Assembly (NCBI GenBank): GCA_032622095.1
Contig: CP136069.1
Location: 169,438,394-169,502,393 of the forward strand
Length of the DNA stretch: 64,000 bases
Reading direction: 5' to 3'
Source: Siphonodentalium dalli
Lineage: Eukaryota > Mollusca > Scaphopoda > Gadilida > Siphonodentaliidae
Within the stretch, counting starts at the first letter, position 1. The number at the start of each line of letters is the position of its first letter. Under the pieces are notes generated by a model. That model worked only from the letters and a program-made list of their open reading frames with translations. It was not told the DNA's origin and ran no database searches. The position numbers were made by a program, and so were the translations under genes. Shown here piece after piece: positions 1 to 64,000 of this stretch.

Positions 1-105
1 TTTTTCTGATCCCGACAGCGTCACTTTAGAAATGTTTATCATACATCATTGTCTTCCTCGTGCAAAGTTACCCCTGTGACAATCATTTGAAGCACTCTAG
101 ATGGC
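1..105 (-). mobile_element. Fragment of Helitron-type 5' module
   Basis: Read on the minus strand, this stretch carries the same ordered words as the left part of the Helitron at 6330-6440: a GGGGTAACTTT word, then an ACGAG-AAGA-AATG block, then TTTCTAAAGTGACG followed by a GTCGG/GTTGG-TCAG word. The three instances (here, 6330-6440 and 7590-7690) share word order and spacing. The element is cut by the window edge, so its 3' end is not visible. The assignment rests on similarity to the complete copy inside this window, not on a database match. Confidence 0.55.
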
Positions 106-2112
106 ACCCCGTTAATTGTGCCCCAGACCCTCCGAAGGAGGATTCGAGGGTATATAGTCGAGACCTCCGTCAGTCCTTCCATCCATCCGAGTGCACATTC
201 AGCCTTATGTGGTCAGGGGAGGAACCAAAGACATAAGAATGTTTGACATGATCGACCACCTAATCTCAAACTGCCTGTTATTCCGTACAATTTAGGAGTT
301 AAGTGAATATCTTAAGTGGGCAAACCTGTCAAATAAAATAAGAACGACAAATAAGAGACCAAATATATGGGTATGCGTCCTTCCGTCCGTAAAAAAAAAA
401 CATTCACAGCTCAAGTATCGATAGTCCAATTTAGATGTCCTTTGGTATGCCGGTAGACCAGCATTGTGGAAAGGATCTTTTTCTATAGAGGTATGGCCCC
501 TTTGTTGGAATTAGTGTAAAACGCGATATCAAAGCGTCCACAACAAACATTAATTAATCTGTGGATGTCTTTATTGTTGGATTTCGTTCCTTTGGCGTGG
601 TGATAGCACAGGTTGGAGGAAAGGATATCTACTACCGGTTTTGTCCATTAATTTTTACCAGAGTTACAGCCCTTGTTTGATTTGGTAATTTCTTAATTTT
701 GTCTCTTTACGAACATTTCAGCTTGGGCATGTTCATCGGATTTGGTTGTGCTATGGTGTATTGGTAGCCCAGTTTAAGGGGGAAAGGCTACACACTTATT
801 GGATTTAGAAAATAAAACAAAATTGCATCCATTGCCCACTCTCTAAACTGAGCATCGGGTGGGGGGCATATGCCACGCTTGACGTCGAACTTGTTTTTAT
901 AACAGACAGACATTCTCAAATATATATATTTCAGAGAAACAGCGCATTTTCCTAACCCGTTATATACTAAATACCAATTGATGAGAAGTTCTCTTAGGAA
1001 ATGTCCAGACAATAAGTTCAACAAACGACCACATTGAGCTTATTATCTTCCCATTTACCACCAGTGAATATGAATCATTCAGCACTTGTAATATTTGATG
1101 TCTGTCGTCTGCTCGTTTTTCTGGATCTCCAAATGAATGATAGGCTATTATAATGTATACCTTTATAACTGAATAGGAGAGTCCATTTAGTTTAGAAAAG
1201 TTTGACAGCATTGGTTACCATTGATTACCAACAGGATCCAAAAGCAGACGATCAGATTTATACTACTGTTTGTTTCGTTGGCTAAAAAATGGCGCCAAAT
1301 TGACTTTGTGTCACAACATGGAATATTGTTTTCCCAAACGTCGTAGCCATTTGATTAATTACTATCTAAAATATAATTAAATAACTAATGTGAATCATAT
1401 GAGCACATATCTGCCTAACATCTGCATATATGATACAAACGTCCATAAAATGATACAAACATCCATAAAATGATACAAACATCCATAAAATTGACTTGCA
1501 ATGATTCCATTCCGTGGCCAAATTATTGAAAGCAGGAAAAAAATAACTTTTGGTCTAAAATAATTTTTTTTTACACAAACTTTGAGAACAATTTCAACCT
1601 ATTTTTGGTCTGAAGTTTCCAACTGTTGAAAATGTTTACCAACGTTATGGTGATACACCCTTCCAACCACCCTCTGTTCCTGATCAAATGGCAACTTGGT
1701 GATACACCCTCCCAACCACCCTCTGTCCCTGATCAAAGGGCAACAGTATCGGTGTTCCGATAATGAACATCTCGTTGGTGCGATTCCACTCGACTCCCAA
1801 GTCGCTGTCAATTTATCTTATTATAATTCCGTACGCTTGCCTTCCATGTGACTGTGACTGCTCTAATGAACAAGATTGTCAATTATTTGAATAACGAACT
1901 GCTATCATGTTCAACTAAAGAGAAACCAACGTGCATCAATTCCAATTATTGGTTAACATGAGCACGGAATAATCCAGATACTTGTTATTTTTGCACAATC
2001 AACTGTTTTAAAGCCTCGTGGTGTTAGTAATATGAAATTATGCCAGCGTTTATAATAGTTCAGTCCGGCTCGGGGATCGCTATTTGTAGGTCGAACAAAA
2101 AGTTAGAGATGT
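106..2112. other. Stretch without a recognised gene
   Basis: No ORF with recognisable protein features and no coherent splice chain was found. The open frames here are short and unconvincing. The only structure noted is a short tandem repeat at 1431-1490. Confidence 0.6.
1431..1490. repeat. Tandem repeat, 3 x 20 bp
   Basis: Three consecutive units of TGATACAAACRTCCATAAAA, differing only at one G/A position. This is a minisatellite-like run with no coding potential. Confidence 0.9.
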
Positions 2113-2125
2113 TCAGGGTTCCAGA

Positions 2126-2431
2126 TGGGCCTCGGCGGCTCAATCGGTTAGGGTACAACTCCAAGCCGTTTCGTCCTCCAGCGCTGGCGATGATGGTTCA
2201 ACTCCACATGTTTCGATCATGGACATTGTAACTCATAATCGTTATCTGGTGGAGTTGCCAGTTACTCGTCGTTGGCCGGTAGTTTGCTGCACATGGTCGA
2301 CGAGTTTATCAGCCATTAAAATCACTGTTAGATTAGCCGTAATTGTGCGGATTTCCTCCACCACTGAAACTGGCAATGTCGCGATACGGCTTTATAGTTG
2401 CTGAAAGCGACATTAAACATCAATAAACCAA
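2126..2431 (+). mobile_element. Complete tRNA-derived SINE
   Basis: This is a short interspersed element of 306 bp, transcribed by RNA polymerase III in its active form. The 5' head is tRNA-like: an A-box-like CGGCTCAATCGG at about 2136-2147 and a B box GGTTCAACTCC at 2195-2205. The 3' end is the tail GTTGCTGAAAGCGACATTAAA followed by an A-rich CAATAAACCAATC stretch. It is flanked by a perfect 13-bp direct repeat TCAGGGTTCCAGA at 2113-2125 and 2432-2444, the target-site duplication expected of LINE-mediated insertion. The GCTGAAAGCGAC...TTAAA tail style is common in mollusc SINEs as I know them. The exact family is not assigned. Confidence 0.88.
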
Positions 2432-3037
2432 TCAGGGTTCCAGACCACCAGTTACAACGACAGCAACACAACAATATAACGTAGCATCCTTTCCTGCATT
2501 GTTCTTTTGAAAATGATGAAAAACTAGACCTATAAATGCTAAAAAATATCGTTTTGGTTTTTTTTTAAATAAACAAAATAAATGAATGTTCAAGTCCCTC
2601 TAAAACATGAGAACGATTAGAAATAAATGGAACAGAAATTCAATATCAAACAAAAGTATTATTTTTCATGTAGCACTTCTCGTTCCAAACGCTAGAATAA
2701 AAATAAAAAGTAAAACAGTTTTCGTGAAAAATGGAATCGAACCCTGTATACATCTTTTAATATTTCTGAGTGGAATTTATATGCCACAGAAAGACTTAAT
2801 CAAGTCATATATATAATTTATCTCAACTGGGGCCAATACTACACTTCTGCACGCGTAATTTATAAGATGGTACGATATCTAAAAACGTGCAGGTTTGACG
2901 CCGTAAAATCGCGTGACTTTTCTCGCCAAGTGTATAGCCATAGCAACACCATAGCAACACGTTACAAGTCACATGTATGTGGGGGTGAACCTGGCTAATA
3001 ACGGTACGTCTTTTTTGAGAAAGTAGGGTCCATAGAC

Positions 3038-3125
3038 AGTATTTAAACCTGTCATGACGGGAGCTGCGATGGTGCTTCATTAAAGATCCTGTGTATTATC
3101 TTATATATGCGAGTCTCCCATAAAT
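3038..3125. mobile_element. Fragment of TTAACC-type MITE with half palindrome
   Basis: This contains the arm CATGACGGGAGCTGCG...GGTGC, then CATTAAAGATCCTGTG and half of the recurrent palindrome (TTATATATGCGAGTCTCCCAT). The same arm recurs at 20697-20745 and, inverted, at 10412-10459 and 32652-32700. It is a truncated relic of the same MITE type as 10253-10459. Confidence 0.6.
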
Positions 3126-4104
3126 TGTTCTCATTAGGTTGAACTATTTGTGGCTGTTTTAATGTTTTCATTGTAATATATTGGGGTATGATGTTATATC
3201 ATGCGTTAATAAAATTAACTCAACAATTTTATGACACAAATGAAGCTCCCTCTGATAAGCCAAGACAATCAACTATTTGGTGATTGAATTGTTGTGTGAA
3301 ATTATTCTAGCAGTCTTGGTAAATAAAGAGACAAAAAAGAGAATTCTACTTTCAACCGCTAAAATGTATAAAACAATAATTGGTTTGGTCTTATCTTAAC
3401 AACTTTTGGGATTCTATATAACATTTAGATGATGATAAATGAAATTCATGATTTTTCGCCGGGTAGATCCGAATCATGTGTTTAAAATGTCTTGAAATAT
3501 TTGCAAACTCACGCCTGGTAATTTGTTGAGACAAGATATCCGTCACGTCCACTTCCCATCTTCCGTGATCAGATGACATACCAGCTAATTGACATCTACG
3601 CTGCGGCACATCGTCTATAGATGGAGCTCATTATCGACTATATAGTCCGTGTTGAATGTTATCGCCGGAAACGTAAAACTCCCGGAAGCAGACGTTTCCG
3701 GCAATTAACAGCACCGTGGTCATCGATCACTGCGCGAAAAAGTACTTCATCAGGACAACTGTTAGTACTGTACTATAGATTATGTAATGCCACCTGGTCC
3801 TTCCATGTTGATCCGGGCAGATCCTCTCGATAACATACGTAGGATCTTCATCTGGAATGGCTGTCGAGGTAGGATCCATCGACAAAGCTTAACCTTTTGA
3901 GTGCTCATCGGCCCTAAATTACGGTCTGTAAAATCGGCCCTAAAAATATAAAAAATAAAATGTTTTTATTTTTTGGTTGAATTATTTTTGGGTATGCTTA
4001 AGCATGCTATAGCAAATTTAAAAACAAACTGGATAAAACCTTAGGGCATGTTATAACTCAAAACTATCACCAAGTATTCATAGTAATAATTGTGATACCC
4101 ATGA

Positions 4105-4607
4105 TTAAAGGCACGTGCGGCCTTAATAGTCGAAAATATTCATATTTGTTCCAAACACCGTAAACAGAAAAACATTAAAACGCACACAGTTCCGTTCATA
4201 TATACCATGACCATCGCGTAAACAGCATGTTATCATAAAGACCATACTATATTTTTCCCAAGCAAGAGCCTGATTGTGTTACAGAAGACAGCACAATGCT
4301 ACTGGCTAATCACACACAAATGGCATAAACGCTCTTTATTAGTTCCATATCAGGTATTCACCAACAAAGAACGCTCTTTATGTTTACAATCATAATATAA
4401 ACAAACACCAGAAAAGTAACTTTTTATGCTTTTGTTTACATAACAATGGTCAAACATATGACCATAACATAATGATTATGCGATATTTCTTATTTGTATA
4501 CGGACAAAGTCTATCTACATTTTGATGTTCTTTCTGTTTGTTGCGGTTTTTGACGGGTGGAGATATTTTCACAGGATACCCACCGCCAAGGCCAACCGTG
4601 TCTTTAA
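4105..4607. mobile_element. TTAA/AGGCACG MITE, copy 1
   Basis: About 500 bp with ends TTAAAGGCACG and CGTGTCTTTAA, inserted inside 3893-4826. Three other copies are at 32747-33247, 42674-43156 and 57356-57882. Internal words shared by the copies include CGAAAATATTCATATTTGTT, AACGCTCTTTAT and TTTTTATGCTTTTGTTTACA. No coding sequence is present. Confidence 0.85.
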
Positions 4608-4710
4608 CATAAGATTCCCTGGCACTAAAACTACAAAATAAGTCTTAAAGATTATAAGAAAAAATTATTAAAATTGTAAAAAATAATAACAAATGATGAA
4701 AAATTGCTAG

Positions 4711-4779
4711 GCCAATGCATTATCTTATATATGCGAGGCGACCTATGGTCGACTCGCATTTATAAGAGAATGCATTGGC
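4711..4779. repeat. Recurrent 69-bp palindrome
   Basis: A nearly perfect inverted repeat. The left arm begins GCCAATGCATT and the right arm ends AATGCATTGGC, around a core GGCGACCTATGGTCGACTCG. This copy has two mismatches against the consensus (TTATCTT on the left arm and GCATTTATA on the right arm). It can in principle extrude as a cruciform. Confidence 0.9.
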
Positions 4780-5345
4780 ACAGGGTATATGGGTTAATAC
4801 AAAAATCGGACCTGGCACTCAAAGGGTTAATAGAGGATCATCCGTTGAAGCAGAAAGAAGAGTGATAACTCTAAATAGAACGTACATTAACGAAATAACG
4901 GATAATTTGTATGAAAGAATTAACAACACCAAAAGTGTTCCAGTTTGGTCTACAATAAGTCAAATTCTCCTATTGGGTGGGTGGAACTGCGGTGGGTTGA
5001 GGTACGCTCTTTAAAAACACGTTTTTTTTTCAAATATGTCCGTTATTTCGTTAAAAAACTTATTCAAATATCTCCGGGCAGTTATCTTGTCAATAATAAT
5101 TGTTAAAAAAAAAATTCTTCAAATATCTCACGTTATTTCGCTCAAAACAATTCTGCAAAGATCTCCATTATTTAGTCAATAGTAATTAAGTATGTATTAA
5201 TTTACGATCTATTTATAGTTATCACCCTTCATTCTGCTTCAACTGAAAATCTTCTAATAAATTTTATCTATGGATCCTACCTCGATAACAATTCCAGATG
5301 AAGATCCTACTTATGTTATCGAGAGGATCTGCCCCGGGATAAATC

Positions 5346-6279
5346 GTATTTATACGTAGGAACCTGTCATCATTTCCTCGTAACACCATCCTCTGACGTC
5401 ATGTCATGAAAACATTTATTAACCCGAAATTATACATGCTAACACAAGGAATAGTGTATTGTAATGAAGCGGATCGTACAAAATAAGTCCATGTGTCATA
5501 ACATACGACACATTATAACACGTTATGTAATTATGACGGTGGGCAGGTAATTCTTGATCTTTCCCATAGAAGACCAATTTAGTGCAGGTCCATTTTATGA
5601 ATCACGTTGAATTTAGTAGAACAGCTTATAAACATAAACCATAGAACTATATAACATCGAAACCCGTGAAGAATGCGGTGAACATTCAGAAGATTTGACT
5701 AAAACATTGTCAGTATGCATTGTTCGAAATTTAAACCGCCCTTGACCATTCACAGCGCAGCTACACGATTGGGTTATCTCTCTTGCTACAGTCGACCGCC
5801 AACTATCACAAGACGCTTTTTTATTTGTAACTATATGAGTTACTTATAAATGTACTACCTTTGTCAGATTCAGATCTCATACCTGGTCAAGTAGTCCTGC
5901 TAGTGTGCTATGATGCTGGTGAGCCCTGCTGAATTGATATAATGCTGTTAGGTAAACTGATTTTTTCTAACGTTGTCGTTTTCGCGGCGTTTGGCCAATG
6001 TGAGCGAGTTCAGAAAAAAAGCCAGTGTCGAAATGAGATATTTATGAACTTAATTATTTTTGAAAAATTTAATAATGGCTGCGCTGGTGTTTTCATAGTC
6101 AATTTGCAACTACTAATGCAACCAGTATTAAACTATTTCGCAATATATATGTTTTGAATGTTTCATACACATAATGGCTTTTGCTGTTCATGTTCATATT
6201 GTCCGAACACAACAAAAATGACAACTTAAAAAAATAACGGTACTTTTTCTTAACCACATGACCAGTCTTACATGAGTTA
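5346..6279. other. Stretch without a recognised gene
   Basis: No recognisable coding exon or repeat was found on either strand. The 71-residue frame at 5942-6157 shows no familiar motif, and its base composition resembles the flanks. Confidence 0.55.
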
Positions 6280-6429
6280 TCTATATCTATATTTGCGAAT
6301 GTCTGTCTGTGTTCTATATAAATTCACAGGGGACCACCTAGATGGCACAAAAGGGGTCTAATAGGGGTAACTTTTTACGAGAAAGATAATGGCGAGGGTT
6401 ATAATTTTCTAAAGTGACGCCGTTGTTGT

Positions 6430-8150
6430 CAGGGGCAGAAAAGGGGGAGGGGCGGAATTGTTTTTTTTTCGCCGATTGCCACCAAACTTATATATAATCA
6501 TCCCCATAATATGAGGAATTTAATGTTGTGGTTTAAATTTATCAAAATTCGCGCCGTCCGCGTCAGGGATGCCCGGAAGGGGAGAGTGGCACCAAAATTG
6601 ATCAAAAATAATTTCAGCGCCGAATTCCACCAAATTGATGCACATTCTTCAGAGATCTTCTCCATGATACAAGGAATCTTATTGTGTGATTTAAAGACGC
6701 CAAATTGGTGTGGTTGTGATGAGAGATTTGGGGGAGGGGGTGGTGGGTGTTTTTGTTACTATATCTGATGATAATTGGTTTAGTCGCCGATTGCCACGAA
6801 ACTTATACAAATTCATCCCCATGGTATGAGGTGTCTATTAGCGTGGCTTAAAGCTGTCAAAAGTGACGTCATTCGAGTCAGGGGTGCAATGAAAGGGAGA
6901 GGGCACCAAAATTGATACACAATATTTTTAGCGCCAATTTCCACCACATTCTTATCCATGATATGAGGAATCTAATCGTGTGATTTTAAAGACGTCACAT
7001 TGGTGCTGCTTTAGTGAGCGATGGCTGTGGGGTGGGGTGGGCACTAAATTTGATAAAAAATTGTTTAGTCGCGGCTTAGCACCTAACTTACAAATAATAA
7101 TCTCCATGATATCAGGAGTCTAATTGTGTGGTGTAAAGATGTCAAAAGTGGGGCCATTCGAGTCAGGGGTGCCTAGAGGGTGAGAGGGACACAGACATTG
7201 ATAAACAATATGTTTAGCGCCGATATCCACCTGATTGATACATATTCTTCTCCGTGATACGAATAATCTAATCGTGTGGTTTAAATGCGCCAAATGGGTG
7301 CCTTTTGGGTGAGAGATATGCAATGGTGGCCCTAAATTTGATACGAATTTGTATAATCTCCAATTTTCATAAATGTTATATATATTCATGTTTTTAATGA
7401 GTCTAAGTGTGTGGTTTAATGATGTCAAAAGTGGCGCCGTTTGAGTCCGAAATACATGTAGGGACGGGAGGGTCACCAAAAACCTATAAAAAATATGTTT
7501 TGTGCCAATTACCATCAGACTCTCAAATGATAAAATGAATCAAATGTTTGCGAATATCTGTCTATATATAACTTTAAGGGTACAATCGAGATGGCACCAA
7601 TGCGGTCTAAGAGGGATAACTTTTTACGAGTAAGATAATGGTGCGGATTAAATTTTCTAAAGTGACGTTGTTGGTGTCAGGGGAGGGGCTATTTTTAGCG
7701 CAGATTTCGACCAAATAGATATATTATTCTTCTCCGTGATACGAGGAATATAAACGTGGGATTTAAAGACGCGAAATTGGTGCCGTTTGGTGAGAGATGG
7801 GGGGGGGGGTAATAACTATGATAAGAATTTGTTTAGTTGCCGATTACCACCAAACTTATATATAATCATCTGCATTATATAATACATGCATGAGTCTAAT
7901 AGACGTGGTTTACATATGACAAAAGTGGTGCGGTTCAAGTCATGCATGAGGGGAGTTGCACCAAAGTTGATACAAATATATTTAGCACTAATTCCACCAA
8001 ATTCATGCACGTTCTTTTCTAATGATATGATGAATTAAATCACACTTGGGGTCGTTTGGGTCATGGATGGCAAGAGGAGATTCACCAGCATTTATAAGAT
8101 TGTTCAATTCGCCGATATCCAACTAAGTTATATATAGTCATCTCCCAGGC
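6430..8150 (+). repeat. Degenerate tandem modules inside the Helitron
   Basis: Two alternating submodules recur with a period of roughly 290-300 bp. One reads GCCGATTGCCACCAAACTTA then ATAATCATCCCCATAATATG (near 6471, 6785, 7065, 7840 and 8112). The other has a GCGCC-ATTCCACC word followed by ATTGAT and ATTCTTC (near 6618, 6932, 7215, 7697 and 7988). Units are diverged and some are shortened. No protein is encoded. Confidence 0.75.
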
Positions 8151-8860
8151 CATCTCCATGTCGTTCTAAGGAGTTTTTGGCATTGCAATTTCACAATCTC
8201 GACAATTGGTGACCGAATTAAGTCACTTGAACAATTATGTCTTCTCAGCTGTCATATGTATATGGGGATAGAAATCATGGCATTCCTATAATGATCTAGC
8301 AACACAGATACACAGAAGAAAGCATTAAAAGTATATTTATATCAATCTATTTAAGAGATACATATATTCATTCAAACTGAGGGACCTTGAATCGTCAGAG
8401 GATTGCATATTAGAATGGCTCATGTATATATTTTAACACGATTGAGTCTGTCCCATTCAATATAGTTTCCACACAAAAAGTTACAATTGCCAAGAAATAT
8501 GGAAATGTAGAGCAGGCCTGATAAAAAAAATAGTGGTCACAGTGTGCAGTCAATATGGTTACTTCTGAGATAAATTAAAACGCAGTCCGTAGCACATTAC
8601 TTGTCAGGATCCTCCAATAGTGATATCTGACAAGGGTATATCTGCCCGATACAGAGGATTTCTTTCATTTTTTAGAACAGACTCATCGCCTAAACATAAA
8701 CAACTCAAAATCTCGCTGTGTCGGGCACATGTAGCTGCTATACAAGAATAACATGATTTCTTTTAAACTGAAAATGATTAGCCAGTATATAGCACCAGAA
8801 CAGAGGAGCACCTGAACATATCTTTAAAACATCTATCTTCATGAAGATGTGATAAACTAG

Positions 8861-8886
8861 ATTGATTGATTGATTGATTGATTGAT
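8861..8886. repeat. (ATTG)n microsatellite
   Basis: About six perfect tandem copies of ATTG, lying inside the Helitron near its 3' end. Tetranucleotide runs of this kind are frequent near the ends of invertebrate mini-transposons. Confidence 0.95.
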
Positions 8887-9239
8887 ACATCTCTATGTAA
8901 AACACAATTGTCGTCTTTTATTTTTTCGAACTAATGTGTTTATGATGTTCATGTTTCATGCTATAACGTCTGAAGTATACGCAGTTGTAAATAAATAAAT
9001 ACTTCTTTATTGGTGGGACGAATTAAACGCTATAAACAAAATGATAATCGCTCCGACCTGACAAGGTGAGCCACTACTTATATTCCATGTGTAAGAATCA
9101 TGTTTTGTGATGCCATTTGGATATATAATTTATGAGAATACGTGAAACACTTTGAGAGCAAGAGTATTCTCTATTCCCACCAAATATCCAGAGGGTTTCA
9201 CATCACTTTAACCTGGGCAACGCCGGGTAACCCTGCTAG

Positions 9240-10248
9240 TATATTATAAAAGCGGCAGAGATGACAACAAAAACGTTTTAAAATACATGATAAAATAGTG
9301 CGCGGATTAATATAGTTCCATATTCTACAGTACTGCAATATAACTTTATACTGGTATTTCCAAGTCTAAAATTAAAATGCAACGAGTTGGTGAACGAATG
9401 ATTCATGTGATATAGTTGAAGGCTATAATTGTGGGCATATTTCAATGTTATGTGTATAAATAATTTAATCTAATTACACACGTGGTAGACGATGGAGCAT
9501 GTCACCTGATTCGCATAGCCTTATATATAAAAATATATCTAATACGGCCCAGATTAAATATTAATTAATATAAAATAATAGCTATGAATTGTTGACCCAT
9601 GTCCGGTTACGCTTCTATCAATTAAATTTTATTTTATTTCGAATATTTCATTATAAAATGAGATGATACAGTTTGCACTTTTATTGTTCTATTTTTAGAA
9701 CATATCATCCATGCGATACCATATAGCGATAGAGATCATTGGAGTGTTTCTATAGCTATGCCCCGAACGTCAAGTGTCCCAGATTGATTGATTGTATTGT
9801 TTTTTTCACATATCTAGAGGCGATAATGAGTCTAATTAACGTTTATTTGTGACAAAATTACACAATTAAATTTCTGGTCTCTGTTAACAGTAACCAATAT
9901 TGTTCGTTAGCTAAACAATCACGTTTTCACCAAACAATATTCCAAAAATAATCAATATTAGTCGATAGAAGCATTTCCTTACAGGGGTATATTCGATTCA
10001 TATCTAAAATGTTATACACCGGTAACTATATAACACATGTTTACAAAGAGATAAATAATATAGTGATATAGTGATCCTACACGTGTGTCCCCTGCGGTTG
10101 TGATGAGATATAATCTACATGTATAAGAATGTATAAGAATGGCCTGAGCATATGTAATTAGTTTGTCGTTCAATTCCTAGGACACTACAGCCATCTACGA
10201 CGATCGTTGTGACGTCGACATGCAAATTTGCCATCTTGTGAGCACACA
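9240..10248. other. Stretch without a recognised gene
   Basis: AT-rich DNA following the Helitron. No coding exon, RNA gene or repeat could be supported. Confidence 0.55.
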
Positions 10249-10252
10249 TTAA

Positions 10253-10459
10253 CCCTTCCTTAAATTTTGCGAAAACCCTGCCAGGGAGCCTCGCATATAT
10301 AAAAGAATGCATTAGCTTACAATATTTACCATGACCTTGTAAGCCAGTGCATTCGGTTATGTGTGCGAGGCTCCATATGGGAGACTCGCACATATAAGAG
10401 AATGCACTGGCACAGGATCTTTAATAGTGCACCACCGCAGCTCTTCAAACAAAAAATGG
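10253..10459. mobile_element. TTAA MITE with GCGAAAACCCTG and GATCTTTAAT arms
   Basis: It is flanked by TTAA at 10249-10252 and 10460-10463. The left end reads CCCTTCCTTAAATTTTGCGA and the right end finishes in CAAAAAATGG. It holds one complete palindrome (10343-10411, core CTCCATATGGGAG) and a half palindrome at about 10290-10313. The right-hand TTAA is also the left-hand TTAA of the next element, so the two abut. Confidence 0.75.
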
Positions 10460-10463
10460 TTAA

Positions 10464-10858
10464 CCCTTTACCCAACAGAACGGCCCTGTGCCAATGCATT
10501 CTCTTATATATGCGAGTCGACCATAGGTCGCCTCGCATATATATATAAGAGAATGCATTGGCTTAACACATTAAAAATTATAAAATTGTTAAAGAATGTA
10601 AGAAAAAATGGTAAAAAGTGTTAAAAAAAGATTTTTTTAGGCCAATGCATTCTCTTATATATGCGAGGCGACCTATGGTCGACTCGCATATATAAGAGAA
10701 TGCATTGGCACAGGGCATAACTGTAACTATCACAATGTGGTCAAGGAGCCGGTTCCAATGATATCCATATTTGTATGGTTTTATTGAGACAGACCCAAGA
10801 TAATTTAGGCTGTTGCAGCTTTATTTGGCCGGTTTTGGCCGGTTTGTTGGGTAAAGGG
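10464..10858 (+). mobile_element. piggyBac-like MITE with two internal palindromes, copy 1
   Basis: A 395-bp element with inverted ends CCCTTTACCCAACA and TGTTGGGTAAAGGG and TTAA on both sides (10460-10463 and 10859-10862). TTAA target duplication with CCC/GGG termini is the hallmark of piggyBac-type transposition. It contains two copies of the 69-73-bp palindrome (10490-10562 and 10641-10709) separated by an AT-rich spacer. The right part has TTTGGCCGGTTTTGGCCGG just inside the terminus. There is no coding capacity, so mobility would need a transposase in trans. Other copies are at 17855-18115 (truncated), 50416-50786 (inverted) and 61221-61613. Confidence 0.9.
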
Positions 10859-10862
10859 TTAA

Positions 10863-12673
10863 ACCGCATCAGAAGTGGGGACCTTTTATAGGTGACAAGT
10901 ACGAAAGGTCGCAGACTCATTTGTAACCAAATTACAGTCTTTGATCAGAGATCAATTTGTAAAATGTCGGCACAAAAATCAATTAGAGTTTGTGAGAGCC
11001 AGGAATGTAGCGCCTATCATTTGTGGTTTATTAGATTTTCGGGGTATGCATGGCAATGAGAAAATAAGTGTAACGAACTATGTTCCTCGTTGAAGCTGTC
11101 ACATTGAATGCCTCTAAACAAATCGTATTGTCTCTAAGTACAAAGGTTCTGACTATGCTTGATAGTGTGTGGACGGGTGATTTGAAGTTCAAATTGCTAT
11201 ATTACATGTTTTCTAATAGATCTCCATTATATTTCCAGAAGACGGATTTGTGTGACGCCACATCATTCACCAGAGGGCAGGTCGCCCAAGTGTAAGCTCA
11301 CACACAAACTGAGAATTTGTGACGTCACGTGGCACGCCAACACAGTGAGCTGCTGTGCCTGTTAAATAGCGAATCGGATGTATCTGGATCCAAACGGAAT
11401 TGTGCCATGCACTTCTGAAGTCACATCAAGTGGAAATGAAAGCTAGATAAGAGACAGCTAGTACTTGGAAGCGTTTGTTAGAGGGAACTATACCCTTTCA
11501 CTTCAACGGAGAACATACGGTAACTGTCGGGACGAAGAATTGTTGTTTCATGTCAACAGAGACGGCGAACGTTCAGTGTTTAAACGAGTGAAAAAGAACT
11601 GGCTTCCTGAACATGTGTGTATTACTAATTGTGCCCTCTTATGGTGTATATTGGCAAGCATATGTGGCCCTGTCGTAGGAGCTGATGGACTAAATGTGAT
11701 GGCAGCACCTCAGCATAATAACGCGTAAATTGGAAATTGATGTGTGGTTATTGGTGTATAATTGCAATCGGCGTTGCGTGTTTACCGATTAACCTTTCAA
11801 CCAATTGAAGCCTATGCCCCTTTGTGAACACATATACGTGACGCATGGTGTGTAAATAGTTCATAATTATCATAACTTGAGTTAGGCACGTCTTATTTTA
11901 AAAGTGTTTTCACATGCTTCATCGTCATCGCCAAGCACACACCATACACAAATGCAAAAACAGTACATATTAAAGCTCCAATATATTTGATATATGCCAA
12001 TAATATGATCTTGAGGGTGTTACCATTTCCGACTATGAGTTATAGCTTGTGAGTTATCAAAATTATTATTGCTAATTCCTGATAGCCATCGAAAACGACC
12101 GACTCGTTTGTTTTTCCTTCACCATGGTCTTCTGTTTTGGAAATTCTACCGATTCATGTGGGTCTTTTGAACCTAATTTATAATGTAGAAGTTCTATCAC
12201 ATAGACAAGGATAACCCAGTCGTATACATGGTGGATTGTTTTCCATGTGCTTTAGCACTTTAGTTTCGTGAATGACAATGTTTATCTCGTACATTTGCAG
12301 TATTCGTTGAACTTGAAGAAATTTGCTTTATAAACTTTGGGTTTTTCCAATATTCGATCATTTTGAACATTAACTGGGTTACACGATTGGCTATGTAATT
12401 TTCGGAACATAGTATTATTGTTCTTGAAACAGATAATACTGATTTATTAGTATTATAATATAAAGTATGTTAACAACGTTTGTTATTCATCTAATGTGGG
12501 GTTCTCAAAGGCTAAATCATATGATTGATTGGGAGTTTAACACCGGTTTAGCTGTTAGACCATACCACGACCAAGAACATAATCAGGTATAAAAAAGATC
12601 GGAGCGAAGCAAAAAGATAAATCAGACAGTGGATTAGATTAAAACAATGAGCTATTTACAAACAAAAGCACAC
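10863..12673. other. Stretch without a confirmed gene; possible promoter-like segment
   Basis: No exon could be confirmed. The segment around 11240-11730 is less AT-rich than its surroundings and contains a CRE/E-box pair (see separate entry). The open frame at 11465-11728 (87 codons) shows no recognised motif, and I do not call it a gene. An untranslated first exon of the downstream symporter gene could lie here, but nothing in the sequence proves it. Confidence 0.4.
11320..11331. promoter_or_regulatory. Overlapping CRE and E-box motif
   Basis: TGACGTCA at 11320-11327 is the palindromic cAMP-response element, and CACGTG at 11326-11331 is a palindromic E-box. They overlap by two bases. Such a pair can occur by chance and no transcript is known here, so the regulatory role is only a suggestion. 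Confidence 0.25.
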
Positions 12674-12675
12674 TA

Positions 12676-12888
12676 CAGTAATGCTCAAAGTAATTGACCA
12701 CTTAACCACAGCAGAATTATGGGTAATTTTTCAGGATTTAGTCGGAAATATGGCTTGTTGCCATTCATCGGAAAGCTCTCGGCGAGAGCTTTCCGATGAA
12801 TGGCAACAAGACATATTTCCGACTAAATTCTAAAAAATTACCCTTAATTCTGCTGTGGTTAAGTGGTCAATTACTTTGGGCATTACTG
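12676..12888. mobile_element. Foldback MITE with TA target site
   Basis: A 213-bp element made almost entirely of one inverted repeat with arms of about 105 bp meeting at AGCTCTCGGCGAGAGCT. By eye the arms differ at about five positions. The ends are CAGTAATGC and GCATTACTG, each next to TA (12674-12675 and 12889-12890). CAGT termini with a TA duplication fit a Tc1/mariner-type non-autonomous element. The high arm identity suggests recent activity. Confidence 0.85.
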
Positions 12889-13049
12889 TACATGAATGTT
12901 TTAACTAGGAGTCAGGAATATAAACTCAATAACTGACTAGTGCAAGCATACTATATAACACGTATAAAAGTAGTACAAGAATACATAATAGATCGCAAAT
13001 AAATAACACGCAACTACCAAGTCTGCAAATCGAAATATGTTAAGTAGCT

Positions 13050-13710
13050 TTTAACATCTGATTTTGCGATGATAAGGTATTTATAATATTTGATGAATCA
13101 CGCATGAACCCTTTATCAATGCGTCAAGCTGATGGTCGGGTGGGTGAGACAGTCCTTCATCCAAACAACACCTCAATCCACAAATACTGTTTGGTGCATT
13201 GTAGTGTTAATCGTTTCTCATGACGTATCTGGTCAAATTTTTATATTTCAAATTTTAACCTCTCTTTCTAAGATTCTAAACGTTGGAGAGACTTTGGCAA
13301 TTTCTGTTTAGAAGCAACAGGCGATTTTTGTTGTGATGCAATAACATCAATTGGCTCAAGTTGAGCGGATTGTTTGTAAGCAACGGGTGCATCGTCAGTA
13401 TATGTTTCCATGTCATGTGGTACAGGTTGTGGGGATGAGTTAGATCAGTTACGTCAAGTTATGTCGCTTGTGATACACGAATGGTGTTGGTCTGGCTGTT
13501 GTATGTCTGGGCGCTGGCATCATCCCATATTTTTTGTAGAAACGATAACCTGGTATGTGACTGGTTGAATTGACGGTCGAGCACCAACTTTTTTCTTTGC
13601 ATCGAAATATGATAGATGCACAGCCTTACAGCGTTGAATTTTGAATTCATATTCTCATATGGGAATTGAAAGATCCATTGCAGTATGTGAACCTTGACCT
13701 TTAGCACTTT
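13050..13710 (-). pseudogene. LINE ORF1 relic, C-terminal half (copy A)
   Basis: On the minus strand, shifting between frames, this encodes a series matching copy C at 20930-21770. It has an AMD-S-PI stretch, then EYEFKIQRCKA, a HLSY-DAKK stretch, a RPSIQPVTY stretch, and a shared 3' end near GATTTATAATATYTGATGAATC. This is the part of a Jockey/I-type LINE ORF1 (nucleic-acid-binding gag-like protein) after its zinc knuckles. Stops and frameshifts show that it is dead. Confidence 0.6.
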
Positions 13711-14401
13711 TATTGAAATAGTTTTATTGAAATCAAGAACCTGTTAAATGAACTACTTGGCATACAACACAAATAAATGGTAAATTGTTCTAGGTTTCTA
13801 TATGGGGAGAGATAATTTTAGACCAAATAAAGATAAGAAGAAGGGAAGATAAATTTACAGAAGGTGAAATGGAGTGAAGCATGTTGATAATTGCTTTAAG
13901 AAAAACGGTATACTGTGGGGATGGTGTCTGTTCAGAAATCAATATTAGTTTTTTTTCCGATGCTTATCGTTTGTACAATTATCGGTTTCTTTTGTAAATA
14001 TGTAATATACTTCGTTTGTCGAAATATAAAGGGTTTCGTGAGAAAAGCTAATTAATGTACGTGTATGTATAGTGTGTGTGAATATCAGGGGTAGCTAAGT
14101 CCGGATGGCAATAAGCGTTAATGCATGTGCAGACCATCAGCCGAAATATAGCATTTGATTTAATATACATAGCCATATTAAATGTGAAAATATATGGATA
14201 ACAAATATCTATAAGGATCTGGAATCTCTGGATTCAAGAAGGGTTATATTGAATGTTGTGTTTCATTAATCAACAAGTCCGACAAACCCATGCCATCGAC
14301 CAAACACTTTTGATATTGGCATTTACTGAAGTGGTAAACCCTCTCGACCGAATAGTAGTATTTCAGTTGAGATTTCAGATTTGCTGCGATAAGTTTTTCT
14401 T

Positions 14402-14790
14402 CTCTCATTTTCGCACGATATATGAAAAATGTGATGAATATAATTAAGAAACGGATTGATACATTCTGTATTCCCTCTCGTTGTGCAAATAGAATATTAA
14501 ATTCAGTAAAATTAAATGGAGTTGCTGTTTTTTCGTTAAATCAGTCTTTTATTTTATTTCATTCCAAAAAGCTTTGCCAAAATATGTGTTGTACATCTTC
14601 TCTTTCTTTACCACAACAGGTACACAGATCATTTGTTGTAATTTTCGTTTTTTTTTACATAACGCCTTTGTTGCAATAATTCTGGTATTAATACGAAACT
14701 GGAACCACCTGAATTTAGTATCGCTTGTGCATCTGTAAGGCTTATTAGGTATATTAGCCATTACAGTATTGGTCCTTAAAGGTGTTAAAA
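14402..14790 (-). pseudogene. Non-LTR retrotransposon pol relic, C-terminal tail
   Basis: The minus strand reads TKFRWFQFRIN-RIIATKAL followed, after a frameshift, by elements of a C..C...EE...H.FW tail ending near FWNEIK. This pattern (K-RW-Q-RIN-RI, then a zinc-binding-like C..C....E...H.FW..C) is the post-reverse-transcriptase region of L1/Tx1-type LINEs. A second relic of the same kind is at 44290-44570. No reverse-transcriptase core is present. The frame is broken. Confidence 0.6.
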
Positions 14791-15179
14791 TTGTTGTACC
14801 ATTTATTCATACAGGTAGGTATGGTTTCAATCTCATTCAAAGTCAAATATATCACTTGACTATTAGAACGCCATAAGATAAATAGGTGCAAAGACATTAT
14901 CGGGTTCTGTAGCGTGGGACATTCTGTCGTTGTCTAGAGTGCGAAGGAATTTTCTAATTGCGACGATTATTCTATTAAAGGTTATAACATATGGTGTATA
15001 AGGGAAGTTTTATTTCGCTCCTCCGTACTATATTGGTGTATAAGGGAATTTTTTTCTTTCGCTTCTCCATACGATATTATAGTTACATCTTCACAAATGA
15101 TAATTCACAAAAAGAATGCCTTTACGTTCTAATTCAGGGAATTTTAGTGTATTCTGTCCGATTTTAATTCGAGAGTTAT

Positions 15180-15770
15180 CGCAAAATTGCTGGGACATCA
15201 GCACTGTTTTTGGTTTAGTACAATCCTTATGATCATGACCAGAAACAGAACAGCGTGCACATATGGTTTCTTTACTTTTACAATATTGCTGACCATGATA
15301 TTACCCCTGACATTTAAACATCGTAAGGGATTTGGAATATATATAGACAAATCTATCTTCGTATATTCATCCTTCAATGAAAGTCAAAAGGTAACTATGC
15401 AAAGGAACTTTTAGTCCATCAACGGTCCTAGAAAATCATAACGCCCTGTGGTGCCAACTAAGCCAATATCTCCGACCCAGAAGAGTTGGGTATATCGCGG
15501 GCTCTCAAAAATGCTCTCCTCTGCTACTATTCGATGTTTTGTGAGCACCAGGTTGCAATTTCTTTGAACGTTCAATTAGGAGAGTGCCAGTCACACACCC
15601 GGTCCTAATCCGTTTGACAGATTTCAAATGTCCGACAATACGTTTAAGTGTCTTATCAATGACAAATACAGAGGGTCTGTTCATAGTTGAGTCATAGCTA
15701 ATAACCAAATACTGAGGGAATACACCAGCATCATTGGAACTAAGTGAGCCATCATTCTTACGATAGGTCG
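15180..15770 (-). pseudogene. LINE ORF1 relic with zinc knuckle (copy B)
   Basis: The minus strand encodes, in order, a FPQYLVIS-like segment (about 15700), FVIDKTLKRIVGHLKSVKRI, a LLIE segment and a TSNSSRG segment. A frame change then leads to a PNPL-C/MF stretch and a CCHC-like zinc knuckle with ETICARCS-SGHDHKDCTKP at about 15200-15330. This is the N-terminal domain followed by zinc knuckles of Jockey/I-type ORF1 proteins, which bind the element's RNA. Frameshifts make it a relic. It lies 5' on the minus strand of the pol relic at 14402-14790, but the two may come from different elements. Confidence 0.65.
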
Positions 15771-16015
15771 TGTTTTTTGTTTTGAGTTGACGCGGACAAC
15801 CCTTCGAATTCTGGTCGGGCCAAAGACTGGTACATATATAGCTGAAGCTGTGACCCGATTCGCCACCGCATATAGCAGCCTCTTGGTGGCTGCCCACAGT
15901 GAGACATGCGTGAACAATACACGATTCAACACTCAACAATCAGCAGGGCGAACACCAAAGAGACATGAAAGAACCGAAAAATCATACGCGAAAAATAGAA
16001 AACAGTACTTCCAAC

Positions 16016-16811
16016 CAGGGGTGGCACCAGAAAATCCCCGACAGGGGGGCTACACTAAATTACACCATATTGCCTGTTGGTATGTGAAATGAGCGCACAT
16101 AGTGTCAATGAACTGAACAACGTCCCATGTACCGATACTAGTAAATACAAAATTAATGCCTTACTTATATATCTGAACGTAACACATGACACATGATGGT
16201 TCCGGGCCGGGCCAAAATACGAGGGAGTCATCATAAAGTTTAGCAATACATCAGCCATAATTAGCAGATGAGATAACTCGAAGATTAAAACCCATGAATC
16301 GTTGTGAAAATTCCTATATTCTAGGGAAGCCACTTGTCTTCTGTGTCAGTTCTAATTTCTAATTTTATTAGTTGCAAGTGCCAGCATGGTGTTTCACTGT
16401 CGGGGATATAGCTAACATGTGGCCATACTGTAGGTACTCAATGGTTCTATAGACCAATGTGGCCACTGTGACGAATGCCAGAGTAGCCAGCAATGATAAA
16501 GCACACATGTTTCAATAGATTTTCATTACCACTAAATTGACTAAAACGCTGATCGTGTAACAATACAGGGGAATACCCCCGGATTTAATGGGAACATGTG
16601 CCATGAGTATTTTGTGTGGGATATATTCCGCTGTATGTTTTCTATTTGATATTTTATCACACTGATCGTCTGTACATGATTACTTCATCTTATACACACA
16701 ACCGACTTACATATAGAAAATCCCCGACAAGTCCTCCCCGACGAGGGGACTAGAGCTCCCCGACAAGGGGCCTGTAGCCCCCCCCCCGTGTCCCCCACTG
16801 GCGCCACCCTG
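16016..16811. mobile_element. hAT-type MITE with perfect 8-bp target duplication
   Basis: A 796-bp element with inverted ends CAGGGGTGGCACCAG and CTGGCGCCACCCTG. It is flanked on both sides by CTTCCAAC (16008-16015 and 16812-16819). An 8-bp duplication with CAGGG...CCCTG ends is diagnostic of the hAT superfamily. The subterminal regions are rich in CCCCGACAGGGG-like words. The internal sequence shows no transposase, so it is non-autonomous. Confidence 0.92.
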
Positions 16812-16819
16812 CTTCCAAC

Positions 16820-17850
16820 ATCAGACGGACAATACAACATATAACACAAATTGAATCTGAAACACTGTGGAGAGTCGTGACTAGCCGGTTGATTGAGACC
16901 CCTGGATCTCTATATATTTACAATATAGTGAATATAAGTTTTTATAATAAGTCGCATATAGTATCATTTCGTTGTGTTTTGCTTGGTGTGTGGCCCTCGT
17001 GGTATTTATATTCCTATGATTTAAACTTGTTGAACGGTTTTACTGGTACGCTGCCGTTCTATACTTATTCTATATTTATGTTGACATTCAAAATTGTCCG
17101 TGTGGCGTTTCGGAATGTGTACCTAGGGTTATTACGCACCTGTGTCCATGTTACCGAAGACAGGGTTACCCCTGTATCCTAAGGTGTTCCCAGCCCACTG
17201 GATCTCTATATTGTTACAAGACCCGTCTTGAAGAGATGCAGGACCGAAGTGGACCATGAGCTAAGACGTATCCGCGTGTCAGTGCATCACGTGGTACGGC
17301 CGCACTATTACCACCAGGACTCATATACCTCACGGGATGCACACAACGGCTAACATGATGCAACGTTAGGGATTTTTAACCCTCGCAGTGGGGCGGTATG
17401 CATAATCTTACCAGAGCCCACACGTGGAGGGGGGGGGGGGGGTAAATAATACAAATCTCTACATAAGTATCAATTGAATTTATTACTGTTACACATACAC
17501 GTATATCGTCTTATGAAACTTTAGGTTGGGATTATCGTTTACTTAGCGAGGATGGAAAAATACCATAATATACAGTGGGTACACGATGTGTACATGCATC
17601 TCGAATTTTATCTAGCAAACTAGAAAATTGTCCCCTATTTATGTTATAGATAATTAATTAATTAGCACCCCCCTCTCTCTCTATCCCTTTCCAAATTTAG
17701 GATGTGATATTATTATTAAATATTATTATCTTTTTACTGTAGTGACCTATTACCCAAGATATCTCAGTTCAGTTAACACTAGCACCATTTGTAATTGTCT
17801 CCCTAACGTGATGCATGCAAACAATTACTAGGTTTACTTCATGGGTCGCT
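16820..17850. other. Stretch without a recognised gene
   Basis: The 101-codon open frame at 16877-17182 has no recognised motif. A G run lies near 17427-17442. The words CCCTCGCAGTGGGGCG near 17378 recur near 34167, suggesting an old dispersed repeat whose limits I could not define. Confidence 0.45.
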
Positions 17851-17854
17851 TTAA

Positions 17855-18115
17855 CCCTTTACCCAACAGAAGGGTCCTGTGCCAATGCATTCTCTTATAT
17901 ATGCGAGTCGACCATAGGTCGCCTCGCATATATAAGAGAATGCATTGGCTTAACACATTAAAAATTATAAAATTGTTAAAGAATGTAAGAAAAAATTAGG
18001 CCAATGCATTCTCTTATATATGCGAGGCGACCTATGGTCGACTCGCATATATAAGAGAATGCATTGGCACAGGGTATAACTGTAACCATCACAATGTGGT
18101 CAATGAACCGGTTCT
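17855..18115 (+). mobile_element. piggyBac-like MITE, copy 2, right end missing
   Basis: It begins after TTAA (17851-17854) with CCCTTTACCCAACAGAAGGG and carries both palindromes (17881-17949 and 18000-18068) with a shortened spacer. Homology to the 10464-10858 copy stops after GGTCAATGAACCGGTTCT near 18115. The GGCCGG block and right terminus are lost. Confidence 0.85.
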
Positions 18116-18325
18116 CAAAACATTCATTTCCGAACAAATTCGTCGATTTATATGGCGCTGAAATTACGTCTTTATGACAGTTGTGTTTAAACCTCGCCTC
18201 ACATATGATACATTATATCAGTTATGCCAACGACATATGGTCTGAATACCCGCCTATTATTACCACTTACACGTTTCAGTAACCAAAAACAGTCTCCAAA
18301 AATGCCCAAACGCTCGTTGGCACCC

Positions 18326-18400
18326 CATCGAATCCGCCATGCATCCATCGAATCCGCCATGCATCCATCGAATCCGCAATGCATCAATCGAATCCTCGGA
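18326..18400. repeat. 20-bp minisatellite
   Basis: Three units of CATCGAATCCGCCATGCATC (the third with one change) plus a partial fourth. It lies inside a 135-codon open frame (18224-18631) that is otherwise featureless and that I do not call a gene. Confidence 0.9.
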
Positions 18401-20929
18401 TCGATTACGCCGTCTGAATGTGATATTAGTTCATGGGTGATTAGGAATAAATCGGCCCGAACAAAGTTCAACGCCACCGCGGGAAAAATTCATAATATTC
18501 TACCTAAGCCGCTCTACTATTTTGAAGCGCAATCCGCCACCTGGATTCAAGTAATATTCTGTTACAGAGAAACCTGTCATTGCCATCGGTCAGGTGGAAG
18601 TAGTAACCTATGTACATGCAGAAATAAATAACACAATCAATTTGAGGACAAATGATAACTATCATTTGTAAAAGCCGTAATGGGGGCAGCATAATAGGTC
18701 ATATCCTGCCCAAATTCACACCACGCTCAGGACAGTTCCCGAAATAGATGTCCCCACATGCGCGTCCGCAATGAGAACCGGTGTCATATTAAGTATAAGA
18801 CAGATAACTGAACGTAATTGCTTCATAACAGGAGGCGTAAATGATGAATCGGTTGTTTATTGTCTTTGTCAACAAGTGATGAGAATACAGGCTAGGAATT
18901 CAAACAATGGTATGTATACACAAATGTTTATATTCCTATGCCGTGCAACAATCTACAGTTTATTCTAAATGATTCTATAGCAACGTCTTATATATAAGTG
19001 TGATTATGTCGGTACGTATTATGATAAATGTGTTGGCCCTGCTTGGAAGAGCCCTCAACACTGGATTGTTTTTAACTTATCTATAGGCACATCGGACAAA
19101 CCATGCATAAACTGGCGGACGAACAAACAATCACTATTGTCGCGGCCTCAGAAATTCATTTATGGAAAGCTTGTCAGATGTTTCTTAATAGGGAGAACGA
19201 AGAGAGAGCGAGAGAGATTTTGAGAACGAGAGACAGACATAATGAGAACACACGAAAGAGAGTGAGCCTGAAAGAGAAAATGCGCAATTAATGTTAGTAG
19301 AGAAAGAGGAGGGGATGAGTGAGAGAGAGAGAGAGGGGAACGAGGGACTGTGAGGGGAAAAGAGATAGCGTTAAGGAGAACCAGAAAGGACAAAAGACAA
19401 AACGAGAAATGAAGAGAGAACGAACGAGATAAATATGCGATGCATTTTATCAATTATCAAGAATACACTTCAATAGGTTACCGTTATCAGTCTTCCTCTT
19501 AGTCCCGAAATATAATTAAAGCAGCAATCGTAAAGCGGATATCGTACAATTGGCTAAACCAGAACACAGATCTAGGTCTGTCCGGTGCATGTTCTCTTAG
19601 AAAAATTAATGCCAAGAGTTTGGGGCATGGGTCGCGCACCGATAATGTGTCATTTGATCACCTTAAATGCCTGCTTATTTGCTGACATTGGATATACATC
19701 ATATAACGGGTAGAGAACCCGGACACGAATGAGTATTTAGTAAATAAGTGTATATTGCATATGTTGTGCCAAAGAAACGTTCCTTGAGAAAACGTTTTCA
19801 CTGTTTTCGGATATTTTGGTTTCTGCTATTCGGTTCTTGTCTTGAATTCAGTTTATAATGATTTTGACACCTGAATGATGAATCACCTCTAACCCGCGGT
19901 GAGTACATTGTCCAAATTGAACCATATTTGTCATACTTAGTCATGTATCATATGGTCTATAAACGATGAATTATTGTCAAAATCGCTGACATTTATTGGT
20001 CAATTGACACGTTTATTAACAATACGTATTATAATACAAATTTCCATTGGGATTGGAGGACAAGTGCGGGCCACTCATGCATATCCTCTCCCAATCGCCT
20101 TCCTAAACACACTGAACATAATTTGGATTACCACAGATGCAATAGGCATAACGTAATGTATAACATATTTACTCGCGTGGATATAAAACTAGTTTCACCA
20201 CCACATTATTCTTCCTAAATTCACGAAGCTTACTACTTAGCTGTCATAAATGAGATACCCCAAATGTGCATTGTTTTATTAGTTGTAATATGCAGCGAGC
20301 GTCTTAATAAAACCGTATCAGAGTTGGCTCTTATGTTTCGTATATTATTTTGTACAGCTTTAAAGATATCATCATTGTAGCAATTTTTAAGTTTCGAGTC
20401 TTCCATCAACATCTTAACATAATTTATATTTATATATCAGGAAAATATAGCGAAGTGTGATTCTTTCTTGAAAGTATAGGTGTCAATCACATAATGTCAG
20501 GAATGATTTTTCACACGGTCGATTCGTTGTCGTATCACTTCCGCGTGTTCTTAAAGTGTAGGAAGTATAATTCTGCTTCTAAGAAGCACGTTAATGGATA
20601 TCTTTCGCACTAGAAATATCCACGAAAAATCAACTAATGTTTCTTGAATTATACTTACGAGTAAAACCTAGTATTGTTGATTGGATTTAACCATTTCTTG
20701 ACGAGAGCTGCGTTGGTGCAGCATTAAAGATCCTGAGTATCCAAACATCCAAATCAGAACGAGAGTGCTCGATTATGGTCAGAACCATTAATAAACTGAC
20801 CGTTGTGCAAACACATATAAAACAGAATAACAGAAAGAACAGCAATGCTGCTTTGAGAACAGCCAAGATATAAAACCTGCATTAAATGTAATCAACGAAT
20901 ATAAATAATTTAATTTAATTAAGGCCGGT
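18401..20929. other. Stretch without a recognised gene
   Basis: No exon chain or recognised protein was found. The stretch contains a purine-rich GA tract (about 19195-19430) and a relic of the TTAACC-type MITE arm at about 20690-20745 (TTTAACCATTTCTTGACGAG and ATTAAAGATCCTGAG). Confidence 0.5.
19195..19430. repeat. GA-rich imperfect microsatellite
   Basis: A run of about 235 bp in which one strand is nearly all purine, with repeated GAGAGA, GAACGAG and GAAAGAG words. The serine/leucine-rich frame on the opposite strand is a by-product of this composition. Confidence 0.85.
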
Positions 20930-21770
20930 CCACACTCATATATGTGAAATAGTCGTCAAAGTCGACATTCGAATAACTCATACGAGATTTATAATATCTG
21001 ATGAATCTGGTGTGAGCCTGAATTAATTCGTCAAGTTGACGTTCAGGTGACAGACTCTGCAGGTGACGTGTCACAAAACAGCCAGCCTGTCTCCACATGA
21101 AATGCTTAGAGTAACTTTGTCCCCTAAAAGTTGACTGCTTATCTTTGAGCATCGTGTCAAAATTTGCAAATTCAAAGATCAACCTGTTTTTCTGAGTCGA
21201 AGCTTTTGACAGATTTTGGGGATATCTGTTTTTGGAACAATGTGATCAAATTTCGGAACAAACGTAAAAACTGTAGTAGCTGTATCCATTGCCTCTGAGA
21301 CAGGTTCAGCAACAGGAGTAATATCATTCTCTTGCACTTGTGTTGCTATCGATAAATTGCCGAGTTTTGATTGACTCTGTACGAGTGCAGGCATCAACAT
21401 ACTTTTTCTTAGATACGGTAGCCGAGTATGTGACTTGAGAAATTGATGGTCTGGTGCCAACGAATATCTTAGCCTCCATATATGATAAATGGTTCTCAGC
21501 CTTACATCTTTGTATCTTGAATTCATAGTCCCATATGGGACATGAGCGGTCCATTGCAGCATGTGAACCTTGAAGTTCACATTTTTTGGGGGATTTTTAC
21601 AATCCATATGATCATGACAAGAAACAGAAGAGCGTGCACAAGTGGTTTCTTTTCATTTACAATGTTCATGGCCATAGCCATATCCCTGGCATTTAAAACA
21701 TTGTAATGGATTTGGAACATAGGTACTTATATCAGTATCATACGACAGACACAAAAATACAACTTCCAAT
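20930..21770 (-). pseudogene. LINE ORF1 relic with zinc knuckle (copy C)
   Basis: The minus strand reads, from about 21740 down: a YVPNPLQCFKCQGYG zinc-knuckle start, then TTCARSSVSCHDHMDCK, a MDRSCPIW segment, EYEFKIQRCKAENHLSYMEA (about 21450-21540), PSISQVTYSATVSKKKY, and a glutamine/serine-rich tail. These are the zinc knuckles and C-terminal part of a Jockey/I-type LINE ORF1. Frames alternate, so it is broken. It shares its 3' boundary with copy A (13050-13710). Confidence 0.7.
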
Positions 21771-22300
21771 TGAACCCAATTACTCAGAGAAGGACCTCGG
21801 TGTAATCATAGATACTAAGTTGATGTTTGCTGATATAGTTAATTATGTGGTGAATGAAGCAAACCAAATCTTAGGAGTAATAAACCGGACTGTCAACCAG
21901 TTCGATTCAATAACAATCGTGAGACTTTAAACTACAGTTGTTCGGCCGACAGTGAAATAGTGTTGCAGAGACTGTACCCCGCCAATTACGAAACAGAATA
22001 TGTGAGGTGAAGAGCATCTCTACTGGTGAAAGACCTGCGTAAATTTAGTTACGTGGACAGATTCTATATCTTAAATTTAACATCGTCGAATTATAGGAGA
22101 TTTCGCAGTGACATGGTTGAAGCGTACAAATTTCTGAACAACCAATATGATATGGCGAGGGAAACATTCTTTGACGGGACAATCTGTTCGAATACTCGAG
22201 ATAACTCGTGGAAGCTTCATATAAACTATAATTCAAGACATCAGAAAATACTTTTTCTCTGACATTGTCTGTTTTGGAGTGGAACAAATTATCTTTACTT
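21721..22300 (+). pseudogene. LINE pol relic, post-reverse-transcriptase region
   Basis: The plus strand reads EKDLGVIIDTKLMFADIV, then EANQILGVINRT at 21800-21880, followed by a broken VRP...EYC-like segment near 21945. From about 22070, DMVEAYKFLNNQYDM leads to a segment ending near SRHQKILF. This is the typical C-terminal order of CR1/Jockey-like LINE polymerases (ekDLGV..d, NkANqiLG.irRt, lvRP, dmIevYK.lnn.yd, tR...ff). Stops and frameshifts are present. It lies head-to-head against the minus-strand ORF1 relic. Confidence 0.75.
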
Positions 22301-24197
22301 TACTTTATTTCACGGAAAGATTTAACCTGGAAGATACGATGTGGATTTCCCACCTTAACGAAACAATGGGAATTCGCTTGACTGTTCGATTTGATTTGAT
22401 TTGTATTATACGTATTGTGATGTGGAACAAAGAGTGAACAAATGACTTGTTCTTTAATTAAATATATGTACCTATCAGTTTATAGCATGTTGGAACATGC
22501 ATGTTGAATGTGCGAATACACAATCTAGAACTTGATCTGGGTGGCATTAAAAGCCACACATTACGTATTGGAGAAGACGATTAAATTCAGATTGGGGAAT
22601 TTTTGACAAAGTTGATTTATTTTAGTTGGTTGAAAGAACAATATATGTCAAATGATAAAACTGTATAAATTGGACGAAGGAATAGTTTACAACAAATTGT
22701 CGGTCGGGTGAGGAAATGATAATAGTATTTTTGTCGAGAAAGCAAGCCAACTGGTTACAGTGGTGTAAATAGGGTTCGGAGTGAAATCTAGCGGATACGG
22801 GAGGAATATATAGGAGAATAAAATAGACACTGGGCCCTGATTGGTCAATAGCCTTGTGTGCTTTTCGCATAAAAAAATCATCACACATCTTCCCTATGAT
22901 TTCCCATAGGTAAAATAACCATTGGCACAGGAATTAACCCTTTGTAGTGAAGTTTGAATTTTTTGGTGTGGTCTAAAATATGACAGTATTTTTTTATGCG
23001 ATTCGGACACTAGTTACGAAAACACAAGATTTAAAGGGGAATTCCCTGCTAGACAGACATGATTGTTTTGTGTAAAAAGTTTCCCAAAATGTCAATTTTT
23101 CAGATTTAAAGAAAATTTTGGATCCAACATTTATATTGCCAACAGTATACGCTAAAACGTTTGCACTGAGGCCTATGGAAATCATTTACACCAGTGTAAC
23201 CAACTATAATCATTCTAATTCAATCTCACCAGCATACAAATGCAAGATTTACTATTCTGACGATCTTTTGAGTGAAATAAGAATAATATTAAGTTATTTT
23301 AAGAAATTATACTACCAAAGATAATTCAGCTGCCACATACGAAGCAAATCGTATGGGCGAAGGCGAAAACTACCACCAACATAACCAAATATTGGATCAA
23401 AAGAAAAGAAACGCTGGACATAATAGTAGCTCAATTTGGACAATATCCTCCAATTCGAAAAAAAATAATAAAAAAATCAACTACTCTGGTACAAATTATT
23501 TAACGGAGGATTGAGAACAGGTGCGACTACATTTTCAAGGAGATATATACGTGTATGTGTAGGAATAGCATTCAAATATGGGACAGTCATCTTCGCCCAG
23601 GAAGTCATAAACCTCGGTGAGCGTTGTTGTGTCAGCAGAAGTGACTTGGTAATCCAAGCTCAGCAGCATGCGGCATATTATTCTCAGGTAAAATCAATGG
23701 GACATGAACCAACGTATACACTTTACAAATTAGAGCGTTTTGGTGTTTTTGAACTTTACGTCCTGTACAAATGCTCAATCGGGAATGAAATCACAATTAA
23801 GTATATCACTCTTATTTACAAATGTGTATAAATTCTACACAATACGTGTTACATGTTATCTTAAACAATTTTTTTTAGAAATGACACATGGTATAGGTAT
23901 CAGGGTGTTGGCGAAATTTCCACAACCTTAAATATGAGATAATATGTGAGTGTATCATAGTTATTACATGAGATGCGTTATATTAGAGACACAGAACTCG
24001 TAAAGGCTACCACATAACAAACAATTGGCAGCAGCTTTGCTAATTTGTTATGCACTGTGTTTGTGTCAAAACGGAACAACACATAATTGTGTAGCACAAC
24101 GTTTAAAAGCTGTTGCCAGATTGTTATTATGTTATAGCTTTTATGGGGTTTCTGTCTGATATATAGCATATCTGATCTATTAACTAGAATATTTAAG
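22301..24197. other. Stretch without a recognised gene
   Basis: No exon chain was found. The 106-codon frame at 23511-23831 has no recognised motif. A CATTGGCACAGGAATTAACCC word at about 22921-22941 is a remnant of the palindrome-bearing MITE type. Confidence 0.5.
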
Positions 24198-24345
24198 AAA
24201 TAACTCTTGCTTCAATTAAGGTTTTGAGTTATAACCGAAAAGTTTGAAGATAAATTATATAATGCGCGTAGCGCAGTTATAGAACATTTATGTTAAAACT
24301 TTTCGATTATAACTCATAAACTTAATCGAAACAAGAGTCATTTAT
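24198..24345. mobile_element. Hairpin MITE
   Basis: An inverted repeat with arms of about 50 bp. The left arm starts AATAACTCTTGCTTC and includes GAGTTATAACCGAAAAGTTT. The right arm has AAAACTTTTCGATTATAACTC and ends GAAACAAGAGTCATTTATT. The loop includes ATGCGCGTAGCGCAGTTATA. The superfamily is not assigned. Confidence 0.75.
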
Positions 24346-25219
24346 TATAATTGAATCCGTCATTCCACAAGAGAACCACCATAAGTAGCAGGTATAAGTA
24401 TAAATGGGGCGTATTGCGGACGAAAAATTTAGTGGACGACTATAATACATTTCATATAGAATTGCGACGAATTTTATATCCTTTTTATCACATGATCACA
24501 TTTTAGCAAGGAAAACAATCTCGAAACGCCTTGGGTTTAAAAAATATTATTGACTTCCTTATCACAAACAAAGAGGAGATAAAGACACGTTCAAAACAAA
24601 TATAGTTGTTCAACCACCCTTATCACCCATGTTTATCTCAAAGTCAATCTAAATACAACACAAATCTAATTCTAACTTACATAATAATAAAAAAGATCCG
24701 ATTAGGACATCATAAATGATGACAATTTAAGGACAGCCACGTTTAGGATTGATATGGACGGACGTTATATTCGATATGATAAGATTAAGAAAATTAAAGT
24801 ATGATTAAGGGGAGACGCACGTTTTGCATATATCCAGCCCAAAATGGCATACGATTTTCAACAAAGAATATCTCTGGATCCATCTGGTGAACAATCCTGA
24901 ATTTCACATATCATCCTCATTTTATATAGAATGTGAGCAATTATTAAGAAACGATACAACATTGGATTTTAATGCATTTGAGATGTTGAAAATATAAGTT
25001 TCGTGTTTGCCCCTTTCGGTACCAAGAACTGCTAGAATAATTAATAATTTCACACAACACTCCAATCATCAAATATAGCTTATTGTCTTAGCACTGTGGT
25101 AGGAGGCTTCACGTGTATATATGGTCGAGTTCGATTTTAATTGCATAATATAGCATCATACCCCCATATATTATAATGAATAATAAAGCCATCACGAATA
25201 TTCGAGATCAATGAAAACA

Positions 25220-25760
25220 AGCGTTTACATACATGGTGGTCCACTCAAGCAGAGCTTAATCAACAGGAATTGGGCCACAGAGTTAAGAGATATGGTGGCC
25301 ATCTTTAACTTGGGTATGAACACATGACCCATAACTCATCTCAGCCCAATGTTTCATTGATAAACAGGCATTACATGATCATGCTCAAATATAGAACATT
25401 AGTTATGGGTTGTTGCCTTTATAATTGAAAATAATCATTAAATTGCATTAATCAAGAAAAGAAAATGAGTCTCATGATCTCCAGATATGATATCATGGAT
25501 ATATGAACTGAACTTTTGAAGACTATTTTACATAAGTTTTTGCTACGAAAAAACAGTGAGTTTTTAAATATTGTTCATGCCATAAAAGTAAAGTAAATGG
25601 GGTTATAATACCAAATGAGTCGATGGTTCTTAAATATTGGGTCACAATAATCGCTTATACCAAATATCACAAAGAAATTCCGGACAGATTTCGAAAAAAA
25701 AAATCAATTTTGAAATACCAGGACATTTTGGCAAAACGTGCCTCTGAATTATCCAGCTAG
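25220..25760. repeat. Dispersed repeat, inverted partner at 46445-46985
   Basis: This shares, in inverted order, the words GTGGTCCACTNAAGC, ATGACCCA-AACTCATC, AAAACTCACTGTTTTTTCG-like and AAATTTCGNAAGGAATTCC-like blocks with 46445-46985. It is a diverged two-copy repeat of unknown class. The copy at 46 kb lies in intron 4 just upstream of exon 5. Confidence 0.5.
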
Positions 25761-26200
25761 GAATTTAGGACGAAGTTTCAGTTGAAGAGCACGAATTGGA
25801 CTTATGGCATAAAACGAAAATAATTTTTTTTTCTAAGTGCCGAATATCGAATATCCAACGTCGAAGGTCCAACTAACTTCACGCGAATCTCGAATGAATA
25901 TCTGAATATCCATTGAATATCGAATATTGAATATCGTGTAAGTGTAAATTTTCTATGTCCAGCTATGGTCTGTAAAACAGGAAAAGCGCGGAATTTCGGC
26001 CGAAGTTTCAGTGGGAGAGCACGAATTGGACTCATGGCACACCCCTCATGCATAAAACGAAAATTCATATTTTTTTAAATATCGAATGTCCAACGTCGAA
26101 CTAACTTCACGCGAATATGGAATGAATATCGAAAGTCCAACGTCGAACTAACTTCACACACCTCATTTAATCTGTTTAAAAAGTGTCCACCTTTTCCATG
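25730..26200. repeat. Degenerate tandem duplication rich in CGAATATC
   Basis: Two units about 245 bp apart share CGAAGTTTCAGT...GAGAGCACGAATTGGAC and ATAAAACGAAAAT. They are followed by short repeated CGAATATCGAATATCCAACG-type words. The translated minus-strand frames here are repetitive by-products. Confidence 0.7.
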
Positions 26201-27490
26201 ATTGTCCCAATATGTGGTCGCGATAGTGAAGATACAGGATTGTAATTCCAGGACATCCAAATAGTTATACTTATAAATTAATCTGATCCGTCGCTGTGCT
26301 GCGTTATCGGCGTGTCCCCCGAATGTATAATGTTTGTAGTGTTACGTACACACGACTGAAGTATGCACATTGACGTAGTATAGCACAGAACAGAGAGTTC
26401 ATTGACATCTTCACAACAAAAGTCTTTGGTGTGTACTTGCGTATGTACTTAGACCTGACTATTTCTCACTGGCAAAGCACAGTGGTACGTACTCAGTTCT
26501 GTAGCTTCATGTTCATTTGTCTGACCAGCATTGTAGTTTGAAGGCCACAATGGTAGAATAAAAGGCTTGAAAGGAACAATGTTTCGACAGGTCGGGAATT
26601 AAGGGAACCAGCATTATCTCGCGTGAGTTGTGTTATAGCTGCCATTCTTTTAGCTTAAAGTCATGTGAAACACTCCGGTATGGTGATCAATTAGAAATGG
26701 AGAATAATCCTGTTCAAAGTTGTAATTTTTACAAATATTATATCCAAATTGACAACACAGTCATTCTTATATGAATTAAATGCAGTGAGACTTGATGGCG
26801 AAATCGTTTTCGTTGGTTTGTCGCCGATAGATGCGTCCCGAATCGAGTAGTTAATATTTACAAATGAGCGTAGTTCTGACTATGTTTTCTATGGAGTGGT
26901 ACAGTTGATTTGCTTCAAATAGAATGTTACATTCATCCAGTTGTCATAGCGCCTGAATACTAAGTTATCAGTTTCACGCACCCGAACAAGTACATAATAA
27001 ACATAGTATATTTTCCAACAAGCTTCATAACATGTGAATTTGCAAATATTATATATACATTTATCACATAATTAGCCCCTAAACCGGGTCTCATATTTTC
27101 ATTAGTAAGACACACGTGTATTATCGGCATGCACAGTTATGTAAGAGCTTAGCGCAATGTTGTCGATGTCATTATCGGATATTTAGTATTTTATAAGTTA
27201 GAATATAATTATGATAGTAGATCTGGGTTATATTTAGAGTTGACTTTGAGATAAACATGGGTCATGAGGGTAGTTGAACAATTTTGTCAACATGAAGACA
27301 CATTTAAAATGGAGCTATATTTGTTTCTTGAAGGTGTCTTTATCTCCTCTTTGGTTGTGATTAGGAAATCAATAATATTTTTAAAACCCCAGCCGTTTCG
27401 AGATCGTTTTCCTGGCTAAAATGTGATTATGTGGTACAATGGATCTCAAAATATATGAAATGTATTAACGTCGCCCACTAAATTAGACTC

Positions 27491-28248
27491 GAAGCTCGCT
27501 AAATCTCAGCTCGAATCGAATTTAGTGCACTCGGTTAATAAAATTGCGACTAATTAGAGATCCTCTATGTATTCAAGTATAGTATATGAATTTCACTCTG
27601 TTCCATTTACATATAACTATATATGTATATGAATTTTGTTGGAAAAGGAACGACAAGAATCCAACAAAATATACGTGTTCATTAATTATAAATCTGTTAT
27701 AATTACAGTAGACAGTGTGTATATACAGTTGGTGGAAATAAAACTATGTTTAGCGTAGGGCAGAAAAAAAAGAAAGAAAAACAATGGTGTGCATTTGGGA
27801 ACAGTGCCACCCCCTGGACCGTATACGGAATTTATGAGTGAGATTGTTCAACCAATTCTGCAGACCTGAGCTGATAGAGTAAAGGCTATGCCTTATTTCA
27901 ACTGAATGTGGTCACACTCATATGTTTTCGTGTTCAGTTGTGCCAGGCAGTAGATCTGTTGCACACGGTAAGGGTTTCTTCAACACATAATATATACCAC
28001 ATGCAAGTGTGCACGAAACAGCCAATAACTTCGCACTCGATACGATGGCCACACCCTAGCACTAATGGAGGCATGTAGCAATCCCACACACGACGTGGTC
28101 AGTCTAGACACGGGGCTACAAGAATGTTGAAACTCAAAGCATACATTTTGGATAGCTCTGTCTTTACTTTTCCGCAAAATTCCTATACAGTTGAAAATCT
28201 GTTCTCTGTTTACTGTGCTAGTTTGGGCGTTACTAGGCGAAATACGTG

Positions 28249-28315
<67 letters not shown>

Positions 28316-28517
28316 TCTGCCACTTGCATATTTATGTTCGTGCCAAACAATGGTCAATATTTATATTTTACCAAACAACCGTTGTCGCTAAATAGAAGCT
28401 CTTGACTCTCGGTGACACTTATTAGCATATTAAATACTACCTGAAGTGTATTTCCTCTTGTCTGCCATATATCACAATTCTCAATGAATTCACCATTGTT
28501 CTCTCTTTCTCTCGTAG
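27491..28517. other. Sequence upstream of the symporter's first coding exon
   Basis: No promoter could be recognised. The stretch contains a (TA)n tract (28254-28312). Just before 28518 lies a strong polypyrimidine tract (TTGTTCTCTCTTTCTCTCGTAG), which points to this being an intron that follows an untranslated 5' exon further upstream. Confidence 0.5.
28254..28312. repeat. (TA)n microsatellite
   Basis: About 29 consecutive TA dinucleotides. It is expected to be highly length-variable. Confidence 0.97.
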
Positions 28518-28545
28518 TAAGTTCGCCACAGTGGACCTTACAGAC
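28518..28545 (+). other. 5' untranslated part of first coding exon
   Basis: An AG at 28516-28517 preceded by a long CT tract makes a strong 3' splice site, so transcription probably begins in an exon further upstream. The ATG at 28546 is chosen because it lies six codons before the conserved FGVVDY segment. An in-frame GTG at 28531 is not a plausible start in an animal gene. Confidence 0.6.
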
Positions 28546-28881
28546 ATGGACGAAACAACGTTCGGGGTGGTAGACTATGCGCTCTTCGGAGCAATGTTAG
28601 CTGTATCGGCGATAATTGGAATATTCTATGGTTGTATTCAGAAGCAGAGAACAACAGGAGAGTTTCTCATGGCAAACCGAAATTTGGGAACCATTCCGGT
28701 TGCGATATCCATCCTGGTTTCGTTCATGTCCGCCATATTGATTCTGGGAACTCCGGCGGAGATGTATACCAGAGGAACTGAGTACTTTTTGAGCACGTTC
28801 GGACTTTGTTTTGGAATCGCCTTGGCATCTTTACTGTTCGTTCCGCTGCTATATCCACTAAAGCTAACAAGTTCGTTTGAG
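28546..28881 (+). CDS. Symporter exon 1 (residues 1-112)
   Basis: Codes for the extracellular N-terminus and the first three membrane helices. Helix 1 spans about residues 11-30 (DYALFGAMLAVSAIIGIFYG), helix 2 about 50-68 including SFMSAILILGTP, and helix 3 about 78-103. The loop EFLMANRNLGTIPVA matches the family's (D/E)FL-GGR-m---P-a consensus. The exon ends at TSSFE with donor gtgaga, phase 0. Intron 1 is 3177 bp. Confidence 0.95.
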
Positions 28882-31800
28882 GTGAGACGTTTATGAGTAA
28901 GACATACCAAACTTATTTCATGGGACTGAATTAATCTCATTATTTAAATGTAAAATAAGCCGTATATGGGCCTAAACTCATGACATTAAAACGACCCTAT
29001 ATGGGACTATTTCAATATTAAATAAACCCGTATAGTGCATGTTTTCACAAGAACAGGCTTGAAAATAATACGAACAAACAACTCACGACTTACCATAATC
29101 ACGCTCTTTATAATGTGTTTTACCAACATATCTTCTCAGAAATACGCACATAATCAACCTATAATGTGAAATGGGTACATAATGTGATTATTAGATTCTT
29201 AAATAAGCAGATAATTACTCGTACCCGTTATTTCGTTTATGGCCGGGCCACAGTTGGCTTATTTTAGTAATTTTCCGCATATAATCTGCTTCGAATCGCC
29301 TAATTATGAGTCGAAAAAATGTGACTAAAATGTTCTCATCTTCAACACATTACCGACTCAAAATGAATCGATTCTAAGCAGATTATCTACCTAAAACAAT
29401 TTACATTATAAGCAGATAATGTGCTGATTTTCGGGAGAACAGGCCGGTTTTCACTGTGGCCCGCGACATCCAACCTAACTAACAGGTATAAGTCCAATAT
29501 GGGGGCTCATTTCAGAGTGAAATAAGTCCAATATGAACCTATTTGCGCGATGACATGTCGTTTTTCTGATTACGGAACCTTGTATAGATATGGTAGATAG
29601 GGAAATATTTGTTTGTTTGTTTTTTTTTTTTAAATGTTTTCTAAATCTCCCAGTTTCCACTGGACTAATTAATTTACTTAATGTTCCCTGAACCATGCAG
29701 TGTAAGCAATATAAGTCATGATAATTATGTTTGCATACATACATACATACATACATACAATATAAGTAATGAGAATTATGTTTGCATACAATATAAGTCA
29801 TGATAATTATATTTGCATACATACAAGCAATATAAGTCATGATAATTATGTTTGCATACATATATTGTATGTATGTAAACATAATTATCATGACATATAT
29901 TGTATGTATGCAAACATAATTATCATGACTTATATTGTGAGTCATAATTTTGTTTGCATACATACAATATAAGTCACGATAATTATGTTTGCATACATTT
30001 TGCGAAAACACTGGGCCAATGCAATCTCGTATATATATGAGAGTCTCCCATACATAAGAGAATACACAAGCACATGATCTTTAATGGAATGCTCTGTTAC
30101 TATACGTTAAAATCATATTTTCCTTAACAGAGTTCTGTACTAGATGGTCGTGCATTAATGTGTTCCGACTTTTTCTTCGAATCCCTCTGGCATATTTTAT
30201 GTCCACTCCCTTAGCATGAGGCTAAACGCCAATCGATCGGGTTTCTGGTTTAACCTCTAAGTCGAACCATGAGTTTCAATCTACAAAAACACAAAGACAT
30301 GCATGGGCGATCTTATTTCAACTTAGCGTGACGTGAGTGCTTTGATTAGCCAGTCTGTTCTCATGAAATAAGCACATAACGGGCTTATTTTAATGAGCGA
30401 AATAAGCTTAAATTAGCATTATTTAATCACAATATAAGCCATATATGGACCAAAAAAGGGAGTTGTAAAAACAGTCCAATATGGACTGTTTCCATACGAA
30501 ATAAGCCTATATTGGCATTATTTATTCTACCTTTTTTCATCGACAAGACTTACCAGATTCACGCTCTTTATAATGTTTTCGCTGCGAATAACTGAACTGA
30601 ATAACGAGTATGAGCTCACTATGTCACTATGGTCTTATTTCATAATCTTATTAGTCCAATATCAACCCATGCTAATATTTAGGTCAATATGAACCTATTT
30701 GCCCGAGGATATGTCGGAATAGCACTGTTAATATATCACTGGATTGTTGATTAGCGACCTCGATTACATGTGCAGATCTAGACATACTAGCATGCGGGCA
30801 ATGAACTTACGAATAATCACGAGGCCAAACTTACGAATTATATAGTTACAGCCAATCAAATCTTTCACAAATTAACCAGCGAACAGCAAGGAAATTAGCA
30901 CATGGATAATTTGATCTGTCTTCCTTTCGAATTCAGGTTCATCTACACGAAAGTCATAAATCATGTAACCATGGCTGGCCTTCATTGTCAACATATCCTC
31001 GCGTAAATACGCACATAATCGACATATATTGCACATATATATAAGTACATACTGTGATTATTTGATTCTGAAATAAGCAGATAATGGACTGCTGTCCGTT
31101 ATTTCGTGTTATGGCGCCGACCACAACTAAAACACTTGTTAAAGAGCGTACACCTAAACAGTCGCGAGTTGGCTTATTTGTCTCATTATCCGCACATAAT
31201 CTGCTTAGAATCGAATAATTACGAGTCTATAATGTGACTAAAATCTTCTCATTTGCAGCACATAATCGAATCAAAATGAGGCGATTCTAAGCAGATTATC
31301 TGACTAAATTAAATTCTATTATAAGCAGATAATGTGCTGGTTTTTGGGAGAACAGTTTGTCATTGTCGTTTCAGCCACTAAGACATATTAGTTGACACAA
31401 CGATGTAGTAAGTATTCTTGGCTGGGGGGGGGGGGGGGCGATCATATATGTTTATGGACATATTCTATGCGAGCTCCGATGTGTAACATTGCAGGTTAAA
31501 TGTGTTATACCCAAACATCTATACATGCACTATATCAATTACTAGTTGCCTGTTGTCATGATATGAGTGTTACTCGTGCAAATGATTATATGTTGAATGC
31601 TCATAATAACTTCCTGAAAGACCTTTGATTGTCCATGATATTGACAAGTTATATTATATTTCTGCATTGTCAATATTGACTCAGTATTAAACCAAATCTA
31701 AATTGGCAAGGACAGGATATACTAGTATATGCACTAACACCTGTTGGATCAGTATGATAGACTAATTGTGAGATCTATAGTGTATCATTTGTGCAAATTC

Positions 31801-34800
31801 CATGCTTAATAAAATATATAATAGTTTCAGTATTGAACTTCAAAAACTTATCATCCAAGTAAAAGGAATCATTATTTCATGTGTTTTTATTTTGTTGTGG
31901 AGCAGGCAGTGAACACTCAAATGCGAGGAAATTGCTTCTTTTGATATAAAATTTCGTTATTTGTTCACATCTGGCCGAACTATGGTCCATCACCGCTGTG
32001 CCCAATATACAGCAATCTAAAGGCCTGATCAATATCCGTTATATCTTCTCTTCGGCAGTATTTGGAGAAGAGATTCAACTCTAAAGCAGCCAAACTGACT
32101 GGAACTTTACTCACGATAGTACAGCAGGTACGTATTAATTACTCAGTTTATTTACGAACTGAATGTATTTGCATTACTACATACTCATAAACGAGTAGTC
32201 CCCTTATATTAGGAGATATTCAGAAAATAAGTTCTTCGAACGGTCATACGCCATTTCTTGAATATATTGTCTTGATTTTCCCCACCAATTATTACATTAT
32301 GTAAGAACCCTTCTGAACATGCATCATTTGCTCGTTATCAGAATAGAACCATGTTTTTCCTTGTGACATTGGCTGAAATTAGTCCTAGAACGATGGGAGT
32401 GGAAATATTAAATAAGGTTTTTGTCAAAATTAAAGATAACTCAGTATAACTTCCACTGCCAGAGTGCAAAATATATTAGAATATCATTAATTAAGCACAG
32501 TTATATGTCGTCAAGGAGTAATTCAACCATTGTTCCATGTGAATTATTAGTGACACTTCCCGTAGGGGTTGGTGAGCATTGAACGCACCAAGAATAGACG
32601 TAGTGCAACACCTATGGTCGACTCGCATATATAAGGGAATGCATTGGTACAGGATCTTTAATGTTGCGCCAGCGCAGTTCCCGTCATGAAATGGTCACGC
32701 GACATATTCATTGCCGTCCAAAAGTTCATCGACGATACCAAACGATTTAAAGGCACGTGCGGCCTTAATTGTCGAAAATATTCATTTTTGTTCCAAACAC
32801 CGTAAACAGAAAACAGTAAAATGCATACAGTTCCGTTCATATATACCATGATCATCGCGTAAACAACATGTTATCATAAAGACCTACTATATTTTACCTA
32901 AGCAAGAGCCTGATTGTGTTACAGAAGACAGCACAATGCTACTGGCTAATCACACACAAATGGCATAAACGCTCTTTATTAGTTCCATATCAGGTATTCA
33001 CCAACAAAGAACGCTCTTTATGTTTACCATCATAATATAAACAAACACTAGAAAAGTAACTTTTTATGCTTTTGTTTACATAACAATGGTCAAACATATG
33101 ACCATAACATACTGTTTATGCGATATTTCTTATTTGTATACGGACAAAGTCTATCTACATTTTGATGTTCTTTCTGTTTGTGGCGGTTTTTGACTGGTGG
33201 AGATATTTTCACAGGATACCCACCACCAAGACCAACCGTGTCTTTAAAGGTACTCAACCCGATAAAACTCATCTCAATTACTATTTCAATGGCTTCGGGG
33301 GTCAAAAATATTTGATTCGAGTCGAGGAAGTCACCCATCAAAGCTCAGATTTGTTAGATATCGATTTTAGATATCTATTATTTTTCATTATCGGGAATTC
33401 TTTCTGGCCCAGAACGTAGTCAAAATTGCGTGATTATTACCACTTGATTTTAGAGTTATCCATCCTTGTCTGTTTGAATAGAGTTTTGGTGTAATCATCT
33501 CGAGCAGGTTTCAAAATTGACGGCAATTATTAGTACTCATCTCGAGAAATTAACAAATTTCAAAAATCAATATCTAATAACTCTGAGCTTTGTTTGATGG
33601 GTTCCTCGACTCGAATCAAATATTTTTTACCCCCAAAGCCAAAGAAATAGTAATATAGGACCCTCTGATCGGATTGTTGTTGTAGGAATCTGTTGAGATG
33701 GGGACCCTCTTTACGGATTGAGTACCTTTAACTGACATAATATGGTTATGAACTGTAAAGCGTGAACCAAAAGCCTACATAAAACAAAAATATTGTGCTC
33801 TCTTATACTCAAGCATGCCAGAGGTGTGATTGTGTGTGAGGGGTGGACTCACAGCGATTGGCAACGGGATAGGTTGCGGGTGCTTGTGGAACAGGCAATT
33901 CATCATTGAGACCCAATCAAACCATGATGCAATATATATACTAAGGAAATGGCCACATATAAGCCTTTGGCTTACTGCCAAATCGTTTTCTCTAATGTTA
34001 AATTGTTATCGTCCTTATATTATGTATTATATTGTGCTATTCTTGAGAATAAAATATTGTTTACACTATATGGTCACGCGAGATTATACCGACAGAGCAG
34101 CGGTGAAATCGAGGACAAAGTTCTCTCCTCGCGGCAAATAGGCGTCATATTAGGGGACTCTTACCCCTCGCAGTGGGGCGATGAACATATTCCACCGCCC
34201 CGGGGTCGCTCGGGTGACACCTGACCCAAACTGACGAAAATAAGAATAACTGTCAGAGGGGAGGGGCAATAAAAAACAATTGCAGGAAGGAATGCCGGGG
34301 TGGCTGGGTTATTCGAGTCAAAAAGCGCATGTTTTACAACCTCGTGCAATTTTTTTCACTAAGGACCTTTTGTGCCCATATGGGACATTTGTAACAGTTT
34401 AAAACATTATATAATTGCAAAAACACGATACTTATGTTACTGGGACCTCATATGGGCCTTTGTGGAGATTACATTAAGCTATGACATGTTGCATATGTGA
34501 CGGTGAGGTGAAAAACTTTCTTCCGGACACCCTTTGAGAAATGTATTATAAAAATGATATAAATTTTGTTAGGCCAATGCGTTCCTTTATATATGCGAGG
34601 CGACCTATTGTCGACTCGCATATATAAGAAAATGCATTGGCACAGGGTTTTCGCAAAAAATTCAGGAAGCTCCAGTCATGAAAAGGTTAATGACCTGTGC
34701 CTACTAATTTGAAGTTGACGAATTCGATAGTCGTTTACGTGTCAACAAGTGGTCCTTTGTGTGACTTATATGATGCCTCGCCACCGCTAAATTGTAAGCT

Positions 34801-37800
34801 TAACATTTTACGAATAACGCACGGTCGCGAGTCAGTATTCGGTCTAATTAGGAAGATACGGGATTGAGATGGAATAACCTTTGCACATTATCACCGTGTT
34901 AAACTTCCTCTTTTGAAAGTCGATATCTGGCCATCAAAATATCCCTTCAATGGGCTCTTGGGTCCAATCTAATTATGTATTAGCACAGCACACGAACAGA
35001 GTGTGATTTAAACATCACATAGGACAGAGCATTTTCAAGGAAAATTAGATAGTGCCGGCTTGTTATAACTATTAGTCCAGGTCGAGTCGGGAATGTGGCT
35101 TTTCTATATGAGCTCCAGCGAATCTGCTGAATGGTATATATAGGCATACTACTTCGATTTCACACCCATGCACTTCCTCGACAAAACCAACATCCATTAT
35201 TTATAATCGCACTCAACTGACAAAATTAAAGTAGCATTTAGCGTCCATTTCCAATATACTTCGGTAGGACTCAAGGAATTTGCGTCCATACTTTAGCAAA
35301 TCATGTATGGGTTTATGTGCGACGTCAGGTGACGTCATATCGACCAATGTCATACGGATGAGTAAATTATGAGTGTAAATATACGACCTTTTGGGTTTTT
35401 GGTTTTCTTTGATCAATCGGAGTGAAATTTGGTATGCGGTATACTTTGCGGCCATAGAACAGCAATTTTCCAGAAGTGAGAACACGCTTTATATTTATAC
35501 CCTATCAGGAATTGACTAACAGATAATGTTTCATAGTGAGAGAGAAACGGCGTCAAATTTTTTAGCTCACCTTGAAGTTAAGTTTGAGCTATTGCCATGA
35601 TTGGCGTCCGTCGACCGCCCATGTGTACATGAGTCAACAATTTCCTTTGGTAAACCCCACACGCCATATCCCAAACCCGATTGTCACCAAACTTCATATG
35701 GATCTAGATATGAGCCATTGATTCCGCCCGCAGCCATCTTGGGTTTTGCATCAGAATTCATCGACACATCCTGCAATCCAAATGTATTGGCGAGTTACAT
35801 GCATAATGTTCAAATTAAAAAAGCAAGCAATCAACAGCGGTTACAACGCATAATACCTGTAAAGAATTAACAATATCTTAACTAATATCACGCCAACTTG
35901 TGTCTTTCAGATTATATACATGGGGATAGCGTCATACGCTCCATCTACAGCGCTCGAGGCAGGTAACCAGCATAGTGCACGTTCACACACATATAAATTT
36001 ACTGGATAATTACAGACAATTCGTCGTAGATAGCTAACTGTTTTGCCATTTATTGTGTGTTGACACACATCTTGTCGCTGTTATGTCAATCTGTCGTGCA
36101 TTTATAAATATTTCCGCAGTTTGTTACTCACAGCGTTATGCTAAACGTAGCTATCTGCGACTGGTTGCATGAAAATATGCCTAGCAAATTTTAAATTGTG
36201 CGAACATATAACATAATAATCGCCTTCACTTATGCTCAATTGGTCATTGTCGTATGGTGTCGTGTAAAAAGACACACAGGATCACCCAAATGTGAAAAAA
36301 AGACACCCAGGACCTCCCAAAAGTGCAAATAGTCACCCAACAACTCCAAGTCTCGATCGTTAAACTCAACGCGGGTGGAATACCATTAAAACTCCGCTGA
36401 AATGTCACTCGAAAATCATAAACAAATAGTTACTGTAATAAGTAACATACGACTAATTTTTTATGACACTTTGAGATGCTGGGTGACTTTTTAAAACATT
36501 TTGGAGATCCTGATGTCTTTGTGGAAGTTTATGAGATCCTGTGTGTCTTTTTCCACGAAACAGTTCAGCTTCACTTACATCTACACCACTGTTGCTCATC
36601 TCACACGTCTCTCGTTTTATTATAACGTTTAAAATTAGAGTAATCCACTATTAACCACAAAGAGGGCAAATTTTCTAACGGCTCGTGCACTCGAATTTCG
36701 TCGTTGCCATTGGTGACTCTGATGCTACATACATGCACCTCGTCACAGGAAACCGGCGAACGATAGATATGCTTATTGTTGGCGTTTTCACTCCAATCTG
36801 ATAATTATATTTCTCGCATTATATTTCCTGCTATTCATCATAGTGGGCGGTCTTCTGTAGATCGGTACATGTCGAGTCAGTTGACTACCTTACTCGTATT
36901 TAAATTCGCGCATTACGATTTGCCACACACCCATCGGTGCGAGTGCCTGTTCTCGTTACAACAAGCACATAACGGGCTAATTTAATGATTTCCAATACGA
37001 TTGAACTATCAGAATGATTATGTGGAGCATTATAAAATCCCATATTCACCACCAAATAATTGACAGCTATGTTCTAATTTGTGTAAATGTTTTCTGTGAT
37101 GATATTTAATGCTACACATGTGCCTTCGTGAATGAATACCAACTCGACGCATTTATAAAGGCTCATAAAATATCATAAATATTTTGACAATGCAAAATCG
37201 GACATTATAATCTAGTTTACATATTACGATGTGAAGTCCTTGGTCAATTGAATTTTATTATTTGCTATTTATTGATTTATTCCACTAGGTCTTGTATGTT
37301 GGCGTGCTAAGTTTATGCGTTTTATATTTACATAGTAGTCAGTTCTTGAATTTATAATCCTGACTCCAAGTGTATACATATCCTCTTGTGTGCTTTTATT
37401 TGTACATAGTTTCTTGTCTTATTCTCATCCACTGTCTGCTTTACATACACATTTTTGTCTACATGATTACGTACTTAGTCTTGATATGGCATAGCAGCTG
37501 AAATGGCGTTAAACCCTAAGGTCCGAATCGGCATCTCTGGTTTAGACTAGGTTTTATTCTAGACCAGGTTTAACTCCAGTTTAAACTAGGTTAAAGTAGG
37601 GTTTAAACTTGGGTTTACTGTAGTTAAACTAGGTTTTATGGGAGTCAAACTGGGTTTTAGTGTAGTTAAACCAAGTTTTGTGATAAACTCAGTTTAAGTT
37701 TGTGGAATTCGATCTCAATTAAAAACTAGGTTTTATTGACGTGATAAAGTTATGGTAATATTACTAATTGCTTCTGGTGAATTGGCTATATAATCATCAG

Positions 37801-40800
37801 TATAAGCTTCGGTATATATGATTTATACGTACCATACGTCTCATCTCGAAAATATACCTTTAAATATACTTTGAAAAAACATCAAAGTTAAACTACCCTA
37901 CCCCAGGTTTTACTAAAACCTAGTTTTTTGGGTTTAATTATTCGGCCGATTTTTTTCGCCTAGTATTGATGTTGTTTCTTCGCGTATATGGGAGTGTTTA
38001 TTTTGAATTGGGGGAGGCGTTTATGCGCGGGCGTTTGTCACTCAATCTACATGAGGGGAGAGTCCTAGTGGAATTCGGGGAGGCGATTGCGGTACTTATG
38101 AGATAATTCTAACAAAATATGTGCCAGTGTGATGGACGATTTCTTGCTATATATGTCTGTTTGCAATACGCTCGTTCGGATGTCGCTTTGGCGACTGAGA
38201 GCACGGAGGGATCGAACTGATCAGTTTGACACGTTAGACACGAACATGACTTTTGAAACTGATACCTTATTCACAAAAAGGTCTCTTTCGGTCAATTTGA
38301 CTCATGGGTTGGTGGCCCGCCCAGATACACATCAGAGACACCCCAGCCCTCACCCGGGGGAGGGTAACGGCCACCCTGAGGGGGAATGGAGTATGGACTA
38401 TTTATTTTGGAGAACTGTAAGGATTTCGGCCAATTTGATGGTATGGGTGGGTGTGTCTCGCCCCAAATAATCCATAGAAACACCCCATCCTCACATCCGG
38501 GGGGGTACCACCGGGGGGTGAACACGGGATATGGACCGGTAAGGATTTCGGCCAATTTGACGGCATGGATGGATGGCAAGCTCAAATGTCCCATAGAAAC
38601 AGCCCACCCCTCAACGCTGGGGAAACCACCCAGGAGGTGAGAACGGGGTATGGACCATTTTCGAGAACGGTAAGGATTTCGGTCAATTTGACGTCAGGAG
38701 TGTGGGTAGCCCACTCCAACTACCCCCTAGAAACACCCTCACCCGGGGGTACAACCCCGAGGACGGTGGGTGGCACATCCCAAATGCCCCGCATAGAAAC
38801 ACCCCAACCCGCACCCCGGGGTCCATACCCCATTTTCACCCGCTCGGGTGGAACCACCCGCGGTGGGGGTGGGGTGTTTCTATGGACTATATTTGAGGGC
38901 GGGCCGCCCACCAATGTCGTCATATTGGCCGAAATCCTTACCGTACTCGATAACGGTCCATACCCAATTTCGACACCCGGTTGAGGGGTGGGGGTGTTTC
39001 TATGGGGTATTTGGGGCGGACCACCTACACATGCATAATATTGACCGACAGAGGCATGTTTTTTGCGAATAATGAATAAAATGCTCCATACCCCATTTTC
39101 ACCCCAGCAGGGTGGTACCCTCCAGGGATGACGGTAGGGTGTTTCTAGAGGATATTTGGAGCGGGCCATACACCCCTGTCGTCAAATTGGCCGAAATCCT
39201 TACGGTTCTCGAACATGGTTCATATCCCATCTTCACCCCTCGGGTGGTACCCACCCCAGCCCCGCCCAGATGTGAGGGTGGTGTGTTTATATGGGTTATT
39301 TGAGGTACCCTTCCACGGGGGTGAGGGCTGTGGTGTTTCTATTCGGTATTTGGGCGTACCAAATTTCCACCTCCTCGGGTGGCACCCCCCCCCCCCCCGG
39401 TGAGTGGTGGTGTGGGGGGGGGTTCTATGGTGTATTTTGATCGGGCCACCCACTCCTGCTGCCAAATTAATTAGCCTAAATTCTTACCGTTCTCGAAAAT
39501 GGTCCATATACCCCAGTTATCCCGGGGTGAGGGGTGATGTTTCTATCGGGTATTTTGGGCGGGCCACCCATTCTTGCCGTCAAATTCGCCAAAATCCTTC
39601 CCGTTCTCGAAAATGATCAATACCCCATTTTCACCCGTCCGGATGGTACCCCCGGGGGTGGTGGTGTTTCTATGGGGTATTTGTGGCGGGCCCCCACCCA
39701 TGCCCTAAAGAGATATTGTTCAGTTCCAAAAGTCATGTTCGTCCATGATATTAGATAATATCTAACCGCTATACAACAGACCGTGCATTCGTCGTGATTT
39801 CTCAAAGCGCACGGGTTATTTGCATGATTTAGGAGATTAGATAGCGACAACAGGTCGCGTGACCGGACAATGCACTGACAAGTAGCGATAATAAACAGAC
39901 AGACCACGCCTCCTATCCTTGCAATTGGACAAGTGTGGCCCATATATAACACAATCGACCAAATCTATGTCTTCCGAGTGGTGGAGAAAAACTTGGTTTT
40001 ACTACTAAAACCCAGTTTAAACTGGTAGTTTAAACTAGGTATAAACTGGAGATGCCGATTCGGACCTACCGTCCAATCAATTGTGAACAAATAAGAATGA
40101 TACTGTCGCTGTTTTTGCAGAATTGTTTTTTGTCGTTGAGGTTTTTCTTCCAGATAATATGTTTGTCGTAAGTCTCTTGCATTTTCATCCGATATCATGT
40201 TACTCTTCTTGGAGGACAACAAACATTTAATATGCATGTACTTTATAAAAAGCACCGAACCTGGCATACCCTCGAAGTGCGCCGATGGTGAGACGAAGGC
40301 ATCGCTGTTACAGATGTGGACTTCCTCAACTGTACATTATATGACGCATAGAGACAAGTAATTTACTGTAAACTCTGACACTGGACACACATAAATTCCA
40401 AATAACAAACTGGAACCACTTTCATCCTCTCATCACCTCCTCTGTCTCCCTAGTTTCTCCTCTCTATATCTGCTTGTTCTTCCTTCTGCTATCCTCAATA
40501 ATATCTACTTCCCTATCTAACTCAGATTCTAAATAGATCTCCCATTATTCGCAAATCAGTATTACCATGTACTCATTTCCATCTGAACAACCTCTCCCGC
40601 ACTTAATGGGGACGGGGCATGTAACCATACAGGAGAAGACTTTATACATGCACTCCGGCTTGTTTATTGATCCCCGTGTCCACATGTTACTATACTTCTA
40701 GTTTGCATTTCTGGAAACAACAAATTATTTAGCATTGTTCAGTCTTACCTATAGCCGCAACAAAACATTTTAATCAGGACTAACTGTCTCACAGTACATT

Positions 40801-43800
40801 GAAAGTATAGAGCAACACATATAATAGACTGCCGGCTCAGTTCTCGCGTATGGTATGCCTTTAGAGAGATGACTGGCAAAAGAACAGGAAACCTCACCCG
40901 TACACACTCCAAACACCATAGTTTCTTATTTTTTTTGTCTAGAATATTCACCACGACTGTAAATACTGTTATCTTGTTTTAAAAAATAATGTAAATCAAG
41001 CTTTGTATATGGAGAGGGGTCTTTTGCAAGCTATTGTAACTTGTAACCAGGCTCCTTTGAAATTTCAAATTCACAATAAAATATTAAAATATGTTTAAAG
41101 TAAGGCTTCGCAATTTTGAAGCACTCGCAAATATTCGAGCAACGTATATCTCCGAAAAGGACCGAAGATACCTTATTGAGAAGTGCATGGTATCGAAAAT
41201 TTGTAAATCTGAATGAACACCGGGTCCTAATCTTGTACAAATAGTGGATACATGCCATATATAAACCTTCTTACCTTTGTATATGGGAGAGCTCAAACAT
41301 TGCATGTAGCTTAAATAAATATATTCGACGGATATACAGCTTTGACAGCTGTCCGAGTCACTAGTACAACCATGCATGTAAACAGTTGTATGACAATTCT
41401 CTCGTAAATCTATCAGAAGCATCACAATGGTGTGTAAAATTCCGTGCGGGATGGTATGTCGGTCTTGCGACACGCCAAAGACGGTACGCTCCATGATATC
41501 GTTCCAAATTGCTTTTCGCAGAGCTCATTCACGCTAAATGACAATAATATCGTGCTCATAGAAGCCACAACATATCAGGAAGACTATCGTCATGCAATCA
41601 ATAAATTACCTTAATAAATTATTAATTAATTATTTCTCGCAAAGCTCTTTACTATCCTATACCATATTATGAACTCTTCATATATCATTCCTAGTATGCA
41701 CCCACCCGTCATATCATTCCTAGTATGCACCCACCCGTCATATCATTCCTAGTATGCACCCACCCGTCATGCCAAATTGATTGTAGTTCATTGTTCTATA
41801 TTTACATACACCTGATATCTCTTCCGATTTCCCCATAGCGTTACGGTAGACACGCCCCCTTATTCAATGCGTTCATAAACCTATGAACGTAACGTGACGT
41901 CTCTTTCAATGTCGTTCATAGGTTTATGAACACATTGGTCCCGGAAATCACCGGGGATTGTCGGACATTACCGACTGCTTGAGTATCTAGTCAGCCAATA
42001 CGCCAAGGATTTGATAGCAAACAATATGTAATCGAGGTTCACGATTGGATGGCTACTGGTAGTGGCATCTAATCGCGAGCACGGGTGGCACGAGATGTTC
42101 GATTGACTATCAGAATGTTGGTTATCATATAATCCCATATCCCATATGTCAAATATAGCGAATTATCGAAATATGAAATACAACGAAAAAGCGAAATATG
42201 AAAATACAGCGAAATAGCACGAAAAATCGAAATAGGAAAATACAGCGAAATAGCGAAATAGGGCGAAATATAGGGCGAAATATGAAATAGGAAATTATTT
42301 TTATAAACGAAATAACGGAGATATTTGAAAAAGTGTTTTTGACGAAATAACGGACATATATGGAGAAGTGTTTTAAAGAGCGTAAGTATATAAATATAAA
42401 TAATAAACGGCGGATTCAACGTGGTCATGGGTTTTGACCGCGATAAAAATTAGCAAACTCCGCATGAACCCCTTCGGGGTTCAGGCAGTTTGCTGAATTT
42501 TTCTCGCGGTCAAAATCCCATGACCATATTGAAACCGCCGTTCATTTCTTATTTGCATTCTGCTTGTGGGTAGCGGAAATTCGTCGCAGTTTAAGAACTT
42601 GTCCTCCAATCCACCAGACTCTGTATCATGTTATAATACAATATTTTTAAATCAAATCATTACGAAACAACCTTTAAAGGCACGTGAGGCCTTAATTGTC
42701 GAAAATATTCATATTTGTTCCAAACACCGTAAACAGAAAAACATTAAAACACATACAGTTTCGTTCATATATACCATGACCATCGCGTAAACAGCATGTT
42801 ATCATAAATACCTACTATATTTTACCTAATCAAGAGCCTGATTGGGTTACAGAGGACAGCAGAATGCTACTGGCTAATCACACACAAATGGCATAAACGC
42901 TCTTTATTAGTTCCATATCAGGAATTCACCAACAAAGAACGCTCTTTATGTTTACAATCATAAAGTAACTTTTTATGCTTTTGTTTACATAACAATGGTT
43001 AAACATGTGAGAATAACATACTGTTTATGCGATATTTCTTATTTATATACGGACAAAGTCTGTCTACATTTTGATGTTCTTTCTGTTTGTGGCGGTTTTT
43101 GACGGGTGGAAATATTTTCACAGGATACCCACCGCCAAGGCCAACGGTACCTTTAATTAATTCACTGCATGCTGTATATGTAAGTGAACCAAAACTCCCA
43201 CGGAACGTTTACTCTGTTTAAAGGGACCAAAGACAATCGCGGTGTGTTAACACTTTCTATACTAAAGCATCATTGACGAGAAATATGTACCAAATATTAT
43301 CGATAACACCTCTGTCAAAATACCAATTATTTATTCTGCTATTAAATTAATATACTAATATCACAGAGTTAATGGGCTAAATATGAAAACTTGCATCGCA
43401 TTAAGCAATGCGGTGCATCAATAATTGTCTGTGGAGCGTGCCATTCACATACCAATGCAATAGGAGATATAATACCACGGTATAAATAGACAAAATATTC
43501 CCACGTAAATCTGATAAATAATTTGGAACCTCATTATTTATTAACCGGTTTGAACACGATCCTGGTATTATGTGATCAGTCTGTGTTGTCCGTGACAATA
43601 TTATTATTGTACACGTATTTTCTCCAATTTACAAGAATCGTGTATATTCTTGTATCTGGACAGCGTGCGTCGATAACGTGAGAGAGGTTAACGACACTGA
43701 GAGCTCGATTGACGAGTAGTTATCCCATATGAATGTGCAGATAATATGTCGTTTGGTGAACTATTTATCTAAACATTGCCACCAATAAATAGGACTCCTT

Positions 43801-46800
43801 CTGAACATTTATTTGTCTGTCATCTGTTTATATTACTTGTACATCCCTGCAAATCAATAATATACCATTCGGATGTACACTGTGTAACTTACTGGAAGAA
43901 TCCATTATTATAGAAAGGGTTAAATGTTCAATAACAAAAATGTTACAATGATTTGTCAACAAACATCGCTAATCGTGTATTAAGTTCAGTAATCTTTACA
44001 TAACTCTGGCATCCGGAATGTACTCGTTGATGATTGTTGTTTTACAGACTGTTAAGTTATATTGCTGAAAAGTTGCATTTTGTGCGGATTCAAGTAACTC
44101 TGGAAATATGGCCTCTTACGATCTGCATATTTAAACGTTTACACATATTCTCTCCTCCTGCACAGTATTAGGCGCTATTCTAGGATACATTTATATGTCA
44201 AAAATGGGAACTCGAAATAGGCGAGAAGATAGAAAACTGGGAAGAATATTTGAGCATGCCCTTTAAAACGACAACCGATACGAAATTACAGTGACTCCAA
44301 TTCAGAATGTGGCTAACCTTCGAGTCGACGATCTTTGTAATCGTTGTCAAAACGTACAGGAAACCATTTCTCACATGTTCTGGGATTGTCTCTACGTCCA
44401 AACCTTTATGTAAGATATTGAAACATGGGCCAGAAATAACAAATGTCCCATTGATCTAACAAACAAGAATATCATCGGTACAGAGCATGAATACAGAAAT
44501 TCAATAAGTAATATTTTCCTACTAGTGCTAAAACAATATATATAGGACACAATTCACGCCCAAACAACTATTACTTCGACTGTTCCTTTGTGATGATCAA
44601 TTTAGATATGAATGCGAGAGATGCAAAGTAAATTGTAACATGAATTATGAATTGGATAACCAGTGGCTGACAATTCGAGATGCCTTTAAAATAAAATAAT
44701 GTATTGAAAACCAAATATTTTCAGGCAAAAGTACATCCCGGGCATAAGTGACTGAAAGACACACACAATAAATCAATTAGCCGGTACTCAAGCGGCATAT
44801 ATTTATACAATTTCAATACAGCGATCATTTTTATTTTCCAAGCATATTCCCCGACAACGTCAATAGATATACTGGTATGCTTAACAATATCAACTATTTA
44901 TCAGTCAAAGTCCGAATCGTCAATTAGACTATCATGGAATTCATAATTTTAAATTCTAAATGTCACAAACAGCGACAAGTTGCTAGCTTGATCTTGATTC
45001 TTGACACTTATCTGTTCATTCGAGATAATCCCCCTTTAAACATCCAGGATAAAGTGAAAACAAAAGTTCCATGATGTTTTAATTACAGTATATCTTTTTC
45101 AGTGACCGGGTTTCCCGTATGGGCAACTATCATCACAGTGGGATTGGTGTCCACATTTTACACAACATTGGTATGTATACGCATTACATGCACATGCGCT
45201 GCACCAATATTTTCTCTTGCCAAATGCTTTTTGTTGCCTGTTATCCAGAAAATCGGCACATTGTCTGCTTATATTACAACATTTGTTAGGTAGATAATCT
45301 GCTTATAACCGCTTTATTTTGAGTCGAAATTTTACTGAAAAAGAGAGAGTTTTCATCACACTATCGACTCATAATCACTACCGACTCATAATGAGGCGAT
45401 ACTAAGCAGATTTTATGCTGACAATGACACAAATAAGCCAACTCACGATTTTTCAGGTGTACGCTCTTCAACAGGTGTTTTCACTGTCCCGCACCATAAA
45501 ACGAAATAGCGGCTGATTCAATTTCAGAATCAAGTAATCACATTATGTACCTATTTCGACTCTATCAGTGTTGGAGTCAAAGAACCACACACCAATCAGT
45601 CGTCATTCACATTCAATTGTTTTATATTGAGTGGTCACAAAACACCGGCCATCATAAATGCGTGGAATACAATGTCGTCATTAATATACATTGCTCTTGT
45701 TCATGAGCTCCATGAGAAAAATTATTAATTGTAACAAAATTGTATTCATATTATTATTCATTTATTCTCAAAGCACTATATATCAGGTATAATTAAGTAT
45801 GTATATAGATGTACATAAATCAATTCAATAGGATGTGCGTGAATAGAACACATTCATGGGTTGGTGTAGGTATGGTATGTTTGATCATGTAGATGTGCGT
45901 ATTGAATACAGGCCATATCATTGGCAAACATGGGGGTGTAACCTGGGTAGGAGCACTATGCGAGTGGTGCATATGTAACTTGAGAGCCAATCTGCTGTAT
46001 ATTGTGTTATGGTGGGTGTAATTTAACAGGCGAGAGGGGAGGGTGGAGTTTTATTTAACGGGTGAGGGGAGGGGCATGTTACTTCGTTACTGCGGTCAAG
46101 CGTTTGTCCATTTATATTCAGGTGATGTTGTTTGCCACATGAGTATCCACTAAACGTAGGGCGTCGGGGATAAATATGCTTAGATTAGTTAGAGTTTCGT
46201 CTGTTCTGCAGGTGAAAAGTGCATTCAATCTGTAAATGTTGGGCTTAACGCTGTAGGACGGTTTTATGTAGTATATCTTTCTTAAATCGAGTAGTCCCTT
46301 ACATTTTAGGATGATATTATACTCATCACCGAATTCATCGTTACATAGTAAACATTTTCTATCTGAGTAGTCCACATCGGCCGATGGTCTGGATTTTACT
46401 GTCGGCCCATGGTCCGAATTGTACTGGCAGAGTATGGATACTCGTTCTGAAAATAATGGTCAGACGCACGTTTTGCCAAAATTTCCTGGTATATAAAAAT
46501 TGATTTTCTCAAAATCTGTCAGGAATTTCCTTGCGAAATTTGGTACAAGCGACCATTGTGGTACAGTATTTTAGAACCACCAACCCACTGGATATCATTT
46601 CTTCATTTTCTTTACTTTTATGGCACGAAAAATATTTAAGATTTCACTGTGTTCCGGTACCGAGAACTTCTGTAAAATAGATTTCTTTCAAACGTGCAGT
46701 TCATATGTCCATGATATCATATAAGAAGATCATGAAGTGAGTCTTAACTTTTCTTGGTTCGTGAATTCTAATGATTACTTTCAATTAGAAAGGCAAATAT

Positions 46801-49800
46801 AATTTTAAATATTTTAAATATTCATGTCATGCTTGTTGATCAATGAAAAATTGGACTGTGATGAGTTCTGGGTCATGGGTTCATAACCATGTTAAAGCTG
46901 ACCACCATATGCCTTAACACTGGGGCCTAATTCCATTTGATTAATACCTGCTTTAGTGGACCACACTGCAGATCAACATTTATTATCATTGGGCTGGACT
47001 ATTTGTGACTGCTTTATCATTTAACATTCCAGGGTGGAATGAAGGCTGTTATTTGGACAGATGTGTTCCAGTCACTCATTATGATATCAGGATTGGTCGC
47101 AATACTAATAGGGGTAGGTACGTTATTTCCACACATATTATACTGCATCCCATCTCATTAGAAGTGAATTGATATTCGTTTGAAGCTGTTTGAATTTCAT
47201 ATCACGTTATTTGATGTTCACATGTAGTGATATAAACCTTAAAGCATTTTTTCTAATGGCAGGGTGTGATGAAGGTAGGCGGAATGAGCGAAGTTTGGAC
47301 TATCAACGAAAAATGGAACCGAATTGATTTCTTCAAGTAAGTTTATTTGTGTTCAAAACTGCGATGCGTATTAAAGTAAGACCACTTACCGTTGCGTCTA
47401 TAATAAATAATAAATACCTATTGCCTAGAATGTATAGTTGTGTTTGTTTTATCATATATTTCCGATATATGTTTAAGCGCTTTAGCACTCAAACTGAAAA
47501 TAAACATTTTAAATGGGTTTAATATTAGGTGTGATGGATATATATATTGGCTTAACGCAGTTACAACGTGCACTTGTTATGTAAGAAAGTTCTTGCTGTG
47601 TGGCACTGACCAAATGTTGAAAACCAAATGCGGCACACCAATCGAAACTTATTAACCTTTCATATACTAAATAATCTGTCTGCTAATTATTCCAATATGT
47701 ACTTTTGTAACTGGGTGGGAGAATCTATTTAGTATAGAAAGAGTTAATACAACAGGATGTGATGTTGTAAGTGAATTTTTCACCAAATAATGATTACTGC
47801 CCCTCTAGAACGTGACATATATGGAATAAATGGTTTATTGTTGGTAGCACGTATTGTTCCAATTGTGTTATTTTATACAATGGTATCTGAATAAAAGCAA
47901 AGTATGTGTAAATCTTTTAGTGAACTTTGCCACATGAGTCACGTTTCATTGCAGCTTCGATCCTGATCCAACAAGGAGGCACTCTGTCTGGTCACTCGTG
48001 ATAGGAACCATGGTTAATTGGCTCGGAATATACGGTGTTAACCAGGCCAGCGTTCAGAGATATTCAGCTCTACCGACGCTGACAAAATCAAAAATGTAAG
48101 TGGCGGAAAAATATGTGCATGTGTGACCCATGGACAGATCGTGTTTTCGGGTTGTCCGGATGGTAAGTTTGATTATTATTGAACATAATTTCTTGTTATT
48201 TTGTACATGGTTCACATTTGATGATATAACTTCCTTTTCAATTCTCATCGAAGATAAAGAATTTAATTTCTTATATTTCGCCAAAATGTCTTAGTTAACG
48301 ACCGCTTTATATAACTAAATACATCAACCACGAAGATATTATGTTAGTTGTAACTAATAACCTAGCTATAGTCCGGCCTGCCATCGCCAAAAAGATTAAA
48401 TTGACAAATCTGAGAAAGATTTCCAAAATTCCCGGCAAATAAAATTGTGACAAAATCAATGACAGACATTGTGTGAGAATTCACACCAGTGTTCGATATA
48501 ATTTAATAAATATTGCATGCCTTATAGTTGACTATACCGCAGTGGTCCTCGATGAGGAATAGTCCACCGGCTGCGGCTCGTGGAGTATTCCTCCTCTCGG
48601 GCCTCTACACATATCTTGGCATAATCAGGCCCAAGCCGTGAATTATCTATACGATATGCTGTGTCGTATCACACGTGACTATCTAAGCCTAATCCACACT
48701 TGATACTGGTTGCTTGACATTTATTATTACTTATCGTTTCGTCAACAACACGATAGTGGCCTTCCTAATTTTAGCACACCCGCTATCGCTTGGGGGATCC
48801 AGAAATATATTATTAGCATGCCTATTGAAAGGTTAGAAGGAACAAAATGTTTTACATATATACCTTTTTCAAAAATCAACATACGTTTCCCACACTACCC
48901 AACTTTTTGCACATAATTTGACAGTCTGACGAAATCCAATACACAGCCACAAACGCATTTCTGACTAGGAAACGCCCTCTTTTGTACATGCTATGGGTGT
49001 TATATTTCTTGAATTTGTGAATTTATTTGATATATTATAGGTCAATCGTGCGCCAGAATTTTTTTTAACTCGTATTCGAGATACCCTGTAAAAACGAAAG
49101 GGATGTAATTATAATTATTTAGTTCCTTCTAACCGAAAGTCATCTCCGCGTTGCTGCCAAAGTTTAACATTTGTTTGTCCGAAATGCTGTAGTTGACAAC
49201 GAGAGCACAATAAATGATCGTAAGCAAATGATTTGTGTTTTTTGTGACATTTTCCCTATCTATTTCTTTCTCGGTATATCAGAATATCGCATCGATATTT
49301 TGTCAATTTCCTAAGTTCGCACTACTACATTTTCTAAACGAATCTTCAGCTGCATTTCTTTGATCGGATGTTGTTTAATATCCATTGCTTCCGAAATAAG
49401 TTAAAATGATAGCAGTGGCTAATGAAGAAGATTAAAGATTTGCACAGTCATAAGCAGGACAATTTATCGAAGAGAATTTAACAAGCAAAAAAAAGACATA
49501 CAAAAAGCTCAATGAATATTCTAAAATCTTTCTATGATGAAAAGAAAATACATTAATTATGGGATCTGGGACAACATGCAGAACGTTCGATAAAATATAA
49601 TAAATATTGCATGGCTTGTCGGTGGCTATGCCAAAATGGTGGTCCTATTCTTCCCCACAGACCACTCTTTTGGCATAGTCACCTCCTGTCCGTGCACTAT
49701 CTATATAATAATGTCATGTACTGTTCATGTGTAGATCATCTACACATGAACAGTACATGGCAAATATCTGTAAATGCTTAATTAATGAAAACCGTCCATC

Positions 49801-52800
49801 TATACTCAAGTGGATTAACGTGATACGTGTAAACACGCTCTTTGGAATTATACTTTCTGATAAATGATCTGATATGATAGGGACCCACTATAGATTTATG
49901 CTTCGATATTGTTCATGTTAGTTGCATTGCAGATCTGTGTGGCTTAACGTAATCGGTGCTTCGCTCTTGATGACCATCACCTGCCTGTGCGGGATTGTCA
50001 TGTTTGCTTACTACGCACATATCGGATGTGACCCGCTGGAAACAGATCGAGCAAAAAATCCAAATCAAGTAAATATGTACATGTATAGATTCACCTCATT
50101 CTAAATACAAGTATTATAGTTCACCTCAAGAAGAACCTGAAACATAAATATGCTTTGTTCCTATTTCCATCATCAATAATCCAATAATAACGAGTTGCCG
50201 CACGATGACTCCATTGTTATTCACTAAGCTTATTGCAATGATCGAGCACTAGCATTTTTGATTAAGACAACTAAACCATGAACATGCAATTTGAATCACA
50301 ATTGCCATTGGTGATGCACGACAAAGCTACGTTCACTTAAGTGTTTCCGCGCGTAGCTTATCTCCGGATGTGGAAAGTTTAGATGGACCTATACATAATA
50401 CACCTTAACTGTTAACCCTTTACCCAACAAACCGGCCAAATAAAGCTGCAACAGCCTAAATTATCTTCGGTCTGTCTCAATAGAACCATACAAATATGGA
50501 TATCATTGGAACCGGCTCCTTGACCACATTGTGATAGTTACAGTTATGCCCTGTGCCAATGCATTATCTTATATATGCGAGTCGACCATAGGTCGCCTCG
50601 CATATATAAGAGAATGCATTGGCCTAAAAAAAACACTTTTTACCATTTTTTCTTACATTCTTTAACAATTTTATAATTTTTAATGTGTTAAACCAATGCA
50701 TTCTCTTATATATGCGAGGCGACCTATGGTCGACTCGCATATATAAGAGAATGCATTGGCACAGGGCCGTTCTGTTGGGTAAAGGGTTAAGCTGGTGCAT
50801 GAACTGAAGGAATATATGCTATTTGAAGACCACACCATACGTATTATATACATTGTAACAATAAAACTATCAAACAGATAACACGGATCATACGTTTTAA
50901 GGAGAATTGTGGGAGGAGCGTTCTCAACAAGTTTCCAAATTGATTGGAAATGAATAAAGAGTACATGATCTGCAATAGTGAAAATGAGAGCAACACTGCT
51001 TCAATAATGTTAACAGAATGTCAGGTGTGTGTTGGAAAATTTTGATCAGCCATTTGCAAGAACTAATATAATCCTAAGGGCTGAGATGAATTTTAGATCA
51101 TATGTCCAAATCCCCAGCTGACTGGCCTATTTCTATTGAAAGATCACTGCTTGAGTGGACAAGCCTTATTATCAACCATTTGGGCTGGTTCTTGTAACAG
51201 TTCTTACAAATGGCTGACCATAATTCTCCAGCATGCAGCTCGCCGACAGAGTTCTCGTTGGATGCTAACTATCCAAGTCATATGCCATACTTTACCCCGT
51301 GTACACCAAACCTCTCGGTTCGCACATTCGTTCGCGCATCACACATTCGTTCGCATGGCCTATATGTGCACATGTTAAGCAAATTGATCACCTCTGCAAA
51401 TCCATATTCTTCGAGCTTCGGTGGCTTGGTTGGATTCGTCGTTGACTCGCAATTGAAAAATACTAAGTGCAAAAAGAATGGCCGTCTCCTTCCGCATTAC
51501 CGAAATAGACTATTGCAACTTTCTTGTTCCCGATTATCAACTTGCACGGTTACAACGGCTCCAACAATGTGGGAATGTGGGCCCAGAATTGTGTTAAATC
51601 AGAAAGGGGGACAGTTTAGTTTTTATGAGATCAGAGTTACATTTGCCTATTGTGTATATGATTCCCTTCGAAATCACAACATTCGCATGCATAGGGATGC
51701 AGAGCTCGGACACCATTCCATCATGGATGACCGAGCTCATTTACCCATATTTTTCTGATCGTAATGTGCGTTCTAAAAGAAGCAGGCATTCTTACACCTA
51801 AAGGTGCTAACCTTATTACTGGCTGTGACCGGGCTTTTAAATTTGCGTATCCTAACATCTGGAATTCGCTGCCAAAGGCTACTCGGGAATCTAGTTATTT
51901 GCCAGATATCAAGGCAGCATTAAAAACTATGCAAACGCAGGTAAACGCCATGTATTCGAAGAATCAAGTAAAGGATAACAGTGACTCGTTTATCAAATGT
52001 ATTTCATAGGTTGTTGTTTATAGTTGTTTTAAATATATATTTCTTATACGGGATAAGCTATATATAAGAATTTTTATAAACTAACATTCTGTTTACACTG
52101 CAGTGTTGCCCTCAATTAAATAGTCATTTGATTCAGGTCATGCACTGTATCGTGTCAGTTATTCGTTCCCAATCAATGTATATGCTTGTTGCTGAGAACG
52201 CTCCTCCCAAATTCCCCTTACTTGTCTTCGGATAGCATAGATACCTTCGGGTTGTGTACTGGCTTATCAATTAAGCAGTTTTATGTATAGGACGAATTTT
52301 TATAAACTAACATTCTGTTTACACTGCAGTGTTGCCCTCAATTAAATAGTCATTTGATTCAGGTCATGCACTGTATCGTGTCAGTTATTCGTTCCCAATC
52401 AATGTATATGCTTGTTGCTGAGAACGCTCCTCCCAAATTCCCCTTAGTTGTCTTCGGATAGCATAGATACCCTCGGGTTGTGTACTGGCTTATCAATTAA
52501 GCAGTTTTATGTATAGGACGATAAAAACCTTTCCACATCAAGAGACAGGCTATGCGTGAACAACCTTTGAAAATATTGAACATGTATTCTGATTTCCAGA
52601 CCCCAGCTACAACAAAATCATATCATTTTATCTAATTTAGTACAGGATTTATCTTTACTAAGCTGAAAATAAATTTGGGATCGAATGTGACAAATACGCC
52701 TGTTCTGAAAATAAGCTCATATTGAACTTCACACAAATAAGACCATACCGGCCTTATTTTTACGCTCTATCTGAACCTAAATCTACTTACCAGCTGGCCA

Positions 52801-55800
52801 CTCGTCATGGTGTGTTTTCACTGTGGTCCGCGTCATAAAATGGAATAATGGGTATCAGTCCAATATGAACCTATACGAATATTTAGGTCCAATATGAACA
52901 TATTTGCACGAGAAATGGAAAATAAATACATGGCTTGGCGAGCTACCCCTTTGAAAACAATTCCTGTGCTCCGACAAATCACACTATCATTACACGGACA
53001 ATTCTGAATCCTGGTGGGCATACACAATCCGCTTGGAAATCTCATTGGGATATAATATCCCAGAGAGATTTTACAGAGGAAATTTACAGAGGAAAATCAG
53101 AGTACTGCCTCAACAGCCTGTTCTCCCTAAAAATCCGCACATTATCTGCTTACAATAGCATTTAGTTTAGGTAGATAATCTGGTTAGAAAATGAGAATAT
53201 TTTAGTCACATTATCGACTCATAATGAGGCTAAACAGATTATGTGCTAACAATGACACAAATAAGCCAACTCACTTTTCAGTTGTACACTCTTTAATATG
53301 TGTGTTCACTTTTGTCAGCGCCTTAAAACGAAGTAACGGATTATGACTCATTATCTGCTTATATCAGAATCACATAATCACATTTTATACCTATTTCACT
53401 TTATGGGTAGATTATGTGCGTATTTTCGCGAGAATATGTTGGCCTAATAATACGTTTATTTTCTTTCTGATCAAAAAGATATTGAGATACGAGTAGAAGA
53501 TATATACAAATGATTGAGAATGTTTGCAGTATACGTTCAATATATACATGAACTCTCCATCATCGTCATCATTATCATCATCATGGTAGTCGTTTTCGTC
53601 GTCCTCGTCGTCGAGACATCATCATCGTAACCGCGTCGTCGGTATCATCGTCTTCGGCAAGAAGCGATGTCAGGCCTCACCGAAACAATCACATTCTAGT
53701 AAATAGTGCAGTTCATCTCCGATATGGCTTTTAGTCCACAGCGGACATAGTCTATGGAATGTTGGTGTCATGCCATCGGCCTTTCTCTATTGGCAAGCGA
53801 TGATTACAAGTACGGAATTGACAAAGAGTTATATGTTCCTATAGTATGCAAATAGTCCATGTATTTTTTTCGAAATGTATATCATGTTTGAATATTTGAT
53901 AAGTACTGCCTCGACTAGAGTTTTCAATGATCGATAACCAGATGCCTGAAACTACAGGTCACAACAACCAAACTTGAGCCAATTGAGGTAATTTTTTGTT
54001 TTGGGGATCTGTATTTGAAACTTACATTCTAACTGGGATTTCAAAGATGAACAACTTGATCCCGATTCGCAAATCCCGATTGATTGTGATGCATATATTC
54101 TGCAATATTGTCGGCAATGCTAAGTAAAATATCCTATTGCCAGTATAGTTCCATTTCACATAACAATTTTACTTGGGAAATTTGTGGGCAACACAATTTG
54201 GTGCCTTAAAGCCACTTGGCGATTTGCGCTCCAAAAATACACCTGATAATAATCGCTTTTGAATTTTTCCCGGTATCGAAATATATCGATAAATGTTTAA
54301 ACTAACTTTCTATGAGCAGTAAATGTCTCAGAAAGACGCACCGTCATAAAATACAACTTTGAATACGATGTTTGGGTCGCAAGCAAAAACAAAAACCAGC
54401 CATTTTCGCGACATGGACATAGAGGGGAGTTTTGTTTTAGTCTATTCCTGAAATGGTATAAATAAAGATCGTTCGTTTCAATTTTGTGAGAAAAACTGAA
54501 AACAGCTGCAAAGTGGCTGTGACCGTGGCATATATTTTTTCAGAGCATATGCAGCCGGTATATCAATATTTCGTGTAATTGTCAAGCTATCTTATACCTG
54601 CTTCCAAATTACGAAGACAAAAGTTGGAAGCTCGAGTGAGCCATGTCCGCTTAAAATCACACCAAGTATTTTCTAATGGGGATATAGTGACAATTGCTGC
54701 AATTATATACATCTACAAACACTACACAAAACGGCCATCAGTGGTAATTATTGTCGTTAGATAATGATGATGATTCTCACCCCATCCATTGTCAATGAGA
54801 CGTGGACATTCAAAAACATTCTTGTCTAATCTGCAGCTGATGCCGTTATTCGTACTTGACGTCATTGGAATTCCGGGATTGCCGGGGCTATTTCTGTCGA
54901 GCCTTTTCAGTGGAGCGTTGAGGTATGTTGGTCAGCATCAAAAGACAAAGGTCATTAATCATGTGGAATATCGAGAAACCCTTTCAGTGCCAAGTCCGAT
55001 TTTTGTATCAACCCATATTTCCTTGATAATTTTTCAAATTTATTGATTATAGTAATGTGATACATTGATGGAAAGAGCTCTTAGAGCTCGATCATTTTTC
55101 AAATTTATTGATTATAATAATGTGATACATTGATGGAAAGAGGTCTTAGAGCTCTTTCCATCAATGTATCACATTATTATAATCAATAAATTTGAAAAAT
55201 GATCAAGGAAATATGGGTTGATACAAAAATCGGACTTGGCACTGAAAGGGTTAAGGCATATCTACAGTTTCTGACTAGTATTTCGAAATATGAGATTAAT
55301 TAATTGAAAGGGTGGGTGTAAGTGATTTTAACCGATTTATTGCAACAAAATAATGCTAACCACTGTCAACTATGGCATCAAATTTCCCAAAACTTGTTAT
55401 TGATCAACATTTTGTTCAACAAAATAAGGCCGTGTTATCACTAAAGTATCACGAAATTTGACCGTATTACCACTTGATTTTAGTGTTATCCATCTTCACC
55501 CGCAGTTTTGTCCGTAACCCTACATTTGACCACGTCTTTCTGGACCACATTAGTACACATCTCGAGAAATAGCAAACTTCAAAAATCGATATGTGATCAC
55601 TCTGGGCTTTTATGGGTGGGTTCCTCGACTCGAATCGAATATGTTTTACCCTCGAAGCCAAATTACATTGTAATTTAGGAGCATCTGATCGGATTGAGTA
55701 CCTTTAACAAAAGGTAAATGGGTATGAGCACTGCAAGTATGCCCGTGCACGTAGGATGTGTAATGCGTGGGTTTCTCAAACAAAACATGGTTTGACAGAG

Positions 55801-57055
55801 AATTTCCAAATCAAGTTTGACTTTTATTTATGGAATTTACCGACTACAAACCCTGAACGTGCGCAGTATCTCAGAATTCCATTGTATGTCACATGTAGTA
55901 AAGGGTTATTTACTATATCGAATGCATGAATATTTGTTTGAGCAGCTCCTTAGAAGTATGTGCCAAATTTTCCTGTTTAAACAATTGTTCAACGTATCCC
56001 GGAGTCCTTATTGGAGTGGTTCGGTTACACCCTAATTGCAATTTTAAAATTCTCATTACAGCACCATGTCTTCCTGTCTGAATGCACTAGCTGCTGTCAC
56101 TTGGGAAGATGTGCTTAAACCTTTAATCGGAAACAAAATGACTGAAGCAGGGAGAACATGGATCACCCGGTTACTAGGTATGTGGGTAGTGTGGGAAATT
56201 GTACTGCCACTGTGTAAGTTAGTTATTGTCGTGCCTATTTCTCGTTTGTTTAAAATCAGTGGTAAACTACCGGGACCAAATAACACCAGACGCTTCCGCG
56301 GTCGAACAGAATTATTATTCATTGTTCAACATTCGACCAGTCATTAGTGGCTAAGTTGGTTTTAGACCATCAGTCGCGTAATTTCCTACTTGTCACTATT
56401 TTAGCCTTCGTCATCTCTCCAGAATTCGGTGTTGAATTAGTAACAGTGATTCACTCTCCCAAAATCGTTGAATGTTTTGCCTATCGACCACTATTTACGT
56501 TCTGTATATAAACACACGCTCGGCTCACTAAGTGTGTTTTGTGGATAATATCGCATAAATACTATCATTATACTATATTATTAGTATATTCTTGAGGACA
56601 TTTTCATAATTTGGTAACTGTTATTTCTAAATTGTAACCTATAACGAAGGCAATTGGTGCAGATTTCAGGTTCAGATTTCAAATTTTCTGCTGGCCCCAC
56701 GCCGGTAGGCAGCCCAAGACCTAATCAATTCAGAAAATAAAATCGAGCTTGTCAGATACCATTTGGAAATTCCAAGCTAGGGCTGTCAAATGTAATGACG
56801 CCGCGAACTTTAGAGTTTGGCCTGATTCAAGGGGTGCATTTGGAAACTCCAAGCTGGACGCCCCCAACGGAGACACGTTAGCCACGTTCGCGTGTCAATG
56901 GAACATGCCATGTCAACACTACCTAATTTTGTTCATCTAAAACAGCTCATTTGCTTACAAGAATTTGTATTCATTCTATTTCAGTTCTTCTTTATGGAGG
57001 AGCTGGAATTGGTTTTGCGTTCTTGGCACAAGGGTTAGGAGGTACTGTCCTGCAG
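28546..57055 (+). CDS. SLC5-family sodium:solute symporter, SLC5A8/SLC5A12-like (partial, 11 exons)
   Basis: This is a plasma-membrane Na+-coupled transporter. By family, SLC5A8/A12 move monocarboxylates such as lactate, butyrate and nicotinate. Exons: 28546-28881, 32059-32127, 35911-35962, 45103-45170, 47033-47113, 47263-47336, 47955-48095, 49933-50068, 54837-54922, 56062-56177, 56985-57055. They total 1230 nt, or 410 codons, without a stop. All eleven donors are GT and all preceding acceptors AG. Phases after successive exons are 0,0,1,0,0,2,2,0,2,1,0. Family landmarks: GVVDY start (7-11), LGTPAEMY (about 63-70), GGMKAVIWTDVFQ (176-188), FFNFDPDPTRRHS (225-237), GVNQASVQRY (about 252-261), SGALSTMSSCLNALAAV (344-360). 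The serines in the last motif correspond to the Na2 sodium site of the LeuT-fold. About ten of the expected thirteen membrane helices are present. Family length is about 600 residues, so the C-terminus lies beyond the window. SLC5A6 or another SLC5 paralogue cannot be excluded. Confidence 0.95.
29126..29444. mobile_element. GCACATTATCTGC MITE, copy A (intron 1)
   Basis: About 320 bp. One end reads ATACGCACATAATC and the other, inverted, GCACATTATCTGCTTATAAT preceded by GTTCTCCCGAAAATCA. Internal words shared with the other copies: TAAGCAGATAAT, GGCTTATTTTAGT, CGACTC and AATCTGCTT. Copies B-E are at 30990-31355, 45236-45562, 53117-53441 and 60222-60518. Confidence 0.8.
29490..29560. repeat. 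Fragment of AAGTCCAATATG repeat
   Basis: Repeated AAGTCCAATATG and a TATTTGCGCGATGACATGTCG end match the right terminus of the element at 30348-30726. It is a truncated copy. Confidence 0.5.
29701..30000. repeat. Minisatellite with inverted units
   Basis: Units of about 35 bp (CAATATAAGTCATGATAATT then ATGTTTGCATACA) repeat in direct orientation to about 29860, then run inverted (TGTATGCAAACATAATTATC) to about 29935, then return to direct orientation. A (CATA)n tract lies at 29735-29758. The long frames on both strands here (such as 29475-30011) are artefacts of this repeat. Confidence 0.9.
30015..30071. repeat. Degenerate copy of the recurrent palindrome
   Basis: GCCAATGCAATCTCGTATAT, a core with AGTCTCCCAT, and an ATAAGAGAATACACAAGC right arm. 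The left flank (TTTGCGAAAACACTGG) and right flank (CACATGATCTTTAATGG) match those of the MITE at 10253-10459. Confidence 0.7.
30348..30726. mobile_element. TGTTCTCATGAAATAAGC MITE (intron 1)
   Basis: The left end is CTGTTCTCATGAAATAAGCA then CATAACGGGC. The right end is AATATGAACCTATTTGCCCG then AGGATATG. The body repeats AATAAGCTTAAATTAGC and AATATAAGCC words. A related copy is at 52690-52920 and a left-end relic is near 36947-36985. It may be a sister family of the GCACATTATCTGC MITE because both start TGTTCTC. Confidence 0.65.
30990..31355. mobile_element. GCACATTATCTGC MITE, copy B (intron 1)
   Basis: The left end is ACATATCCTCGCGTAAATAC then GCACATAATC. The right end has AAGCAGATAATGTGCTGG and GGGAGAACAG. 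It contains an AAAGAGCGTACACCTAAACA segment that copy A lacks, so copies differ by internal deletion. Confidence 0.8.
31356..32058. other. Intron 1 remainder, nothing recognised
   Basis: Contains a run of 15 G at 31424-31438 and otherwise AT-rich intronic DNA before the exon 2 acceptor. Confidence 0.6.
32059..32127 (+). CDS. Symporter exon 2 (residues 113-135)
   Basis: Reads YLEKRFNSKAAKLTGTLLTI plus VQQ, continuing SSFE into the conserved E-YL--RF segment of SLC5 proteins. The acceptor is ctcttcggcag, the donor gtacgt, phase 0 on both sides. Intron 2 is 3783 bp. Confidence 0.95.
32605..32700. mobile_element. Half palindrome plus MITE arm (intron 2)
   Basis: The right half of the palindrome (CTATGGTCGACTCGCATATA to GCATTGGTAC) is followed by AGGATCTTTAATGTTGCGCC then AGCGCAGTTCCCGTCATGAAATGG. 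This is the same arm seen at 10412-10459 and, inverted, at 3052-3095. It is truncated on the left. Confidence 0.75.
32747..33247. mobile_element. TTAA/AGGCACG MITE, copy 2 (intron 2)
   Basis: It starts TTAAAGGCACGTGCGGCC and ends CCGTGTCTTTAA. It is nearly identical by eye to copy 1 over its 500 bp. Its right TTAA (33244-33247) is also the left TTAA of the next element. Confidence 0.88.
33248..33727. mobile_element. AGGTACTCAA MITE with long inverted ends (intron 2)
   Basis: It is flanked by TTAA at 33244-33247 and 33728-33731. Long inverted arms start AGGTACTCAACCCGATAAAA and end with the complement TTGAGTACCT. Both arms contain a GATTCGAGTCGAGGAA/TTCCTCGACTCGAATC pair. The middle has ACCACTTGATTTTAG-GTTATCCATC and CATCTCGAGAAAT. 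A diverged, left-truncated copy lies at 55440-55703. Confidence 0.8.
33732..35560. other. Intron 2 remainder
   Basis: No gene seen. It holds the palindrome at 34573-34641 and CCCTCGCAGTGGGGCGATGA at about 34167, which resembles a word near 17378. Confidence 0.5.
34573..34690. mobile_element. Palindrome with a TTAACC-type right arm (intron 2)
   Basis: A complete palindrome at 34573-34641 is followed by CACAGGGTTTTCGCAAAAAA and a tail CCAGTCATGAAAAGGTTAA. The tail ends at a TTAA (34687-34690). A GCGAAAACCCTG arm also occurs at 10253-10290, but there it is joined to a different terminus. The left end is not resolved. Confidence 0.7.
35561..35720. repeat. AGCTCACCTTGAAG dispersed repeat fragment (intron 2)
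   Basis: TTTAGCTCACCTTGAAGTTA then AGTTTGAGCTATTGCC forms a small inverted repeat (AGCTCA/TGAGCT) followed by GGCGTCCGTCGACCG. This form, AGCTCACC...TGAGCTATTGCCAT...GCGTCCGTCG, resembles a very common mollusc dispersed repeat as I know it. The class is not assigned. Confidence 0.5.
35911..35962 (+). CDS. Symporter exon 3 (residues 136-153)
   Basis: Reads IIYMGIASYAPSTALEA and ends one base into the next codon (phase 1). It matches the family's (I/L)-Y-G-v-yAPalAL segment in helix 4. The acceptor is tgtctttcag, the donor gtaacc. Intron 3 is the largest complete one, 9140 bp, and holds the satellite-bearing transposon. Confidence 0.93.
36255..36561. mobile_element. Inverted-repeat element with tandem units in each arm (intron 3)
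   Basis: The left arm contains GTAAAAAGACACACAGGATC, then AAAAAGACACCCAGGACCTC, then a GTCACCCAACAACTC unit. The right arm is the inverted series ending GATCCTGTGTGTCTTTTTCC. Each arm therefore holds three units of about 30-40 bp. No coding sequence. Confidence 0.75.
37480..37517. repeat. Possible SINE tail
   Basis: GCATAGCAGCTGAAATGGCG then TTAAACCC resembles the GCTGAAAGCG...TTAAAC tail of the complete SINE at 2126-2431. No tRNA head or target duplication was found, so it would be a 5'-truncated copy at best. Confidence 0.3.
37519..40069. mobile_element. TIR element with AACTAGG subterminal repeats enclosing a satellite (intron 3)
   Basis: The terminal inverted repeats are AGGTCCGAATCGGCATCTC on the left and GAGATGCCGATTCGGACCT on the right. 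Both are followed inward by repeats of GTTTAAACTAGG type (37535-37735 on the left, about 39985-40045 on the right). A further AAACTACCCTACCCCAGGTTTTACTAAAACC block lies at about 37892-37925. The interior holds the GC-rich satellite at 38289-39700 and no recognised transposase. The ends are related in pattern to those of 58488-60010. No target duplication was recognised. Confidence 0.75.
38289..39700. repeat. GC-rich satellite, about 125-150-bp units, direction reversed midway
   Basis: Units contain GTAAGGATTTCGGCCAATTTGA, CATAGAAACACCCC and a run of CACCC/GGGGTG words. To about 38800 they read in that direction (near 38417, 38540 and 38668). From about 38870 they read in reverse (GTGTTTCTATGG near 38874, 38992, 39139, 39285, 39334, 39538 and 39665, with TTGGCCGAAATCCTTAC near 38928 and 39187). 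The many open frames here (up to 149 codons) are by-products of the high GC content. Confidence 0.9.
41681..41768. repeat. Tandem repeat, 3 x 29-30 bp
   Basis: Three units of ATATCATTCCTAGTATGCAC then CCACCCGTC, almost identical to each other. Confidence 0.92.
41865..41939. repeat. Hairpin CAATG-GTTCATAAACCTATG
   Basis: Inverted arms GTTCATAAACCTATGAACG and CGTTCATAGGTTTATGAAC enclose about 22 bp. Each arm is itself partly self-complementary (TTCATAGGTTTATGAA). It is a short MITE or a remnant of one. Confidence 0.75.
42150..42310. repeat. GCGAAATA-type degenerate tandem repeat
   Basis: Repeated GCGAAATAG and GAAAATACAGC words. It is followed by AACGAAATAACGGAGATATT and GACGAAATAACGGACATATA, which resemble the interior of the inverted-repeat element near 5020-5150. 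Confidence 0.75.
42409..42541. repeat. Long hairpin with CCCCTTCGGGG loop
   Basis: Arms of about 60 bp: the left arm has GTGGTCATGGGTTTTGACCG and AGCAAACT, the right arm AGTTTGCTGAATTTTTCTCG and CGGTCAAAATCCCATGACCA. The centre is AACCCCTTCGGGGTT. It looks like a small foldback element, with flanking GGCGGATTC/GAAACCGCC continuing the pairing. Confidence 0.8.
42674..43156. mobile_element. TTAA/AGGCACG MITE, copy 3 (intron 3)
   Basis: It starts TTAAAGGCACGTGAGGCC and ends GGTACCTTTAA. Internally it lacks the stretch ATATAAACAAACACYAGAAA found in copies 1 and 2. It is one of four copies in the window. Confidence 0.86.
44290..44570 (+). pseudogene. Non-LTR retrotransposon pol relic, C-terminal tail (intron 3)
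   Basis: One frame reads DDLCNRCQNVQETISHMFWD then a CLYV segment, a stop, and DIETWARNNKCPIDLTNKNI then IIGTE. The C..C....ET..H.FW.C pattern is the zinc-binding-like tail of L1/Tx1-type LINE polymerases, the same region as in 14402-14790 on the other strand. Upstream frames are broken, so it is a relic. Confidence 0.65.
45103..45170 (+). CDS. Symporter exon 4 (residues 153-175)
   Basis: With the carried G it reads VTGFPVWATIITVGLVSTFY then TTL, the helix 5 segment before the GG motif. The acceptor is tatctttttcag, the donor gtatgt, phase 0. Intron 4 is 1862 bp. Confidence 0.95.
45236..45562. mobile_element. GCACATTATCTGC MITE, copy C (intron 4)
   Basis: It starts CCTGTTATCCAGAAAATCGG about 65 bp after exon 4. 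It carries the shared CGACTCATAATGAGGCGATA and AAGCCAACTCACGATTTTTC words and fades near TATGTACCTATTTCGAC, so the right end is incomplete. Confidence 0.75.
46118..46380 (-). pseudogene. LINE pol C-terminal relic (intron 4)
   Basis: The minus strand has an open stretch with RKCLLCNDEFGDEYNIILKC, then YIKPSYSVKPNIYRLNALF and TLTNLSIFI. The C-LC----GDEYH-il-C...R..YIkp.y...PN..k...L pattern is a familiar tail of invertebrate LINE polymerases. Only the tail is left. It is antisense to the symporter gene. Confidence 0.6.
46445..46985. repeat. Dispersed repeat, partner of 25220-25760 (intron 4)
   Basis: Words such as AATTGATTTTCTCAAAATC, GAATTTCCTTGCGAAATTTG, TTTACTTTTATGGCACGAAA and TGGGTCATGGGTTCATAACC are the inverted counterparts of those at 25220-25760. 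It ends about 50 bp before exon 5. Confidence 0.5.
47033..47113 (+). CDS. Symporter exon 5 (residues 176-202)
   Basis: Begins GGMKAVIWTDVFQSLIM, the best-conserved signature of the sodium:solute symporter family, and continues into helix 6 (ISGLVAILIG). The acceptor is aacattccag, the donor gtaggt, phase 0. Intron 5 is only 149 bp. Confidence 0.95.
47263..47336 (+). CDS. Symporter exon 6 (residues 203-227)
   Basis: Reads GVMKVGGMSEVWTINEKWNR then IDFF, ending two bases into an Asn codon. The GG---VW-I------I-FF pattern is the conserved loop after helix 6. The donor is gtaagt. Intron 6 is 618 bp. Confidence 0.95.
47955..48095 (+). CDS. Symporter exon 7 (residues 227-274)
   Basis: Completes NFDPDPTRRHSVWSLVIG and carries helix 7 plus the GVNQASVQRYSALPT segment. 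GVNQ--VQRY is near-invariant in the SLC5A5/6/8/12 subgroup, which is the main reason for the subgroup call. The acceptor is tttcattgcag, the donor gtaagt, phase 2. Confidence 0.96.
48497..48700. repeat. TTCGATATAATTTAATAAATATTGCATG repeat, copy 1 (intron 7)
   Basis: It begins with the start words GTTCGATATAATTTAATAAA then TATTGCATG. It contains the opposed blocks CACTGCGG/CCGCAGTGG and ATGAGGAATAGTCCACCGGC versus TGGAGTATTCCTC, giving partial self-complementarity. A second copy is at 49583-49765. Confidence 0.55.
48701..49582. other. Part of intron 7, nothing recognised
   Basis: No coding exon or repeat could be supported between the two foldback repeats. Confidence 0.5.
49583..49765. repeat. 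Same repeat, copy 2, with a 45-bp palindrome (intron 7)
   Basis: It shares the start words ATAAATATTGCATGGCTTG with copy 1 and has the inverted block GGCTATGCCAAAATGGTGGT/ACCACTCTTTTGGCATAGTC. It ends in a perfect palindrome at 49715-49759 with arms CATGTACTGTTCATGTGTAG. Foldback structure is clear; the class is unknown. Confidence 0.65.
49933..50068 (+). CDS. Symporter exon 8 (residues 274-319)
   Basis: Codes for helix 8 (SVWLNVIGASLLMTITCLCG and IVMFAYYA) and the loop GCDPLETDRAKNPNQ, matching the D-CDPL--g-i---DQ loop of the family. The acceptor is ttgcattgcag, the donor gtaaat, phase 0. Intron 8 is 4768 bp and holds several transposons. Confidence 0.95.
50416..50786 (-). mobile_element. 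piggyBac-like MITE, copy 3 (intron 8, inverted)
   Basis: 371 bp, with perfect TTAA at 50412-50415 and 50787-50790. Termini CCCTTTACCCAACA and TGTTGGGTAAAGGG. The palindromes are at 50555-50623 and 50692-50760. Relative to 10464-10858 it is reversed, the GGCCGG end is shorter and the spacer lacks its A-rich part. It sits about 350 bp after exon 8. Confidence 0.92.
50880..52250. repeat. Inverted repeat flanking a LINE relic (intron 8)
   Basis: The left arm at about 50895-51030 contains GTGGGAGGAGCGTTCTCAAC, AATTGATTGGAAATGAATAA and GAGCAACACTGCTTC...TGTTAACAGAATGT. The right arm at about 52080-52230 carries the inverted series ACATTCTGTTTACACTGCAG, ATTCGTTCCCAATCAATGTA and TGAGAACGCTCCTCCCAAAT. 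The region between is the LINE fragment. Either a long-TIR element captured LINE sequence, or this is an inverted duplication. Confidence 0.65.
51136..52010 (+). pseudogene. CR1/Jockey-like LINE pol relic, C-terminal (intron 8)
   Basis: A frame at about 51505-51560 reads DYCNFLVPDYQLARLQRLQQ, the DYCNsLl.glPdyql.rLQrvQN segment of CR1-like polymerases. After frame changes, 51764-52009 reads LITGCDRAFKFAYPNIWNSL, PKATRESSYLPDIKAALKTM, matching the terminal G.RaFs.aaP.lWNsLP..iR.s..l..FK..lKt motif. The upstream part is scrambled. The overlapping 182-codon frame at 51210-51758 is not the element's reading frame. Confidence 0.75.
52068..52522. repeat. Tandem duplication, 2 x about 226 bp (intron 8)
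   Basis: Unit 1 (52068-52293) and unit 2 (52294 to about 52522) begin GAATTTTTATAAACTAAC and end TTTTATGTATAGGACGA. By eye they differ at about two bases (CTTACTTG/CTTAGTTG and ATACCTTCGG/ATACCCTCGG), so the duplication is recent. Confidence 0.93.
52690..52920. mobile_element. TGTTCTCATGAAATAAGC-type MITE, diverged copy (intron 8)
   Basis: It runs from GCCTGTTCTGAAAATAAGCT to AATATGAACATATTTGCACG then AGAAATGG. It contains TTTTCACTGTGGTCCGCGTC and AGTCCAATATGAACCTAT words shared with 30348-30726 and with flanks of the GCACATTATCTGC MITEs. Confidence 0.6.
53117..53441. mobile_element. GCACATTATCTGC MITE, copy D (intron 8)
   Basis: Both ends are present: CCTGTTCTCCCTAAAAATCC then GCACATTATCTGC, and ATTATGTGCGTATTTTCGCG then AGAATATG. 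Internal CGACTCATAATGAGGC and AATAAGCCAACTCAC match copy C. Confidence 0.82.
53442..54836. other. Rest of intron 8, nothing recognised
   Basis: A short trinucleotide-like stretch (CATCGTCATCATTATCATCA, then GTCGTCCTCGTCGTCG) lies at 53558-53645. No exon or transposon end was identified in the remainder. Confidence 0.5.
54837..54922 (+). CDS. Symporter exon 9 (residues 320-348)
   Basis: Reads LMPLFVLDVIGIPGLPGLFL then SSLFSGAL, ending two bases into a Ser codon. The (L/M)P--V-d-----PGlpGLF-a-lfSG-LS segment leads into the sodium-site helix. The donor is gtatgt. Intron 9 is 1139 bp. Confidence 0.95.
54979..55250. mobile_element. TTAA foldback MITE (intron 9)
   Basis: Long inverted arms of about 110 bp. 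The left starts CCCTTTCAGTGCCAAGTCCG (54979) and the right ends CGGACTTGGCACTGAAAGGG (55250). The right flank is TTAA (55251-55254). The left flank is GAAA, a likely decayed TTAA. The inner part has an extra direct copy of CAAATTTATTGATTATAATA...GATGGAAAGAG. Its terminus is shared with the right end of 3893-4826. Confidence 0.85.
55440..55703. mobile_element. AGGTACTCAA MITE, left-truncated copy (intron 9)
   Basis: It shares ATTACCACTTGATTTTAG, GTTATCCATC, CATCTCGAGAAAT and GGGTTCCTCGACTCGAATC with 33248-33727 and ends GATTGAGTACC at a TTAA (55704-55707). The left arm is missing. Confidence 0.75.
56062..56177 (+). CDS. Symporter exon 10 (residues 348-387)
   Basis: Completes S348 and continues TMSSCLNALAAVTWEDVLKP, the most conserved C-terminal motif of the family (S-(L/T)SS-iNa-a-vt-eD--kp). 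Ser351 and Ser352 align with sodium-coordinating serines of SLC5 proteins. The exon ends in phase 1 with donor gtatgt. Intron 10 is 807 bp. Confidence 0.96.
56985..57055 (+). CDS. Symporter exon 11 (residues 387-410), last visible exon
   Basis: With the carried G it reads VLLYGGAGIGFAFLAQGLGG then TVLQ, the helix 10 segment (YG---ig-afl-q-lG-vLQ). The acceptor is ttctatttcag, the donor gtatat, phase 0. The next family segment (roughly G-vGGPllG-F-LGmf-p) was looked for and not found before 64000. Confidence 0.94.
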
Positions 57056-57172
57056 GTATATTACAAGTCTGTGAACCGACGACCAAAGCGTCGGTCATTT
57101 ATTAACAGTGTTATAAATGCTCTTTGTTTATTGGACGTAACCGTAAATAATTAAACGAATTGTTTTCTATTG

Positions 57173-57302
57173 TTGCTACAACTCGACTAACTTGTAGCTG
57201 TAATTTACACTGATGTCCTGTTTATTGGTTGGAACTGTACTTAACCCGTAGTATATTATATGCATTCTCCCATCAGTTATAAAAGTATAGATTGGAGTGG
57301 TC
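57173..57302. repeat. Direct repeat, copy 1 (partner 60882-61005)
   Basis: CTCGACTAACTTGTAGCTGT, then TTGGTTGGAACTGTACTTAA, then TATATGCATTCT and TATAAAAGTATA, recur in the same order and orientation at 60882-61005, about 3.7 kb away. There are several substitutions. It contains CCAAT- and TATA-like words, but no promoter role is shown. Confidence 0.85.
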
Positions 57303-57355
57303 TAATATTGATCAGAAGACAAAACATGCGAAAATGTTATACAAGAGCAGAATGA

Positions 57356-57882
57356 TTAAAGGCACGGGTGGCGTTCGTTGCAGAAATATTCATATTTGTT
57401 CAAATCGCCATCAACAGAAGGAATATTAAAATATATATAGTTTTGTTCATATGCCAAACATTATCAGCGCGTAAATAGTATATTGTCGTAAAGACGTATG
57501 ATGGTGTACGTAAACAAGAGCCTGCTCGTGTTACAGAAGTTGTGCTTCTGTTTACATAACACAGCGCAATTCTATTGGTTAATCACACACAAATGATATA
57601 AACGCTCTTTATTTTTTCCATATCAGGAAAACAGTTAATAGAACGCACTTTATGTTGACCATATCCGGATCTGAACAAAAGCCAGTAAACGTAACGTTTT
57701 TTGCTTTTGTTTACATAACAAAGGAAAAACATTTGACAATAACATACTGTTTATGCCATATATATTATTGGTATCAGAACAAAGTCTGTCTATATTTCAC
57801 TAATCCCTCTGTCTATGGCGGTTTATGACTGAGGTGAATATTTTAACAGCATACCCACCGCCAACGCCGCCCGTATCTTTAA
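57356..57882. mobile_element. TTAA/AGGCACG MITE, copy 4
   Basis: The most diverged and longest copy (527 bp). It starts TTAAAGGCACGGGTGGCG and ends CCGCCCGTATCTTTAA. Here the terminal inverted repeat is clearest, extending about 20 bp as AAAGGYACGGGYGGCGTT. Confidence 0.82.
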
Positions 57883-57997
57883 TTGGTGGGAAATGTTTAG
57901 ATAATAAATTCGTTTGTTGGACTTATTATCCGAACAATTCCAAAGGGAAATACTCACCAATGAGTATTTAGTTCGAGAGTGTTAACTTACCTAAGTT

Positions 57998-58089
57998 GCA
58001 CAGGTCCCTGGCACAATAGACCCCCACCACACAAAGGAATATATATATGTCTTTGAGCGGTGGGGGTCTATTGTGCCAGGGACCTGTGC
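57998..58089. repeat. Perfect 31-bp inverted repeat hairpin
   Basis: The arms at 57998-58028 and 58059-58089 are exact inverted copies, starting GCACAGGTCCCTGGCACAAT and ending ACCCCCACC at the loop. The loop is 30 bp and AT-rich. Partial pairing continues outside (TAAGTT/AAGTTG). Its GC-rich arms stand out from the AT-rich surroundings. It could be a foldback element or a structured-RNA source. Confidence 0.9.
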
Positions 58090-58487
58090 TAAGTTGTACA
58101 TACAAATTGTTATATTGTACATGTAGCTACAAGTTAGAATGTTTTATAGGGTGGCGCCAGTACGCTGTCGTACACATACCCGCTATAAATAGATCACCTA
58201 TCGGGCATGTAGACATAAAATGTAACATTTTGTTTGGTATGCACTTGTCAGAAAGTATATTTAAATATATTCGCAACACCACTTGAATATAGATTCCTAT
58301 TTACCATTCGTCATAAAACGTAATAAAACGAGTTACTAATCATATAAATCATGCAAACACTGTCCACAACAGAACTTCAGACCTTTCAGACATATATCAC
58401 TATTACCGTATGACGCTATCCCTAATGCTTTATAGCAGCACATAATTAAAGACATTTTATGGACTTGATCGAGTGCGTGAACTTGAT

Positions 58488-60010
58488 GGCCGGATTCGTC
58501 ATCTCCGGTTTAAACCTCCGAGTTTAAACCTGGTTTAAACCTACATTGGCGGTCCAGCCAAACCGGGTCTAAGGGGCGTTTTTGTCGTTCAGTTACCATC
58601 TAATTGACAACTTGATTTGGTTGTATGAGCATCCAGTCAAACTACCCTCTTACATATCGGACCAAAAGACAAGCCGATATAATGGTTATTAACAGGTCAT
58701 AACTTATCGCGCTCACTGAGAAATAAGTATTGCTCATGGACCATTAATCCTATCTCTTTGTGGGTTTAAATCAATCTGACAAAGGGCATGTCTCTCAAAA
58801 CGAGTTTCACGCGCTGTTTATCACTTTGTTTGTGATAGGGTTTCTGCAAGATGCTTTACCCACAAACACCAACTTTGATGTATTTACATGTATATATGTA
58901 TTAAAGGGTATAGGAGCTGCATGTATGTATGTCCGTTTGTCTGTTCGCAACTGTTCTAATGTGACACAGGCTCCTGTCGCACGAAAGGGCCGCAGGCCCC
59001 TCTGACGCGGAATAAAGGCTCCATAATCGAGTCAATCATGGACCAAGAGGTCAGTCAAGTAAACGCAATTTGCTTATGAATGCACACCATAATCGGCATC
59101 TGAACTGTTTGAGGTGGGCAACCAAACAGAGGCACAGCTTTTAATAAAGAAATATATTACATACGTTGCTTTTTTCAGTATAATAAATAAAAAATAAAAA
59201 AGTTACCAGGTTTTGAACAGGTGGAATATTATGGGAATTTATGGGCGAAGCCAGAGTAGAACTTTGTGGCATGATCTACATCAAAATAAGTTATCGAATT
59301 TGACTCATATAGCGATATAAATTTAGGATTGCAAACTATGTGTATAGCATATCTGGTCATGCAGTAGCATCGTTTTTGTGTCAAAATTAAAACTGAACCA
59401 TTCAAATGAATTCGTAGAAAACACCAGTATTTGTGATTGCCACAAGCCAATCAACTGTGACATGATAACACCAGTCGGCAGCCGCCACTTAGACACGCCC
59501 TCTCTCGAGATAATTTACAGCTCCACCCTTTGATTGTTTGACAATTCTAAACCGCGATGAAGAAAAGACGGATTCGTCATCTCAAGTTTAGCCTCAGTAA
59601 AGCCGGTTTAGCTGGACCGCCGAATTAGATGGTTTAGTTGCCGGTTTAAGCTTATAAAACGCAAACAAAATATCGAAATTGACAAAAACTTATCCCCACA
59701 CGCTTTATAGGTCTGAGTGCTTCTCGCTTATAAGTTTCCAATACAAATATGGTCGCTGTCGTATTTCTTGATTTTCGCAATCAATAAAACGAGGCGGTCC
59801 GCATTAGGAAAGTACGATTAATTATCTCGAAGATACAGAGACACTACTACTAAACCACTGGGCTGGGTGGACCAGGTTTAAACCATAGATGACGAATGCG
59901 TCACTTAGACCTGCGGTCGCGGGTTTAAACCACGGATTTTGCTGACTCACGGCGGTTTAAACCTAGAGATTTACGTAGACCAGGTTTAAACCTGAGATGA
60001 CGAATCGGCC
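58488..60010. mobile_element. TIR element with GTTTAAAC subterminal repeats
   Basis: The ends are GGCCGGATTCGTCATCTC and GAGATGACGAATCGGCC, inverted. Just inside lie multiple GGTTTAAACC palindromes (58508-58540 on the left, 59870-59995 on the right) and internal copies of the terminal motif near 59568 and 59888. It is 1523 bp long. No transposase was recognised; the 81-codon frame at 58760-59005 has no motif. The end pattern GATTCG-CATCTC-GGTTTA resembles 37519-40069. No clear target duplication was found. Confidence 0.8.
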
Positions 60011-60221
60011 CGATAAGTTAGTACTCGGGCCCTATGCCAACATGGGCAATGTTTTTTCTACTAACATCGCCTAATTTCAAAAGTACCATTCCAAAACACA
60101 TTCTGAGACTAATTACATACTGTAAAATTAAGAAATATATATGTGTTATTGTTCTTGTTTGATTGGTTTTGTTTTCGAGGCATCATTGACGGTTATGTTG
60201 CCATATTTTGCATAGAATGAC

Positions 60222-60518
60222 TGGCCGGACTACAAATACGCACATAATCGACCTATAATTTGAAGTAGGTACATAATGCGATTATTTGATTCTGAAATAA
60301 GCAGATAATGGAGACATATCCGGTACTTCGTGTTATGGAGCTGGCCACAGTGAAAGAGCGTACACTTATTTGTGTCATTTTCCGCACATAATCAAATGAC
60401 TAAATCTTTCTCATTTTCAACACATTATCGACTCAAAATGAGACAATTCTAAGCTGATTATCTACCTAAAACAGTTCTATTATAAGCAGATACTGTGCGG
60501 ATTTTTGAGAGAACAGGC
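60222..60518. mobile_element. GCACATTATCTGC MITE, copy E
   Basis: It runs from ACAAATACGCACATAATCGA to GCAGATACTGTGCGGATTTT then TGAGAGAACAGG. It has the shared CGACTCAAAATGAGACAATT block. It is shorter than copy B in the middle. Confidence 0.8.
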
Positions 60519-60881
60519 TGCGCCGAAAAGTTAATAACAGGAACGATGGGTGGTCTCAAATAACGATTTTTCCTGAGAAAACAGATGACTCTTTTGACCT
60601 GGGACATATGCGGAGATAATCAGCATATGTGACAATTTAACATCAACACAGAGAATATTTTAGATAATGGCTGTTTTGAGATATGATCGATAATTTGATG
60701 ATGCTAGAATTTCGGAAATGTAATAGTTGATCGAGCACCCCATTTAAAATGGTCGTGAGGCAATAGTTTGACTGTCTGATTCAAGGTGTACATAAAATGT
60801 TGACCGAATATGGTGCACTATCCAAGAAATTGTCTCCACAGGCAGACAAGATATAGCTACAGCTGCTTTATATTTTTGCTA

Positions 60882-61005
60882 CAGCTCGACTAACTTGTAG
60901 CTGTAACTTACACTGATTTCCTGTTCATTGGTTGGAACTGTACTTAACCCATACTATACTATATGCATTCTCGTATCAGCTATAAAAGTATACATTGGAG
61001 TGGTG
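60882..61005. repeat. Direct repeat, copy 2 (partner 57173-57302)
   Basis: Same order of words as copy 1 (CTCGACTAACTTGTAGCTGT, TTGGTTGGAACTGTACTTAA, TATATGCATTCT, TATAAAAGTATA). Confidence 0.85.
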
Positions 61006-61220
61006 GTAAAACAAGATACTGTGTTGTTTAATGCAGATATTTCCATCCAAATTAGCCGAGTTTGGAATAGAATACATACCGGTAACCGTGCTCACCTAGA
61101 TGCGTCGAAAGTCGTTCCGACTTAATCCAGAACAATAACAATGAATAAATCACAGCTGATATTGCCCACCTGAGTCAATAAAATCAACAATGTAAGCTGA
61201 ATACTTCCAGGTTCCACTAA

Positions 61221-61613
61221 CCCTTTACCCAACAGAAGGGCCCTGTGCCAATGCATTCTCTTATATATGCGAGTCGACCATAGGTCGCCTCGCATATATA
61301 AGAGAATGCATTGGCTTAACACATTCAAAATTATAAAATTGTTAAAGAATGTAAGAAAAAATGGTAAAAAAGTGTTAAAAAAAGATTTTTTTTAGGCCAA
61401 TGCATTCTCTTATATATGCGAGGCGACCTATGGTCGACTCGCATATATAAGAGAATGCATTGGCACAGGGCATAACTGTAACTATCACAATGTGGTCAAG
61501 GAGCCGGTTCCAATGATATCCATATTTGTATGGTTCTATTGAGACAGACCGAAGATATTTTAGGCTGTTGAAGCTTTATTTGGCCGGTTTTGGCCGGTTT
61601 GTTGGGTAAAGGG
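61221..61613 (+). mobile_element. piggyBac-like MITE, copy 4
   Basis: 393 bp, near-identical by eye to 10464-10858 and in the same orientation. Palindromes at 61247-61315 and 61396-61464. The right flank is TTAA (61614-61617). The left flank is CTAA, one substitution away from TTAA. Confidence 0.92.
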
Positions 61614-62499
61614 TTAATTGCAATAAGCTAGTTGAAATGCGGTTTTATGGACATCCGCCAAATATGCTAATTTTATTTCAGTATTTGGGTCGATTCTTGA
61701 TCCGTTTGAACGCGCATCCTGATTGGTCAATCTGCCATTGGCTGATGTTGGTAAATTCTTCAAACCAGACAGTATTTTTATGCGCGGCTCGGTCGAGAAA
61801 GTGAATAAAAGCAGGTGTCAGTGCTGCAAAATCTAAATAAACTACAAGTAATTCAAAAATCCGCTTTAAGAAAACTAGCAAGAAAACTATCGAACCCCAA
61901 TTAGGGCCATATATGAAGCAACTGACATATACCCACTGCAAGATAATCTTAAAAGATTAGCGGCTAAAACTCTCCTAAGATAATAAGGCAGCACAGTAAT
62001 CGAGGAACTATAACTCCGAAAAATACTATTAATAAGAACAGAAATAAATGTACTTCAATAAACGCTAAAATACATGATTATCGACATCAGACGGATATAA
62101 CTGATCAAACCAAGAACGGCCAAGTGACCTGTGCTATACTTATAGAGCTAGGTTATTGTGGTGGTTTTAAGTAGGAAAGGCATAAACATAAATTTGCCGC
62201 GAGTCCTGTGCTCTACTTCCAGAGGTACGCTCCCGTTGCAGTGCTAAAAAGAAAACACAACGTACCCTAACAAAACAAACTCAAATTTAAAATGAATATT
62301 TGTTCGCAAAATAATTAATTATTCACTTGCTTAACACACGCTGCTGGTTTCCGTTCTTTTTGGAGATTTATTTCCGTTTCTATATTCCACATCTTGTAAT
62401 AGTAGAGCAGCCTCGAATTGGCGCACAATTTTTATTTTTTATTTTTTTATTTTGAAAACGTTCGATCAGGTTCGATCTTTTCAAGTTTGACTGTAGTTT

Positions 62500-63449
62500 T
62501 AACTATGGATGACAGAGCCACTTATCGACTGGAATCATCAGAAAGACTCAACCATAAAAGACGACAATCTTTATCCAGAATAGATGAAACTTTGATGAAC
62601 CTTGAATCACTTTGATTTTTTTTTTACGAACCGTGGCCGATTTCATTTTTAAACCACTACCCGCTAAAGTCTATTAACTGAGAACACCGACATGTGCCAG
62701 TTGAGTCAGATTAGGAGAATGTTGCAGAGGAAGTCCACAGTGATGGCCAATGCAATATCAATTCTTGAAAATGACAAGAAATTGGAAAATCCCACCATTT
62801 AGCATAAACAAATTAACATTTTACATCTAAAACAACTAAAATACAATAAGGCAAGAGAGCTGACACTTGAAGCAAAAATGTGTCAGTATCAAACAATGTG
62901 TGGTATGACAATTTCTACGGGCGAATCAATATTAAATGACGTGGAAATAGATCATTTTGTTGATAAAAAACAGTGAGTTTGATAAAACAAAATAAAAGAA
63001 AGGACACCGAAAATAGAAAAAGCGAATAGTTTCCAATTTGAACAGTGGTTGTTATTCAAATGTGGCCATTATTACAGAGTAAAGTGACAGTGAAGAGACA
63101 TATGTGAAAATCACAGAGCAGGTATCTACTGCTAAAATACTTGAACATGCCAATATCAAAGTTGATAAAGATGAAAATTTTCACTCACTGTGCAATGGAT
63201 ACATGGACACAAAGACTATAATGAGAAACAATAAACTTTCGACAAAAGAAAAGCTCAGGAAACACGAGACGCTGAAAGAACAGTTTCTAGATCAAAACAG
63301 TGAGTATTGTACTCGGAACCCAAGCACGTAGAATTTACGTTGGAGGTTACAATGTAACAGTTTTAGGTTCATCTGAATTAAGCTGTCACAAATCTAACAG
63401 CAGGTACATTAATACAATTGTCATATTTCTGGGTTCTGGCAGTGTGAAG
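62500..63449 (+). pseudogene. Lysine-rich broken frames upstream of the pol relic
   Basis: Short plus-strand frames (62418-62615, 63104-63331, 63300-63485) are rich in Lys, Glu and Asn. They could be remains of the gag or protease region of the element whose pol follows, but no zinc knuckle or protease motif could be identified. The link rests on position and orientation only. Confidence 0.3.
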
Positions 63450-64000
63450 AGGACGAAAGTGACAAAAGCAAGACTGCATTTGTAACACACAAAGGCCTCT
63501 ATGAGTACAATGTTATGCCTTTTGGACTCTGTTATGCCAGAGGAACGTTCGAGATGCTCTTGGAAACCATACTCTTATGACACAATTGGAAACCTGCCTG
63601 TTATAAATCGATGACATAATCTCCATTTGGGAGATCTTTTGATGAGATGATTGCAAACCTGGGAGAGATATTCGACAGGCCCATAGGAGCAGGCCTGAAA
63701 CTAAAACCAACTAAGTGTAAATATACTGCCAAAAACAGTTGAAGCAGAAAACAAAATGGCCTATCCAATGTAGTGTGACTGACACTCGTTCTTTCATTTG
63801 GGTGATGTGGCTATTAAAGGTGCTACATCAAAGACTTTGCTTTGATTGCAAGACAGTTGCATGACCTCACAAGAATGGTGCTGTATTCACTTGTTCTGAA
63901 ACATGCCAAGATGGTTTTGAGAAGCTGCAACAATGTCTTACATCACCAATATTGGTCCATCCAAACTTTGACGAGCCGTTCATCTTGGATAGCAGTGTTT
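63450..64000 (+). pseudogene. Ty3/gypsy-type LTR retrotransposon pol relic, cut by window edge
   Basis: Segments typical of gypsy reverse transcriptase appear in order in different frames. They are a FVTHKGLYEYNVMPFGL stretch at about 63478-63528, an IDDII catalytic-type segment near 63605 where the preceding Tyr codon is a stop, an LKLKPTKCKY-like stretch near 63700, and the start of the RNase H connection (SPILVHPNFDEPF, 63940-63983). Several stops and frameshifts make it inactive. No LTR was identified. It runs past 64000. Confidence 0.8.

Follow-up and report, generated by a model that had tools for sequence, protein, structure and literature searches.

The palindrome in the window and in the genome

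The window, a stretch of 64,000 nucleotides that was analysed as a whole, raises the question why one and the same palindrome lies inside transposons whose ends differ. The original prediction described it as a 69-bp module used by several different TTAA transposons and listed 11 complete and four partial copies. All 11 complete palindromes were located with both arms (Table 1); ten of them are 69 bp long, and the one at 10490-10562 reaches 73 bp by an extra TATA. The four partial palindromes were also recovered, at 3087, 10297 (right arm), 30015, and 32629 (right arm).

Table 1. Elements and element remnants carrying the palindrome in the window
Element	Position	Strand	Palindromes	Ends and remarks
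D-type end	3043..3130	+	partial, 3087-3106	limits approximate
Family B, palindrome-bearing half	4640..4830	-	4711-4779	ends ...CTGGCACTCAAAGGG-TTAA; left limit approximate
Family C/D	10249..10463	+	half, 10290-10316; full, old type, 10343-10411	left end ...GCGAAAACCCTG, right end ACAGGATCTTTAATAG...TTAA; adjoins the next A element at its right TTAA
Family A	10460..10862	+	10490-10562 (73 bp); 10641-10709	TTAA to TTAA
Family A, right-truncated	17851..18125	+	17881-17949; 18000-18068	right limit approximate, by eye
Family C/D, degenerate	30000..30090	+	shortened, 30015-30071	limits approximate
D-type right end	32608..32697	+	half	limits approximate
C-type end	34520..34690	-	34573-34641	ends at TTAA; other end truncated or lost; left limit approximate
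Family A	50412..50790	-	50555-50623; 50692-50760	TTAA to TTAA
Family A	61217..61617	+	61247-61315; 61396-61464	left TTAA reads CTAA

In the genome surveyed (eukaryotic, 2.23 Gb in 9 contigs) 312,252 sites (156,203 + 156,049) match the 20-nt arm exactly, and the reversed arm, serving as control, matches nowhere. With up to four mismatches the arm is found 25 times in the window and 42 times in the window plus 126 kb of sequence from arbitrary places (18 random loci of 7 kb covering all nine contigs); the reversed arm has 0 matches in the same sequences. In a computed fold the single-stranded palindrome forms a single hairpin that contains one mismatch (-37.8 kcal/mol, z -16). The scan of the window with the Rfam gathering thresholds returned no hit, and the arm sequence has no match in IMG/VR or in the text of the literature searched. 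At one locus (L055) the palindrome and its spacer form a tandem array with a 97-bp period.

One core behind unrelated outer ends

The shared unit exceeds the palindrome. It reads CCCTGT-palindrome-CTAAC...AT-rich loop...GTTAG-palindrome-ACAGGG and occurs in full, with two palindromes around the loop, or as one half. Four families of elements, A, B, C/D, and E, carry this core behind outer ends that are unrelated. Family A ends in TTAA/CCCTTTACCC and family B in TTAA/CCCTTTGAGTGCC. Family E is newly recognised, and none of its copies was seen in the window; it differs from the others in its terminal repeat, and its 4-bp target duplications are rich in AT. Consequently the predicted "several different TTAA transposons" is too narrow: A, B, and C/D do use TTAA, but E bears the same module without it. 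The proposed movement of a module between backbones holds insofar as the palindrome lies inside elements with unrelated ends, except that the unit concerned also includes CCCTGT and the AT-rich loop. Likewise the outer neighbours of the palindrome do differ, but two of the four arms originally listed, GCGAAAACCCTG and GATCTTTAATG, are the two ends of one single C/D element, as seen at 10249-10463 and at the loci L004, L018, and L053. One further end had been given as CCTTTTGAGTGC and correctly reads CCCTTTGAGTGC.

A, B, and E agree in their palindrome consensus at 69 of 69 positions. The half-loops beside it are related yet diverged, for example with 41 identical and 7 different positions among the 48 aligned between A right and E right. 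Judged by shuffles that preserve base composition only, 24 of the 36 half-loop pairs exceed every one of 200 shuffles, and the remaining 12 include all 8 pairs with the A left half-loop. Shuffles of the same kind were used to compare the outer ends of all types (A, B, C, D, and E) once CCCTTT and CCCTGT had been removed. Clear similarity was confined to C-D and B left-B right, and two of the 21 pairs were marginal (A left-A right, p 0.04; A right-B right, p 0.048).

The ends are coupled to the core. It follows 1-14 nt further in at 39,279 of the 45,024 exact A ends, and for E the corresponding counts are 11,287 versus 13,683 ends, the denominator pattern being one base longer. Genome-wide, a core-free A was matched exactly only five times, all five with core remnants, and a core-free E not at all.

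Target sites of the families

TTAA flanks 23 of 25 family A copies on the left and 22 of 25 on the right; for family B the counts are 25/25 and 24/25. Both families thus show TTAA target duplication. TTAA was part of the pattern that selected the ends of B and many left ends of A; the right end of A was not selected in this way. A terminal inverted repeat of the CCY... type is present, with CCCTTTACCCAACA exact at both sides of two A elements of the window. The collected copies measure 356-452 bp in A and 215-270 bp in B.

For family E, TTAA was found on both sides in 0 of 30 copies and on one side in a single copy (L082). Instead, the 4 bp outside GTGACCC...GGGTCAC are repeated in 23 of the 30 copies (mean 11.6, maximum 17 in 200 shuffles); ATAT, ATTT, and AATT are among these duplications. 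With one duplicated locus and two doubtful pairs removed, 20 of 27 copies show the repeat (mean 10.2, maximum 17 in 1000 shuffles). Three of 33 loci, at which one end was not recognised, had been left out of this set; ten of the E copies collected come from the best 40 scored of 2562 candidates.

Variation in the palindrome and its flanks

The original prediction had proposed to compare the divergence of the palindrome with that of its flanks. Within families, the palindrome is indeed the less divergent part. The variation set consisted of 18 A, 26 E, and 23 B copies; loci chosen by the palindrome itself (L051-L070 and the window; 7/25 A, 1/28 E) were left out. Duplicated loci were removed (L079/L081 in E, L035/L134 in B, and one further doubtful B pair). 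CpG sites, homopolymers of at least 4 with 2 bases on each side, and columns with more than 30% gaps were masked. Since selection was two-ended or TIR-exact, the outer ends of the collected E, A, and B copies are conserved by choice, and the ends used for selection were excluded from the counts.

Shared, i.e., source-level, variants occupy 1 of 305 palindrome columns versus 19 of 318 other internal columns (Fisher p 3.3e-5). The deficit is found in A alone (p 0.007) and in B alone (p 0.008) and is not significant in E alone (1/122 versus 5/134, p 0.22). With duplicated loci kept the counts become 2/305 versus 23/318 (p 1.5e-5; E alone, p 0.06). Private changes, which arose after insertion, are also rarer in the palindrome (49/6633 versus 102/6950, p 5e-5), and therefore selection at the level of the sources is not the full explanation. 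The rarity of private changes may reflect effects of masking, alignment, or composition, or rare subfamilies seen once, and a narrow, recent burst could likewise yield low shared variation. The divergence from the consensus is about 2-3% at masked internal sites outside the palindrome.

A set of 57 copies chosen by their TIRs, which stem entirely from the first 19 Mb of contig C1, contains 11 indels of at least 4 bp inside a palindrome. All of them are mutually different, whereas a 19-bp deletion outside the palindrome recurs in three A copies, a contrast that points weakly to a relevance of the core; most larger indels outside are unique, too. Gene conversion within elements was rejected both between arms (none of 44 changes in a single arm had a counterpart on the opposite one) and between palindromes (1 of 58 changes common to both palindromes of an element), duplicated loci being included in both counts.

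Possible roles of the core

We favour, with a probability of roughly 0.55, the explanation that a lineage of non-autonomous transposons (MITEs) kept a core relevant for amplification, with the palindrome as its most conserved part, while changing its outer ends several times. It is based on the finding that an identical palindrome consensus accompanies unrelated ends in A, B, and E, on the coupling of ends and core in A and E, on the target duplications of A, B, and E, and on the low source-level variation of the palindrome in A and B. The outer ends would set which transposase mobilises the element, with TTAA as in piggyBac elements for the end types A, B, and C/D, and with an AT-rich 4-bp duplication for E. 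Copies with an intact palindrome would have been amplified preferentially. As a dyad protein site or as an extruded hairpin, the palindrome may aid mobilisation or re-replication, whichever transposase cuts the ends. One guess is that nested or adjacent MITEs exchanged ends by recombination or by template switching during gap repair.

A stronger version, which we put forward only tentatively, is that the palindrome is a transposase-independent amplification module and itself raises the copy yield of any small carrier. A host factor acting in replication, repair, or chromatin would then recognise the extruded hairpin or the dyad, and ends would have been exchanged around the palindrome repeatedly, including between transposases of different superfamilies.

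Alternatively, the core could be a functionless passenger of chimeric source elements that owes its uniformity to the recent amplification of few sources. The families are young at about 2-3% divergence, truncated and core-damaged copies are common, and E alone lacks a significant deficit of shared variants. We nevertheless regard a mere passenger as rather doubtful: in A and B, shared variants spare the palindrome while occurring elsewhere in the same copies, and the same core is found in four end types.

It is less probable still, and in our view unlikely, that the palindrome is a piggyBac-type transposase site, which would be bound by the C-terminal cysteine-rich domains (CRD) of a dimer. 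In piggyBac, one and the same 19-bp palindromic sequence is present at the left and the right end, and palindromes are bound by pairs of CRDs (PMC11707139). TTAA is used by A, B, and C/D, and piggyBac transposases are abundant in the genome, with at least 128 matches (116 of 649 candidates scored), many with open frames. However, the arm at up to five mismatches was absent in 11 of 12 piggyBac loci inspected (8 + 4), although a clear TIR pair (CCCTTTATCTGCTATA) was recognised in only 2 of the 12 and none in the other 10. The remaining locus (L076) has a single five-mismatch arm match inside the transposase match, which looks like chance. Moreover, E contains the identical palindrome despite its different TIR and without two-sided TTAA, and 69 bp far exceeds the known sites. 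One piggyBac locus (L019) shows a B-like end with four mismatches. No autonomous element whose ends are of the A, B, C/D, or E type was found, 2 of these 12 loci having recognisable ends; this weighs against the explanation favoured above. A 4.5-kb E-ended locus (L047), considered as an autonomous E, turned out to be an E copy with a nested element that has its own TIR and an 8-bp repeat.

The original prediction had also considered a small mobile unit in its own right, so that the core would have inserted into other MITEs and then been carried along. The core edge is nearly uniform, (C)CCTGT, in all families, palindrome and spacer also form the tandem array at L055, and two E-type cores (L063, L066) have no recognisable E end. 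These two may be truncations, though, and in A the CCCTGT...ACAGGG unit has no flanking direct repeat by eye. The search of A and E for core-free hosts gave 0 for E and 5 for A, all of them deletion remnants. As no core-free progenitor was found for either family, the idea is unsupported, and we consider it very improbable. The case named at the outset as a refutation, that all copies derive from one full-length ancestor by simple deletion, can be dismissed even though truncations and internal deletions are frequent, as the four families have outer ends that are unrelated to one another, and a separate target duplication belongs to each of A, B, and E, with E differing in the target type.

Comparison with known systems

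No closer precedent was found in the literature searched than the CMITEs that Wang et al. (2010, PMC2872659) described in Acropora corals, a group of TTAA MITE families whose TIRs differ and are mostly of the CCCTTT... type. As described in the main text of that paper, these families have in common an internal region of unknown origin that is better conserved than their TIRs and for which a role in transposition was proposed; the elements have about 100 bp with a 75-base internal region, all use TTAA, about 1600 copies were estimated in A. millepora, and tandem arrays occur (PMC2872659). The elements studied here resemble them, as far as these descriptions allow the cores to be likened, in that several TIR families have one conserved internal region and in the presence of tandem arrays. 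In contrast, our elements comprise about 240-455 bp and tens of thousands of copies, their core contains a near-perfect 69-bp palindrome, single or as an inverted pair, and family E departs from TTAA. Hairpin, stem, or palindrome are not mentioned in the CMITE main text (PMC2872659).

In piggyBac and piggyBat a palindromic internal site near the transposon ends is bound by the transposase CRDs; the sites described there have at most 19 bp and serve one transposase each (PMC11707139), whereas here 69 bp are found in elements of two target types. General piggyBac/TTAA MITEs share the TTAA duplication, CCCTTT ends, shortness, and non-coding nature, but here the palindrome is internal, more conserved than the ends, and common to several end types. 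Foldback-like elements have inverted repeats inside the element and not solely at the tips. The same is true of MSITEs, a class named in the coral study (PMC2872659). Both terminal inverted repeats and target duplications are present in A, B, and E, which sets them apart from these two groups.

Compared with the CMITE precedent, the palindrome, the scale, and the non-TTAA carrier are new. The usual definition of a MITE family relies on its ends, the part that the transposase reads. Here the ends appear to have been replaced and the inside kept, and the inside is found with two kinds of target site. The core is thus a testable case of cis sequences beyond the ends driving MITE bursts, and it indicates a possible route by which a non-autonomous element may escape its dependence on a single transposase.

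Occurrence and anatomy of the palindrome

The genome searched comprises 2,226,750,531 bases in nine contigs, the window lying within contig 9. The 20-nt arm of the palindrome matched exactly 156,203 times in forward and 156,049 times in reverse orientation, and the reversed arm, used as a control, gave no exact match genome-wide. All palindromes of the original prediction were recovered in place (ten of 69 bp, one of 73 bp and four partial copies). Eighteen arbitrarily placed 7-kb stretches (126 kb) contained seven full palindromes, located in five of the stretches (L001, L004, L011, L017 and L018), versus 11 in the 64-kb window. As single-stranded DNA the palindrome is predicted to form one hairpin with one mismatch and a 3-nt loop, otherwise unbroken.

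Side-by-side comparison of copies revealed that the shared unit exceeds the palindrome. Its outer flank is (C)CCTGT or the complement ACAGG(G); inwards follow CTAAC or TTAAC and an AT-rich loop carrying the motif AATTGTTAAAGAATRYAAGAAAAAATTATTAAAA, past which another palindrome usually follows, inverted relative to the first. We refer to this unit, or to one half of it, as the core. Families A (~390 bp) and E (~453 bp) contain two palindromes, family B (~238 bp) a single one beside one end. The palindrome is slightly asymmetric at its centre, and the consensus sequences of A, B and E all have it in one orientation relative to the core, an agreement that points to common ancestry. In C/D elements the palindrome is often an older version whose centre differs (window 10343, L001, L018, L053, L055), and in L004 and L054 C/D-type ends are combined with an A/B/E-type palindrome.

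Outer ends of the MITE families and positions of the features described (L numbers, loci outside the window; C1, first contig; bare coordinates, window)
Feature	Coordinates	Ends or unit	Remarks
Family A		TTAA-CCCTTTACCCAACAG	45,024 exact ends genome-wide
Family B		TTAA-CCCTTTGAGTGCCAGG	14,969 exact ends genome-wide
Family C/D	10249-10463	TTAA-C[AC]CTTTCATGA...	left end continues into GCGAAAACCCTG; right end starts ACAGGATCTTTAATG
Family E	L011:3895-4349 (one copy)	GTGACCCGCCATATCAAATCCAGTCGTAAGTCGGGA	13,683 exact ends genome-wide
3.4-kb piggyBac elements	L071:563-3973; L073:1750-5167	identical 16-bp ends CCCTTTATCTGCTATA	open transposase frames
TTAA element	L017:2958-6255	starts CTCATTCAGTGCCGGCGACG	in TTAA immediately beside palindrome; piggyBac transposase match ~2.2 kb inside
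Direct tandem array	L055:18-522	~6 units, period 97 bp	old-type palindrome and spacer CTAACAATATTTACCTTGATCTTTGTAA
Degenerate array	L052		half palindromes; spacer similar to that of L055
Long tandem array	C1:820023-926260 (sampled by L069)	unit ~11.17 kb	each unit with two exact + arms among the matches listed; A element in sampled unit
Another array	C1:742-786 kb	period ~14.56 kb	
~4-kb element	L047:298-4368 (approximate)	TIR CACTGTGTAGGAACTG	nested inside E copy; 8-bp flanking repeat GTATGGGT; presumably hAT-like, from duplication length
488-bp TTAA-flanked repeat	33244-33731; L012:327-814	AGGTACTCAAYCCG	different repeat, without palindrome
Open frame	28531-28896		presumably resembles exon of sodium-coupled solute transporter (SLC5-like)

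Outer ends and target sites

After removal of CCCTTT and CCCTGT, the outer ends of A, B, C/D and E showed no clear similarity except between C and D and between the two ends of B; a further two of the 21 end pairs were marginal (A left and A right, p 0.04; A right and B right, p 0.048). The B end occurs as the variant CCCTTTCAGTGCCAGG in L062 and L068. The C and D arms, originally listed separately, proved to be the two ends of one element (in the window, L004, L018 and L053); the D junction occurs exactly 8,678 times. We also inspected 20 of the listed palindrome loci, mostly sites left without a clear explanation by the end lists of A, B and E; two lay within or close to tandem arrays. By eye, each of the 20 could be assigned to A, B, C/D or E, to a truncated version of one of these families, or to a palindrome and spacer array (L055); no sixth backbone was found among them.

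The palindrome had been attributed to several TTAA transposons. This holds for A, B and C/D, and was seen directly in L049, where an A copy occupies the TTAA belonging to a D-type end and is itself flanked by TTAA left and right. It does not extend to E, which carries the palindrome and turned up among the random stretches as well (L011); the best 40 E copies are spread over all nine contigs. The L011 copy and the dispersed E copies have the TIR GTGACCCGCCATATCAAATCC and AT-rich 4-bp target duplications. Both ends were readable in 30 of 33 E loci; TTAA stood on both sides in none of the 30 and on one side in L082 only. The 4 bp outside GTGACCC...GGGTCAC matched left versus right in 23/30 (200 partner shuffles: mean 11.6, maximum 17), and in 20/27 without the duplicate L079/L081 and two doubtful pairs (1000 shuffles: mean 10.2, maximum 17). 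These 20 duplications were ATAT (14), ATTT (4), AATT (1) and ATGT (1). A 2-bp duplication with one more terminal base fits about equally well (25/30).

Exact A ends were followed by CCTGTGCCAATG within 1-14 nt in 39,279 of 45,024 cases, and 11,287 E ends had the core, compared with 13,683 exact ends counted with a pattern one base longer. Genome-wide exact searches for core-free elements gave none for E and five for A, all five retaining leftover core letters and thus being deletion products. A and E therefore seem to have carried the core throughout their expansion; their counts give no sign of the core inserting into ready-made hosts.

Variation of the palindrome and its flanks

Copies were picked by outer ends or whole-element similarity, and palindrome-chosen and duplicated loci were removed, leaving 18 A, 26 E and 23 B copies. 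Two palindrome-bearing insertions, L079/L081 and L035/L134, each occur at two places with identical flanks, which marks them as segmental duplications; they lie close to the beginning of C1. In the comparison proposed in the original prediction, the palindrome diverges less than the flanks: at masked sites, differences from the family consensus amounted to 17/2156 in the palindrome versus 59/2296 elsewhere in A, 27/3090 versus 66/3463 in E, and 7/1387 versus 42/1191 in B. Variants shared by at least two copies were taken to reflect differences between source elements. Columns with such variants were rarer in the palindrome in A (0/122 versus 8/132, p 0.007), B (0/61 versus 6/52, p 0.008) and the three families together (1/305 versus 19/318, p 3.3e-5), with E at 1/122 versus 5/134 (p 0.22). 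A, B and E have one and the same palindrome consensus, whereas the adjoining half-loops have diverged (for example, A right and E right differ at 7 of 48 aligned positions). Of 36 half-loop pairs, 24 outscored every one of 200 shuffles; the eight pairs involving the A left half did not.

Gene conversion within the element as the cause of this uniformity was rejected, as none of 44 single-arm changes was mirrored on the opposite arm; conversion between an element's two palindromes was likewise rejected (1/58 changes common to both). In 57 copies selected by their TIRs (20 A, 17 E and 20 B, one E locus twice) we counted 11 indels of at least 4 bp within the palindrome, all different. Outside it a 19-bp deletion recurs in three A copies, but since most larger outside indels are unique too, the indel pattern supports retention of the palindrome only weakly.

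Possible role of the palindrome

The families combine a common core with unrelated ends and two kinds of target, and in A and B the palindrome shows low source-level variation. From this we infer that the palindrome contributes to amplification. The main rival is that the core is a passenger, disseminated by a small number of recent chimeric source elements. Private changes are also rarer in the palindrome (49/6633 versus 102/6950, p 5e-5), so that selection at the source level cannot account for everything.

The best known parallel is a piggyBac-specific binding site, palindromes in piggyBac and piggyBat being bound by the transposase cysteine-rich domains (PMC11707139); such a site would, however, leave E unexplained. 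piggyBac-type transposases are plentiful: PF13843 gave at least 128 matches, many of them with an open frame, from 116 scored of 649 candidates. We inspected 12 such loci. Two had CCCTTTATCTGCTATA at both ends, and several equal-scoring copies suggest that this element was recently active; no terminal repeat pair was recognised in the other ten. The palindrome arm (up to 5 mismatches) was absent from 11 of the 12 loci, both ends being recognised in only two; in the exception, L076, a single 5-mismatch hit lies inside the transposase match.

Comparison with known systems

Within the open-licence literature searched, the closest precedent comes from two Acropora corals, whose CMITE group is described as TTAA MITE families with different TIRs and one 75-base internal region that is more conserved than the TIRs and of unknown origin; tandem arrays occur as well (PMC2872659). 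The principle of different ends with a conserved inside has therefore been in print since 2010. Beyond the CMITE case, the conserved part here is a near-perfect palindrome, copy number reaches tens of thousands, variant-level evidence from two families points to the palindrome as the part that is kept, and one of the carrier families lies outside TTAA.
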